Assembly: GCA_963693305.1 (NCBI GenBank)
Contig: OY855909.1
Coordinates: 5,134,241-5,198,240 of the forward strand
Reading direction: 5' to 3'
DNA length: 64,000 nucleotides
Source: Meandrina meandrites
Lineage: Eukaryota; Cnidaria; Anthozoa; Scleractinia; Meandrinidae
This document shows, one piece after another, positions 1 through 64,000 of the stretch (its first letter is position 1; each line of letters opens with the position of its first letter). The notes below the pieces were generated by a model that saw only the letters and a program-made list of their open reading frames with translations, searched no databases and had not been told where the DNA came from. A program made the translations under genes and the position numbers.

Positions 1-433
1 TATCAAGTAATCGGTCATTATGGAACCAATAAATGTTTCTTGTGAACACTATGGGACGACTGAATAACACATCAATGTTGTCGCACACTAGTCTGCTTGT
101 AGAAAAAAAACCTAATCTTGCGTAATAAATGTATCTTTTTGAACAAGCGGTATTTTCATAGCTTTTATGAAGTATAATTGCTTTACTCAGTTTTTAGAAT
201 CGACTATGTTTCTGTAAATTACAACTAATAAAACTACATGGCATTGATTAAAATTAAACATTTCTGCATTTTCAGTTTCAGCCTTTGTGAATTGTTGAAA
301 AATATTTTGATCGCTATTGAAGCGGTGCCGTGTTGTACCTAGTAATGTGTATTCCAAAACGATGAAGCCCGTTCAAGATTTAGCGTGTGTGATTTTGCTG
401 TTTGTGGTCCTCTATTACATGATGAAAATATAC
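1..433. repeat. Left copy of a segmental duplication unit
   Basis: This stretch matches 3772-4204 almost base for base (offset 3771). After position 433 the match resumes with offset 4381, so copy 2 holds 610 bp (4205-4814) that copy 1 lacks. The first bases correspond to the last codons of the DIRS remnant that ends at 3781, so the duplicated unit very probably extends left of the window and includes that remnant. The match continues through the peptide gene to about 1950. Near-identity suggests a recent event or an assembly duplication. Confidence 0.85.
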
Positions 434-469
434 AAAAGCTACTATTGTGTTCGTGGTCTGTCGCCTTAG
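362..469 (+). pseudogene. Truncated small membrane peptide gene
   Basis: A 35-codon frame carries the family start (a K-P-V-Q-D version of SIQD) followed by one hydrophobic helix ending MMKIYK. The arginine-rich tail seen in the full-length members at 1069 and 36513 is missing. The codon matching the usual start ATG is GTG here; the first in-frame ATG lies five codons later. The frame runs into unrelated sequence because the 610 bp present in the sister copy at 4205-4814 is missing. It could still make a short membrane peptide, but I regard it as a broken copy. Confidence 0.55.
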
Positions 470-1068
470 TATTGTACTTATTCAATTGAACGTTTTTTGT
501 CTCGCTTACATGCGTTTGAAAAAAAAAACACACACACACACGCACAACACAATACAAGGCTCTAAGAACTGTAACTTGCTCGCCAGGTACGGCCCAGTTG
601 ATTCAGTTGCCGCGAAACTTCAATTTGGCGCACTATTATAAGAAAATTGCTAAATAACTTAAAGCTCAAAACAAGTTCAGAACTAATTTAAGAACTTTGT
701 TTTTTTTACATGCATAAATTTTCATTCCAGAGACGGTTTTTGAGACCCAAGCGATGGAAATGTTTCGCTTAAAGTCAGGTTTTTATTTACTTACTACTGT
801 TAATTAGTTAAAACAACTCAGTCAAGTGCCTGCGGGCTATAAATCCTAAATTGAATGGGACAAAGAGTGTCACCCACAGACTGATGATTCAGGGAAAACC
901 TTTATCATGACCCAACTCCCGCAATTTTTATTGGTTATTGTTGTGATAATTCTTTGCACTAAATACACTGTACACCGCAAACGGCCACTGTCAGTTGAAG
1001 GTCGAGTGATTTGGACAGTGCGGCTAGGCAGATCATCATATTCTTATTGAATCTATTCTGCTGGGAAT
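470..1068. other. Non-coding spacer upstream of peptide gene
   Basis: It contains a short (AC)n run near 528-545 and a block at about 436-700 that recurs at about 4340-4640 and 4818-5100. No credible coding frame is visible. The segment just before 1069 (about 1020-1068) resembles the leader of the gene at 36513. The kB-like promoter motif found upstream of the 22.26 and 36.51 kb genes is not present here. Confidence 0.5.
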
Positions 1069-1308
1069 ATGCATTCCATAACGGTGCCTTCCATTCAAGA
1101 TTTGGTGTGTGTTATGTTACTCTTTGTGATCCTGTGTTACGTGATCAGAATGCACAGAGCTCTTATGAATTGGGAACCGAGAGTGGATCATCAACAACCT
1201 GTAAGAGCCAGGAGACGAAACTACCGGAGGGGACTAAACGCAGAGAGAAACCATTACAATCATCGTGACAATCGCTATCCAACAGAACACGACGAACGGT
1301 ATGGTTGA
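1069..1308 (+). CDS. Small single-pass membrane peptide, family A (79 aa)
   Basis: Function unknown; I do not recognise the family. The 79-residue product has a short N-terminus (MHSITVPSIQD), a hydrophobic helix at about residues 11-27, and a strongly basic tail rich in R, N, H and Y that ends HDERYG. The positive-inside rule predicts N-out/C-in topology. The stop codon lies 4 nt before a likely donor (GTGGGT at 1313), and a matching acceptor (cttgcag) precedes 1525, so an intron follows in the 3' UTR. This is supported as a real gene by paralogues at 5450 (identical protein), 22257, 36513 and, more distant, 62601, in which the frame, helix and C-terminal D-E-R survive while DNA differs. No enzyme motif is visible. 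Confidence 0.7.
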   Translation: MHSITVPSIQDLVCVMLLFVILCYVIRMHRALMNWEPRVDHQQPVRARRRNYRRGLNAERNHYNHRDNRYPTEHDERYG

Positions 1309-2340
1309 ACAAGTGGGTATGAAGTTTTATTTTTCTAATTGAATGGCGCACATTTATTAAGCCTTTCATTTTTTTTTGTTTTACCTGTTTTCTTGTGGAG
1401 CGGGGCCGCCGGGATGCCACAGTGCCAACTTGACGTTAAATACGTCAAAATATATTTTATATTTCTGTCCTTCTTTTAATACCAGCCAGATTCTGAGACT
1501 TTTTCTACTATTTTTCTCTTGCAGGACGAAGAAAAGGATGTTCTGAGAGTAGAGTAGAGAACACTGGATTTTGCGGGAATTTAGCATCGCAGACTCACCG
1601 ATCCAACAGATGACAGCAGCGAGAGCCGATAGTTGTTGGACTGGCGATAGATGATCACTAAACATAGAATGCTGTACAAATTTTGCTACTTTACTGAATT
1701 GATGTTGACTACCCCGAATGCCGATTTATTATTAAGCTAATATTGACATTTCCGCAGATTACCACTTCCTGTGAGCTGCTTGCCACTGACTACACGTTAG
1801 AATAAGGCCTTCTCTTGATGTACCACTTTATTTTGCTTTCACCAGTTTTTATAATTGACAATTTCCATAAATAACACAGCTAATTAAACTGGTATTGATT
1901 AAAATTAAAAATTTCCGCATTTTGAAACCTTGTGAGTTGTTGATTTGTTGAAAACTGAAATGCTCTGATGGTATAAATTACACGTGAAGGGTTGCATAAA
2001 CAATTAGGGTCATAGTCGTTAAACATTGTTTGACATCAGGCTTTCTAATAACGTTTAAAACTTAAGAAAGTTTGAAAATGGATGCCACATGCGACTTATT
2101 CAGATCTCGGCTTTCGCCATGCACTTACAGAAGAAATATTTTTGTTCAGTTAAGGCCAAACAAATAGGTTTCTCCACGGACACGTTATCGAAGGCGCTTT
2201 CAGAGTATTTCTCTGTCCACATATACACAGAAAGATTTTAGTGATCATTTAATGTTAGTGTAAATCGTTTCTTGACTAGGAATACTCAAAAGCTTGATTT
2301 CTCAGAGCTCTTTTGAATGCTGTAACGGTTGGATACACTG
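1309..2340. other. 3' UTR intron, 3' exon and downstream non-coding block
   Basis: It holds the 3' intron (1313 to about 1524) and a 3' exon beginning GACGAAGAAAAGG at 1525, both conserved in every family A copy. A downstream block (about 1960-2330, with the phrase GACTTATTCAGATCTCGGC) recurs near 8150, 23335 and 37740. I see no coding frame. The block marks how far the ancestral duplication unit extends past each peptide gene. Confidence 0.55.
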
Positions 2341-2344
2341 GAAA

Positions 2345-2850
2345 ATTTGAACCATTTACAGACTTCATATAATGTCTGTAAATCCATAATTTATAGACTT
2401 CGTTTTTTCCCTTTAAAAACAAAATGTTAGTAAATTTATTTTACAGACATTTTATACAATTTTCCGATCTTATGTTTTTTAGAATGTCAATAAAATGTTT
2501 GTAAATTCAAGCAGCCATGTTAAGAGGTAAAGACTTAAAATTTACAGACTTCACAAAATCTCACAAGAATGTTTGTTATCTTCCGACCATTTACATAGCC
2601 AGCGTAGCGTAGGAGAGAAAGAACGCGTTCTTTCTCTGCTTCTGCTCCCCGCCGTCGCTTTGCTCGCGCGCTTGTTTTCTCGCTCTCCCTGACTGACTAG
2701 AACGCCAAGCTACGCTCAGTGTACGCTGGCTACCATGCATTTACAAAGATTTTATGACTAAGGATAGGTAACAAAATCTTTGTAAATTTACCAAAGCGGA
2801 ACATTATAAAATCTCCATAGCAAGACATCCCAAATCTCAATTCAATTCAG
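2345..2850. repeat. TTTACAGAC-rich repeat with nested insertion
   Basis: Variants of TTTACAGAC and its reverse complement GTCTGTAAA recur on both strands through this stretch, giving many small inverted repeats. It looks like an old inverted-repeat element that was later split by the MITE at 2596-2737. No coding frame. Confidence 0.45.
2596..2737. mobile_element. MITE with 8-bp target duplication (hAT-like)
   Basis: The ends are inverted: TAGCCAGCGTAGCGT at the left and ACGCTGGCTACCATG at the right. CATTTACA flanks both sides (2588-2595 and 2738-2745), an 8-bp target site duplication as in hAT elements. The left end seems to have lost about 5 bp of the terminal repeat. The interior has no ORF, so it would depend on a transposase elsewhere. 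Confidence 0.7.
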
Positions 2851-2949
2851 TAAGACATTTTAAAGTCCCTGATAATTGAGTGAAGCAGAGCAATGACAGA
2901 ATGGTAAAGTAACCTGAATACCCAAATTCCTCCGCCGTCGAGCATATAA

Positions 2950-3781
2950 ATGAATGTTGAAGGTCTGCCTGGCCGGCTTGATGCATTGTGCTATATTTCT
3001 TTTTTTCGAGAACTGGATGGGATGTATGTTTCTGTTAAGGTAAAATTAAATAGCTCCTTTCATCATTGGCAAAGCACACCAGAAGTTATATTGAGCGTCA
3101 TCAGACGTGGTTACAAAATCCCGTTTATTTTTACGCCGCCATCTCAGCATTACTCGAACAATGCGTCAGCTATTAATGAAGCAGAATTTGTTGGCGAGGC
3201 TATCCTGGAACTTTTGCTCGCCAATCGTGTCGAAGAATTATTTTCTCCACCTGATATCGTCGATCCGTTGAGTGTTTCAGTTCAAAGTAGTGGCAAGAAG
3301 AGGCTTATTTTGGATTCAAGGCACAGCAATTTGCATGTCTACAAACAGAAATTTAAGCGTGAAGGTTTGCATACCATTAAGAGCGCCTTTGCGAAAGACT
3401 ATTTTGTTTTTTCCTTTGATTTACAATTAAAGTCAGGATACCATCATGTGGACATATTACCTGATCACCGGAAATATTTAGCGTTCTCGTGGGATTTTGC
3501 TTGTAGCCATACAAGGTATTTCCAGTTTATTGTTTTGCCTTTTGGCCTTTCTAGCGCGTCTTATATTTTCACTAAGTTGTTAAAGCCTTTGGAAACGTAT
3601 TGGAGAGCGCAAGTCATTCCAATCGCCATTTTCTTTGATGATGGTGGTTGACGCGCACACGCTTTCGCGCGACCAGAATTCGCAGGCTGACTTCCTCAGC
3701 AGGATTGTTGATTTCGAAGATTATTCGCTACATGATGAAGACGTGTTTATAGTTTTTGAATTAATCGAGTGTATCAAGTAA
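2950..3781 (+). pseudogene. DIRS-type retrotransposon remnant (RT fused to RNase H end)
   Basis: The first part (2950-3651) reads as reverse transcriptase: a K-R-L-I-L-D block, Y-H-H-V-D, LPFGLSSA and a final FFDDGG that matches the catalytic Y/F-x-DD box. Directly after it, shifted by one frame (3650-3781), comes RDQNSQADFLSR, which resembles the C-terminal end of the RNase H domain in DIRS/Ngaro elements. Everything between has been deleted, so the copy cannot be active. The family call rests on the LPFGLSSA and N-x-Q-A-D-x-L-S-R style motifs. It lies exactly at the left edge of the duplicated unit, and the window start repeats its last codons. Confidence 0.75.
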
Positions 3782-4132
3782 TCGGTCATTATGGAACCAA
3801 TAAATGTTTCTTGTGAACACTATGGGACGACTGAATAACACATCAATGTTGTCGCACACTAGTCTGCTTGTAGAAAAAAAACCTAATCTTGCGTAATAAA
3901 TGTATCTTTTTGAACAAGCGGTATTTTCACAGCTTTTATGAAGTATAATTGCTTTACTCAGTTTTTAGAATCGACTATGTTTCTGTAAATTACAACTAAT
4001 AAAACTACATGGCATTGATTAAAATTAAACATTTCTGCATTTTCAGTTTCAGCCTTTGTGAATTGTTGAAAAATATTTTGATCGCTATTGAAGCGGTGCC
4101 GTGTTGTACCTAGTAATGTGTATTCCAAAACG

Positions 4133-4216
4133 ATGAAGCCCATTCAAGATTTAGCGTGTGTGATTTTGCTGTTTGTGGTCCTCTATTACATGATGAAAAT
4201 ATACAAAGCTGTTTAG
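4133..4216 (+). pseudogene. Short 27-codon member of the small peptide family
   Basis: The frame encodes only the family head and membrane helix (MKPIQDLACV..., ending KIYKAV) and then stops, so the arginine-rich tail is absent. It is the sister of the truncated copy at 362. As in that copy, the ancestral start codon is GTG and the usable ATG is internal. It may be dead, or it may be a minimal helix-only peptide. Confidence 0.5.
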
Positions 4217-4814
4217 AACTTGACATGCCCTCAGGCGTACTTGGCTAGCTTAGTTCCACAACAAAGATGCTTTCAAATGTTCTTCAAAGTTTGACAATTA
4301 TGCAAATTAACGTAGACATGTTTGTAGTTATTGGGTGTCTTTCGATGTGTCTTTTGATGATATTGTACTTATTCAATTGAATGTTTTTCGTCTCGCGTAC
4401 ACGTTTGAAAAAAAACACAAACACACAACACAAGGCTCTTATTTCTGCGGTGGTCTTAATTACTTATAATAACTGTTTAACTTGCTCGCCAGGTACAGCC
4501 CAGTTGATTCAGTTGCCGCGAAGCTTCAATTTGGCGCACTATTATAAGAAAATTCCTAATAATTTTAAGCTCCAAACAAGTTCAGAACTAATTTAAGAAC
4601 TTTGTTTTTTTAACTTACATTACTTACATTAATTTTTCATTCCAGACAGCAGGTATGGCACGGTTTTTGGGAACCACGCAATGGAAATGTTAAACTTTAA
4701 TTAAATTACTGAGACATGTTTAAATAATTCATAAAGTTAAAATAGGATTTAATGTAGAAATGCACACATTTTAGGTATCCTACTGATGAACGGTTACAAC
4801 AATTAGATATTTAC
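4205..4814. other. 610-bp segment present only in the right copy
   Basis: It includes a diverged repeat of the block at 436-700 (around 4340-4640). Unequal recombination between those two internal blocks would explain its absence from copy 1. A reverse-orientation relative of its first half lies near 28610-28800. No gene seen. Confidence 0.5.
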
Positions 4815-5449
4815 AGAAGCTACTATTGTGTTCGTGGTCTGTCGCCTTAGTATTGTACTTATTCAATTGAACGTTTTTTGTCTCGCTTACATGCGTTTGA
4901 AAAAAAAAACACACACACACACGCACAACACAATACAAGGCTCTAAGAACTGTAACTTGCTCGCCAGGTACGGCCCAGTTGATTCAGTTGCCGCGAAACT
5001 TCAATTTGGCGCACTATTATAAGAAAATTGCTAAATAACTTAAAGCTCAAAACAAGTTCAGAACTAATTTAAGAACTTTGTTTTTTTTACATGCATAAAT
5101 TTTCATTCCAGAGACGGTGTTTGAGACCCAAGCGATGGAAATGTTTCGCTTAAAGTCAGGTTTTTATTTACTTACTACTGTTAATTAGTTAAAACAACTC
5201 AGTCAAGTGCCTGCGGGCTATAAATCCTAAATTGAATGGGACAAAGAGCGTCACCCACAGACTGATGATTCAGGGAAAACCTTTATCATGACCCAACTCC
5301 CGCAATTTTTATTGGTTATTGTTGTGATAATTCTTTGCACTAAATACACTGTACACCGCAAACGGCCACTGTCAGTTGAAGGTCGAGTGATTTGGACAGT
5401 GCGGCTAGGCAGATCATCATATTCTTATTGAATCTATTCTGCTGGGAAT

Positions 5450-5689
5450 ATGCATTCCATAACGGTGCCTTCCATTCAAGATTTGGTGTGTGTTATGTTA
5501 CTCTTTGTGATCCTGTGTTACGTGATCAGAATGCACAGAGCTCTTATGAATTGGGAACCGAGAGTGGATCATCAACAACCTGTAAGAGCCAGGAGACGAA
5601 ACTACCGGAGGGGACTAAACGCAGAGAGAAACCATTACAATCATCGTGACAATCGCTATCCAACAGAACACGACGAACGGTATGGTTGA
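5450..5689 (+). CDS. Small single-pass membrane peptide, family A (79 aa)
   Basis: The protein is identical to that of 1069-1308: a short SIQD head, one hydrophobic helix at about residues 11-27 and an R/N/H/Y-rich tail ending in HDERYG. The ATG is the one shared with the paralogues at 22257 and 36513. A donor follows the stop by 4 nt and the acceptor of the 3' exon precedes 5905. From codon 30 onward this gene forms the first unit of the 834-bp tandem array, so its tail and 3' exon are present three times in succession. Function unknown. Confidence 0.68.
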   Translation: MHSITVPSIQDLVCVMLLFVILCYVIRMHRALMNWEPRVDHQQPVRARRRNYRRGLNAERNHYNHRDNRYPTEHDERYG

Positions 5690-8010
5690 ACAAGTGGGTA
5701 TGAAGTTTTATTTTTCTAATTGAATGGCGCACATTTATTAAGCCTTTCATTTTTTTTTGTTTTACCTGTTTTCTTGTGGAGCGGGGCCGCCGGGATGCCA
5801 CAGTGCCAACTTGACGTTAAATACGTCAAAATATATTTTATATTTCTGTCCTTCTTTTAATACCAGCCAGATTCTGAGACTTTTTCTACTATTTTTCTCC
5901 TGTAGGACAAAGAAAAGGATGTTCTGAGAGTAGAGTAGAGAACACTGGATTTTGCGGGAATTTAGCATCGCAGACTCACCGATCCAACAGATGACAGCAG
6001 CGAGAGCCGATAGTTGTTGGACTGGCGATAGATGATCACTAAACATAGAATGCTGTACAAATTTTGCTACTTTACTGAATTGATGTTGACTACCCCGAAT
6101 GCCGATTTATTATTAAGCTAATATTGACATTTCCGCAGATTACCACTTCCTGTGAGCTGCTTGCCACTGACTACACGTTAGAATAAGGCCTTCTCTTGAT
6201 GTACCACTTTATTTTGCTTTCACCAGTTTTTATAATTGACCATTTCCATAAATAACACAGCTAATTAAACTGGTATTGATTAAAATTAAAAATTTCCGCA
6301 TTTTGAAACCTTGTCAGTTGTTGAAAAATACTCTGATGGTAATTATGCAGCGCCACCCTGCATAATCTCTTGAGCTCTTATGAATTGGGAACCGAGAGTG
6401 GATCATCAACAACCTGTAAGAGCCAGGAGACGAAACTACCGGAGGGGACTAAACGCAGAGAGAAACCATTACAATCATCGTGACAATCGCTATCCAACAG
6501 AACACGACGAACGGTATGGTTGAACAAGTGGGTATGAAGTTTTATTTTTCTAATTGAATGGCGCACATTTATTAAGCCTTTCATTTTTTTTTGTTTTACC
6601 TGTTTTCTTGTGGAGCGGGGCCGCCGGGATGCCACAGTGCCAACTTGACGTTAAATACGTCAAAATATATTTTATATTTCTGTCCTTCTTTTAATACCAG
6701 CCAGATTCTGAGACTTTTTCTACTATTTTTCTCTTGCAGGACGAAGAAAAGGATGTTCTGAGAGTAGAGTAGAGAACACTGGATTTTGCGGGAATTTAGC
6801 ATCGCAGACTCACCGATCCAACAGATGACAGCAGCGAGAGCCAATAGTTGTTGGACTGGCGATAGATGATCACTAAACATAGAATGCTGTACAAATTTTG
6901 CTACTTTACTGAATTGATGTTGACTACCCCGAATGCCGATTTATTATTAAGCTAATATTGACATTTCCGCAGATTACCACTTCCTGTGAGCTGCTTGCCA
7001 CTGACTACACGTTAGAATAAGGCCTTCTCTTGATGTACCACTTTATTTTGCTTTCACCAGTTTTTATAATTGACCATTTCCATAAATAACACAGCTAATT
7101 AAACTGGTATTGATTAAAATTAAAAATTTCCGCATTTTGAAACCTTGTCAGTTGTTGAAAAATACTCTGATGGTAATTATGCAGCGCCACCCTGCATAAT
7201 CTCTTGAGCTCTTATGAATTGGGAACCGAGAGTGGATCATCAACAACCTGTAAGAGCCAGGAGACGAAACTACCGGAGGGGACTAAACGCAGAGAGAAAC
7301 CATTACAATCATCGTGACAATCGCTATCCAACAGAACACGACGAACGGTATGGTTGAACAAGTGGGTATGAAGTTTTATTTTTCTAATTGAATGGCGCAC
7401 ATTTATTAAGCCTTTCATTTTTTTTTGTTTTACCTGTTTTCTTGTGGAGCGGGGCCGCCGGGATGCCACAGTGCCAACTTGACGTTAAATACGTCAAAAT
7501 ATATTTTATATTTCTGTCCTTCTTTTAATACCAGCCAGATTCTGAGACTTTTTCTACTATTTTTCTCCTGCAGGACAAAGAAAAGGATGTTCTGAGAGTA
7601 GAGTAGAGAACACTGGATTTTGCGGGAATTTAGCATCGCAGACTCACCGATCCAACAGATGACAGCAGCGAGAGCCGATAGTTGTTGGACTGGCGATAGA
7701 TGATCACTAAACATAGAATGCTGTACAAATTTTGCTACTTTACTGAATTGATGTTGACTACCCCGAATGCCGATTTATTATTAAGCTAATATTGACATTT
7801 CCGCAGATTACCACTTCCTGTGAGCTGCTTACCACTGACTACACGTTAGAATAAGGCCTTCTCTTGATGTACCACTTTATTTTGCTTTCACCAGTTTTTA
7901 TAATTGACCATTTCCATAAATAACACAGCTAATTAAACTGGTATTGATTAAAATTAAAAATTTCCGCATTTTGAAACCTTGTCAGTTGTTGAAAAATACT
8001 CTGATGGTCA
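5538..8010 (+). repeat. Three tandem 834-bp units carrying the peptide tail and 3' exon
   Basis: Units start at GAGCTCTTATG at 5538, 6372 and 7206. Each holds about the last 50 codons of the family A peptide, the stop, the 3' intron, the 3' exon and downstream sequence. Only unit 1 is attached to a start codon and membrane helix; units 2 and 3 are headless. Units differ by a handful of bases; unit 2 matches the 1.5-kb copy at the acceptor (CTTGCAGGACGAAG), unlike units 1 and 3. Unequal crossing-over is the simplest origin. Confidence 0.85.
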
Positions 8011-8039
8011 TTATATATGCATCGCGCGTTGCATAAACA

Positions 8040-8790
8040 ATTTCAATGTCTGCCTTGAGGGTCATAGTTTAAAAACAGGCTTCAAAGTGATTTCTAGCGA
8101 GACACGAACGCTGAAAACTCAGGAAAGTTTGAAATTGGATGTCACATGCGACTTATTCAGATCTCGGCTTCCGCCATACACTTATTAGAAAAATGTTTTG
8201 TTTAGTTTTTTTTTTAAGGCCAAACAAGGAGGTTTCTCCACGAACACGTCATTGAAGGCGCTTTTGGAGTATTACTCTGTCCACACAAATGACACAGAAA
8301 GATTTTAGTGATCATTTAATTTTAGTGTAAATCGTTTCCTTCAACAGTTTGATTTCTTAGAGCTCTTTTGAATGCTGTAACGGTTGGTTACATACCGATG
8401 CACATCTGCCTTCGCATTCGCGCTGGTTACTTAGGAGATTTTACGCCTCGCCGAGGAAATCAAACTGGTCGACAACAAGTCCAGTGTGCTTTCTCGAGGG
8501 ATGTTTACATGTCATGGGCCAGCGAGGTAATTATTCCGGAATATTCGGGCACGGCCGGCTCATTTGTGCTGCCCGGTTTGGAGTTTTTTAAACGAGTTTT
8601 AAAGACCTTTTTACGTTTGTTTTCTCTGCATTACATCGATGATTTTAGCTGCTTCTACATTGATGTTTTGGTACATGGCTGGGGAGGGAGAACAATAGGA
8701 TTTTAGGAAGGTCAGTAATTGTAATCAGATTTTTCTAGCAATAAGACTTAACTGAAAAATTAACAAAGTAGCGTTTTTTCTTTATTTATT
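8040..8790. other. Non-coding block shared with 37.56-38.41 kb
   Basis: It matches the region downstream of the peptide gene at 36513, including CTGTAACGGTTGG near 8376 and 37974 and TCTAGCAA near 8736 and 38363. In the second location the pogo-like MITE at 38112-38306 replaces part of it. I do not support a gene here, although a 112-codon open frame exists at 8368-8706. Confidence 0.5.
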
Positions 8791-9239
8791 TGGATTTTGA
8801 GTCAACACCTTCATTTGAAGAAAAGAGTAGAACAGAATAAGCTGCGAAAGCAGTGGAGCGTGCAAGCAAATACAAAAAATAGCTGTTGAAAACACTTGAC
8901 GTGTGGACTTCTTTGTTTTAGAAATCACTTTCAATTTGCATGACTCCCGGAATGTATTTTTACTTTCCTTTGTTTAATTACGGCACCGTTCGTTGAATTA
9001 AAGTAGCCTGCAGAACAGGCTGTCTAGCGGCGCAGGGCAAAGAACAAAAACACCAGCGGGAAGCTTGAGACGAAAAATGAAACGTTATTACTTTTTATTC
9101 GTAGTGCATCCCATTCCGCTCTCTGTTCTGCGGGTTAAATGATGAACTATACAGCTGAGAAAATAAAACAGAATTTGGGACTCTAACATCGACTTTTCGT
9201 TCTCCGCCTGAGGATGGAAGAATAGGCGGTTTCTTATGA

Positions 9240-9313
9240 GTCTCTCTGTAGCTCAGCGGATCGGGCGCCCGCCAGATGGATGGGAGGTCATTGTTTCGAT
9301 TCCCGTTGGGGTC
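9240..9313 (+). repeat. tRNA-derived SINE head
   Basis: An A-box (TAGCTCAGCGG) and, about 45 bases on, a near-consensus B-box (GTTTCGATTCC) are followed by CCGTTGGGG. These are the internal RNA polymerase III promoter elements of a tRNA. The cloverleaf arms are imperfect and no convincing anticodon stem forms, so I read it as a SINE or tRNA pseudogene rather than a working tRNA. A sister copy lies at 47814-47888. Confidence 0.55.
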
Positions 9314-9782
9314 TTCGATTTTTTCTTTCCCCAACGCTTGTCACAAAATGAACATGAAATCTTTCTCTAGATGATTATAGACTGATGAACTCAGAAAGCA
9401 GTCGCTTTACTATTTCAGGTCAGATGCTGTGTCGCCAAACAGTGTTCGAGAGTCGCGAAAGCAGTAGCAGTTTGATATAAGCGATTTTGTGGTGATGTTT
9501 ACTATCTTAGAGGCCGAGAAGTGCTTTATATGAGTTATGCGATTTGCTGAAACATCAAGCGTTATCCTACTGCCTCTAGACTCTCCTGCCCCAGATGACG
9601 ACTTGACCATCATGTAACGAGAATGTTTATTGTAAAAGGCCTGCAAGAACGCATCAGCTTTGATTAGTTTTTTTAGTCCCTTGCGCGCATGGTTATCAAG
9701 CTGACTCTGTTACATCCAACAAATGAAAGTTTGGAAATTCAAACCGAAGATCCAGTTTGTCGAGGTTCCCGCCAAAAAACTT

Positions 9783-9886
9783 ACTTCCGGGTTAGCTTCC
9801 GGGTTCCGGGTACTTCCGTCATTTTCAATCACGACACCTCGGCAGACCCTGGGAACAAATTTGACAAACAAAATGCAAAATGGCGG
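9783..9886 (+). promoter_or_regulatory. TATA-less WDR25 promoter with ETS and YY1-like motifs
   Basis: Within 160 bp upstream of the WDR25 start there are ETS-type motifs (ACTTCCGG at 9783, CTTCCGG nearby, ACTTCCG at 9812) and a YY1-type motif (CAAAATGGCGG, 9876-9886). No TATA box is seen. This arrangement is common in animal housekeeping promoters. The same sites are kept in copy 2. Confidence 0.5.
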
Positions 9887-9942
9887 ATTGATCACCAAGG
9901 CTTTACATTTATTTGCTGATATTTTAACGACCCAAGCGAGGT

Positions 9943-12900
9943 ATGAAGAGTTTGTGTGCGTACGATAGCAGTTCATCTTCTGACGACGAGTCAGAGTCAC
10001 CGAAAAACAAGAAACGAAAGGCAACAGAAACTGATCGGACAAACAGTGTTCGAGAAGCAAGAAACATCGGACTTCAGCCAGAGGATACAATGGTTAAACG
10101 TCATGCCGAACCTTCAAATGCTAGTGGATTACTTGAAAGAAAAGCCTCTGAATCAAAACAAAATACAACTTGCAGTCCTTTGAATCTCTCGGATCGCTTA
10201 CAGTCGCGAGTTGTTAACCAGACTAACCAGCCGACTAACCACAACAAAAATACTCCAGCTTTCACCGGATCAGTGGCACGAAGAACGCAGTCAAATTCGA
10301 GTTTTCCAGGGTCGAGTGTTAAACCTTACGTGTCAAAGAGAGAAAGAGAGAGATTGACTCAAACAATTGCAGCAACCTCGGAATCAACTCTTACAACAAA
10401 TTATCAGTTAGAAAAGATTCACTCTGATGGCTCATTGAAAGAGGTTAAACATAACTCTGAACAAACAACTGAAATTTCAACCAGAAAGACTGCAGATCTT
10501 GTGTGCAAACCACCTAAACAACTGCAGCTAAATCTTGAAGGACATTCACAGGGAGTCAACTGCGTCAGATGGAATCCAGCAGAGAGCAGTTTGCTGTTGT
10601 CTGCATCAATGGATCACGTGGTCAGTGTTTGGGACACACACAAAGGTGGGGCTTGTACTCAAAGATTAACATGTCATACTGAAGCTGTTAAAGATGCTAA
10701 GTGGAGTCTATGTGGATCACAAGTGTTGAGTTGTGGCTATGACAAAACTGCGAGACTTTTTAGTTTGGAAACGGGTAATAACATATTACAGCAGGGTAAC
10801 AAGGGTGGGTGAGGGGTACATGTTGGTAAATAGAAACAACAAGACAGACAGAGAGACAGACGTACACTTTAATTTAATTATGTGGCTCAGAGAAAACCTT
10901 TTAGAGGCTTAAAAGCAACCTACTATCAACAGGAGCGCTGAGCAGTAAAACACTTCCTAAAAACTCTAAAATAGTCTGTATTTTTTCACAAGATACTAAT
11001 ACATGGAAAAACAGTAGGTGTGATGCTAGCTGTCAGCCTTTAGGGCAAAGGGCTAGAGCTACATACATTTTGGGACAATGCTCTTTACTCACCAAACCTA
11101 CACTAATATATCAACTATTTTCAGTCTAGGGAGGTGCAAATGCAAGGGAAGATCTAGAGGGAGGGTGCAGGGAGTGTGCATCCCCCCCCCCCCCACCCTG
11201 AGATAACCTACAGCTTTCTAATACAACTGGTATTCTGCAAAAAAAACCCTATGTGCAACCCCTCCTAAGAAAAATTCTGGATCTGCCCCTGAAACACAGC
11301 ATTGATTTAACCCTCCTTAATTTACTCATCTGATAAAACATATCACATATCAAAGTTTAACAAAAACAAAACAATCATGTCTAATGTTTAATGTAATGAA
11401 ACATAATAACTCTCTTTCCTTAGAGCACTTAACTCACCCAAAGGAATATCCTCATTGCAAGATTTTTTGGTCCACCAACACACCAACATTGCAAATTTCA
11501 TGTAAATTACTCCTCTCCTTCACAAGTGAGGAGAACGTACTGCTTTTGTGACAAAATCTGCAAATGGTTAAACATTCTAGTCTTCTTGGATAAGGACAAT
11601 AAACTGTTGGCCACATCTCCTGCATCTTCAGTGTTGTACATGGTCAGCTGGGGATGTTAAAGAACCCACACACTTACTGCAAAGAGTAGGGCACGAAGTT
11701 CCTGGTGTTGTGGTCTGGCCTTGTTTCATAGGTTGGTGCTTCCTGACCTCACTGTGCCTTCCCCCTTGGACAGAATTGTCCAAGAAAAATTGCTATGATT
11801 AATGACTATTGTAGTTCAATTTTATACTTAAGTCCAAAGAGGTTGAATTCTAAAAGGATTTTTTCAGGTCACACAGCTGAGTAACAATGTCCCCTCAATT
11901 CATCAATTAGATGAACTATCGAACTTGGTGATCAGAAGTTTTAACATGGAGGTTGAAGATATTATTCTCCTGTGATATTTTTAATTTTTCTATTTAAGGT
12001 GTAAGGTGAAGACCATTTTAAATGGCAATTCAAGTAGAGTTTAAAAACTCAACTCGACCTTGATTTTTATGAGACATATTGCCAATAAAAATCACTAGCT
12101 TGCTTTTTGTTTTTGTTTTACAACAGGTCAGGAAATCAGAGTGTTTCCGCACAAAAACTATGTGACCTGTGTTCAGTTTCATCCCACAGAGCCTGCTCTG
12201 TTTTTAGCTGGGACGTTTAAATCTGCCATCCTATGCTGGGACACAAGAACTGGAAACGTTAGTATGACAACAGGTGCACTGTAATGGCTTTCAAGCCATT
12301 TGTGACAAAAAGCTCAAAAAAGATATTTTCTCAAAATTTGGTTTGTTTCTTTGTGGCTCACAAGTATTAGGCTTACTTTGTGTTTTTTGTCTGTTATTTA
12401 GTGCTGTGCAGGATTTTTGTTTTTGCAAAACAAGCAAACTGGATCAAAACCCACCAATTCAATGTGGAGGGGGACAGGGAGGTCTGAACCTCCCACCTCC
12501 CGTACCTTTTACTCCTGCCTCCCACCCCTTTCTGTAGCCGTAACAAAAAATCTCTCCTGTTTGTCTTCCGAAATATATTGAAATGTTGTGCAACTTTACT
12601 CGTTTTCTCCCAGTTCCCGCCACCTTAAGAATCCCACTTCCCGCCCTCTCTCCTCCTGCTTCCCGGCCCTTTTCTCCCGGGCTCCCACCCCCCTGTCCCC
12701 CTCCACACCAATCACAACCCAGAGAAATGACCTTTTGAACCCACTAAACTTCTAACTTAACTTCTTTATTTTATGAGACATCCGTTAACATGATTGATGG
12801 CAGCAGAAGCAAAATAAGTTAGTTCAGATCTGTTAGCCACAGACAGCTTGTCATTTCACCGCTCACTGATCAGTGTCTTTTTAATATCATTTCAATAGAA

Positions 12901-15900
12901 CAGTTAAACTAGATGTACTAGTGAACTTTAAATTACCATTTTAAGAGAAATGTTCTTTCTTTTTTTGGCAACTGTGGTTTTCGTTAACAGGTTGCATCAA
13001 CTTACTCATCATTTTTTGGCCAAGTTCAGGACATAGCTTTTCTTCCTGGGGGAGAGGAATTTATTTCTGCTGCTGAGGTAGTGAGACGGAATTCTACAGA
13101 CAAAGGGATCATGGTCTGGGATTTTAGATCCACGGCAATATTATCAAATCAAATTTACCAGGTAAGATGGTGTTAAGATTGCAGGCTGTTATAAAGAGGA
13201 TGTGGGAAAAGTTAGGTTAAAATTTATTGTGTAAACAGAGAGATTTTGTAATAATAATGACTGTATTTCTCTTAGTAGACAAGTAATATGCCCAGATAAC
13301 ATAGTCTTTTATTTTACCTTTTCTTGAAATGAAATGGCAGATTATCTTGGGGTGTATAGGAGGGTGGGGGTGGAGAGAAACCAGGGAGGAATCTGAATTT
13401 CCCACTTTACATACTCATTACTCCCAGTTCCTGCTACTTCTTAAGTTAGTGCTTGCTGCCTATTGGTGCTTTTCCCTCACAATATTGCAACAGTTTACAC
13501 TATCTCTCCTGTGCTCCACCCACCTTGGAAATCCCAGTTGCAGCCCTGGACCCTAGGGGGGGGGGGGGGGTACTTGGGATTTCAAGTGACGGAAATGATT
13601 TAAGGATTTTTTTTGGGGGGGGGGGGGGTTTGAAATTTTCAATTTCAGTGATTTTTTTGGTGGCTTAATTTAAGAAGGGATTTTTTGGGTATTATTCCCC
13701 CCTGTCTAGAAATTAAAGGATCAGAAATTCAGCATGGGATTTTTGGGGGGTTGATTTTTGGTCCAGCAATTTTTTGGGGGTGTTGTTGGAAGCCCTTGGG
13801 ATTTTTGGGTGTTTATCCCCCCCCCCCCCCCCCCCCATTTGATCATCTTGTCTCTTGAAATCCCGAGTACCTAGTCTTTATTTATATGTTAATTTATTCT
13901 ACCTTTACTTTTTAGTATAATCTATATTTTTCCTGTTACCATTTTTTCTTGATAATGGTGCCATTATGACACCAAGAGGATGTTCCATCTTTTTGCATAT
14001 TTTTATAGGATTGTTATGTAGTTATGTTATTTTTTTTCTCTTTTCCAGGAAGCCTTTACCTGTACTTGTTTGAAGGTTCACCCAAGTGAATCACATTTTA
14101 TTGCACAGTCAAATGGAGACTACATTGCTTTGTTCTCGACAAGAAAACCTTACAAGCTGAACAAGTTCAAGAGATATGAGGGTCACAAGGTAATGACGCC
14201 AATAATTTCAGGTTTTAATGTTACAGTTTTATAGCAAGGAAGTCACGTGTGAACACTTTTGATTAAATTATTCACATTCCTTGTGCAGTCCAAGGCTGTG
14301 CTAGAAGAAACATTACAAGGAGCTCAAAGGTTCCGAAACTATCAGATCCAGGGTGCCCAGCATAAAGCTTAACAAAAAACAAATAAGATTATCTGGTCAC
14401 TCAAAAGCAAAAGTTAGTCGCCTGAGGCACCCGGGCACCCTTAGAGCACAGCCCTGCAGTCATTATCCAAGCAGAAGGACCAAAAGCCTGTGGAGAGCTT
14501 GCAGTTGACTTCTAATTGGATTAAATCTGCACATGAAAAATTATATCTTTTGGGAGTCAAAAAACTGTTGAACCATGCCAAAGTTGGTCTTCTTTAGGGG
14601 TTTACATCATATTTTCCGACGCTGCGAGTATTACTGTCCCTTTTTATATCCCCCCCCCCCTCCCCAACCAGATGAAAACTCACTTAGACTCATGAAAATT
14701 TGAACTGGTTTAAAATTCAATGAGACCTATACAGTGCAATAATTGAGAGTTGGTGGTTTAGCTATAGTGAAAGTTTTAATAGTAACGCAACAAAAATGTG
14801 AGTCAATCAATTGTCACTTTGGTGCATCTTGAAAAATGACTGGACAACTGTAAAAATGCAACTAGACTTTAATAACAAATTAAATCATAATTTCACAATC
14901 GAAGACATTCAACATTGTTATCAAGAAAGTTCAGAAACAGGTTTAACATTTAATCAAACAAATCCTGACAGCTACCAGCTGTTCTTATTATTTCGTCTCT
15001 TTTTCTTCTTTGGCTTTGGTCGCCATATTGCTTTCTTTGGAGTAGGGGGTGCATTGGCAGCGGCCTTTCTCTCTTTCCAAGTTTGCCTGCAAGATAAAAA
15101 CAAGCAAGTTAGTACTGAGACAAAAAAAATTGAAAACATCTCTAGATAAAATTTTTGAATTATATAGTCTGGGCACTTGCATTTTGATCAATTAAAAAAC
15201 ATCCAGCATTTTCCCCCCTCCCCGCCCCCTTTGGGTAGGAGACCAATCTAGGCATGGCTCCACCTTTTTGACCTCTTACGGGATGGATCGTTATTATTAT
15301 TATTATTTTTTTTTTTTTGGGGGGGGGGGGGGTGGGGTGGGAGGGGGGAAATGAAAAGTCCTTTTTTTTTTTGCAAAAGTAAAAAAAAAGCCTAACTAAA
15401 TTGTTTGCAGACATGATACAGGAAGATGCTACTTGTTTGCACAGTTGGCAAAAAAAAAATACTGGTCCGCCCCTGAAGATCCCATTCAAAAACAGTCACA
15501 AGAAAATAAGAGCTGTAGTGACTTAAAGAACGACAAAGACATTGAGTTGTTGAATGTTTTAATCTATGAAGAAATTTTAACGGATTTCATATGAGATCAA
15601 TCTAAACCATCAACACAATCTGACTAGGTTTTTAAAAGGAACTTAAATGAGTAAAAACATTGACGGTCTGCCTCGAACACCCTCAGTGAGACCAAAACCT
15701 GCATTTAATACCTCTGAACGAGACCCACCCTTTTTACATGAGTACCCCTGGAGGCTGGGGAATGAGAGACTCTTGCGTTCTGACGACATGCTTTAGACGA
15801 CCAGAGTAGAATCTAGGAAGGATAAGTGATAAGTGACTGCAGCTGCTTTTAAAAGACAGGAATTTAGTTTACCCAACTTACTTACCATCTTTGTAAAATG

Positions 15901-18900
15901 AAGCTCGCGGTGCATTTAACCAACACGTAGACGGTGAAGAGAGCAAAATTCACAACAGCAACAGTGAACACGGTGAAGGAGACATCTTGCCAGGTCAAAA
16001 CAGCAATTTGAGCTTCAATAACTCTCACATGACCTGTCAGAAAATGAGAAAAGATTGTTAAAACAGAGAAACTAAACAACAAGTGACGCGTTTGGAAACT
16101 TAAATTATAATGATTGGAATAGGATTATTAGTGCTTTTCAATTCCTCTAGGAAACGCCATTTCAATTCAGTTGTAGGTTACACCTGTATTATATTAGCAG
16201 ACCTTCTTAAGTATTGACCCTACAAGGAAATCGCGAAAAACGAACTGAAAACGCTAAAATTTATTGTTGCAAATTGTTGCCGCGAAAGTTAAGGTACTAA
16301 AGTTTGTTGAGGAAATGTTGGGTGTCTTGGCACTATTTAATGTAAAGTATTAAATTTCATATCACAGTGCCAATCAAGGTTACAAATTTTCTCTCCACTT
16401 ACTTTCGAGATATTCAGCATAAAATTCAGCAACAACTTCAGTGGCGTAATTCAACGCATTGATAAACGGCCTTCCAGTCCATGTGGCTCCATACCAGATC
16501 CACTCGGCCATCCATACAACTCCTTCCCAAGTCCACTCGGCCAACCGTTTGGCTCCGTCCCAGGTCCACTCCGTCATTCGTTCAACTTCGCCCCAAATCC
16601 TCTCGGCCATCCATAGACCGCCATTCCAAACCCACTCAGTCAGCCATGTAACTCCGTTCCTTGTTTTGTTAACCATTGTCACGGTGAGATCATAACATTT
16701 GTTCCAAACCCGTTTCGTCATTGTCACTGAAAAGTCCCATGCCCGTGTTGTGAAGCCAGGGAGCCTGGGCTCGGATGTTTCGTAGGCGGGACATGTTGCA
16801 TCATGGGGAAACTGAACCTGGCAAATAATGAGTCACTTGTTAGCTGTTTTCTGGCAAAAAGCTACAAACCAACTTGTAACTGACCATGACAAAATTACAA
16901 CAAGTTGCCTAACCTTGCGAGAAATTAAAAGAAACATGAGTTTTTGATATTAAATACCTCTTCGTGTTTGGGTGTCCTGTTACGTCTGGGTATGCTGTGG
17001 ACATGTGCCGAGTCTTTGTTCTCAGTGGGTTCGATAACCAGTTTAATGTCCAGCTTGATGGAGTTAAATCGCATCTTAACTATATAATCCTGTAACAAGA
17101 AGTAATTACATTTAGAAAGTTGACTCTTGGGTTCTTTTTCTTTTCTTCTTCGCGCTAGTGGTCTTACTGCTTTAGAAGTTCTACCAGAAATATACAATTT
17201 GAGATATTTGTAAAAATGAAAGAAGAGCAGTTTCTTCTTTCACGAGAAGTGGGCTATCGGCTATCAGCGATTAGTGGAATTCTCCTAGTACACTAATGCA
17301 AATGCTGCAATGTGATTGGCTGAGCTATTGAACACTATCAGCCATTAGTGTGCAGTTGCCGAAGGTCGTCCACAAAATGCGACGTTTTTATCGTTTTTCC
17401 GAAGTTTTGGAAGGAAGTTTTGATGTAAATGGATAAAAAAATTCCCGAGAAGACTAAAAGAAGGACATTAGCGGTTTCTTGACTTTAAAAGCTTGAAATT
17501 ATTGAAAATTTACCAAGGACAATTCAATGCGTGCGATTTTGTTAAAGCGTTTAATAGTTCGATAATGCGTAGAAAAATAATTAGAAACCATTATTTGCGT
17601 TTATTTCAGTCAGAATTCTACTAACACAATTAGATTATTCGCTCTCAATTTCTATGAGGTGATAGTTGATTCGGCCTGTGACCTCATCAACTATCACCTC
17701 GTAAAAATCTCGAGCTCATTATCTAAATGTTAAATAGTTAGCCACACCAGAACAATCAGATTAGTGACAAGACGCGATGATTGGTGACTTAGTAAAATGG
17801 TTATCATTAATTTAAAGTGGTACTATGATCAAATTTTCACCCCTTGCAATTTTAGGCGTTTCAAAGAGTATTTACTAAAAGATTTAAAACGCCGTTTACC
17901 GTTTTCAAATATCTATTTTAGTTCCAGAGATATTTAAGCTTAAAAAAATCGTAAAATATGCAAATTAGGGAACTGATGACGTCATCTACTCAACCCAATT
18001 TTTTGTCAAGTACAAAAATTAAGTTATCTCGGCCATTTTTCTGCAGAGACCAATGAAACTTGGCAGAATAATAGTTCCTCAGGTGACACACCTACAGCTG
18101 TAATAAAATTATGTTACCATGGCAACTCACTCTTTTCCAGTCCCCATTAATTTGTTTTTGATATTTCAGAATTTTTCAGTTCGGAAAAATTAAACCCAGG
18201 CAAGACGTCTGCCAAATCCATTGACATGCTTGCTAGATCTCGCATGTAAAGCATTATTTACAAATATTTACGGAGAATGCCAGAATTGGCCAGAAAGGCC
18301 TTAAGCATTGCGGGGATCTGGAACCTAGTATGTTGCCATGGTAACCAAGTTGCCAAGTTCATATTATGAAACACAACTAGCAGAGTGTTACTGCAAAGAA
18401 TCAGAGACTTTCAATACAAGTTGGCTGAGATATCACTTTCTTAGTATTTAATCAGAATTTGGTTGAGTGTATGATGTCACTACTTTGCTAATTTGCATAT
18501 TTTAAAAACTTGAATATCTCTGGAAAGAAAAGAGGTATTGGAAAACAGTAAACGGCATTTTTCTTCTCATATAGAGTACTTGTTAATATTTTAAAACGGT
18601 TGAGAAAGAAAACATGCGAATTTCATCATAGTAGCACTTTAACTATCGACCTTGATCAAGATCTGATTTCTCTTAACAACGTCCACGCGATATCCTGAAG
18701 TGAGGTGAGGAAAATAAAGATTATGATCAACAGGGATACTGATGTGTCGCCGAATTCTAAAATCTAACAGTAAAAGATATGTAAGGAGAATTAATTGTTT
18801 TGAACATTATAATTGGAGATTTAAAAGCCTCTCCTCCACCGAGACAAAAGGAACTAAATTACATGATATTTAATCAGCGAAAACAGAAGTCCATAATAGA

Positions 18901-20628
18901 TTTTTGTTAAAAATTATTTGAGCCGCCACCAACCTTGTTAATCCAGTATCCGGTAATGGTTGTGTCATGAACCAAATCTTTCAAGAAGAAATCCTGCTCC
19001 TCAACATCTTGAAGAGCTTCTGTAAAAATGATTTCATTACTGTCACGGTATGCATTTTATTGAACTTTCTCGCTTATAGACCTTGACGTGTAGCAGTTCA
19101 GAAGGCCAAACCTTGAGCACAATGTAATGTCGTCTGTATTTCTTTTTTATTTTAAAAGCAACAAGTTAGATGAGCTAGTTTTCAATGGTTTCAATGCGTT
19201 ATGTCGAGTGAACTTAAAAGTAACCGTTAAAGCACGCGCTTGAAAAGAATGGAAAACAACGCACGCGCGTAACATCCTCAAATACTACCGTGGCAACCAG
19301 AGTTGTTTGGTTTTCTGAAAAATGAAGAAAATTTTTCAAACTTGCTATCGGAAAAGAAATGCTTTTTCTTAGAAGCTAGCGCCTTTTTCGATCTTCCTAT
19401 TAGCGAACAAAACCTACATGACTTGTTCTGAAAAAAAAAAATAAAAAGGGGAAAAAAAAAAGTTTCGTTACGAGAAGAACGCAATTGTTAAGTTCCCGGG
19501 TTTAAAAGTTTACAGTGCGAGGAAAAAGAAAAACTAGTTTTAAAACGCGAGCAAATCTTACCTTCTCGTTTAGCAGGATATGTAAGGTGTGATAACAACA
19601 AGAAAACTGTCAGCGCCGTAGGCGGAAATACCAACTTCATGCTTACAACAGAACTTTTTTCTTCTCGCAAAAAACGCACAACTTGTTCATTCCGCGAAAA
19701 AGAGCAAAGCGAGAGTGTGACGTCATAATCAGCGTTTATGACGCAGCGCGCACGAGATGAAATAAGACTCGTTCCCAGGCCAGCTGTCCTTTTCCCAACC
19801 GAGTTTGTTTGAGTGTTGTTGTCTTCATGAAACATTTTGAATTATGCAGAACATAAGAAAGAACAACTTTAGCAATAATAATCTCTTGGTATGGCATGTG
19901 TTGTGGAAAAAAAGGCGTTTTAGAATGATGTCTTACTGAACTCAAACGTCAAAAGTTGCAAAAACTAAACAAACTAACAAGAAAAAAAAACGTAATTTCG
20001 TTTAGTTTGCGCGCCTCGTCGTTTGTACCTATTTTAAAAGCGCTTTAAGGCCCGGTTATACGGCCAACATTTTTGTTCAACTTGTCTCACAGCATTGTTG
20101 CATTGCAAGCTAAACGAGTTGTTTCCCGTATTACTAGCTTGCGCTCAACTTGTCTTGCAACAAATTTCCGTGTTGCAAGTTGCAGCAACGTGTTGCACAA
20201 AGTAGAACCGAGTTCTACTTTTTGCAACAAATTTTTTCAACTTGAAACAATGTTGGCCTTTAAGCAGATGCGTATAATTTTGTTTCAAACCGGAATTTTT
20301 TTATGTTTTTGCAGGATTTGTTTATGCAACTAGAATGTCTTTCAAAGATTAAATCTTACAAATCTTCGAATTTTGTAATGCTTGACTGGTAATCCTTTGT
20401 TTTCAGGTGAGTGGTTATCACATTGGATGCGATTTCAGCCCTGATGGTAGAATTGTTTTCTCCGGTTCAGCGGATGGCAAAATCTTTTTCTACGATCAGT
20501 TCACATCTCGTGTAATCAGGACACTAGAAGCACACTCTGTCCCATGTATGGATGTCACATATCACCCCACCCTACCCAGCTGTGTAGCCAGCTGTGGGTG
20601 GGATGGACAGGTTAAAGTCTGGACATAA
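9943..20628 (+). CDS. WD repeat-containing protein 25, copy 1 (498 aa, five exons)
   Basis: Coding exons: 9943-10774, 12127-12257, 12991-13161, 14049-14189, 20407-20628, all with GT/AG limits and consistent phase. The first 190 or so residues are polar, S/N/K-rich and probably disordered, starting with the family-like M-x-S-L-x-A-Y-D. WD40 blades follow from about residue 195 (LEGHSQGVN...SVWD, HTEAVKDAKW, ILCWDTRTGN, IMVWDFRS, KRYEGHK, GSADGKIFFYD, ending VKVWT). Length is close to the 544 aa human protein. WDR25 is related to the splicing factor PRP17/CDC40 but has no firmly known function; a scaffold role is inferred. The last intron (6.2 kb) contains a whole antisense gene. A polyadenylation signal lies 36 bp after the stop. 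The copy looks intact. Confidence 0.9.
10775..12126. other. WDR25 copy 1, intron 1
   Basis: This 1.35-kb intron holds a likely MITE near 11136-11291 (GATCTAGAGG at one end, GGATCTGCCCCTG at the other, C-rich run inside). The copy 2 intron has lost part of this element. Nothing else gene-like is seen. Confidence 0.5.
12466..12705. mobile_element. MITE with TGGAGGGGGACAGGG ends
   Basis: The left end TGGAGGGGGACAGGG is the inverse of the right end CCCTGTCCCCCTCCA. The interior has no ORF. It lies in intron 2 of WDR25 and is also present at 50988-51221, so it inserted before the segmental duplication. Confidence 0.6.
13551..13871. mobile_element. G-run MITE in WDR25 intron 3
   Basis: The left part reads poly-G then TACTTGGGATTTCAAG; the right part reads CTTGAAATCCCGAGTAC, its inverse. 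G and C homopolymers within it are likely to be mis-sized. The copy at 52071-52460 keeps a fuller right end (CCCCCCTGGGCCCTG). Confidence 0.55.
14972..19640 (-). CDS. Nested W-rich 11-mer repeat membrane protein, copy 1 (324 aa)
   Basis: Six coding exons on the minus strand inside WDR25 intron 4: 19640-19562, 19019-18934, 17089-16958, 16817-16403, 16033-15886, 15086-14972. Every junction has AG/GT limits and phases fit. Residues 1-23 look like a signal peptide. A lumenal region follows, then at about 158-212 five tandem 11-residue repeats (M/L-A-E-W-x-W-x-G-x-x-x), a helix-rich stretch, one membrane helix at about 256-277, and a lysine/arginine-rich tail (P-K-K-K-K-R-R) that would lie in the cytosol. 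An NKT glycosylation site lies near residue 149. Type I topology is inferred. The repeat spacing (three helical turns) suggests an amphipathic, possibly membrane-lying helix. I do not recognise the family. A polyadenylation-like ATTAAA lies about 100 bp past the stop. Confidence 0.72.
17656..17700. repeat. Perfect 15-bp hairpin
   Basis: GAGGTGATAGTTGAT and ATCAACTATCACCTC flank a 15-base spacer. It sits in an intron of the nested gene, in sequence absent from copy 2, and is probably part of a MITE whose limits I could not fix. Confidence 0.6.
17816..18638. mobile_element. 823-bp inverted-repeat element with TTAA target duplication
   Basis: TTAA flanks both sides (17812-17815 and 18639-18642). 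The ends are inverted: AGTGGTACTATGATC at the left, and TCATAGTAGCACT at the right. Internal blocks such as the TGACGTCATC region near 17976 and its partner near 18470 also pair, so most of the element is one long imperfect inverted repeat. No ORF. TTAA duplications are typical of piggyBac and Kolobok elements. It is absent from WDR25 copy 2. Confidence 0.7.
19718..19725 (-). promoter_or_regulatory. CRE-type TGACGTCA upstream of the nested gene
   Basis: A perfect palindromic CRE/ATF site lies about 78 bp upstream of the nested gene's ATG, on a GC-richer stretch. It is kept at the same spacing in copy 2 (58120-58127). For a secretory-pathway gene it could bind CREB/ATF factors; this is inferred from the motif only. 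Confidence 0.45.
20048..20263. repeat. GTTGCAA-rich MITE-like repeat
   Basis: The left end (GGCCCGGTTATACGGCCAAC) and the right end (ACAATGTTGGCCTTTAAG) are partly inverted, and variants of CAACTTG, GTTGCAA and TTGCAAC recur inside on both strands. A sister copy lies at about 58611-58830, so it predates the duplication. No stable coding frame. Confidence 0.4.
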
Positions 20629-20663
20629 CGTAGATGCACCACAACCTAGTAAACAACAGATTG

Positions 20664-20669
20664 AATAAA
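20664..20669 (+). promoter_or_regulatory. WDR25 copy 1 polyadenylation signal
   Basis: AATAAA lies 36 bp after the TAA stop codon of the last WDR25 exon, and is kept in copy 2 at 59228-59233. Confidence 0.7.
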
Positions 20670-20689
20670 AAGATGTCTTTCCGTGTAAG

Positions 20690-21310
20690 TAAGTTCTGTG
20701 TGATCCCAAATGCGTTCTCCGTGTGTTCTTAGTGAATCGCTGGTGCGTTCTCCAAGGTGTTCCTGTGCGTTATCTGCGGTTTCCCCCATGCGTTACTTAG
20801 TACTTTACTACGTGCGTTCTTAGCCCTCCTGAAGTTGTCACTTCTTGTTTCCCTGAGCATTTACTAGGTCGTTTCCATTGAATTTGTTGCGCCTTGATTT
20901 ACTTTGCGTTCCCCATGCGCTCTAGATGCGGTCCCGCACGTTATCTGTTGTTTTTTGGACAACCATTTCCTGTGCTTGCGCTTTATGTCCAGTGAATTCT
21001 CGCATCTTGTGTTCTCTTGTGTGTTTCCTAGTGAGTTCCCCTATTCGTTCCCAGTGAATTTAGCTCCGTTGTCGTTTTTTTTTCTCCAGCGTTACCCGAT
21101 GCGTTATCTTTGGCTTTCAAATTCGTTTTTAGCGCGTTATTACAGTTTCCCTTCCCTGTGCCTTTCCACATGCCTTTCCTTCCTCCATACGTTCGCGGTG
21201 CATATTTTTTTGCACTCCCCGAATGTTCCCTGTGGGCTTTCCTATTGTTTTTCTCCGTACGTCACATCGTGTGTTCCCTCGTACGTTTGTCATTAGATGT
21301 TGTGACAGAC
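20690..21310. repeat. Degenerate repeat with TGCGTT core downstream of WDR25
   Basis: The core TGCGTT or GTGCGTTC recurs at irregular spacing (roughly 15-40 bases) for about 600 bp, with many T/C-rich variants. The same tract follows WDR25 copy 2 (59260-59880). Long open frames here reflect the repeat's bias and are not credible genes. Confidence 0.55.
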
Positions 21311-21321
21311 AGAACCTTGTA

Positions 21322-21464
21322 AACGGTGGAACCTCGATTTAAAGAAGTGTCAAGGGACTGGGGAAATTTGTTCGTTAAATCGAGGGTTCGTCATATCGAA
21401 GAAAATCGTTCGTTATATCGAGGACTTCGTTATATAGAGGTTCGTTAAATCGAGGTTTCACTGG
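21322..21464. mobile_element. pogo/Tigger-like MITE
   Basis: Inverted ends (CGGTGGAACCTCGATTTAA at the left, TTAAATCGAGGTTTCACTGG at the right) match the CAGTG-type termini of pogo-like elements. Several internal repeats of GTTAAATCGAGG-type sequence are present. The equivalent site in copy 2 (about 59892) is empty, so insertion followed the segmental duplication. Confidence 0.65.
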
Positions 21465-22126
21465 AGCTCACTGTTGATGGCCTGTGCCGAGAGTATCCTC
21501 GCGGGAATTTATGGGATTATTTGGGGAAAAGCAAATACTCGTGGGATGGGAACTTAGAGAAAAACGCTGAATGCGATTATTTTAGGATTAATATATTAAG
21601 TCTAGAAAAGACAACGAACGAAGAGAACTGTCGACAAATTGATAAATAAATAACTGCAAGCGAGCGGTTTTGATTTGAATTATCTTTTCCGGGTCTGCCA
21701 TCTTTACACGAGCAGCTCCGAGACTGCTATCTCTCTAAATGATTTTTGAAAACGTCGTTATGCATGAATACTTATTCAATTGCCACAGTTACTTTAAAAT
21801 ATATACTTCCGCTGCTTTGCGAAGTTTGGAACACAGTTAGAAATCAAAAATGGCTAGCGTCGACGGCCCTGGTCATAAAACACTTGAGTGGCAAATGGAG
21901 CGAGGAAGCGCTTTGAGGCGAAATAATTGTCTACCCCATTAACCAGAAACAGTCGAGTAGTAAATGGAGCGTAGAAGTGCTATGACCAGAAACTCATGAG
22001 TTGCTGCTATGACACGGAACTGATATATGTTGACCAATAAACACTTGAGTAAGAGAGCATGGAAGTTCTTTGGACCTGAACGCGGAATCCGTCTGCACGA
22101 GAAAAATCAATATTAGGATGGTATGC

Positions 22127-22136
22127 GGGAAACCCC
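22127..22136 (+). promoter_or_regulatory. kB-like site upstream of peptide gene
   Basis: GGGAAACCCC fits the Rel/NF-kB consensus GGGRNNYYCC exactly. It is followed by GTCTATAATTATCTCC and an ATTGG box, 130 bp before the peptide ATG at 22257. The same block recurs at 36360 and 61378. Confidence 0.45.
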
Positions 22137-22256
22137 GTCTATAATTATCTCCGATTCCAATTGGTTCTGTTTGTCTTATATAGTCGTTGAAGGTGCGCAG
22201 TATACGTTCAGAACAGATAATCATCGTACCCTTGCTGAATCTATTCAACCAGGAGT

Positions 22257-22484
22257 ATGCATTCTAAAACGGTGCCCTCCATTCAAGATTTATCGTGTGT
22301 TATGTCTCTGTTTGTGATCATGTGTTACGTGATCAAGATGTACAGAGCTCTAATTTATTTTGAGCTGAGGGTGGATCATCAACAAAATGAAGTCAGGAGG
22401 CGGAACGACCAGATGAGAATAAATTTGAGAAACCCGCGCAATCACAATCGCTATCCGACGGAAAACGACGAACGGCAAGGCTGA
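22257..22484 (+). CDS. Small single-pass membrane peptide, family A (75 aa)
   Basis: This diverged paralogue of the peptides at 1069 and 36513 keeps MHS-x-T-x-PSIQDL, the hydrophobic helix (to CYVIKMYRAL), DHQQ and the ending NRYPTENDERQG. It is 4 residues shorter, the missing residues falling in the arginine-rich stretch. The stop is 4 nt before a GTGGGT donor; the 3' exon begins after ttttccag near 22683. A kB-like motif and CCAAT-type box lie 100-130 bp upstream. Because the frame survives alongside many base changes, it is probably under selection. Function unknown. Confidence 0.68.
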   Translation: MHSKTVPSIQDLSCVMSLFVIMCYVIKMYRALIYFELRVDHQQNEVRRRNDQMRINLRNPRNHNRYPTENDERQG

Positions 22485-22489
22485 ACAAG

Positions 22490-23640
22490 TGGGTATGACT
22501 TTTTTCTTGGCTAGTTTTCTTGTTTTAGTTATTTTATCAAACTTCGCGTTTTTTATTTGACCTGTTGTCCTGTGAGGCAGGCCTCCAGAATCTCACAGAG
22601 TCTTATAAGACTGACAAAGTCGAAATATTTTCCATTATGTTTGTCCAGAAAGATTCTAAGACTTTTCCTATTATATTTTCCAGGACAAAGAAACGAGTGC
22701 TCACTGGATACACAAATCAAAGCGTAGTTTATTAGCTTTGAGAGGAGAGAAGATAACTTTTTTTCTGGCGGATTCACTGGATTTTGCGAGAATTAAGCAC
22801 CGATCCAACAGCAGATAGATATATGTGTAAACTAAATGTTGATAGATGCTAAAAACAAAAAACTCTACGGACCCCAACTGTGTCCCTTTATGATAAAACG
22901 AAGCAACGGGTCTGTTTCACGAACAGCGGTATTTCATAATTTTACTTTATAGTAAAATAAAGCATATATCACAGGATTCGTGTCATTTGCCTAATAAAAA
23001 TACCAAATGACCGATATTAAAATTAAACACAATTTTTGCGTAAGTTGTTTAAAAATACACAAATATCATTACCGGTAATAATTACCGGTAGATGTGAACC
23101 GTTGCATAACTAATTGTCGATCTACCGTGTCGTGGTCTGCTATCATGACTACTTTAATATTCTCCTTTGTGGCCGTTTTGGAATGGTTTCTTTAGAGACA
23201 GAGTTTCGTGTCTTTCGTGACAACCCATAAAACGGCTGAGAAAAAGACTACCTTTGACTGAATCTCATTTCTTCAGTGCGACACACGAAGGCTAATAACT
23301 CAAGAAAGTCTTAAAATGGATGTCAAATGCAACATATTCAGATCTCGACTTCCGCCATGCACTCATTAAAATTACTTTTGTTACATTTAAGGTGCTTTCG
23401 GAGTATTTCTCTGTGCACACAAATGCCAAAAGGGGTTTTATTTGAAATCCTGATATCCATATATCTGCCTCTGCGTTGGTTGCTTAGGAGATTTTTCTTC
23501 ACTGGAAACTTGTCTTAATGTACCAGTGAATCTCGAGTTTCTCGGCCGGGGCGTAGGGGCATTAGGCTTTGTGTGGTTAAGTAAACAGCGCAATTTGCCA
23601 AGCTTCGTGATTCTTTTGTTTTACCCGTTTACCCAGTTAT
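22490..23640. other. 3' intron, 3' exon and shared downstream sequence of the 22.26-kb gene
   Basis: The 3' intron (about 22492-22682) and exon match those near 61680-61960. Further on lies the GATCTCGACTTCCGCC block also found near 2105, 8160 and 37755. A poly-G element begins near 23640. No gene seen. Confidence 0.5.
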
Positions 23641-24413
23641 GGGGGGGGGGGGGGAACTCTGTAAATATTTGGGTTGGGGTGTGCCACCCTTACCCTATTC
23701 CAGACCAAGTTCAGCTGTATTTGTAACCCTACTCTAGAATATAGACGCCAAAAAAACCCCTACCCTATCACAGACTAACTGTTTTCTAGAAACGTATTGT
23801 TTGCAATTATGGTAAACAATCTGTCACCAAATTTATCGTTACGGTAAGGGATTAAGTAGTCCCGTTTATACATGTGAAGTCTTGGGTGTGAAGGTCTTGT
23901 TTTCGAGTTTCAACTGATTCCTATGTTAGATGAAATTTTTCAGAAACTGGTCAGTTTCGCGGTAAAGTATACTATTTTCTAGACCAAAACTCTCCCATTT
24001 CAGTATCCTATCCCAGACTAATAAAAACATATTATTCGAAGATAGGCAAAAATTAGAACAACTCAAGGCTAAACCATTACGCATGTTTGTCGTGATCTTG
24101 CTTCTCGTGCAAAATATAACTTGTCTGAAAAAAAAAAAAATGAAAACCGAAAGCTCGGCTTTTGTTATTCAGTAGAAAAAACTTATGAACAGGAGGGATT
24201 CCTCTTGGGCATGAAATTTAAATAATTTCTGAATTATTGATAGTGGTGTTGCTTGTAACATTTTAAAAACTCGTGCTTCTTTGCATCCTGACGGTTACCA
24301 AACACGAGAAAAGTGAGGAATGCACGAGCCTTGGCGTTTTTCAGTGCGGAAAAACCCTGATGATGAATATGACGAAGCACGAGTTGTTAAAACTGTTATT
24401 GAATATGACTATC
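23640..24413. other. Decayed G-run element and unremarkable spacer
   Basis: The poly-G run at 23640 followed by GGGTTGGGGTGTGCCA and CCTATTCC resembles a worn relative of the MITE at 25105-25523. The rest shows no gene or clear repeat. Confidence 0.4.
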
Positions 24414-24803
24414 TTTAAAACAGGGAATGGGGAATGGGGAATGGGCTGGGGAATCTTTAAAACGGGGAATCTTTAAAAGCGGGAATCTTTAAAATGAGGA
24501 ATCTTTAAAACGGGGAATCTTTAAAATGGGGAATCTTAAAAAGCGGGAATCTTTAAAATGAGGAATCTTTAAAACGGGAATCTTTAAAATGGGGAATCTT
24601 TAATAAAAGCGGGAATCTTTAAAATGGGGAATCTTTAAAAGCGGGAATCTTTAAAATGGGGAATCTTTAAAAGCGGGAATCTTTAAGAGGGGAATCTTTA
24701 AAAGCGGGAACCTTTAAAACGGGGAATCTTTAAAAGCGGGAATCTTTAAAATGAGGAATCTTTAAAACGGGGAATCTTTAAAAGCGGGAATCTTTAAAAT
24801 GGA
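24414..24803 (+). repeat. Minisatellite, unit about 15 bp (GGGGAATCTTTAAAA)
   Basis: About 25 imperfect units alternate CGGGGAATCTTTAAAA, GCGGGAATCTTTAAAAT and ATGAGGAATCTTTAAAA. The array is the reverse complement of the one at 26612-26917. Confidence 0.85.
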
Positions 24804-26611
24804 ACGAAACGAAATTGAAATGCTCTGCTCGGCTTTGCTTCGCTCGCCGAATATTTCTTTCGGCCCTTTCCACACGCTCTCGCTACAAGGCCTGTTCGCA
24901 GGATAAAATGCCTTTTAATAAATGTTTTTTAAAAAAACCAAGTAAATTATTATTAGTAGCTATTACGGCCTCTAACATTGCGCATTCTCAGCCATTTTAC
25001 AGGAAATGTCATAAGAACGCGCAAAGGTCAGGTTTAAACTTAATCTCATCAGGGAATATATCTGTCAGGTTATATCTGTCAGAATATATATCTCAGGTTA
25101 TATACCCGGGGGGGGGGGGGGGGGTACTCCCCTAAATTTCGGATAGGGGTGTGCCGCGAACGTTCTCAAACCCTGACCCTATCTAAGGATAAAGAAAACG
25201 AAAATTGATAGCCTTTCTAAGGCCCAAACCCGAAAATTGACACCCTATTCAAGGGGAAGAGAAGCATTGCGTGAGGATTCAAATAACGGCTAACCCGGCA
25301 AAGCTCAAATCTTTCAAAATCGCTTTGTTAATACTTAATGACGGATAGTTCAGTTTTAACAGACAATTTTTTTTCATTTAGCTGGGCGTTTATTTGAGCT
25401 ACCCTATCTAAGGATCACACCGGAAACACAATGCCAAAAGGAACAAAAGTGATACCCTATTTAAGGACCGAGAACCTCAAAAAACATACCCTATCCCGCG
25501 GCACATACCTATATAGCCCGGGGGTTATATATCTGTCACTTTGTTCTACGCGTTGGTGAGTTTCCATGATTAGAAAATCCCTCGACTATGCTTGAAGATG
25601 AAAGAAAAACGACAATACGGGACTGTTATTCGCTCACGAACAAATTTTAGCCTACATTTTATCCGGACTTGTTCTTTTGTGACCACTTTCGCCAAGATGT
25701 CGCGACAAGATCGGTTGTCATCGGTCATGCACTGCATGCCTGGTGAGGCGCTCAATTTCAATTGTTGACAACCCTAGGTTCAAACTCCATTCAAATAATT
25801 TTCGAGTTGCAAAAAAAAAAAAAAAAATTCCTGGACAAATTCCTTTTTCCTAGTTAAAGATGTTGGCGGGAATTTACTCGGTTCAGTTGTTCATGAGGGT
25901 GAACGGACCGCTTTTATCGCAGAAGTGAATTCCAGATGGTTTCATTGATTTCCGGCCGCCATGTTGATGCCCCTTTGCATGGGCTTCATACCGTGCTCTC
26001 CTGGGGTGCTCTCTACATTTGCGTGGAACAATTTGAAGGATTACTCAAGAACGGAATATCGTAAAAACCCGAGACTTGGACAAGCAGAATATCTTGTAAT
26101 TTTCTACAGCCTGTAATATTCTTGATTTTTTTGGCTCAATTGTTTTGGATTTACTTTTTTGCGGCGTGGCAGTAGATACAATACAGTGGAACCAGCGATT
26201 GATCAGATAAGTACTGAAGGACAGTCTGAATAGAAAACTGTGAGAAAAAGCGAGGCTAAAGTATTCTACGCGATCTCAAATGCTACTATTCACAGAAATA
26301 AAAAATAACATAGCGAAATTATTTCCAATGAAAAGAAAAATCGCAGGCGGGAAAGCTATATTCTCCCAAAGCCGTTCCTAATGGCGGGAAAACAAGAGAG
26401 ACATGCCAACGCGTCAGGCAAACTTTTGCCCTTTCTCAGTCTTGCTGATGTTCGGTCAGCACGACTGAATTTAAGTTTTCTTTGGCTTTTGTCAATAAGT
26501 GGAAAAAAATAGATAAGTTCGATAGCTTACCGCCGTTTAACTGGGAAGAAATAACGTGCCAAGATATGGTCGGGCAAGGGCCTAGGGACAGATGGAGCTG
26601 TTTTTGTGGTT
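24804..26611. other. 1.8-kb spacer between inverted minisatellite arrays
   Basis: Apart from the MITE at 25105-25523, no gene is seen. An A-rich run lies near 25810. The pair of opposite arrays plus this spacer has the shape of a foldback element. Confidence 0.45.
25105..25523. mobile_element. hAT-like MITE with poly-G ends and 8-bp target duplication
   Basis: The left end is CCCGGGGG...GTACTCC and the right end is TATAGCCCGGGG. GTTATATA flanks both sides (25097-25104 and 25524-25531). The interior phrases CCCTATCTAAGGAT and CCGCGGCACATACC recur in the copy at 40506-45120. No ORF, so it is non-autonomous. Confidence 0.75.
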
Positions 26612-26917
26612 TCCCATTTTAAAGATTCCCCGTTTTAAAGATTCCCCATTTTAAAGATTCCCCATTTTTCCCTGTTTTAAAGATTCCCGCTTTTTAAGAT
26701 TCCCGCTTTTAAAGATTCCCCGTTTTAAAGATTCCCGCTTTTAAAGGTTCCCCGTTTTAAAGATTCCCTGTTTTAAAGATTCCTCATTTTGAAGATTCCC
26801 GCTTTTGTTTAAAGATTCTCCATTTTAAAGATTCCCACTTTAAAAGATTCTCCATTTTAAAGATTCCCGCTTTTTAAGATTCCCCATTTTAAAGACTCCC
26901 GCTTTTAAAGATTCACC
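26612..26917 (-). repeat. Inverted minisatellite array (TTTTAAAGATTCCCC)
   Basis: About 19 units form the reverse complement of the array at 24414-24803, with the same alternation of CCCC and CCCGC forms. It ends at the hairpin of 26916-27073. Confidence 0.85.
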
Positions 26918-27073
26918 TTTAATTTAGTAGTAAAACATTCCCTTTTAATTTTTTTGGCTTGTTAGCACTTTGTTTCTGAGAAAAATGAGGACAAATTATC
27001 GATTTTTCTCAGAAACAAAGTGCTAACCAGCCAAAAAAATTAAAAGGGACTGTTTTACTACTAAATTAAAAGG
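26916..27073. repeat. Long near-perfect hairpin (about 70-bp arms)
   Basis: Arms 26916-26985 and 27003-27073 pair with few mismatches around a 17-base loop. The sequence ends in TTAAAAGG on both arms. It would be a short palindromic MITE, and it directly abuts the minisatellite. Confidence 0.85.
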
Positions 27074-28860
27074 CACATGCAAAAATTCAAGCATTTTTGA
27101 AGGAAAAAAATTTTCACCCAAAAAAGTCACTTAGCATAGTCTTGCACAAAGCTATTCAATTGTTTTCGTCTGGAACCGCCCATGCAGAAAACCAGGAACT
27201 CAATAACTGCTAATTGAAATTCAAAAACTGCCAGATAATAGTATTATTTCTAGAATTTTGTCGGTCGGGTAGGTTTGAAAATGATGAATGGCACATGCTT
27301 TTGTCTCTTTACTTTATTCTGTTGTTTTGTTTACACCACATCGTTTACCTAGCAAATGAGCAAGGCAGAACTCACGACATTTCGCTGTGAAGCTAGCTCT
27401 GAGTGATGAAATGTCATGATTTTTCGATGCGCGTTTAACGTTTAAGCTTTCAAATATAGGATTGTTTCATAACTTCATTGTTTGTTTTCAGTAGCCAGGT
27501 GACTGTGCTGAGTTGCTGTAACAGGATTTTAAGCGAAATACATTTTGTTTTAGTTTTCAATGGGGCATCATACATTCATTTACATGTACTTTACATGAGA
27601 TTACTATTCATCAAGAAATTTAGCCCTGAAACTATTTTTGGAGGCGCGGTTATGTCGATTTCTTTTGCTGTGCCGTCATTTTCCTAAACGCGTAGAAAAT
27701 AATTGCTTGTAAACAAGGTATAATACTTTTGTTGCATACAACCGGCTGGTAGTTTAATTTGAAACAAGTGCTCAGCGCAGCAATCAAACTGCTTGCATAA
27801 CTCCTTGTTACTTTTAGTTTGCCATCATGTAAATAAAGACATAAGTAATCAATAGAACACGTAATAGACACGTAATCAATAGAATCAATGGCCGTGTATC
27901 GGTCACGAAAAAGAAATCAGAGGAAAAGCGATACTTTGAGCTCTGTTATTTTAGGAAAACAAGAACGGACACATTTCCGTAGATGTTATTTCGGTGGGAA
28001 TTTTTCACTGTGTTGGAATGCGGTGTTGCCTCGAGCAAGTAACATGCATGCACAGCACTACTCCCCTCGACTCATAAGAATATTTGAATCCCTCGTACTT
28101 AAAACAAAGATACTTGTAATATTCAAGTACAAGCAACCAGCATCCAAAAAATTGCCCATCTGTTGGATTCAAAACAAGAAAAAACCTTCAATTTTCACTG
28201 GCAGTTCCTTCATTACAAAACACATTCAATAAAGGTGTCATACAAACTGAATGTCAATTTTTAAGTATCAAAATAAAAACCCCATCAGCATAGTAGCTGA
28301 GGTATATCGGGAATCAGCTATTAATTTGCATTTCCATTAAGCGCATATTGGCAGGAGTCAATTACGAATAGCGGTTTAGTGATTACATGAGTACAAACAT
28401 CTTTCTTTAAAGTGAAACACTTCCATTGCACAGGTCTTACGAACTAAGCCATACATACTGAAAAAAAAGACCTTAGTTTCGAGCTAAAAATAACAAGCAA
28501 TTTTCATGAATGAGCCCACTAACTATAGTAGCATCTTCGCATAATCAATTGTATTATTTGCGGCAATTGTATCAAATGTGCCTGGAGCAAAAATTATTGG
28601 TCACGCTATTGCTTGAGCCTCATGTGTTTGTTTGTTTGATGTTTTTATTTTCAAACGTATAAACGAGACGAAAAACGTTCAATTGAATAAGTATAGCTTC
28701 ATAAAAAAATACATCAGAAGCTGCATGAAATAGTATCAAAAGACACCATATAACTAAAAACATGTTTATGGCCAATGTTTCCAGAATCACTGGATGAAAT
28801 CCCACACACAATGACATTCTTCATGCCTACTTTAGTAAGTGTGTAATGACGTTCCATTTT
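27074..28860. other. Mosaic of decayed duplicates, no gene supported
   Basis: 27190-27700 resembles 34075-34120, 34730-34990 and the spliced unit at 35646, in worn form; an acceptor-like tttcag at 27491 is kept but the following donor is lost. 28610-28800 is a reverse-orientation relative of 4330-4430. The open frames here overlap these relics and are not conserved. Confidence 0.45.
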
Positions 28861-28879
28861 AGCCTTTCTTTGAAGTGAT

Positions 28880-29240
28880 AAATTTTCATCTTATTCTTTC
28901 TTTGTTTTATTTCAATTATGTCGCGTCGCCTACTTAACAAGCTGTCTTGAAGAGCTTGTTCATTTCGCAGTGAAGCTCTGAGGGGCAGTAAGTACATTTT
29001 TGGATGCGCGTTTACCGTAAGTTTTTATTCAGGATTTGAACTCCATTTTTTTTCTTTTCAGTAGCCACTTGACTGTGTTGAGTTTCTGGAGCAGAATCTC
29101 AAGCGAATTACATTCAAACGTCGGTAAGTTGCAATTGTACAGTTAGTTAAGTTAGCGTATAACAATTTTGTCTCGAATTGAATTCTTTCACAGAAACTGC
29201 AAACGCAAATCTGTTTCTGAAGACTTAAGGCTTAGATAGA
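28880..29240 (+). ncRNA. Possible spliced non-coding transcript unit, copy 1
   Basis: An upstream exon ending CTGAGGGGCA at 28987 is followed by GTAAGTA; a 74-bp intron ends in ttttcag; a 62-nt exon (29062-29123) ends at a GTAAGT donor; and a third exon starts after ttctttcacag at 29194. The same splice sites and exon length recur at 35650-35980. All three frames contain stops and no ATG-led frame spans the joins, so if transcribed it would be non-coding or a 5' leader. Strand and function are inferred from splice consensus. Confidence 0.35.
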
Positions 29241-31028
29241 TAAAAACATTATTTTGCCATCCGGCGTCAATGCCTTTTTATAGCGTCAAGAAGAAAAGGG
29301 CTGGGAAATCACGACGAAGTTTAGGATCAGTGCACTTCACACTTCGCGTGTGAAATCAATATTCATCAAAGCGACAAATATATGGTACAATTAAGTGCAC
29401 TTCAGTTATTTTAGCTTACGTTCAAAACTCTCTGAACATTCTAAATTTTATGTGCCGTATGATATCTACACGAGAACTGAAGACCCAAATGGTCATAATT
29501 TGCATTTTGCAATTCGATCGGGAATTCGAGGGCCACAGGTTTGTCAGTCGCGAGACTGTTATGTGCTACCCTCGTTAAACATTGTTGTTGATTTGATTTT
29601 GTGGTTATGCTTCAGGCTTCTTTGAACTAAGAGGTCATGTTGCCCATCCACCATCAACGGCAAACACGAACTAAAATAAGCATTGATAATAATACCAGGG
29701 TAAGAAATTAAAAGAGGATATAAGTAAACTGAATACAAACATCTCACTTAAAGTGAAACACTTTCATCGCATAGGCCTCAAGATCTAAGCCAAACGCACT
29801 GGAATGAAAACAAGGGCGCGATATCTAAAAATTCCGGTTTCAGTGTGGGAGACGTAATTGTTTGTTTCTTGGACACGTTGAATGTTATTCTTTCGGCCAT
29901 ATTGAAAATTTCGTACGAAGTGAATCCTTCGAAATCGTTGTAATCCTCGGGATATTGAGTCTGAGACAGCTGTAATCTTAAGGAGTAGAGCATATCCAGA
30001 ATAAATACAGTCCGGAAGGAAGTCTTGTACATGTGTGGAAAGGAACGGTATTTTCCACTGGACTGCACTGGTCACGTCAAAATGGCGGTTTTGCCATGCG
30101 ACTTGTTTGTTACTCGAGTGCCATTTCAAGCAAACAGACAATTTCAATCCTACAGAACAACAACAAGATAATAATTATCTGTTAGTTGCTTCATGAGAAG
30201 AGGTAAATTTACCCGTCGTTACAGACTATTTTTAGCTCAACTGATTCGAGATATTTGCCTGTACAATACGTGAAGTTGCACCCGACAGGAACAATTAAGA
30301 GAAACTTTTCTTTCAAGAACTGTACGAAACATATCGTCCGCGGCGCTGACATTGAAATATGTCATGGAAAGTTCAAGAAATAATTCTCACGATCGATGTG
30401 TGAAGCGAGGAAACATGCGCTTCGCTGGTGAAAAGGCCTGTCGCCTGTGTCGCCGCCGTCTTTTAGGTCTTGGTGAAGTTTACAAGACGCTTGAGAAACG
30501 AAAGTGAGTGGAAATGTCCAATGGAACGGCAAATTTCCGATCGGACCGGTCCGACCAGAAAAGTGGTCCTCCTCGAAAGGTGGACCTCATTTTCCGAAAC
30601 TTTTCCAATTGGGCCGAACCGTTCCATTGAGTTTCGAACCGAAATTTCCGGAAATTTTGATTGAATGGATCGCGCCCCAAATGTTAAAAGTACACAAAGG
30701 TGTTAGTTTCGAGATAAATAAAACAAGCAACTTTCATTAGTGAGCCCACTAGGTAGTGCCCCCTTCACCTAATCAATTGTATTTTTGCGGCAATTAAATC
30801 AACTTTAATTTGCCAGGAGCAGAAATTGTTTGTCACGCTATTGCTTGAGCCTCATGTGCTTGTTTGTTTGGTGTTTTTATTTACGTATAAACGAGTCGAA
30901 AAAAAAAGAGGATTCTGGGCCTCGTGATGGACGGACGTGTTCTATGAGCTCCGCTATCCACCGTTCTTCTCGAGCATTTAAAATCAACGATTTATGGTAG
31001 CCATTTCGGAAGTTTCATTCTTAACTCA
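29240..31028. other. Decayed duplicates and MITE-like sequence
   Basis: 30450-30680 has A/C/G-rich inverted motifs (TTCCGATCGGACCGG) resembling a MITE, with unclear ends. 30830-30900 repeats 28600-28670. No gene supported. Confidence 0.4.
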
Positions 31029-31450
31029 ATGTCAGAAACGAACAAAAAGAAAAGAACTGAACGTGGCTCTTTTGACGAGGTAATTTCACCTGAACACAAG
31101 GTCACACGTGTAATGAGGTCTCCGTCGGCAGAAGTCGAATCGCCGGCCTAATTGGAAGTGGACGAGCCAAGCTTAGGAGACATTCACCAAATACTTTTTG
31201 AAGTTCAAGGGACAATCAAACAGCTGCTGAAGACAAGTTTCCAGCTAAGCACCGACGTCGCTGACCTTTATAGCAGCGTGGAAAGGAACAGGCAAGAGGT
31301 GAAAAATCTCAAACAAGAGCTGGTGAAACAGAATAAATAAACAGCGTCGTTGGAGAAACAACTTGGCAAAACAAGCAAATATGTCGAACCCATAGACGAG
31401 CTAAAAGACATTCAAGTAAACCTCGATAATTTGGAACAATATTCTAGACT
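31029..31450 (+). pseudogene. LINE ORF1 fragment
   Basis: The frame starts MSETNKKKRTERG and continues with an acidic coiled-coil-like region and then DNLEQYSR, a phrase typical of L1-type ORF1 proteins just before their RNA-binding domain. Two in-frame stops (near 31149 and 31338) break it, and sequence after 31450 is unrelated. It is a 5'-end fragment of a LINE, which is unusual because LINE copies are mostly 5' truncated. Confidence 0.6.
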
Positions 31451-31590
31451 AGGAATAGTTGACACTAAAAGTGCCCGTGGTCTTTTGACATGATCTTATC
31501 TGATTAGAATACATTGGAAACTTGTTAAGCGCATATTTTTGAGGGTTTTAAATGTGCACGAAATTGGAGCTATCGGTTGAGTGTCTGAGT

Positions 31591-31951
31591 AGGCTTTTCT
31601 ACATTATGCTTTTGTTTCTCCACTAAAATGCTCCATTTTTCCCACTCAAATGCTCGGTCTTCCCCAAAAAAAGTCACTAAAATGCTCGGATAAGCTTATT
31701 AAACAAACGGTTTTTTTAAATTAATTTCAAAGTTTTTAACATGGTGTTAACTAGGCTTAGCCACAAGTTGCTCGGCAACTTTTCGGCAACTTTTGAGATT
31801 TTTGGCAACTTTTGCAATTTTCGGCAACTTTTCATTTTTTAGCATTTTTTAAATGCTCGAGTAATGCTCAATGCTTTAGCCTCACTAAAATCATTTTAGT
31901 GAGGCAAAAGCATTGAGCTCTAAAAAATGCTAGCATAATGTAGAAAAGCCT
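31591..31951. mobile_element. MITE with perfect 20-bp inverted ends and internal hairpin
   Basis: AGGCTTTTCTACATTATGCT at 31591-31610 is exactly inverted at 31932-31951. Inside, repeated ATGCTC motifs precede a second hairpin at 31867-31917 built on GCCTCACTAAAAT. A GAGT flank on both sides may be the target duplication. No ORF. Confidence 0.75.
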
Positions 31952-33230
31952 GAGTGGCTTGGCTATCGCATGTGGGTACTGGGAGAGGCATAGATGGGCA
32001 CTTCAGTACTAGCTGTCTCTGAGCTAACAATAAACTTTGAAAATGGAATGGGGTATGCTGAGTCACATTTAACAGACACTGAAATTTGGCACAATTCATG
32101 CACTGTGCATGTGGTGGGTTATAGAAGTGATTTAGGTTGCTGTTATGCAGCATTTGAGAAGGTGGCTACATAAAAAGATACCGTGTGAATGCATCCATCC
32201 TTGATTATGCAAATGTCGGCTTCTTCTGACGAGTTGTTTATTTTGTCGTTCGGCTAGAAGTTTTGTTAATCCAACTAAGAGTAACGTTTTTCGGCCAGTT
32301 GCAAATTTGACGTTCAGATCACTCGGTAGGCGATTAGTGTTGAGATATTTAAATCTTGATAGAAAGTTTAGAAATGAAGCACGTCATCATTACCCGATAC
32401 TATTTGCAGGCAAACCCTACTGTCACGTCATCATTACCCGAGACCACCTTGCGCGCTCACTTCAACCAAGTCGAGATTTTTTCTGGCTTCTGACTGTATG
32501 CACTGTATTTCCACTGTATTTTCCCTCTGTTACTACTTATACGCGGGGACCACTATAATGCCTCCTCGGGCTTTGGCCTCTGGGCCAAAGCCCTGCGGGG
32601 GCAACAATTAATATAAAATTGCCAGGTTACTTAGGAAGTTTAAACCAATTTAATCCTTCCACCGTTCATTGCGCAAGCGCATTCACAACTTAAAAATCGG
32701 GAGATTCTACAAAAAGTAGTGAGATTCTATTTTTTTTTTACCCGATCAAGACTATAAACTTGTAATGATTACTAGAAAATTCAGCATGGAATCGAGGCTC
32801 GGTTCGTTTGGTTAAAGTGCCCCTGTGATTGTGTACTATTAGACTTTCTTACTCATCTTGCCAAATTTCAATCCATTACGAACATCACAAGTCATTTTAT
32901 TTTAACATTTATTTCCGAGAATTTACGACCGCCATTAATCAACCTTGCGAATTGGAGAAAGTCAAAGGCTCAAAAATATCTCACGGGTTGAAATTATAAT
33001 AACAATAAGTATTGAAAATCACGCGAAAAGCAACAAAACCTTCGGATTTGTCCCCCTGAATTCTTTCCCTCCTGATCATGTGTCATTCAAAACAGAAAAA
33101 TATGACATAATTAACACAACTGATGATCGCATGCATGCGTTTTTTGCTGTTGGCCCAAACTTGTCTTTGATGTTCCAAGTGAGGTGGTTTACGGAATGTG
33201 GTCATGGTCGGCTGGACAGTTGTACAGTTT
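31952..33230. other. Non-coding spacer
   Basis: It includes a short direct repeat of CACGTCATCATTACCCGA near 32380 and 32424 and a small hairpin (GGGCTTTGGCC, 32568-32593). No conserved gene seen. Confidence 0.4.
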
Positions 33231-33347
33231 AAAAACACCAGTTTGCTTTGGTTCATCGCACTGTGCTGTATGTCTTCACTCATGATCACATCTTTGCTGA
33301 AAACTTCGTTTACTGAACTCATACAGAAGTACGCATTTCTGAAAATC

Positions 33348-33579
33348 ATGCTGTCCATTCAAGAATTTTCCAGCCTGGCGTGTGCTGTTTTACTGATGGT
33401 GATCCTGGGCTTTGTGATCAAAATAAACAAAAGTTTGCTGAGTAGAGATGCAAGATTGCCGGAGCCAATCTGTAGAAGCGAGAAGGCGAAGTGTGCTGAG
33501 AAACGAAGAGAACTACAAGTACAATTACAGCTTCCCGTGTAATTGCCGCCAGGCCAGAGAACACGATGAGCGCCAATAG
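33348..33579 (+). pseudogene. Family B membrane peptide gene with frameshift
   Basis: The gene is the sister of the intact copy at 62601. It starts MLSIQEFSSLACAV and keeps the membrane helix, but near 33465 it has lost 8 bases relative to the sister (GAGCCAATCTG against a 19-base stretch). The reading frame then shifts and stops at 33542. The ancestral tail remains readable in another frame to AREHDERQ and a TAG at 33579, followed 4 nt later by a GTAAGT donor. A 3' exon follows ttttcag at 33898. The membrane part could still be made. Confidence 0.65.
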
Positions 33580-33897
33580 TTTAGTAAGTGTCTGAAAGCG
33601 TTTTTCTAAATTTTGTACCAGTTTAATTTAGTTTTAAACAAATATGACGGGCGCATTTGTTTTCATTGTTTTGTTTTGTGCTCTGACTGCGTATGAGCGG
33701 GCATTTGCATCCTAAACCAGACAACTGCGAAATTAAATACATCAGAATAGACCCATTTCATTTTATTTTCATTTTTATTTTATGCCGTTCAAGATGCCTA
33801 ATTAAATTCTTGCTGTTGTGCTTCGCACGGTATTCTATACTTCTCCTGATCTCTATACTTGTCAAGATCTCAAAATTTTTTTATTTTTTATTTTCAG

Positions 33898-34330
33898 TAT
33901 GAAGGAAAGGAAAGTTGTTCCACGGAAGGCGACTCTAGTAGAACTGAGAACAACTCTGCAAGACAATTTAGCTAGAACCTAAAATAACATGCATGGCTCT
34001 TACTACTGATAATTTTCGTCTGTGTATAAAAGAACCAATCATGCAGAAGGAACTACTGATGTGAAACTCCTAAATAACTGCTAATTGAAATTCTAGCAAA
34101 ATTTTACCTCGTCAATATTCCTCAAATTTTTCTACTATTTTAGAGAGTAGAAGCAGTAGGACTAGTATAGCTTACTAAGTATATTTATCGAACTTTACTT
34201 TGCAGTACTCCTGTTCGCGGGCTAATTACAGACAGATTTCATGTGATTCAAGTGACATTTACTGAACGGCAGCGGTGTATGGCCTGAGGGCGCGTTTGTT
34301 CCAGTCGGCAGAGCAAATGACGGCTGTTTT
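33898..34330 (+). other. 3' exon and downstream of family B gene
   Basis: The exon begins TATGAAGGAAAGG after a clear acceptor and matches 63229 onward. It contains a 27-codon ATG-led frame here, but the frame is broken in the 62-kb sister, so I do not call it coding. Confidence 0.45.
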
Positions 34331-35645
34331 AGGAGTTAGAAAAACAAAGATTTTAATAAATTTAAATACTGCTCTACTTTTACTGATTTGTTTCAAATAG
34401 TTTTAAAACAATGAAATCCCTTGAAGTATTTCTTGAATCAGCTATATATTTATCCTACACGATCTTCCGAAGAAGTCACGAAAAAGTTGAGGCTGGGGTT
34501 TTAATTCTTTCCGAGCTACTCTTTCATTTTCTCCTGTAGGTTTTCAAGCTGTTAGTATTCCATGGTATTACAAACCTTTAGATAAGGCTGACAGGCGAAG
34601 GAAAGAGACTGGGCGACCAAAGCCACCAAGTGAGATCATTCACAAAGTAGAAGGGGCAATGACGAATGTCAAAGTCATAATGCGTGTCGGGCTTTGTTTG
34701 GATTTCGCTTCTGTTTGCGTATTTTTAGACGATCATGAATGGCACCGTTGCTTTTGTTTCTTTACTTTGTTTTGTTGTTTTGTTTACGCCACAAATTCGA
34801 CGAGAGGACACGCGTACGAGAGAAGAGTTTGATTCTGACCAACAGGGAGCTAGTGTTAAGACTCTTGTCAACATTTTCCTTCTGGTTTTATATGCCCAGC
34901 TTACGAAATAGACAACGATATGACTTATTTAAATTGCATTTTTGTGGGCAGACTATATGGTTTGGGTCATTTCGTCATTGTTTTGGAATGTAGTGTTGCC
35001 TCGACCATAGTTTGTAACTATGCCTCGACTAGGTCACAATTTCACAAAACCACAGAGTCGCCCTGCTGATAACAACTCCACAGGTGAAAAATACGGAAAA
35101 TGTGGAAGCACCATTGAATGAGCAAACACCCTCTAGATCTAGAATAAGTGTGTATTAGAAAACGTTGATCTGTTGAATTCAACAATGACCCGCTTCTCAC
35201 TCATACCGCTATAACAAGAAAAAAAAATATTTTATCAACTCTTATAGCTATTTACTAACTGTTCCACTATTTATAAACATAATTCATATAATTCATATAC
35301 TGCTCATCTTTTATTTTCAACAATGAATAGTTTTAAAACAATGCAACACCTTGAAGTATTTCTGGAATCAGCTATATGGAGGCTAGGATTTTTAATTCTT
35401 TCGAGCAACAGTTTCATTTTCCCCAGTTGGTTTTCAAGCTGTTAGCATTCCATGATATTGTAAAAAGGCTGGCAAGCGAATAAATGTAACTGTGGGCGGC
35501 TGACACCACCAAGAGAGTTCAGTCACAAAGTAGCAGGGGTTAATGACGACTAAAAGTCAGAATGCGTGTCGGGCTTTGTTTGGATTTCGCTTCTTTTTAC
35601 GTATTTTTTCTAGAATTCTGTCCGTTTGGTAGCTTCGCTTTGACT
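34331..35645. other. Decayed tandem relatives, no gene supported
   Basis: 34390-34700 and 35330-35570 are repeats of each other (TTTTAAAACAATG..., CCTTGAAGTATTTC, TTTTCAAGCTGTTAG). 34735-35000 resembles 27285-28040. It is a worn local duplication. Confidence 0.45.
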
Positions 35646-35985
35646 TTGTTTCCTTTCATTTACGCCGCGTCGCCTACTTAACAAGCTGTCTTGAAGAGCT
35701 TGCTCATTTCGCAGTGAAGCTCTGAGGGGCAGTAAGTACATTTTTGGATGCGCGTTTACCTTATACAGGATTTGAACTCAACTTTTTTTTAATTTCAGTA
35801 GCCACTTAACTGTGTTGAGTTTCTGGAGCAGAATCTCAAGCGAATTACATTCAAACGTCGGTAAGTTGCAATTGTACCGTTAGTTAAGTTGGCGTATAAC
35901 AATTTTGTCTCGAATTGAATTCTTTCACAGAAACTGCAAACGCAAATCTGTTTCTGAAGACTTTAGGGTTTTGCTTTGCTGCATG
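35646..35985 (+). ncRNA. Possible spliced non-coding transcript unit, copy 2
   Basis: Same design as 28880-29240: exon end at 35731 before GTAAGTA, 67-bp intron, a 62-nt exon (35799-35860) closed by GTAAGT, and an acceptor TTCTTTCACAG before 35931. The splice signals are preserved while flanking sequence has diverged. It lies 0.5 kb upstream of the peptide gene at 36513, from which it is separated by that gene's own promoter-like block. Confidence 0.35.
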
Positions 35986-36359
35986 CAAACATAGATATGA
36001 CCACTGACAGGGACTGGTTTTGCGCCAAGAAGAACAGCCGGATTTGCACAGAACTTGTATTAAACAGTCCGCCTTTCGACTTAAAATCAAACTGCGATTA
36101 GTAGCAGAAAAATTCAAGACGTGAGGATACTTCATAAAGTGTAAAGTGCTTTATCTTATATGAAAGCCATCGGAGTTGCAATAAGCATTAAAAAAGGTCT
36201 TCATTAATTCATAAGTCTATTCTTGTCCCCCTCTCCCTCCGCACTTGCGAAGCTTGGAAAAGGCTGGCTATCTACACGCCCCTGGTCATCAAACAATATT
36301 TTTAAATAGAAGCAGTAGAGCGTGAAAGTGCTTTGAAACTGCAGAAGGACAAACATTGG

Positions 36360-36369
36360 GGGAAACCCC
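36360..36369 (+). promoter_or_regulatory. kB-like site upstream of peptide gene
   Basis: GGGAAACCCC is followed by GTCCATAATTATCTCC and TGATTGGCTCC (an inverted CCAAT box), 144 bp before the ATG at 36513. It matches the 22.1 and 61.4 kb blocks. Confidence 0.45.
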
Positions 36370-36512
36370 GTCCATAATTATCTCCCATTCTGATTGGCTC
36401 CTTTTGCTTTCATCGATTTCATGTACGTGTGCCATTAGTGCTGTCGCTGGTGGGCGCTATACGTTCCGAGCAGAGCTAATCATATACTTGCTGAATCTAT
36501 TCTGCCAGGAGT

Positions 36513-36752
36513 ATGCATTCCATAACGATGCCTTCCATTCAAGATTTGGTGTGTGTTATGTTACTCTTTGTGATCCTGTATTACGTGATCAAAATGTACA
36601 GAGCTGTAATGAATTGGGAACCGAGAGTGGATCATCAACAACCTGTAAGAGCCAGGGGGCGAAACTACCGGAGGGAAATAAACGCAGAGAGAAACCATTA
36701 CAATCACCGTGACAATCACTATCCAACAGAACACGACGAACGGTGTGGTTGA
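36513..36752 (+). CDS. Small single-pass membrane peptide, family A (79 aa)
   Basis: Same length as the 1069 gene, with about nine substitutions, including T6M, C18Y and R21K in and around the helix and Y78C near the C-terminus. The SIQDLVCVMLLFVIL helix, WEPRVDHQQPVRAR and YPTEHDER are unchanged. The stop lies 4 nt before a GTGAGT donor, and the 3' exon starts at 36968 after cgtgcag. The upstream kB-like and CCAAT blocks are retained, so this is the best candidate for an expressed ancestral copy. Function unknown. Confidence 0.7.
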   Translation: MHSITMPSIQDLVCVMLLFVILYYVIKMYRAVMNWEPRVDHQQPVRARGRNYRREINAERNHYNHRDNHYPTEHDERCG

Positions 36753-37139
36753 ACAAGTGAGTATGAAGTTTTAATTTTCTAATTGAATGGCGCACATTTA
36801 TTAAGCCTCTCATTATTTTTTGTTTTATCTGTTTTCTTGTGAAGTGGGCGGCCGGGATGTCACAGTGCCCAACGTCAAAAACGTCGAACTATATTTTATA
36901 TTTTTGTCCTTCTTTTTAACTAGCAGCCAGATTTTGAGACTTTTTTATTATTTTTTTTTTCGTGCAGGACAAAGAAAAGGGTGCTCTGAGAGGAGAGCAG
37001 AGAACACTGGATTTTGCGGAAATTTAGCATCGCAGACTCACCGATCCAACAGATGACAGCAGCGAGAGCCGCTAGTTGTTGGACTGGCGATAGACTAAAC
37101 ATAGAATGCTGTACAAATTTTGCTAGACTACCACTAATG

Positions 37140-38110
37140 CCCATTTACTTATGCTAATATTGAACTTTCCGCAGCTTACGATTTCCTGTATTTTTATCTA
37201 CCCCATCCTTAACTTGAAGCAACTTTTCGTAATCATTGGAGCAAAAATGGAAAAAGTTCTGCCAGTGACTACACGTTAGAATAAGGCCTTCTCTTGATGT
37301 GCTTCTTTATTTTGCTTTCACCAGTTTTTATAATTGACCATTTCCATAAATAACACAACTAGTTAAACTGTTATTGATTAAAATTAAAAATGTCCGCATT
37401 CCTTGTGAGTTGTTGAAAAATATTCTGGCATATTATTAAGAATGTGGCTGATATATCGGATTCCCACACGGCAGTCATGTAAAACATTTTTTACTAAGCT
37501 TAATTTACTGATGGTTTCCCGTGTATAAATAAAGTTTTACATTACATTACATTTACATAATTGTACGTGAAGCACGCGTTGCATAAACAATTTCAATGTC
37601 TGCCTTGATATGAGGGTCATAGTTTAAAAACATTGTTTAATATCAGGCTTTCTAATAACAAAATTACTTCAGTTCAAAGTGATTTCTAGCGACACTCGAA
37701 CGCTAAAAACTCAAGAAACTTGAAAGTGGATGCCACATGCGACTTATTCAGATCTCGGCTTTCGCCATGCACTTATTAAAAAAAATATTTTTGTTTAGAT
37801 AAGGCCAAACAAAAAGGTTTCTCCACGGATACGTCATTGAAGGCGCTTTCAGAGTATTTTACTGTGCATACAGATGACACAGAAACATTTTAGTGATCAT
37901 TTAATTTTTGTGTAAAACGTTTCTGGATAGGGGGAATACTCAAAAGCTTGATTTCTCAGAGCTCTTTTGAATACTGTAACGGTTGGGTACATACCGATAC
38001 TAATATACACGGCATCTGCCTACGCATTCGAGCCGCTTACTGAGGAGATTTTGTGCTTCACCGACGGGAACTCAAAGTCTTCGTTTTAAATTCAAACTAC
38101 AGCTGAAACT
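37140..38110. other. Downstream block shared with 1.7-2.3, 7.7-8.8 and 23.1-23.5 kb
   Basis: Recurring phrases include TAAGGCCTTCTCTTGATGT, CATTTCCATAAATAACAC and GACTTATTCAGATCTCGGC. It is the non-coding trailer of the family A duplication unit. Confidence 0.5.
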
Positions 38111-38111
38111 A

Positions 38112-38306
38112 CAGTCAACTCTCCTTATAGCGGCGGACACGCTTAGGACTTCGTTTAGTGTCCGTATTAGCGACAGTCCGTAATAGCAGGAGTCATTTCC
38201 AGTCAAAACCTCTATAAGTCTATTGGTCTATAGCCGAGGATTTGAATTTTGTCAGTAATAAAAAGTGTCCGTAATAGCGGGGTGTCCGCAAGACGAGAGT
38301 TGACTG
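38112..38306. mobile_element. pogo/Tigger-like MITE with TA target site
   Basis: Ends CAGTCAACTCTC and GAGAGTTGACTG are inverted and flanked by TA on both sides. Internal AGTGTCCG and CCGTAATAGCG repeats are typical of these short elements. No ORF. Confidence 0.75.
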
Positions 38307-39005
38307 TATGCAGAAGGAGAACAATAGGATTTTAGGCGGGTCAGTAATTATAATCGGATTTTTCTAGCAACAAGACTTCAAAATTTAACGAAGTAGCGTT
38401 TTTCTTTATTACCGGCGCCATCCGAAGGCTGGATCAGGTCAAAAAATGTTGTCCGTTCCCTTTCTTTTTTTAACGTCTCGTTTCCAGGGCACCGCTTTCT
38501 GCTTCGACCAGATAAACTTTGAAATTCAATGTCGAACCGCCAACTAATTGCTTAGATTACAATCTGTTCCCACGGCGATAAGTTGTCAACACAAGGATAA
38601 GAACAATGCTTACAGATCGAACAACTGATATTTACAATGCAAGGAATGTTTCCAAGTTTCTTGACTTAAAAGGAACTGTCATAACGAAAGCATGTTGTTG
38701 TAGTGTGTTCCATGGATTCTGTTTTTTTCGGTGTAACTGTCACTGTGTTTCTTACCCTATAAACTATACGGTGACATAGCAACAGTACTTTTGTTAATTC
38801 TTATCACCTCTTCTCTTGATTTAGTGATGTTGTGAGGATAAATTTCATTTTGGTCACTCTTGAGTCTTAATATTTTTGTAACGCCAAAGCTACAACGCAG
38901 CGGCTGCTGACGAACATGTAAATTACAGCCATTTTCTTCGCTATTTTCGGCCGGCCCGGGCTTAGACTCTGGACCCGCTAATTGGATGAACTCTACCGAA
39001 TGAAA

Positions 39006-39286
39006 TACCGTAAATTTCCGGTTATAAGCCCTGGGCTTATACAACTTCGTAAGGGTTTTTGGGTGGGCTTATAAACGGAGGGGCTTATATCCGGGGGAGC
39101 TTATAAGCCCGGCTTATAAGCGGAATAAAAAAAGCGTTTCGGAACGAGCCACGACAGTGTTGATCATAATATGTTTTTACGGGGGGGCTTATAACCGGAT
39201 GTATTTTCTTGTTTCCAAGTTGATGGGCCTATAACCGGGAGGGCTTATAAGCGGGGGGGGGGACTTTTAACCGGAATTTTACGGTA
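39006..39286. mobile_element. MITE with TACCGTAAA ends
   Basis: The left end TACCGTAAATTTCCGGTTAT is inverted at the right (TTTTAACCGGAATTTTACGG, then TA). GGCTTATAA-type motifs repeat inside. TA flanks fit a mariner/pogo-type element. No ORF. Confidence 0.75.
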
Positions 39287-40608
39287 TTCTGCTAGGTTCT
39301 GCTAAATAGGAAACATTCAATCTTGCTTGACACGTGATTCCGCGCGAACGTACGCAATAAACAGTGTAGCAGTGTAGTAGTGTTTAACTCGCACAAAATC
39401 GTTATCAAATCTCGCTTTCAAACACAGACTTTAACTTTTACACAGGGCTACGCTGTTTGATAACTGGTCATAACTTTAAAATGGTTGAGAATTCAATCGA
39501 CTAACGATTCAAACCTTTTGTTCAAACGACGTGTGCTATGTGTGCAAGATAAACGTTGACATTCAATGCCGAACCGCCAACTAATTGCTTAGATTACAAT
39601 CTATCTTTAACCCCGATACAATCTGTTCCCACGGCGAAATTAAATAACAGGCAGTCAAAAACTTCGAAAAAACTGCAGGTGGATGCCGGTAGTGGTATGA
39701 AGATTGAAAGCATCCAACTAGTAGACATATTAAAAGACCAATTTATAGTTTAAGAAAGAGCTTATCAGCGTCAGTAAAATAAGCTCAAACCAAACTTGAG
39801 AACAGTAGCTAACAGTGATAAAATTCTCTTCACACCGCGCGCCATTAAAACATGAAGACTTCCTAGAAAATATAAACTTAACAACACCACAGATACTTTG
39901 ACAACTGGTGGGTTTTTAATTCTGTACAACTAAAAATTGCAACTAAAAATTCTGTACAACTAAAAATTGCATCAATTCGATTGCACAGTTTCAGAAAAGC
40001 GGTAATTCGAGATGATAAAAATATTTGCACATCACAGCTGCATAAACAGCACGAAATCCCTAATCAATCAACAGAATTTCTAAACTAATACTAAATTGAC
40101 ACAAGCAATGCTTGCCACACTTACTTTTACTAATACTCCATTATATTTCTGAAGGAATGTAGTAATTATCTATCGAAACCTTCAAAACAAAACGGCTTCA
40201 ACAAAGACGAAAGTCGCCGTGAAAGAGTGCTATCAGATAACAATCACTTCTGTCTCAAATCTGTTAACATCTAAAGACGTTCGCTTCGAAAGCCTAAAAA
40301 TCGAAACAATTGAAAGAAACTTTGTTTCAGATTTAATTTCCTTTTAGATTAAGCAAAGAATTTTTCGAAAAGCGACAAAACATTAAGATGGAATTCTGCA
40401 CTGCAAGCGTGTTCAAATTTGCACGGTATTCACGCTAAAAAAGCAAAAGTTTCAATTGATTTTAGCAGATGGCTTTTGCAGTCAAATTTTTCACTTGATA
40501 ACTTACCCGGGGGGGGGGGGGGAATACTACCCTAAATTTCGGATAGGGGTGTGCCGCGAACGTTCTCGAACCCTGACCCTATCTAAGGATAAAGAAAACG
40601 AAAATTAA

Positions 40609-43600
40609 AGGGACTGTATCATCTGTGGCGCATGTGCGCGACGGAGCGAGCTCTCTTGAAAGCATTCTCGTCCCCAGAGCTACTCGTTTTATTTGTGCCG
40701 TTACGAGTAGCTCTGGACGCAGGAATAAATTCGAATTTTTTCATTGGTTGATGAAGAATGAATGCGCACCACGAAACAAAATTTTACACTACTACGCACG
40801 GCACTCTGCTTCCGGACCGGAAATTACCAGGGAAAAAAATTCTTAGAAAAATTATGGCGACCGGCAATCGATGAATCGCACGAAACTGTTATCGATACGT
40901 GGCTGTTGTATAGAAGCAGAAGATGACCTGTGTGAGCTAGGTTTCAAACGTTTAGCACTATCAGCAGATTTAAAATCTGTCTTCGATCTTCCAAACTGCT
41001 GTAGGCGGTATGTTTTTAAAAACTCGTGTTTTTATTTTTCCATTGACTGATTTCGTGGAATATTGAAGCCTTGAGAGTCTGACAAAGTTTAGAAATTCAA
41101 CAGAACTCTACTCTATCACGTCTCCCAAAATCAAAATCCCTTTTCTGCCCCCATACAATGTTGAATGTTGTTCTGTACACTCTGTTGTCGTTGCATGGTC
41201 TTGATCAGTTGATGTTGCAAAAAGGTTTGTATCGATCTTGAAATTGTTTCTATTATCGTGCAAACTTGCGCTGTGGATTATATATATTACCTTGAATGCT
41301 TACAGAAGTACATTGTGCAATATATATCGGATTGTTAAGGTACAAAAGAAAATAGATTATCTTACAAGTATGTTTATCAGCATACTAGATTGAAGATTTA
41401 TGTAACATATATACTAGAACATTTCTTACATGTTCAGCAGACCACCACCATCATTTCAAGACTTTCAACTCAGTAAGCTTTATCAGTGTTAAATAAATAT
41501 ACAGCTGTGGGTTGAGTGTTTATAGTAAGAACAAGGAATATCAAAGTGTAGTTGTTAAAAATGTCCAGGGAAAAAAAATATATAAAAAAAATTTTTGGTT
41601 CCATCATGGAACCACTTACTTGTTTTCCAACATTGCTTATACTGTGGAGGTGTAACACAGTTTATGTCTTCAAAGACTGCAGGGATCTGCAGGAACTGGC
41701 ATAATTTGGCCTTTGCACCACTTGGCATAAGGGGAGACAGGTGAAGGAAGGAAATAATAAGATTTAAAACAAACAAGTGCTCTTGAGAGTAACCTTGACA
41801 ATTCTAGAGTTATTAAAGGCTATTTGCCCCAGTGACCCTGTTCACCTTGATTTATTTAGTGCTGCATTGACATATTAATCTATAGCTGATGTCAAACCTG
41901 TTTGCAATTCTCCCAATATTTGAGATGAGATGTTTGCCGTGGAGTTGAAGCACAAAAACTGAGAATAACCAGACCCTGTCAACTGCAAGCCTAGGGCATA
42001 GTGTTGCATAATCTTTCATAGTAGTGCTGCCTTATGACCATTCATGATATTTATGGGCAAAGGGATGGCTCATGGGTAAAATGGGTCAGGTTCCCCCTAT
42101 CTGTTCTCGCAAAATAGAAAATTCATAGGTTCACCTTTCCCAAGTGAAGGGGCATTTTTTGTCCCCTGCATTTCAGTGTATTTGATAACCTAAGAAACAA
42201 GAAAGTGGGCTATGGAGTAACATGAAGACTTGCGTTGGCATCTGTGGACAGGTGACTATTTTCATTTAATTTAACAAAATGATACCAAATGTTTCAAAAT
42301 ATATCCTGTTAACCCTGTTTCCTCTTAAATAATTTTACAACAGCAGCTCACTTCAGATTTAAGAATTTAATTTTATTATAAATTAAGTATTTGCTGTCTC
42401 AGTATTTAGGTGGAGTGCACACAATTTTAATAAATTGCCAAGTAATGTTGCACTGGCATATAAGTAATGAACATCTGTCAGAAAGTTTTTGTAATTACCA
42501 AGTGATTGTTATCTCAAGTGGCCCCTTCAGGGTCATCCTGAAAAAGTAGAAAAAAGTCAAGTTCTTAAACTGATTTCTCACCCATTTCTATATGCACAAG
42601 AATTATTCAGTACAAATACTGACTCCTCTTCATTGTGAGTGGTCCTCTTTCCCATAATTTATTGAGCTTATAAGTTATAGCCAAATCTGAGTCCTAAATT
42701 TTTCGTAGAAAAATATTTTTGCATGAAGTATATGGTTCAAAATATCACTGGAAAATCTGAAGGAGGTTCTAATTATTTTGGGGTGATGAAAAATATTTTA
42801 ACATTTTCACTCATATTAAAAAACACACAGAAAACAGATCCACTTTCAACCCCTCCTGCTTGAAATTAATATTTCCCAGTTTGATTTTTCCCCTCACCTG
42901 TTCACTTTAATTATAAAATTTAAAACATAAGGACAGAAAATCAATCTTAATTCAAAGGGAAGGCAGTCTTGTGGAACTACGAATCGCAATTAGAAGACAA
43001 GATTTTCAAATGCAATACCATAAGACTGATATTATATTTTCTTTGCAATATCTTTAATTTACAGTGCTAAATCTATCCACTCAATTAACGAACACGTCTA
43101 AAGTGGCTTTTCAAAAACACTCGAAGGGGTCTGAGATTGTCCGTTTTTAACAATCTTGTTATATGGAACAGTACGACTTTCTAGAATTCCACATCAACAT
43201 ACAAAATTCATCTGACATTTGTACTTCTTTCAAACCTGATTAAAGAAAATTGGACGTTTCGACATCCGTTGATAAAACACAAAAATAATACCGCTTGAAC
43301 TCGGCAACGACGACTAAGGGGGCTTTCTGTTCACTTTTCAGATCGCTTAAATTCTCGATCGTCCAGCATAAATGAAAATCAACGACTCTTTTGATCGCTT
43401 TGTTGACGTCTTCTCACGATCAGCCATTCAAATAAACTCTCTCCCCTCCCCCTCCCGCTGGATTAACATGTGAGCATGAGCAGTTGTGTCGAAAGCTACC
43501 ACACATGCGCTAACGGATGTCAGAAAATTTCTGACATCCGGTAGTGGCTGCGTCCAGAGCCCTCCGTTTCGCCGACCACGTGACCAAAAGAAACGGAGGG

Positions 43601-44756
43601 CTCTGGGGACGAGAATGTCTTGAAAGCGTAGGGTAAACTACTTCAAGTTTGTCGGGAGAATCGTTTTCTGTTTCCATCGAGTTATATCTCTGCCATCCTT
43701 GTGAAGTTTGTGTAGAAATTTATTGTCGAACTTTCCTCATCGTTCACAGAACCTTTTTGCCTAGTTATTTTTCAGGCTTTTCGCTTTTAGAGCAAGTTTT
43801 GTGCACAGCTACGTGGATGTATTATACCTTTGCATGACAGCCATTGAAGTGGCAGCGGCCTTGAAATGTTTTGCGACAACAACGCCACGAAACTCGAGGT
43901 TTTGGAAAGGCGCCATCTGGTGATTTGGCTAGATAGCATATTCTGGTCATTGGCTGTGTGGGTCGCTGAAAAGATACCTAAATTGTGGAGAAAAGATCAG
44001 TCGTTTGCAAGTGATGTTTCACCGAACACAGCGAGAGACGCAACACTTCGCAGTGTTGTGTTTGCCGTAACATCAACGCCTTTTAACGGTAGGCTTTGTC
44101 GGTCGAAACATATCCGCTCGTTCTATATTGCAGAATTTATTTCGCTCGCCCTTTATAGCCCATTTAGCAAAGAGTTCAATACCAAGGACATTGTTTTGTT
44201 TTGTTTTACTTGGCGTCGCAGTGATTCGCGATGATCAAACAATTTATGGAAAACATGCTTCTATGCGGTCACGGATCGTTTGGGTCGCATTTGCTATTTT
44301 GAACATGAGAATAGTGGTACATGACGTTTTAAATCTTTAGCGTTTGGAATCTCTTTTCCTGTTTGTAGAGCGCTAGAACTATAAAATTAAATTTTGATAT
44401 ATTTTGTTTGTGTATGTTCTGTATGTTGTCTGCGTTCGCTAAAAGCAACACGCTAAGCTCAAACACTACACATCTGTGCAAAAGACTTCGCCTCTAACAT
44501 CTTTACTGAAGCGAACAAATAACATTATCTTACATTAGCTTTATTTGCAAGGCTGAATTTTGCCGAGTTTGATTTTATGCGACCAGACTTTATCATTTAT
44601 CGGCATGTTATCGTAATTATCATATCCCGTAGAGCTTGACTACGTGCTCTCGCGTCCTGTTTCTTATCGTATTACGGCGCGAAACAATAGAATTTTGACA
44701 GATGTAACGCCAACTAATAACCCCAGTGCGCAGAATCACCAGCTGACACAGTCCCT
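40609..44756. mobile_element. 4.1-kb DNA element with TTAA target duplication
   Basis: Terminal inverted repeats AGGGACTGTATCATCTG and CAGCTGACACAGTCCCT (17 bp, 3 mismatches) are flanked by TTAA (40605-40608 and 44757-44760). Subterminal pieces are also inverted (CATTCTCGTCCCCAGAGC near 40658 against its complement near 43599). No intact transposase is seen. Open frames at 40625-40846 and 43866-44234 have no recognised domain, and a possible exon ends at a GTATGT donor near 41008. The TTAA duplication suggests piggyBac or Kolobok type. The interior between 41.1 and 43.5 kb is otherwise featureless and AT-rich. Confidence 0.75.
43514..43606. repeat. Two adjacent strong hairpins
   Basis: 43514-43540 is a 13-bp-arm palindrome (CGGATGTCAGAAA) with a one-base centre. 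43554-43606 has perfect 17-bp arms (CCAGAGCCCTCCGTTTC) around a 19-base loop that includes CACGTG. A related 14-bp hairpin (CCAGAGCTACTCGT) lies at about 40673-40715. Confidence 0.8.
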
Positions 44757-45227
44757 TTAATACCCTTTCTAAGGCCCAAACCCGAAAATTGACACCCTAT
44801 TCAAGGGGAGGAGAAGCATTGCGTGACGACTCAAATAACGGCTAACCGCGCACGGCAAAGCTCAAATCTTTCAAAATCGCTTTGTTAATACTTACTGACG
44901 GATAGTTCAGTTTTAACAGACCATTTTTTTCGTTCAGCTGGGCGTTTATTTGAGGTGATAGAATTTAGCTACCCTATCTAAGGATCACACCGGGAACACA
45001 ATGCCAAAAGGAACAAAAGTGATACCCTATTTAAGGACCGAGAACCTCAAAAAACATACCCTATCCCGCGGCACATACCTATATAGCCCGCATATGGGAG
45101 TACCCCCCCCCCCCCCCGGGATAACTTACCGATCCTTAAAAAATTAGACTGAATACTGAAGTCTTAAAAACCTGGATAAGTCCGTAAACACATTATACAT
45201 ATCGTATGCGCCAAAGCCCAAGACATG

Positions 45228-45283
45228 TAGCCTGCGTTGCAGCCGAACTAAACCGAGGTTTAGTTCGGTTGCAACGCAGGCTA
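45228..45283. repeat. 27-bp-arm palindrome
   Basis: TAGCCTGCGTTGCA begins the left arm and its inverse TGCAACGCAGGCTA ends the right arm; the two 27-bp arms meet with only a 2-base centre and one mismatch. Probably a tiny palindromic MITE. Confidence 0.8.
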
Positions 45284-45680
45284 TAAAGACACGTCGCCTC
45301 GTTGCCGTCATAAATCCTTCACCAGCAAGGTTTTAGCACTCTGTAATTCAGAATCTTCCACTTTGGAGCCACACGGAAATTGATTGGTGTTTCGTCTTTA
45401 CATTTTAAGCCCCAGAGAGGTGAATATTTTCCGTGTTCAGAAGGAAAAACAACATGGCCATTGACGATCGTTGAAATCGGTCCGAACTCGAGGAAAAGAC
45501 GACTGCCGAGGTACCAACGTCAGGTCCATCGAAATTTAATTGATTGATCACAACGAGAAATCGATTGCATTATTCGTGATCTTATTGGCTCCCGAAGCTT
45601 GTATTGTTACATTACAACATGACCGCAAAGAGGATGCCGGTATCTAGGATACGGCATCCACAAAAAGTTGTCTATACCAC

Positions 45681-46045
45681 AGGCTTCCCAAGCTCAAAAG
45701 TCGTCTTTTTGATGTGTTTTTGAGAGCCCTTCGGGCGGCCGACTCTACATACGTGGTGTATGCAACAGCTTGTGTATATAGAGAAATGTATGGGAAAATC
45801 ACGGATTCTCTAAAATCGGGTAAATAACTATCTATTTTGAAATAAAGTTTACCTACCTCAAATGTGTCGCTTACTTGTGTCTTGTGCTGAATTTGAAGCC
45901 ATTCCGACGCACGACTTCAAATAACTTCGCTAAATGGCATTTCTCTATATACACAAGCTCTCGCATACACCACGTATGTAGAGTCGGCCGCCCGAAGGGC
46001 TCTCAAAAACACATCAAAAAGACGACTTTTGAGCTTCGGAAGCCT
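45681..46045. mobile_element. MITE with about 107-bp inverted arms
   Basis: Arms 45681-45788 and 45939-46045 are inverted copies containing GAGAGCCCTTCGGGCGGCC and GTGTATATAGAGAAATG, around a 150-bp loop. No ORF of its own. A worn hairpin (GGATGCCG/CGGCATCC) lies just upstream at about 45631-45661. Confidence 0.75.
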
Positions 46046-46200
46046 GTATCTACACAAGGATAAGAACAATGCTTACAGATTGAACAACTGATATTTACAT
46101 CGTCCTCCCTTTCGGCAGCATTTTTACCATTTGGTATACTAGTTCTACTTTTAAAGCGTGTTAGAAAACTTAACCTGCCATTCACCAACCGACATCCGTC

Positions 46201-46686
46201 GTGTTCAGTTCGCTGTGTCTAATCAGAAAGGTACAACAGACGCCAGATCGTTCCAAAAATTCAACAGAATCGCCCAAAAAGATTTCTTCGACTATTTCAG
46301 CTGAAAAACAATCTTCCGCGACATCTATCAAACGGCCATCGTCCACACAAAAATGGGAAGCACCAGGAGACACTTTCGGGCCGAAAGTCGCATTGGTCGA
46401 AGAAACCACTATCGGATATGTCCACGACCTATCCAAACCCAGAAGAAATCAAGGGAAATACTCTGGATTGCTGCACCTTTCTACTCCAAACAGCGACAAA
46501 GAACGTCGAGGCCCTGCTCTATAGCCCCATAAAAGACCTCTACTTCTTCAAAGTCAAGAAAGACACGTTCCTACTAAGCTCACTAGCTTTACCTACACTC
46601 AAGCGAAAGATAAAATTATCGTCTATGACAGATTGGATCACTCAAGGTTTCTGGTTTCTTGACGATCGAGAACGTGAAAACTGGTA
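46201..46686 (+). pseudogene. Decayed OB-fold-like protein fragment
   Basis: Three overlapping frames give consecutive pieces: GYVHDLSKPRRNQGK, then CCTFLLQTATKNVEALLYSPIK, then RPLLLQSQERHVPTKLTSFTY followed by KDKIIVYDR. Read as one chain with frameshifts this resembles a protein type I recall from cnidarian predictions (GYVH..., LQT, FSP, PVKL..F, IIVND). The assignment is from memory of the pattern and is not certain. It is clearly not intact. Confidence 0.4.
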
Positions 46687-46689
46687 GGT

Positions 46690-47337
46690 ATTACATTGTT
46701 TAAACATGTCAAAAAAAAATTGCCGTGTTAACATAATTTCTTTTCTTTTGCATAGACCAAGTTTATAACTTCGCCAATGTTCAAGTCAAAGTCTGGGGTG
46801 GAAGAAAGAAGCTTGCTATGCTTTTTTCTAAGAAAAATTTTTTTAACATGAAAAATGAATCAAAAGTGTTTGGAAAACAAAGCAAATAAGCGTGCACTGT
46901 GTACACTGCGATGAAGCAATCTTAGCTTATTGAACTTGCATACGCCAAACTTTGTTTGTGCGTTTCAATCAATGCACTCGCTACAGAAAACTTCATCAGA
47001 TATTTCCCGACAAATAATTAAAACTCATTAGAAGAAATTCTATCACTGCTTTGACTTATGATGCCACAAAACAGAATGTTTCAAATAACCTTTGTCACGC
47101 AATATTTACGCATTGTTTACGTTAACCAGATTTGAAAATTCTCAACTGTTCAAAATGCGGGATTCCCTAACATTTCTCTTTTCACATCATTTCATTAGAC
47201 GTTGTTTTGTTTTCTCTAAAGAATATTTGCGATAAAATAGATTTTCATGTCACGCGACAAACTTGTTGATAAACGTGGGTTGCCAAGGCAAATGTGGCCC
47301 CGGTAAAATTCACGAAGTGATTCTCGTTCATTAAAAT
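46690..47337. other. Spacer before segmental duplication copy 2
   Basis: AT-rich, with no gene, hairpin or repeat that I can support. Confidence 0.4.
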
Positions 47338-47813
47338 TTTGAGTCAACGCCTTCAGTTGAAGAAAAGAGTGAAACAGAATAAGCTGCGAAAGCAGTGGAG
47401 CATGCAAGCGAACACCAAAAAATAGCTGTTGAAAACACTTGAGCCTTAACAGAAAGACGTGTGGTCTTTTGTTTTAGAAATCACTTTCAATTCGCATGAC
47501 TCCTGGAATGTATTTTTACTTTCCTTTGTTTAATTACGGCACCGTTCGTTGAATTAAAGTAGCCTGCAGAACAGGCTGTCTAGCGGCGCAGGGCAAAGAA
47601 CAAAAACGCGAGCGGGAAGCTTGAGACGAAAAATGAAACGTTATTACTTTTTATTCGTAGTGCATCCCACTCCGCCCTCTGTCCCTGCTAAACCGCCTGT
47701 TCTGCGGGCTAAATGATGAAGTATACAGCTGAGAAAATAAAACAGAATTTGGGACTCTAACATCGACTTTTCGTTCTCCTCCTGAGGATGGAAGAATAGG
47801 CGGTTTCTTATGA

Positions 47814-47888
47814 GTCTCTCTGTAGCTCAGCGGATCGGGCGCCTGCCAGATGGATGGGAGGTCATTGTTTCGATTCCCGTTGGGGACT
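47814..47888 (+). repeat. tRNA-derived SINE head, copy 2
   Basis: Same A-box (TAGCTCAGCGG) and B-box (GTTTCGATTCC) as at 9240, with GGGGAC at the end, which pairs better with the 5' GTCTC. Not a convincing working tRNA. Confidence 0.55.
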
Positions 47889-48353
47889 TCTTTGCCCCAC
47901 ACTTGTGACAAGATGAACATTAAATCTTTCTCTAGATGATTATAGACTGATGAACTCAGAAAGCAGTCGCTTTACTATTTCAGGTCAGATGCTGTGTCGC
48001 GAAACAATGTTCGAGAGTCGCGAAAGCAGCAGCAGTTTGATATAAGCGATTTTATGGTGATGTTTACTATCTTAGGGGCCGAGAAGTGTTTTATATGATC
48101 TGAGTTATGAGATTTGTTGAAACATCCAGGCGTTATCCGACCGCCTCAAGACTCTCCTGCCCCAGATGACGACTTGACCATCATGAAACGAGAATGTTTA
48201 TTGCCTCCTGCAGCTATGACCAACAAAGCTTGATTATTTTTTTTTTGTCCCTTGCGCGCACGGTTGTCAAGCTGACTCTGTTATATCCAACAAATGAAAT
48301 TTCGGAAATTCAAACCGAGGATCCAGTTTGTTGAGGTTCTCGTCAAAAAACTT

Positions 48354-48462
48354 ACTTCCGGGTTAGCTTCCGGGTTCCGGGTACTTCCGCCATTTTGAGT
48401 CACGACACCTTGCCTTGGGAGACCCTGGGAACAAATTTGACAAACAAAATGCAAAATGGCGG
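48354..48462 (+). promoter_or_regulatory. WDR25 copy 2 promoter
   Basis: The ETS motifs of copy 1 are kept (ACTTCCGG at 48354, ACTTCCG at 48383), as is the YY1-type CAAAATGGCGG (48452-48462). A base change makes a second, inverted YY1-type site here (CCGCCATTTTG), where copy 1 reads CCGTCATTTTC. Confidence 0.5.
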
Positions 48463-48520
48463 ATTGATCACCAAATCGCTTTACATTTATTTGCTGATAT
48501 TTTAACGACCCAAGCGAGGT

Positions 48521-51500
48521 ATGAAGAGTTTGTGTGCGTACGATAACAGTTCATCTTCTGATGACGAGTCGCCGAAAAACAAGAAACGAAAGGCAACAGA
48601 AACTGATCGGATAAACAGAGTTCGAGAAGCAAGAAACATCGGACTTCAGCGAGAGGATACAATGGTTAAACGTCATGCCGAACCTTCAAATGCTAGTGGA
48701 TTACCTGAAAGAAAAGCCTCTGAATCAAAACAAAATACAACTTGCAGTCCTTTGAATCTCTCGGATCGCTTAGAGTCGCGAGTTGTTAACCAGACTAACC
48801 AGCCGACTAACCACAACAAAAATACTCCAGCTTTCATCGGATCAGTGGCACGAAGAACGCAGTCAAATTCGAGTTTTCCAGGGTCGAGTGTAAAACCTTA
48901 CGTGTCAAAGAGAGAAAGAGAGAGATTGACTCAAACAATTGCTGCAACCTCGGTATCAACGCTTACAACGAATAATCAGTTAGAAAAGATTGACTCTGAT
49001 TGCTCATTGAAAGGGGTTAAACTTAACTCTGAACAAAAACCTGAAATTTCAACCAGAAAGACTGCAGATCTTGTGTGCAGACCACCTAAACAGCTGCAGC
49101 TAAATCTTGAAGGACATTCACAGGGAGTCAACTGCGTCAGATGGAATCCAGCAGAGAGCAGTTTGCTGTTGTCTGCGTCAATGGATCACGTGGTCAGTGT
49201 TTGGGACACACACAAAGGCGGGGCTTGTACTCAAAGATTAACACATCATACTGAAGCTGTTAAAGATGCCAAGTGGAGTCTATGTGGATCGCAAGTGTTG
49301 AGTTGTGGTTATGACAAAACTGTGAGACTTTTTAGTTTGGAAACAGGTAACAGCATTATAGCAGGGTAACAAGGGTGGGTGAGGGGTACATGTCGGTAAA
49401 TAGAAACAACCATAAACCATGTAAGACAGACAGACAGACACCTTTATTGAGTTATGTAGCTCAGGGTAGTATATTCAGGGGCTTGAAAGCAACCTGCTAT
49501 CAACAGAAGCCCTGAGCACCAAAATGCTTCCAAAAGACCCCAAAACAGACTATTTTTTTCTCAAGTTATTAATAGATGGAAAACAGTAGGTGTGATACTT
49601 GCTGCCAGCATTTAGGGCAAAGGGCTAGAGCTACATCCATTTTGGGACAAATTATGCTCTTTACCCACCAAACCTGCATTAAAATATCAATCATTTTTCA
49701 GTGTGCAAGGGGTGTGCATTCCCCCCGTGAGATGACCTGCGGTTTTCTAATACAACTGGTATTCTGCAAAAAACAAAAACTATGTGGTGCACCCCCTCCT
49801 AAGAAAAATTCTGGATCTGCCCCTGAAACACAGCATTGATTTAACCCTCCTTAATTTACTCATCTGATAAAACATATCACATATCAAAGTTTAACAAAAA
49901 CAAAACAAGCATGTCTAATATTTAATGTAATGAAACATAGTAACGCAAAGGAATACCCTCATTGCAAGATTTTTTTGTCCACCAAAACACCAACATAATA
50001 TTGCAAATTTCATGTCATAAATATTCCTTCTCTCCTTCATAAGTGAGGAGAACGTACTGCTTTTGTGACAAAATCTGCAAATGGTTAAACATTCTAGTCT
50101 TCTTGGATAAGGACATTAAACCGTTGGCCCTATCTCCTGCATCTTCAGTGTTGTACATAGTCAGTAGGGGATGTTAAAGAACCCACACACTTATGGCAAA
50201 GAGTGCGGCACAAAGTTCCTGGTGTTGCTGTCTGGCCTTGTTTCAGAGGTTGGTGCTTCCATTGTGCCTTCCCCCTTGGACAGAATTCTCCAAGAAAAAT
50301 TGCTATGACTTTGACTATTGCAGATCACTTTAATACCTAAGTCCAAAAAGGTTGAATTGTAAAAGGATTTTCTGGCCACACAGCTGAGTTACAATGTACC
50401 CTCAATTAGATGAGTTCTCCAACTTGGTGATCAGTAGTTTTAACATGCAGATTGATAATATTATTATTCTGTGATATTTTAATTTTTTTTATATCAGGTG
50501 TTAGATGAAGACCACAGTTTAATGGTAATTCGGGAAGAGTTTAAAAACTCAACTCAACCTGGATTTTTATAAGACATATTATCAATGAAGGTTTTAATAT
50601 TATTATTGAACTAAAACCACTAAATGCTTTTTTTTTTTTTTTACAACAGGTCAGGAAATCAGAGCGTTTCCACACAAGAACTACGTAACTTGTGTTCAGT
50701 TTCATCCTGCAGAGCTTGCCCTGTTTTTAGCTGGGACGTTTAAATCTGCCATCCTGTGCTGGGACACAAGAACTGGAAACGTTAGTATGACAACAGGTGC
50801 AGTGTAATGGCTTTCCAGCCATTTGTGACAAAAAGCTCAAAAAAGATATTTTCTTAAAATTTGGTTTGTTTCTTTGTGGCTCACAAGTATGAGGCTTACG
50901 TTGTGTTTTTTTGTCTGTTATTTAGTGCTGTGAAGAATTTTTTTTTGTTTTCGCCAAACAAGCAAACTGGATCAAAACCCACCCATGTGGAGGGGGACAG
51001 GGAGGTCTGAACCTCCCGCCTCCCGTACCTTCTACTCCTGCCTCCCACCCCTTTCCGTAGCCATTCTCTCCTGTTTATCTTTTCCGAAATATAATGAAAT
51101 GTTCCGCAATTTTACTCGTTTTCTCCCAGTTCCCGCCACCTTAAGAATCCTGCTTCCCGCCCTCTCTCCTCCCACTTCCCGGCCCTTTTCTCCCGAGGTC
51201 TCGCCCCCCTGTCCCCCTCCACACCAATCACAACCCAGAGAAATGACCTTTTGAACCCACTAAAATTTATTAACTTCTTTATTTTATGAGACATCTGCTA
51301 ACATGAGTGATGGCAGCAAAAGCAAAATAAGTTAGTTCAGATCTGTTAGCCACAGAGGGCTTGTCATTTCACCGCTCACTGATCAGTGTCTTTTTAATAC
51401 CATTTCAATAGAGCAATTTAACTAGATGTACTCGTGAACTTTAAATTACCATTTTAAGAGAAATGTTTCTTCCTTTTTATGGCAACTGTGGTTTTCATCA

Positions 51501-54500
51501 ACAGGTTGCATCAACTTACTCATCATTTTTTGGCCAAGTTCAGGACATAGCTTTTCTTCCCGGGGGAGAGGAATTTATTTCTGCTGCCGAGGTAGTGAGA
51601 CGGAATTCTACAGACAAAGGGATCATGGTCTGGGATTTTAGATCCACCGCAATATTATCAAATCAAATTTACCAGGTAAGATGGTGTTAAGATTGCAGGC
51701 TGTTACAAAGAGGATGGAGGAAAAGCTAGGTTGACATGATGTGTAAACAGAGAGATTTTGTAATAATAATGACTGTATTTCTCTTGGTAGACAAGTAATA
51801 TGCCCAGATAACATAGTCTTTTATTTTACCTTTTCTTGAAATGAAATGGCAGATCATCTTGGGGTGTATAGGAGGGTGGGGGTGGAGAGAAACCAGGGAG
51901 GAATCTGAATTTCCCACTTTACATACTCATTACTCCCAGTTCCTGCTACTTCTTAAGTTAGTGCTTGCTGCCTATTGGTGCTTTTCCCTTACAATATTGC
52001 AACAGTTTACACTATCTCTCCTGTGCTCCAGTCCCACTTTGGAAATCCCAGTTGCAGCCCTGGACCCTAGAGGGGGGGGGGGGGGGGGGTACTTGGGATT
52101 TCAAGTGACGGAAATGATTTAAGGATTTTTTTTTTGGGGGGGGGGGGGGGGTTGAAATTTTCAATTTCAGTGATTTTTTTGGTGGCTTAATTTAAAAAGG
52201 GATTTTTTGGGTATAAAAAACAATCTAAAGATTTGTGGTAGTGCCTTGGCTGCATAGTAGTAATGATTTTATACGTGTTATATTATTCCCCCCTGTCTAG
52301 AAATTAAAGGATCAGAAATTCAGCATGGGATTTTTGGGGGGTTGAGTTTTGGTCCAGCAATTTTTTGGGGTGTTGTTGGAAGCCCTTGGGATTTTTGGGT
52401 CTTGATCCCCCCCCCCTCCCATTTGATCATCTTGTCTCTTGAAATCCCGAGTACCCCCCTGGGCCCTGATACTTCTAGTCTTTATTTATCTGTTAATTTA
52501 TTCTACCATTACTTTTTAGTATAATCTATATTTTTCCTGTTACCATTTTTTCTTGATAATGGTGCCATTATGACACCAAGAGGATGTTCCATCTTTTTGC
52601 ATATTTTTATAGGATTGTTATGTAGTTCTGTTATTTTTTTTTCTCCTTGTCAGGAAGCCTTTACCTGTACTTGCTTGAAGGTTCACCCAACTGAATCACA
52701 TTTTATAGCACAGTCAAATGGAGACTACATTGCTTTGTTCTCGACAAGAAAACCTTACAAGCTGAACAAGTTCAAGGGATATGAGGGTCACAAGGTAATG
52801 ACGCCAATAATTTCAGGTTTTAATGTTACAGTTTTATAGCAAGGAAGTCACATGTGAACACTTTCACATTCCTTGTGCAGTCCAAGTTACAAGGAGCTCA
52901 AAGGTTCCGAAACTGTGAGATCCAGGGTGCCCATCATAAAGCTTACAGGAAAGAAATAAGACTATCTGGTCACCCAAAAGCAAAAGGTAGTCGCCTGAGG
53001 CACCCGGGCACCCTTAGAGCACAGCCCTGCAGTCATTATCGAAGCAGAAGGACCAAAAGCCTGTGGAGAGCTTGCAGTTGACTTCTGATTGGATTAAATC
53101 TGCACATGAAAAATTATATCTTTTGGGAGTCAAAAAAAGGTTGAACTATGCCCAAGTTGGTCTTCTTCAGGGGTTTAATTCATATTTTCCGACACCGCGA
53201 GCATTACTGTCCCTTTTTATATCCCTCTCCCCCAACCAGATGAAAATTCACTTAGACTCATGAAAATTTGAACCGGTTTAAAATTCAATGAGACCTACAG
53301 TGCAATAATTGAGAGTTGGTGGTTTAGCAAGAGTAAAAGTTTTAATAGTAACACAACAAAAATGTGAGTCAATCAATTGTCACTTTGACGCAACTTTAAA
53401 AGCGACTGGACAACTGTAAAAAATGCAACCAAACTTTATTCAGCGCTTCAAGCTGCGACCATTTTGGTCGCCATGGCGAGTGGAAATAAAATTTGGCGAC
53501 TAAATTTTCCACACAGGTCGCCAATTTCGCGACCAGGCTACGCATCAACATTTTTTTTTGCAGTTCAATCACTAAGCCAAACAAATTTGACCACAAAACG
53601 TTTCATTACAACTATTTCAATCGCCTATCTTACTTATCTGTGTGAGTTAAAGATACCTCATTGCTCAGACTCCTAATTGTGTTTTGATCCCTTCGGTCAT
53701 CTATAAAGTTTGCAAACCACATTTCTTTCCATTGTTTTAGTGTACTGTACAAGAATTTAACTTGTTTTGCATGTTTATCTTCCTTACCTGTTTCTTTAAT
53801 CTTTTATTTACTTTTCTGCATGATAATTGGAACAGTTCAACAAAAAAACTCTTCAACGGAAACGAAAATAACTACGTTGGAACGTTCTTCGAACGAGTTT
53901 AATTCGGCTCATAATGGTCAGCGGTATTACTTCATGTAAGGCAACATAAGGTGTCCTGCTTTAAAAACGCCTTGATTTTTGGCGACCAAAATTTTTCTAG
54001 CGGCGACCATTTTACAAAAGAAAGTCGCCAAAAGGCGACTTCTGAAAAACTTGAGCTTGAAGCACTGTTTAATAACAAATTAAATCATAATTTTACAATC
54101 GAAGACATCCAACATTGTTATCAAGAAAGTTCAAAATACAGGTTTAAAATTTAATTAACCTAACCCTAACTCTCTTGATCAAATTTTTGAATTATATAGA
54201 CTGGGCACTTGCAGTTTGATCAATTAAAAAATACCCAACATTTTCGCTCCCCCCCCCCCCCCTTGGGTAGGAGACCAATCTAGGCATGGCTCCACCTTTT
54301 TTGACCTCTTTTTTTCTCTGAAAAATACTTTTTTTTTTTGCAAAAGTAAAAAAAGCCTAGTAACTAAATTGTTTGCAGACATGAATGAAGTTGAATGCAG
54401 GAAGATGCTATTTGTTTGCACAGATGGCACAGAAAAAAAGTGTTTGTCATGGAAACGTTTTCATTCCCCCTTCTCCTCCAAGAAATACTGGTCCGCCCCT

Positions 54501-55093
54501 GAAGATCTAAACCATCAACACAATCTGACTAGGTTTTTAAAGGGAGTAAAAACATTGACAGTCTGCCTTGAACACCCTCAGTGAGACCAAAACGCGCATT
54601 TTATACCTCTGAACAAGACCCGCCCTTATCACATGAGAACCCCTGGAGGCTGGGGAATGAGAAACTCTTGAGTTCTGATGACATGCTTTAGACGACAAGA
54701 GTAGAACCTGGGAAGGATAAGTGATAAATGATTGCAGCTGCTTTTAAAATACAGGACTTTTGTTACCCAACTTACTTACCATCTTTGTAAAATGAAGCTC
54801 GCGGTACATTTAACCAACACGTAGACGGTAAAGAGAGCAAAATTCACAAAAGCAACAATGAACAGGGTGAAGGAGATGTCTTGCCAGGTCAAAACAGCAA
54901 TTTGAGCTTCAATAACTCTCACGTGACCTGTCAGAAAATGAGAAAAGATTGTTGAGACAGGGAAACTACGCAAGAAGTGACGTGTTTGGAAACAAGAAAA
55001 GAAAACTAAAATAATAATAATAATAATATTAATAATAATAATATTAATAATAATATTAATAATAATAATAATAATATTAATAATAATAATAAT

Positions 55094-55151
<58 letters not shown>

Positions 55152-56545
55152 TTTATAGTGCGCAAATTTCATAAAATGTTCAAATGCGCATTACAAAACG
55201 GAATAAAAACGCTAAAAGTTAAAATTACAATTAAAGGTAAACTTACAATGAATTTAAAGAGCTAAAATTACATTAAAATAAAATAATGATTGGAAAAAAA
55301 TAATGATTGCAAAATAATAATGATTGGAATAGGATTATTAGTGCTTTTCGATTCCTCTAGGAAACGCCATTTCAATTCAGTTGTAGGTTAAATGTATTAT
55401 ATAAGCAGACCTTCTTAAGTATTGACCCTACAAGGAAATCGCGAAAAACGAACTGAAAACGTAAAATTTATTGTTGCAAATTGTTGCCGCGAAAGTTAAG
55501 TTACTAAAGTTTGTTGAGGAAATGTTGGGTGTCTTTAGTGGCACTATTTAATGTAAAGTTTTAAATTTCATATCACAGTGTCAATCAAGGTTACAAATTT
55601 TCTCTCCACTTACTTTCGAGATATTCAGCATAAAATTCAGCAACAACTTCAGTAGCGTAATTCAACGCATTGATAAACGGCCTTCCAGTCCATGTGGCTC
55701 CATCCCAGATCCACTCGGCCATCCATACAACTCCTTCCCATGTCCACTCGGCCATCCATACAACTCCTTCCCAAGTCCACTCGGCCAACCGTTTGGCTCC
55801 GTCCCAGGTCCACTCCGTCATTCGTTCAACTTCGCCCCAAATCCTCTCGGCCATCCATAGACCGCCATTCCAAACCCACTCAGTCAGCCATGTAACTCCG
55901 TTCCTTGTTTTGTCAACCATTGTCACGGTGAGATCATAACATTTGTTCCAAACCCGTTTCGTCATTGTCACTGAAAAGTCCCATGCCCGTGTTGTGAAGC
56001 CAGGGAGCCTGGGCTCGGATGTTTCGTAGGCGGGACATGTTGCATCATGGGGAAACTGAACCTGGCAAATAATGAGTCAGTTGTTTGCTGTTTTCTGGCA
56101 AAAAGCTACAAACCAACTTGTAACTGACCATGACAAAATTACAACAAGTTGCCTAACCTTGCGAGAAATTAAAAGAAACATGAGTTTTTGATATTAAATA
56201 CCTCTTCGTGTTTGGGTGTCCTGTTACGTCTGGGTATGCTGTGGACATGTGCCAAGTCTTTGTTCTCAGTGAGTTCGATAACCAGTTTAATGTCCAGCTT
56301 GATGGAGTTAAATCGCATCTTAACTATATAATCCTGTAACAAGAAGTAATTACATTTAGAAAGTTGACTCTTGGGTTCTTTTTCTTTTCTTCTTCGCGCT
56401 CGTAGTCTTAATGCTTTAAAAGATCCACCACAAAAAACAGCAGTCAGAAATATACAATTTTAGATATTTGTAAAAATGAAAGAAGAATAGTTTCTTCTCT
56501 CACGAGAAGTGGGCTATCGGCTATCAGCGATTAGTATCACCCAAC

Positions 56546-56583
<38 letters not shown>

Positions 56584-59192
56584 GCTACTAGAGGACTATT
56601 AGTAATAGTCATCGAGTAGCGAAATTCGTGACGCTTTCTTTCGTTTTATTCCCAAATAAATCTTTCTTCAACTTGCATTTGCTAACTTTATTATTGCTTT
56701 TTCTGTTCGACTAGTTGGGTGATACTAAAAGAATTAGACCCTTCGCCCTTTGTGTCGTCCAATTCTGTCTGTAATCATACTCGTGATTAAACAAATCGGA
56801 CACCCGCTACGCGGTCGTCCGATTTTGTTAATCACTCGTATGAATACAGACCGAATTGGACTCCACTCAGTCCTATTACCCTTACTTATTAGACATTTTA
56901 GTGTGTAGTATCACTGTATATTTTTACGAGTCATGCAGTATTTTGGCGAGCCCGAAGGGCGCGTCAAAATACAAATGATGAGTAAAAATTTACAGCGATA
57001 CTATACGCTAAAATGTCTTATAAGAGATTTATTATCCAACGTTTTCGTTTCCCCGAAATTTTGACTTGCCAAGGTTTTTAATCTTTCGCGCGGTCGGGGG
57101 AATGAGACGAGTACAAATATCGTGTGATATTTGTATTCGTTTCGCGCGTTTTTTAATTTGTACTCTACGAAGCAGTATTGGATAATTAAATATAGTAACA
57201 AAGGTGACAACTCTTTCGCGCAAAAACATCTCTGCAGGGAAGGCAGCGTCACTGATTCGCGCTTGATGGCGCGTTAACTCGCGCGTGAAAACAGAAGTCC
57301 ATATAAAAGACTTTTTTTAAAACTTATTTGAGCCGCCACCAACCTTGTTAATCCAGCTCCCGGTAATGGTTGTGTCATGAAACAAATCTTTCAAGAAGAA
57401 ATCCTGCTTCTCAACATCTTGAAGAGCTTCTGTAAAAATGATTTCAGAACTGTCACGGCGTGCATTTTATTGAACTTTCTCGCTTATAGGCCTTGACGCG
57501 TAGCAGTTCAGAAGGCCAAAACTTGAGCACAATGTAATGTATGTATTTCCTTTTCATTTTAAGAACAACAAATTTGATGAGCTAGTTTTTAATGGAAACA
57601 ATGCGTTATGTCGAGTGAACTTAAACGTAACCGTTAAAGCGCGCGCTTCAAAAGAATGCGAAACAACGCACGCGCGTAACATCCTCAAATACTACCATGG
57701 CAACCAGAGTTGTTTGGTTTTCTGAAAAATGAAGAAAATTGTTCAAACTTGCTATCGGAAAAGAAATGCTTTTTCTTAGAAGCTAGCGCGTTTTTTGATC
57801 TTCCTATTAGCGAAAAAAACCTACATGACTTGTTCTGAAAAAAAAAAAATGGGAAAAAACAAAGTTTCGTTACGAGAAGAACGCAATTGTTAAGTTCCCG
57901 GGTTTAAAAGTTTACAGTGCGAGGAAAAAGAAAAACTAGTTTTAAAACGCGAGCAAATCTTACCTTCTCGTTTAGCAGGATATGTAAGGTATGATGAAAA
58001 CAAGAAAACTGTCAGCGCCGTAAGCGGAAATACCAACTTCATGCTTACAACAGAACTTTTTTCTTCTCGCAAAAAACGCACAACTTGTTCGTTGCGCGAA
58101 AAAGAGCAAAGTGAGAGTGTGACGTCATAATCAGCGTTTATGACGCAGCACGCACGAGATGAAATAAAACTCGTTTCCAGGCCAGCTGTCCTTTTCCCAA
58201 CCGAGTTTGTTTTAGTGTTGTTGTCTTCCTGAAACATTTTGAATTATGCAGAACATAAGAAAGAACAACTTAAGCAATAATAATCTCTTGATATGGCACG
58301 TGTTTTGGAAAAAAGAGGCGTTTTAGAATGATCTCTTACTGAACTCAAACGTCAAAAGTTGCAAAAACTAAACAAAACAACAAGAAAAAACAGTAAGGCA
58401 CTACCTGTCTGGAACCTCTATTTTCATTCGTCCGCTGTAAACACTACCTCTATTGTTATTCAGGGCTAGGGGCATTGTTATGACCTGTTATCTATTGTTT
58501 TAAGAACCAATGAAGTAACTCGTTCCGAGAGGTAGTGGGCGACCCAGAAAAAAAGAAACGTAATTTCGTTTAGTTTGCGCGCCTCGTCGTTTGTACCTAT
58601 TAAGCGCTTTAAGGACCGGTAATACGGGCAACATTTTTGTTCAACTTGTCTCACAGCATTGTTGCATTGCAAGCTGAACGAGTTGTTTCCTGTATTACTA
58701 GCTTGCGCTCAACTTGTCTCGCAACAAATTTCCGTGTTGCAAGTTGCAGCAACATGTTGCACAAAGAAGAACCGAGTTCTACTTTTTGCAACAATTCTTT
58801 TCATCTTGAAACAATGTTGGCCTTTAAGCAGATGCGTATAATTTTGTTTCAAACCGGAATTGTTATATCGTTTTGCAGGATTTGGTTATGCAACTAGATT
58901 GTCTTTCAAGTATTAAATCTTACAAATCTTCGAATTTTGTAATGCTTGACTGGTAATTCTTTGTTTTCAGGTGAGTGGTTATCACATTGGATGCGATTTC
59001 AGCCCTGACGGTAGAATTGTTTCTTCTGGTTCAGCGGATGGCAAAATCTTTTTCTACGATCAGTTCACATCTCGTGTGATCAGGACACTAGAAGCACACT
59101 CTGCCCCATGTATGGATGTCGCATATCACCCCACCCTACCCAGCTGTGTAGCCAGCTGTGGGTGGAATGGACAGGTTAAAGTCTGGACATAA
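48521..59192 (+). CDS. WD repeat-containing protein 25, copy 2 (496 aa, five exons)
   Basis: Coding exons: 48521-49346, 50650-50780, 51505-51675, 52654-52794, 58971-59192; splice sites and phases match copy 1. It lacks two residues near the N-terminus (DDESPK against DDESESPK) and carries scattered substitutions, mostly in the disordered N-terminal part. In the last blade GWDGQVKVW has become GWNGQVKVW, replacing the Asp that usually caps the blade. No stop or frameshift is seen, so both copies look functional. The 6.2-kb last intron again holds the antisense W-rich gene. Nuclear scaffold function is inferred from relation to PRP17-type WD40 proteins. Confidence 0.88.
50988..51221. mobile_element. 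MITE with TGGAGGGGGACAGGG ends, copy 2
   Basis: Sister of 12466-12705 in the same intron, slightly shorter through internal deletion. Confidence 0.6.
52071..52460. mobile_element. G-run MITE in WDR25 copy 2 intron 3
   Basis: Same element as 13551-13871, with a more complete right end and an extra segment near 52216-52285 not present in copy 1. Confidence 0.5.
53441..54067. mobile_element. 627-bp hAT-like element private to copy 2
   Basis: Inverted ends CAGCGCTTCAAGCT and AGCTTGAAGCACTG follow the CAG...CTG pattern of hAT termini, and subterminal GGTCGCC/GGCGAC motifs repeat on both sides. The flanks TTTATT and TTTAATA suggest an imperfect target duplication. Copy 1 has the uninterrupted site near 14866. 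No ORF. It sits just beyond where the nested gene's last exon would lie. Confidence 0.65.
54776..58042 (-). CDS. Nested W-rich 11-mer repeat membrane protein, copy 2 (exon 6 lost)
   Basis: Coding exons: 58042-57964, 57429-57344, 56333-56202, 56061-55614, 54927-54780, matching copy 1 in site and phase. Exon 4 is 33 bp longer, adding one complete 11-residue repeat (six instead of five). The region that should hold exon 6 with the lysine-rich tail is deleted (short junction near 54150-54180). If the last donor is not used, translation reads W then TAA at 54776, giving about 298 aa that end just after the membrane helix. Signal peptide and membrane helix remain. Either a shortened working protein or an early pseudogene. 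Confidence 0.65.
55009..55150. repeat. (AAT)n microsatellite
   Basis: About 140 bp of AAT units with interspersed ATTAAT variants, in the intron between exons 5 and 4 of the copy 2 nested gene. It is absent from copy 1. Confidence 0.9.
56533..56726. mobile_element. MITE with AGTATCACCCAACTAGT ends
   Basis: A 17-bp perfect inverted repeat, AGTATCACCCAACTAGT and ACTAGTTGGGTGATACT, bounds 194 bp without ORF. The left interior (CTAATGCAAATCCTGCA) has a worn relative near 17294, so part of the element may be older. Confidence 0.7.
56891..57018. mobile_element. Small MITE with AGACATTTTAG ends
   Basis: AGACATTTTAG at the left and CTAAAATGTCT at the right bound 128 bp, with internal GTAGTATC/GATACTA and GTATTTTG/CAAAATAC pairs. 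The stretch 56733-56880 just before it forms another loose inverted repeat (GTCCAATTCTGTCTGTAAT region against its partner). Confidence 0.6.
58120..58127 (-). promoter_or_regulatory. CRE-type TGACGTCA, copy 2
   Basis: Same site as 19718-19725, 78 bp upstream of the nested gene ATG. Conservation in both copies supports a regulatory role. Confidence 0.45.
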
Positions 59193-59227
59193 CGTAGATG
59201 CACCACAACCTAGTAAACAACAGGTTG

Positions 59228-59233
59228 AATAAA
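59228..59233 (+). promoter_or_regulatory. WDR25 copy 2 polyadenylation signal
   Basis: AATAAA 36 bp after the stop codon, as in copy 1. Confidence 0.7.
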
Positions 59234-59259
59234 AAAGATGTATTTCCGTGTAAGTAAGT

Positions 59260-59880
59260 TCTGTGTGATCCCAAATGCGTTCTCCGTGTGTTCTTAGTGA
59301 ATCGCTGGTGCGTTCTCCAAGGTGTTCCTGTGCGTTATCTGCGGTTTCCCCCATGCGTTACTTAGTACTTTACTACGTGCGTTCTTAGCCCTCCTGAAGG
59401 TGTCACTTCTCGTTTCCCTGTGCATTTACTAGGTCGTTTCCATTGAATTTGTTGCGCCTTGATTTACTTTCCACGTGCGTTCCCCATGCGCTCTAGATGC
59501 GTTCCCGCACGTTATCTGTTGTGCTTTTTGGACAACCATTTCCTGTGCTTCAGCTTTATGTCCAGTGAGTTCTCGCATCTTGTGTTCTCTTGTGTGTTTC
59601 CTAGTGCGTTCCTCTATTCGTTTCCAGTGAATTTAGCTCCGTTGTCGTTTTTTTTTCTCCAGTGTTACCCGATGCGTTATCTTTGGCTTTCAAATACGTT
59701 TTTAGCGAGTTATTACAGTTTCCCTTCCCTGTGCCTTTCCACATGCGATTCCTTCCCTCCATACGTTCGCGGTGCATATTTTTCTGCACTCCCCGAATGT
59801 TCCCTGTGGGCTTTCCTATTGTTTTTCTCTGTGCGTCACGTCGTGTGTTCCCTCGTACGTTTGTCATGAGATGTTGTGAC
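59260..59880. repeat. Degenerate TGCGTT-core repeat, copy 2
   Basis: Sister of 20690-21310. The recurring core is the same and small indels differ. Open frames in it do not agree between copies. Confidence 0.55.
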
Positions 59881-60236
59881 TGACAAAACCTTATATAGCT
59901 CACTTTGATGGCCTGTGCCGAGAGTATCCTCGCGGGCGTTTATGGGATTATTTGGGGAAAAGCAAATACTCGCGGGATGGGAACTTAAAGAAGGACGCTG
60001 AATGCGATTATTTTAGGATTAATATATAAAGTCTAGAAAAGACAACGAACGAAGAGAACTGTCGACAAATTAATAAATAAATAACTGCAAGCGAGCGGTT
60101 TTGATTTGAATTATCTTTTCCGGGTCTGCCATCTTTACACGAGCCGCTCCGAGACTGCTATCTCTCTAAATGATTTTCGAAAACGTCGTTATGCATGAAT
60201 ACTTATTCAATTGCCACAGTTACTTTAAAATATATA

Positions 60237-61190
60237 CAAAACAAATTGACTTTGTCAATAATCTGAAAATGCTTGCTTTCCTAAAAAAGTTGGCTTGGTC
60301 GGGCGATGAAATCAACATTTTATCACTGGGGATGACCTAAACTGAAATAAAGATGGAGAAAATAGTTGTCTTCGGCCAATTGTTTATCATTGTGGCAGAC
60401 CGCTCGGCTAGAAATTAGCGACAGGTTTATCTCACATCGTTCAACCAGAGTTAATAGAGGGAGACCGGTTTAGCTGCCAGATACCACGCTTCAAAATTCA
60501 AAAAGAGCCGCAGCTTGCAGAGAAAATGTGAGATTGTTGAATAGTTGTGTGAACTCAACTTGCGCTCACTTCTCGCAACCCGTCGATAAACAGTCAACCA
60601 CCGTCAGAGTAATTATTATTTTAATACACGAAAATAAAAGCCAGAACTTGTCACAACTCGAAAGGAACTTGGCAACTGGCTCAAGCAATTGAATTTGCAA
60701 GTAGCTGGAGCACACTCTCACTCAATATTGGAACAATTGCGCCTCAACAACATAGCTGCGAGAAAAAGAACATCGGGTTTGGTATTTAACGTTGAAATCA
60801 CCCCATCGAGAGCTAAACCTGTCGCTAATTTCTAGCCGAGCGGTCTTGGCCCAGGCTGCCACGCTTTTTCGAAGTAAGATGTGAAAACAGAATGACTCTC
60901 GGCTTTTGCTTTGTTGCAGGCATACATGGATATGACCAGTGACACAGGGACTGGTTTTGCGCCACACAGCCGAGTGCTCGACTTCAGATTTGAACCGAGA
61001 GCTTGTAACAGTCCGTTTAAAGTTAAAATCAAATCGCATTTAGTTGCAGAGAAATTCAAGACGTGAGGATACTTCATAAAATGTAAAGTGCTTTATCTTA
61101 CATGTAAGCCATCGGAGTTTCAATACTGAAAGCATTCAAAAACATGCACCATCGTTAATTCATAAGTCTATTCTTGACCCTCTTCCCCTG
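60237..61190. other. Extra DNA in copy 2 between WDR25 and the peptide gene relic
   Basis: Copy 1 goes straight from the shared end near 21804 to the sequence matched at 61190. The second half here (about 60890-61160) resembles 35950-36190, upstream of the 36.5-kb peptide gene, so part of it is another family-unit fragment. The first half (60240-60720) shows nothing I recognise. Confidence 0.5.
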
Positions 61191-61377
61191 CCGCGTCGCG
61201 AAGTTTGGAACAAGCTTACAAACCAAAAATGGTTAGCGACGGCCCTGGTCATAAAACACTTGAGTACCTATATATATGTTCACCGGACACTTGAGTAGCA
61301 GCAAATGTAGCGTGCTAGTGCTTTGGGCATCTACACTGAATATCATCCGTACCAAAAGCATCAGCAGCACGGATTGG

Positions 61378-61387
61378 GGGAAACCCC
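61378..61387 (+). promoter_or_regulatory. kB-like site of a peptide gene relic
   Basis: GGGAAACCCC followed by GTTTATAATTACC, as at 22127 and 36360. Downstream sequence no longer leads to a coding exon, so this promoter is probably orphaned. Confidence 0.4.
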
Positions 61388-62030
61388 GTTTATAATTACC
61401 TGTATCCCCGGCCTTGGCTCAAAACGTGTTACCAGGCTTTCAAATCAATGATGTTGCTCGACCAAGCGCTTCTGGGCTAAAAAAATGAATTGTCACCTCC
61501 TGTTTCAAGCAAAAATGACGCGTAAACAACACTTGTTACCATGGAAACGGCAAAGAATTTTTCATTGAGGTCTGAAAAATCGCTTAAAATGAATAATGGG
61601 AAATGAATACTGCACAAAATTTAGTTTCTGGGGCAAGTATAATGCATAAGGCTTTCAAAAAACCAGGTTACAAAATATTGAGTTTTTCACGATTTTTTTC
61701 CAGTTTCTTTCGAACTTGACCTGTCGACCTGTGAGACATGCGAGTGACTAAGTCCAAATATTTTCTACAATTTTTGTCCACGCAGCCAGATTCTGAGACT
61801 TTTCCTATTGTTTTTCCCGTGCAGGACGAAGAAAAGAGTGCTCTATGGATACTCAAAGCAAAGCGTAGTTTATTAGTTCTTAGAAGAGAGAAAAGAACAT
61901 TGTATTCTGGCGGATTCACTGGATTTCGCGGGAATTTTTGTTAATTTTGCACCGATCCAACAGCTAATAGCAAATAGATGTGTAGACTAAATGTTGATAG
62001 ATGCTGTTCCTTAAATTCAAAACTCTACGG
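61378..62030 (+). pseudogene. Family A peptide gene relic without coding exon
   Basis: The promoter-like block is present at 61378, and the 3' intron plus exon (acceptor cgtgcag before 61823, then GACGAAGAAAAGAG) are present to about 62030. The coding exon between them is missing, replaced by unrelated sequence at 61410-61670. It is the copy 2 counterpart of the intact gene at 22257. Confidence 0.6.
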
Positions 62031-62600
62031 GACGGACCCCAACAGTGGCGATCAGTGTTTTGGAACGATTGAGATAATGTTGGCCACTTACTCGTCAGAA
62101 TAAAAATGCCTTCTATTGCATAATTGATGTGCCCCTGGGTTACGTTATGAGATCTTATGACACGACGAAGGAACGGAACTCTTTCACAAACAAGCCGTAT
62201 TTTATACTTTATAGTTTTTATGAAGCATATATTATAGGATGCATGTGAGTTGTAATCGGCACTCTTCCAAAGATAGCGTAACGTAACCAATCAAAGGGAA
62301 AATAAACAATAGAGAACGGAAGTTTTAGAAATGACGATATATATAACTCCGTAAACAATGGTAAAGTTAAATTCCACAAAGTCAGTCACAAGCGAAATCG
62401 GCACTCTTCCATATAATAATATATTGTAACGTAAACAATCACCGCTAAGATATAAAGATAAACTGCGACGTGTCATACATAAAGACCATAAACTGGTTTG
62501 TTATGCATGATTCATCGCATTGCGCTCTCGGTCGTCACATACGCCTGTGCTGAGAACTTCTTTTACTGAGCTCATACAGAAGTGCGCATTTCGGGAAATC

Positions 62601-62840
62601 ATGCTGTCCATTCAAGAATTTTCCAGCTTGGCGTGTGCTGTTTTTTTGATGTTGATTCTGGGCTTCATGATCAAAATGAAAAGAGGTTTAATGAATAGAG
62701 ATGCAAGAATGCCGGAAAACCTCGGCCAACCTGTAGAAGCGAGAAGGCGAAGTGTGGTGAGAAACGAAGAGAACTACAAGTACAATTACAGCGTCCCGTG
62801 TAATCGCAAGAAGGCCAGAGAACACGATGAGCGCCGATAG
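62601..62840 (+). CDS. Small single-pass membrane peptide, family B (79 aa)
   Basis: This is the distant paralogue of the family A peptides. It starts MLSIQEFSSLACAV, has a hydrophobic helix at about residues 8-24 (to GFMIKM), then R-G-L-M-N, Q-P-V-E-A-R-R-R and an N/Y/K-rich tail ending KAREHDERR. Length is the same as family A (79 aa) although the alignment starts five codons later. The TAG stop is 4 nt before a perfect GTAAGT donor at 62845, and a 3' exon follows ttttcag at 63229. The sister at 33348 is frameshifted, so this is the only intact B copy in the window. Function unknown. Confidence 0.68.
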   Translation: MLSIQEFSSLACAVFLMLILGFMIKMKRGLMNRDARMPENLGQPVEARRRSVVRNEENYKYNYSVPCNRKKAREHDERR

Positions 62841-64000
62841 TTTAGTAAGTATGTGTGTGCGTTTTTCTAAATTTTGTACCAATTTAATAGTTTTAAACAA
62901 ATATGACGGGCGCATTTGCTTTTCAGTATTTTGTTTTGTACTTCACTTCGAAGCGTATAAGCGGGCATTTGCATCCTAAAACAAACAACTGCGAAATTTA
63001 ATACATCAGAATAGACCTATTTCATTTTACTTTAATTTTTATGTTATTTTTCCCCTATAAGATGCCTCATAAAATTCTTGCAGTTGTATTTCACCGTACA
63101 GTCAGTATGGTCAAGGGCTAATGCTAAAGGCAGTTTCATTGCTCTACCGCCATCGCATGTTATTCTCTAGCTGCTACTTCGATATCTACAAGTCAGCATC
63201 TGACATTTTTATTATTTTATTTTTCAGTATGAGGAAAAGGAAAAGTCAGTTGTTCCACGGAAAGTGACCCTATAAGTACTGAGAACTATTCTTGAAAACA
63301 ATTTATCTAGAACCAGCTGAAGTATTGCGGTTCACTAAGTGATAAAAACGTTTTCCGTCTGTGTATAAAAGAACCACTCATGCAGAAGATACTAATGTTG
63401 AACTTGTGAAACTCCTAAATAACTTGTAATTGAAATTCTAGCAAAATTTTGCCTTGTTAATATTTCTTAAATTTTTCCTTCATTTTAGAGAGTAGAAGCA
63501 AGACTGGTATAGCTTACTAAGTTTATTTAGTTTGAAGTAAGCCTGTTTGCCGGCTAATCACAGACAGATATCATGTGATTCAAGTGACATTTACTAAACG
63601 ACAGCTGCGTATGCCGTGAGGGCATACGCAGAGAAAATGACGGCTGCTTTAGGAGTAGTTGCTAGTGTTTTACATGTGGCCGACCTTTAGTCAGGTTTAA
63701 TTAGCGCAGCAAATATTTCCTGAATGTCGAAGGATGTAAAAAATAGTCGCTTTACTGTATATAAATTTAAGTGTGGTTCTGACATACCCATTCACAAAAT
63801 CGTTTCGACAACTGAAATTTTCGGCATTTTCACATGCAGATGCAATACAGGCCCGTAGTGGTGCTCACTTGTGGCACAACGTATCCTAGATTTGTAAATA
63901 AACGGCAAGCGTTAAGTTGAGTCGCCAGAGTTTTTAAGCAAGCTTTTAAACACAAAGAAGAATAGCCTCCAAGAATAGCAGCGTCCATTGTTTTGAATTT
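62841..64000. other. 3' intron, 3' exon and downstream of the family B gene
   Basis: 62845-63228 is the 3' intron and 63229 onward the 3' exon, matching 33584-34250. The trailing 63660-64000 shows no gene I can support. Confidence 0.45.

What the first reader, a model, noticed from the sequence alone, without database searches (positions are those of the whole stretch)
1069..62840. Undescribed multi-copy family of about 79-aa membrane peptides
Intact copies at 1069, 5450, 22257, 36513 and 62601, broken ones at 362, 4133 and 33348, and a gene relic at 61378 share one plan: SIQ-D/E head, one helix, R-rich tail and a terminal D-E-R. The A and B types differ widely in DNA yet keep length, helix, Q-P-V-x-A-R-R-R and E-H-D-E-R. 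Conservation of this kind in such short genes points to selection on a real peptide, perhaps a membrane-protein regulator or a defence effector. The function is my speculation.
Basis: partly seen in the sequence, partly recalled or inferred. Interest (0 to 1): 0.8.

Follow-up and report, generated by a model that had tools for sequence, protein, structure and literature searches.

The report
New small membrane-protein gene family
A duplicated stretch of DNA carries several copies of a small, unnamed gene whose product looks like a one-helix membrane peptide with an almost unchanging four-letter motif near its end; the family is real and has relatives elsewhere, but its job is unknown.

Summary
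The copies are real. The "relic at 61378" is a promoter-like block with a 3' exon; no coding part was found between them. A profile search found 41 similar proteins, 39 not on the window's contig, none with a precomputed Pfam domain. In 42 of 43 aligned rows the tail carries [PA]-x-E-[HNQ]-D-[ED]; 42 of 43 have a strongly hydrophobic stretch. The predicted gene plan is shared by A and B types: whole frame in exon 1, a GT donor 4 nt after the stop codon, an intron of 195-383 nt, a 3' UTR exon. Two A genes and the relic share GGGAAACCCC (kappa-B-like). Older copies show selection (dN/dS 0.31-0.54, by alignment); recent pairs do not (about 0.86). Best reading: a membrane-anchored docking peptide showing a C-terminal motif to the cytosol, in a fast birth-and-death cluster. 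An immune role is only a lead. Kind: single-pass membrane microproteins, new family.

The parts
1069..1308 (+). A-type frame, 79 aa, intact; similarity to A36513 ends about 43 nt upstream of the ATG
5450..5689 (+). A-type frame, protein identical to 1069 (repeat at 4381 nt offset)
36513..36752 (+). A-type frame, 79 aa, intact, with promoter-like block
22257..22484 (+). A'-type frame, 75 aa, intact, with promoter-like block; indels against 1069 are whole codons (3, 3, 6 nt)
62601..62840 (+). B-type frame, 79 aa, intact
33348..33579 (+). B-type copy, frameshifted: lacks 8 nt of B62601
347..439 (+). C-type 5' fragment (head and helix only)
4118..4219 (+). C-type 5' fragment (head and helix, then a stop)
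6374..6520 (+). A-type tail piece (49 codons) in the 834-nt tandem unit
7208..7354 (+). A-type tail piece (49 codons) in the 834-nt tandem unit
36360..36387 (+). promoter-like block of A36513: GGGAAACCCC at -153, ATAATTA at -139
22127..22154 (+). promoter-like block of A22257: GGGAAACCCC at -130, ATAATTA at -116
61378..61405 (+). the same block in a relic without a coding part
61716..62047 (+). 3' part of that relic (acceptor and 3' exon, exon start about 61825)
1313..1524 (+). predicted intron of A1069, 212 nt, donor 4 nt after stop
36757..36967 (+). predicted intron of A36513, 211 nt, GTGAGTATG donor, T-rich tract and CAG acceptor
22489..22683 (+). predicted intron of A22257, 195 nt
62845..63227 (+). 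predicted intron of B62601, 383 nt, GTAAGTATG donor
33584..33897 (+). predicted intron of B33348, 314 nt

Best explanation
A family of compact genes, each encoding a single-pass membrane microprotein. Exon 1 holds the 5' UTR and the whole frame; an intron starts 4 nt after the stop codon and exon 2 is 3' UTR. The protein has a short head, one helix of about 20-26 residues with Lys/Arg at its inner end, a disordered tail that tolerates insertions and deletions, and a nearly fixed motif [PA]-[TR]-E-H-D-E near the C-terminus. Most likely mechanism (inferred): it inserts N-out/C-in and acts as a membrane-bound docking peptide; helix and basic residues hold it at the membrane and the C-terminal motif recruits one cytosolic partner. 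Some A-type genes may be inducible through the kappa-B-like element. Copies arise by tandem duplication and die often. Shown by sequence: family, frame, motif. Predicted from sequence: gene plan, helix. Inferred: topology, docking, inducibility.
For: 41 similar proteins at E 9.4e-42 to 1.2e-4. 42 of 43 rows of A2 carry [PA]-x-E-[HNQ]-D-[ED]; the exception is P0026, the frameshifted window copy. On 32 rows (A3) the EHDE columns average 4.11 bits, the helix 2.83, the mid-tail 2.13. Best 19-residue hydropathy above 1.6 in 42 of 43 rows; the C-side is the more positive in 25, equal in 16, less in 2. AlphaFold2: one helix, 9-34, mean pLDDT 93 and 92 for residues 11-20 and 21-30, residues 41-70 below 50 on average. 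GT donor 4 nt after the stop in 6 of 6 loci read; pyrimidine-rich CAG acceptor at the expected distance measured for 5 of 6. dN/dS of A against A': 0.31 and 0.39 (MAFFT), 0.39 and 0.54 (tblastn-guided). With the same substitutions placed at random, 12-13% of 50,000 sequences stayed open, and only 29 of 5948 and 70 of 6558 of those had as few amino-acid changes; the first alignment gave 0 of 20,000 in each case.
Against: No transcript, ribosome or protein data. Recent pairs show no constraint: A1069/A36513 dN/dS 0.86, with 23441 of 29938 open simulations having as few changes; B pair dN 0.111, dS 0.130. Two of the seven proteins on the 310,132-nt contig have a shifted stretch (P0009, P0011) and one has lost the motif (P0008), judged by eye. 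P0008, left out of A2, would make the motif count 42 of 44. The kappa-B-like 10-mer is missing at A1069/A5450 and within 1 kb upstream of both B copies. No partner is known; topology rests on charge alone.
Confidence: 0.45

Rival explanations
1. The exon is the last coding exon (helix and cytosolic tail) of a larger multi-exon receptor, not a whole gene.
For: CAG acceptor-like sites lie 4 nt before the ATG in A36513 and A22257 and 21 nt before it in B62601 and B33348; the B frame is open upstream of the ATG. 8 of the 39 database rows in A2 have longer N-terminal frames.
Against: The A copies have an in-frame stop 7 codons before the ATG; A1069 and A5450 lack the CAG. Two A genes and the relic have the promoter-like block; in the two genes it lies 130-153 nt before the ATG, which leaves little room for an intron. 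31 of those 39 rows begin at or near the same Met, though how those starts were chosen is not known.
Confidence: 0.12
2. SERCA/regulin-like or channel-subunit-like regulator: the helix itself binds a membrane pump, channel or receptor in the plane of the membrane.
For: Size and one-helix plan are those of known membrane micropeptides (recalled; PMC8396278 seen in the listing only). Helix positions L20 and K25 are nearly invariant.
Against: No phospholamban- or sarcolipin-named chain among PDB sequence matches at E up to 10. The strongest conservation is near the tail end, not in the helix.
Confidence: 0.2
3. Non-coding or mobile DNA: the frames are passengers in a repeat family without a protein product.
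For: Tandem duplication, near-neutral dN/dS between recent copies, several broken copies, a reverse-transcriptase fragment at 2950-3651.
Against: Frame and motif hold in rows of 24-49% identity to A1069; A/A' indels are whole codons; A/A' protein changes are fewer than simulated; intron position is shared by A and B. I made no dedicated search for transposon ends or transposases.
Confidence: 0.06
4. Secreted or membrane-lytic peptide (antimicrobial or venom-like effector) rather than a resident membrane protein.
For: Basic tail, multi-copy, turnover.
Against: By eye there is no signal-peptide cleavage plan or cysteine pattern (no predictor was run); the most conserved part is an acidic motif near the C-terminus.
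Confidence: 0.07

Closest known systems
Single-pass membrane microproteins (SMIM, regulins, NEMEP and the like; recalled, papers seen in the listing only)
   Same: Around 100 residues or fewer, one hydrophobic helix, compact gene.
   Different: No convincing sequence match in Pfam, NCBIfam or PDB; a tandem birth-and-death cluster and a fixed EHDE motif are not features I recall for them.
TRAF6-binding tails, PxExx[acidic/aromatic] (PMC6125299 and PMC9597381, passages read)
   Same: 42 of 43 rows fit [PA]xExx[ED]; PMC6125299 says small hydrophobic residues can replace P; PMC9597381 reports a preference for polar or acidic residues where the conserved D stands.
   Different: Only 17 of the 42 have the proline. 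PMC9597381 calls P and E strictly conserved and found large residues, His among them, at the position of our H in 396 of 1,200 non-binders and 4 of 236 binders, while citing an array in which they are tolerated.
Kappa-B sites bound by cnidarian NF-kappaB (PMC5700166, PMC13042239, passages read)
   Same: GGGAAACCCC has the shape of the 10-mers GGGAATTCCC (gel-shift probe) and GGGTTAACCC (modelled target) used there.
   Different: Binding of this sequence was not tested; absent from A1069/A5450 and the B genes.

Membership tests
Protein-coding gene family | Homologous frames in sequences from other contigs | tested here: met
   39 of 41 hits are not on the 176,632-nt contig taken to be the window's
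Protein-coding gene family | Purifying selection on the protein | tested here: inconclusive
   Seen between A and A', not for A1069/A36513 or the B pair
Protein-coding gene family | Transcription and translation | not testable with these tools
   no RNA or protein data held
Single-pass membrane microprotein | One hydrophobic helix, about 100 residues or fewer | tested here: met
Single-pass membrane microprotein | Membrane insertion and topology | not testable with these tools
   charge bias only
SERCA regulins | Sequence similarity to phospholamban/sarcolipin-type chains | tested here: not met
   no such chain among the 5 and 3 PDB sequence matches at E up to 10
TRAF6-binding motif | P two residues before the E | tested here: not met
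   P in 17, A in 25 of the 42 rows with the motif; the window's A types have P, its B type A
TRAF6-binding motif | E, and an acidic or aromatic residue three after it | tested here: met
   42 of 42 rows with the motif, 43 scanned
NF-kappaB target gene | Kappa-B site in the promoter | tested here: inconclusive
   A36513, A22257 and the relic yes; A1069, A5450, B62601, B33348 no; binding not testable
Known anti-phage defence families | Match to a PADLOC model | tested here: not met
   1 of 43 rows, E 0.014, to one ZorB model; taken as chance

The most novel reading that the evidence does not exclude
An NF-kappaB-inducible family of membrane-anchored adaptor peptides that present a TRAF-type motif ([PA]xEHDE) to the cytosol and so feed back on the pathway that induces them, expanding by tandem duplication as a lineage-specific layer of innate immunity.
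Probability: 0.08. Interest if true: 0.75.

Novelty: new member of a known kind. Interest (0 to 1): 0.42.

Why it matters
Small membrane proteins are easily missed by gene annotation. This family gives a clear signature (one helix, then [PA]-[TR]-E-H-D-E near the end, intron 4 nt after the stop) that can be searched for in genomes and transcriptomes, and one fixed motif whose binding partner can be fished out. If the kappa-B element works, it would name a new set of inducible membrane peptides.

Tried and rejected
Viral or prokaryotic origin: 52, 95 and 38 stretches matched the search patterns but none encoded a relative, in viral contigs with alignment A1 and with protein P0022 and in prokaryote genome contigs with A1. 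Known domains: 43 rows against Pfam, NCBIfam and PADLOC gave scattered matches of 1-3 rows each, best E 0.004, taken as chance. Solved structures by sequence: best E 0.12 and 0.47. An ER-retrieval signal (HDEL-like, recalled) was considered and set aside because only 8 of 43 rows end in HDE plus one residue; the others run on or differ. Longer N-terminal frames (P0009, P0011, P0012, P0016, P0026, P0028, P0037, P0038) were taken as upstream read-through, by inference. Further copies: a profile search of the six-frame window found none beyond those listed; the next match had E 0.45.

Literature: five searches. I saw listings only, 20 of 70, 20 of 155, 10 of 2,024, 10 of 12 and 3 of 3 papers, and passages of four papers. 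No listed title named this family; the ten papers listed matched one string only (arehder) and are unrelated by title. That does not show absence from print.

Not done: the second structure model, B type (turned down); a fold search (one helix gives meaningless matches); the whole-genome search (not completed).

Rows dropped: P0002 (the window's own B with an upstream extension) and P0008 (motif lost) are not in A2; P0026 (frameshifted window copy) is in A2 but not in the tree (42 rows); A3 holds 32 rows.
Full report
Observation. ATG frames of 79, 79, 75, 79 and 79 codons begin at 1069, 5450, 22257, 36513 and 62601. A profile search of the six-frame window adds no further copy; the next match has E 0.45. 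A and B types are homologous (37% identity over 79 columns, E 1e-10 in the window). The copies are not independent: 1069 and 5450 lie in 1516 nt repeated at an offset of 4381 nt with 99.4% identity, the tail pieces in an 834-nt tandem unit, and much of 8.8-21.8 kb recurs at 47.3-60.2 kb with 89-97% identity. Whether the near-identical repeats are in the organism or are assembly artefacts cannot be told here.

The 'relic at 61378'. This is not a peptide relic. It is a block GGGAAACCCCGTTTATAATTACCT whose like stands 153 nt before the ATG of A36513 and 130 nt before that of A22257. Downstream, 61716-62047 matches the region after the A22257 frame (77-85%), with a 3' acceptor at about 61825; between 61401 and 61716 blastn found no similarity to the frame. 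So it looks like a gene that kept promoter and 3' exon and lost its coding part.

Family. Single searches found 1 and 8 proteins. An alignment of ten A and B proteins found 41, 39 of them not on the 176,632-nt contig that I take to be the window's; none shows a precomputed Pfam domain and none a name. Seven of the 41 (P0001, P0004, P0006-P0009, P0011) list a longest contig of 310,132 nt, which I take to be one contig of a near relative with a like cluster. Of the 39 database rows in A2, 31 begin at or near the same Met and are 64-100 residues long; 8 have longer N-terminal frames. A tree of 42 rows has supported groups for A/A' (SH-aLRT 98), B (96) and five others (99 each); only 78 columns were available and deeper forks are open. 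A' of the window groups with P0011 (98) and A36513 with P0001 (83), so A and A' probably split before the two contigs did.

Protein plan. AlphaFold2 on alignment A2 gives one helix, residues 9-34, confident in its middle (pLDDT 92-93), with residues 41-70 below 50 on average; pTM is 0.35. Hydropathy above 1.6 is reached by 42 of 43 rows; flanking charge favours a cytosolic C-terminus in 25, is neutral in 16 and opposes it in 2. Conservation peaks near the end: EHDE averages 4.11 bits of a possible 4.32, positions 68-77 average 3.34, the helix 2.83, the mid-tail 2.13 (32 rows). The motif [PA]-x-E-[HNQ]-D-[ED] is in 42 of 43 rows; the exception is the frameshifted window copy. P0008, not aligned, lacks it too.

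Gene plan. After the stop codon the six loci read (A1069, A5450, A36513, A22257, B62601, B33348) have 4 nt and then GT: GTGGGTATG, GTGAGTATG, GTAAGTATG or GTAAGTGTC. Pyrimidine-rich tracts ending in CAG follow, giving introns of 212, 211, 195, 383 and 314 nt for five loci; for A5450 the script caught a later repeat copy, so its 1046 nt is not a measured intron. Exon 2 of A begins GAC[AG]AAGAAA, that of B TATGA[AG]G[AG]AAAGGAAA. A and B differ at 52-67% of synonymous sites, so the shared intron position points to a transcribed, spliced gene. This is prediction from sequence; no RNA was seen. The ATG has A at -3 in the five open copies.

Selection. A1069 against A36513: dS 0.064, dN 0.055, ratio 0.86. 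B62601 against B33348 over 75 gap-free codons: dS 0.130, dN 0.111. So recent duplicates show no constraint. A against A': 0.31 and 0.39 on a protein alignment, 0.39 and 0.54 on the tblastn-guided alignment, which I trust more. A against B: 0.46-0.58, near saturation. When the same substitutions were placed at random, 11.9% and 13.1% of 50,000 sequences stayed open, and of those 29 of 5948 and 70 of 6558 had as few amino-acid changes as seen; A1069/A36513 did not differ from chance (23441 of 29938). The A/A' indels are 3, 3 and 6 nt.

Promoter lead. Matches to GGGRNWYYCC (recalled as the kappa-B pattern) are the 10-mer GGGAAACCCC at 22127, 36360 and 61378 and GGGGTACTCC at 25121 and, on the other strand, 45106. 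A first-order random model expects 0.125 copies of GGGAAACCCC per 64 kb on both strands (40 simulations, maximum 2); for the looser pattern it expects 1.8 on the + strand, maximum 5, where 4 are seen, so the looser count is not remarkable. The three sites are homologous and count as one event plus conservation: 26 of 28 nt agree between A36513 and A22257, 21 of 28 in all three. Passages of PMC5700166 and PMC13042239 use GGGAATTCCC and GGGTTAACCC. The block is absent from A1069/A5450, where the alignment shows only a degenerate look-alike, and no match lies within 1 kb upstream of the B genes, which speaks against it as a family rule.

Motif lead. [PA]xExx[ED] recalls the TRAF6-binding motif. 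PMC6125299 (passages) allows small hydrophobic residues for P; PMC9597381 (passages) calls P and E strictly conserved, favours polar or acidic residues where our D stands, and finds large residues, His among them, where our H stands in 396 of 1,200 non-binders and 4 of 236 binders, though an array it cites tolerates them. The proline is in 17 of 42 rows. I rate this as a lead only.

Known or new. Pfam, NCBIfam and PADLOC gave no convincing family, PDB sequences none, the viral and prokaryotic scans no relative. No title in the literature listings named the family; the listings were capped and the library lacks most subscription journals. Verdict: a real, apparently unnamed family of single-pass membrane microproteins; ordinary in kind, unusual in its fixed C-terminal motif and its turnover. 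The organism was not identified, and the whole genome could not be searched because that machine did not answer in seven tries.

Noticed in passing
window 16380-16721 (-) and 55591-55965 (-): Two duplicates of a tryptophan-rich peptide with 11-residue repeats (WMAEWTWEGVV-like), 113 and 124 aa, one repeat more in the second; Pfam: none for the first, Synuclein at E 0.022, below its cut-off, for the second.
   Followed up: partly
window 8794-14871 and 47336-53438: Two copies of a region with a WD40-repeat gene (first frames at 9943 and 48521), 89-90% identical, part of the 38.5-kb duplication.
   Followed up: partly
window 24385-24860 and 26608-26962: Two arrays of a 16-nt tandem repeat in inverted orientation, about 2 kb apart, 70-92% complementary.
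   Followed up: no
window 5538-8014: An 834-nt unit repeated head to tail with over 99% identity, each carrying the tail of the A gene.
   Followed up: partly
window 2950-3651 (+): Fragment of a reverse transcriptase (Pfam RVT_1, E 7.8e-6, 26.2 bits against a cut-off of 29.6).
   Followed up: no
P0025 and P0027: Frames run on after EHDERQG into K-C, as if read through a GGTAAGTG-like donor (inference; their DNA was not seen); in that subfamily the stop codon may lie in exon 2.
   Followed up: no
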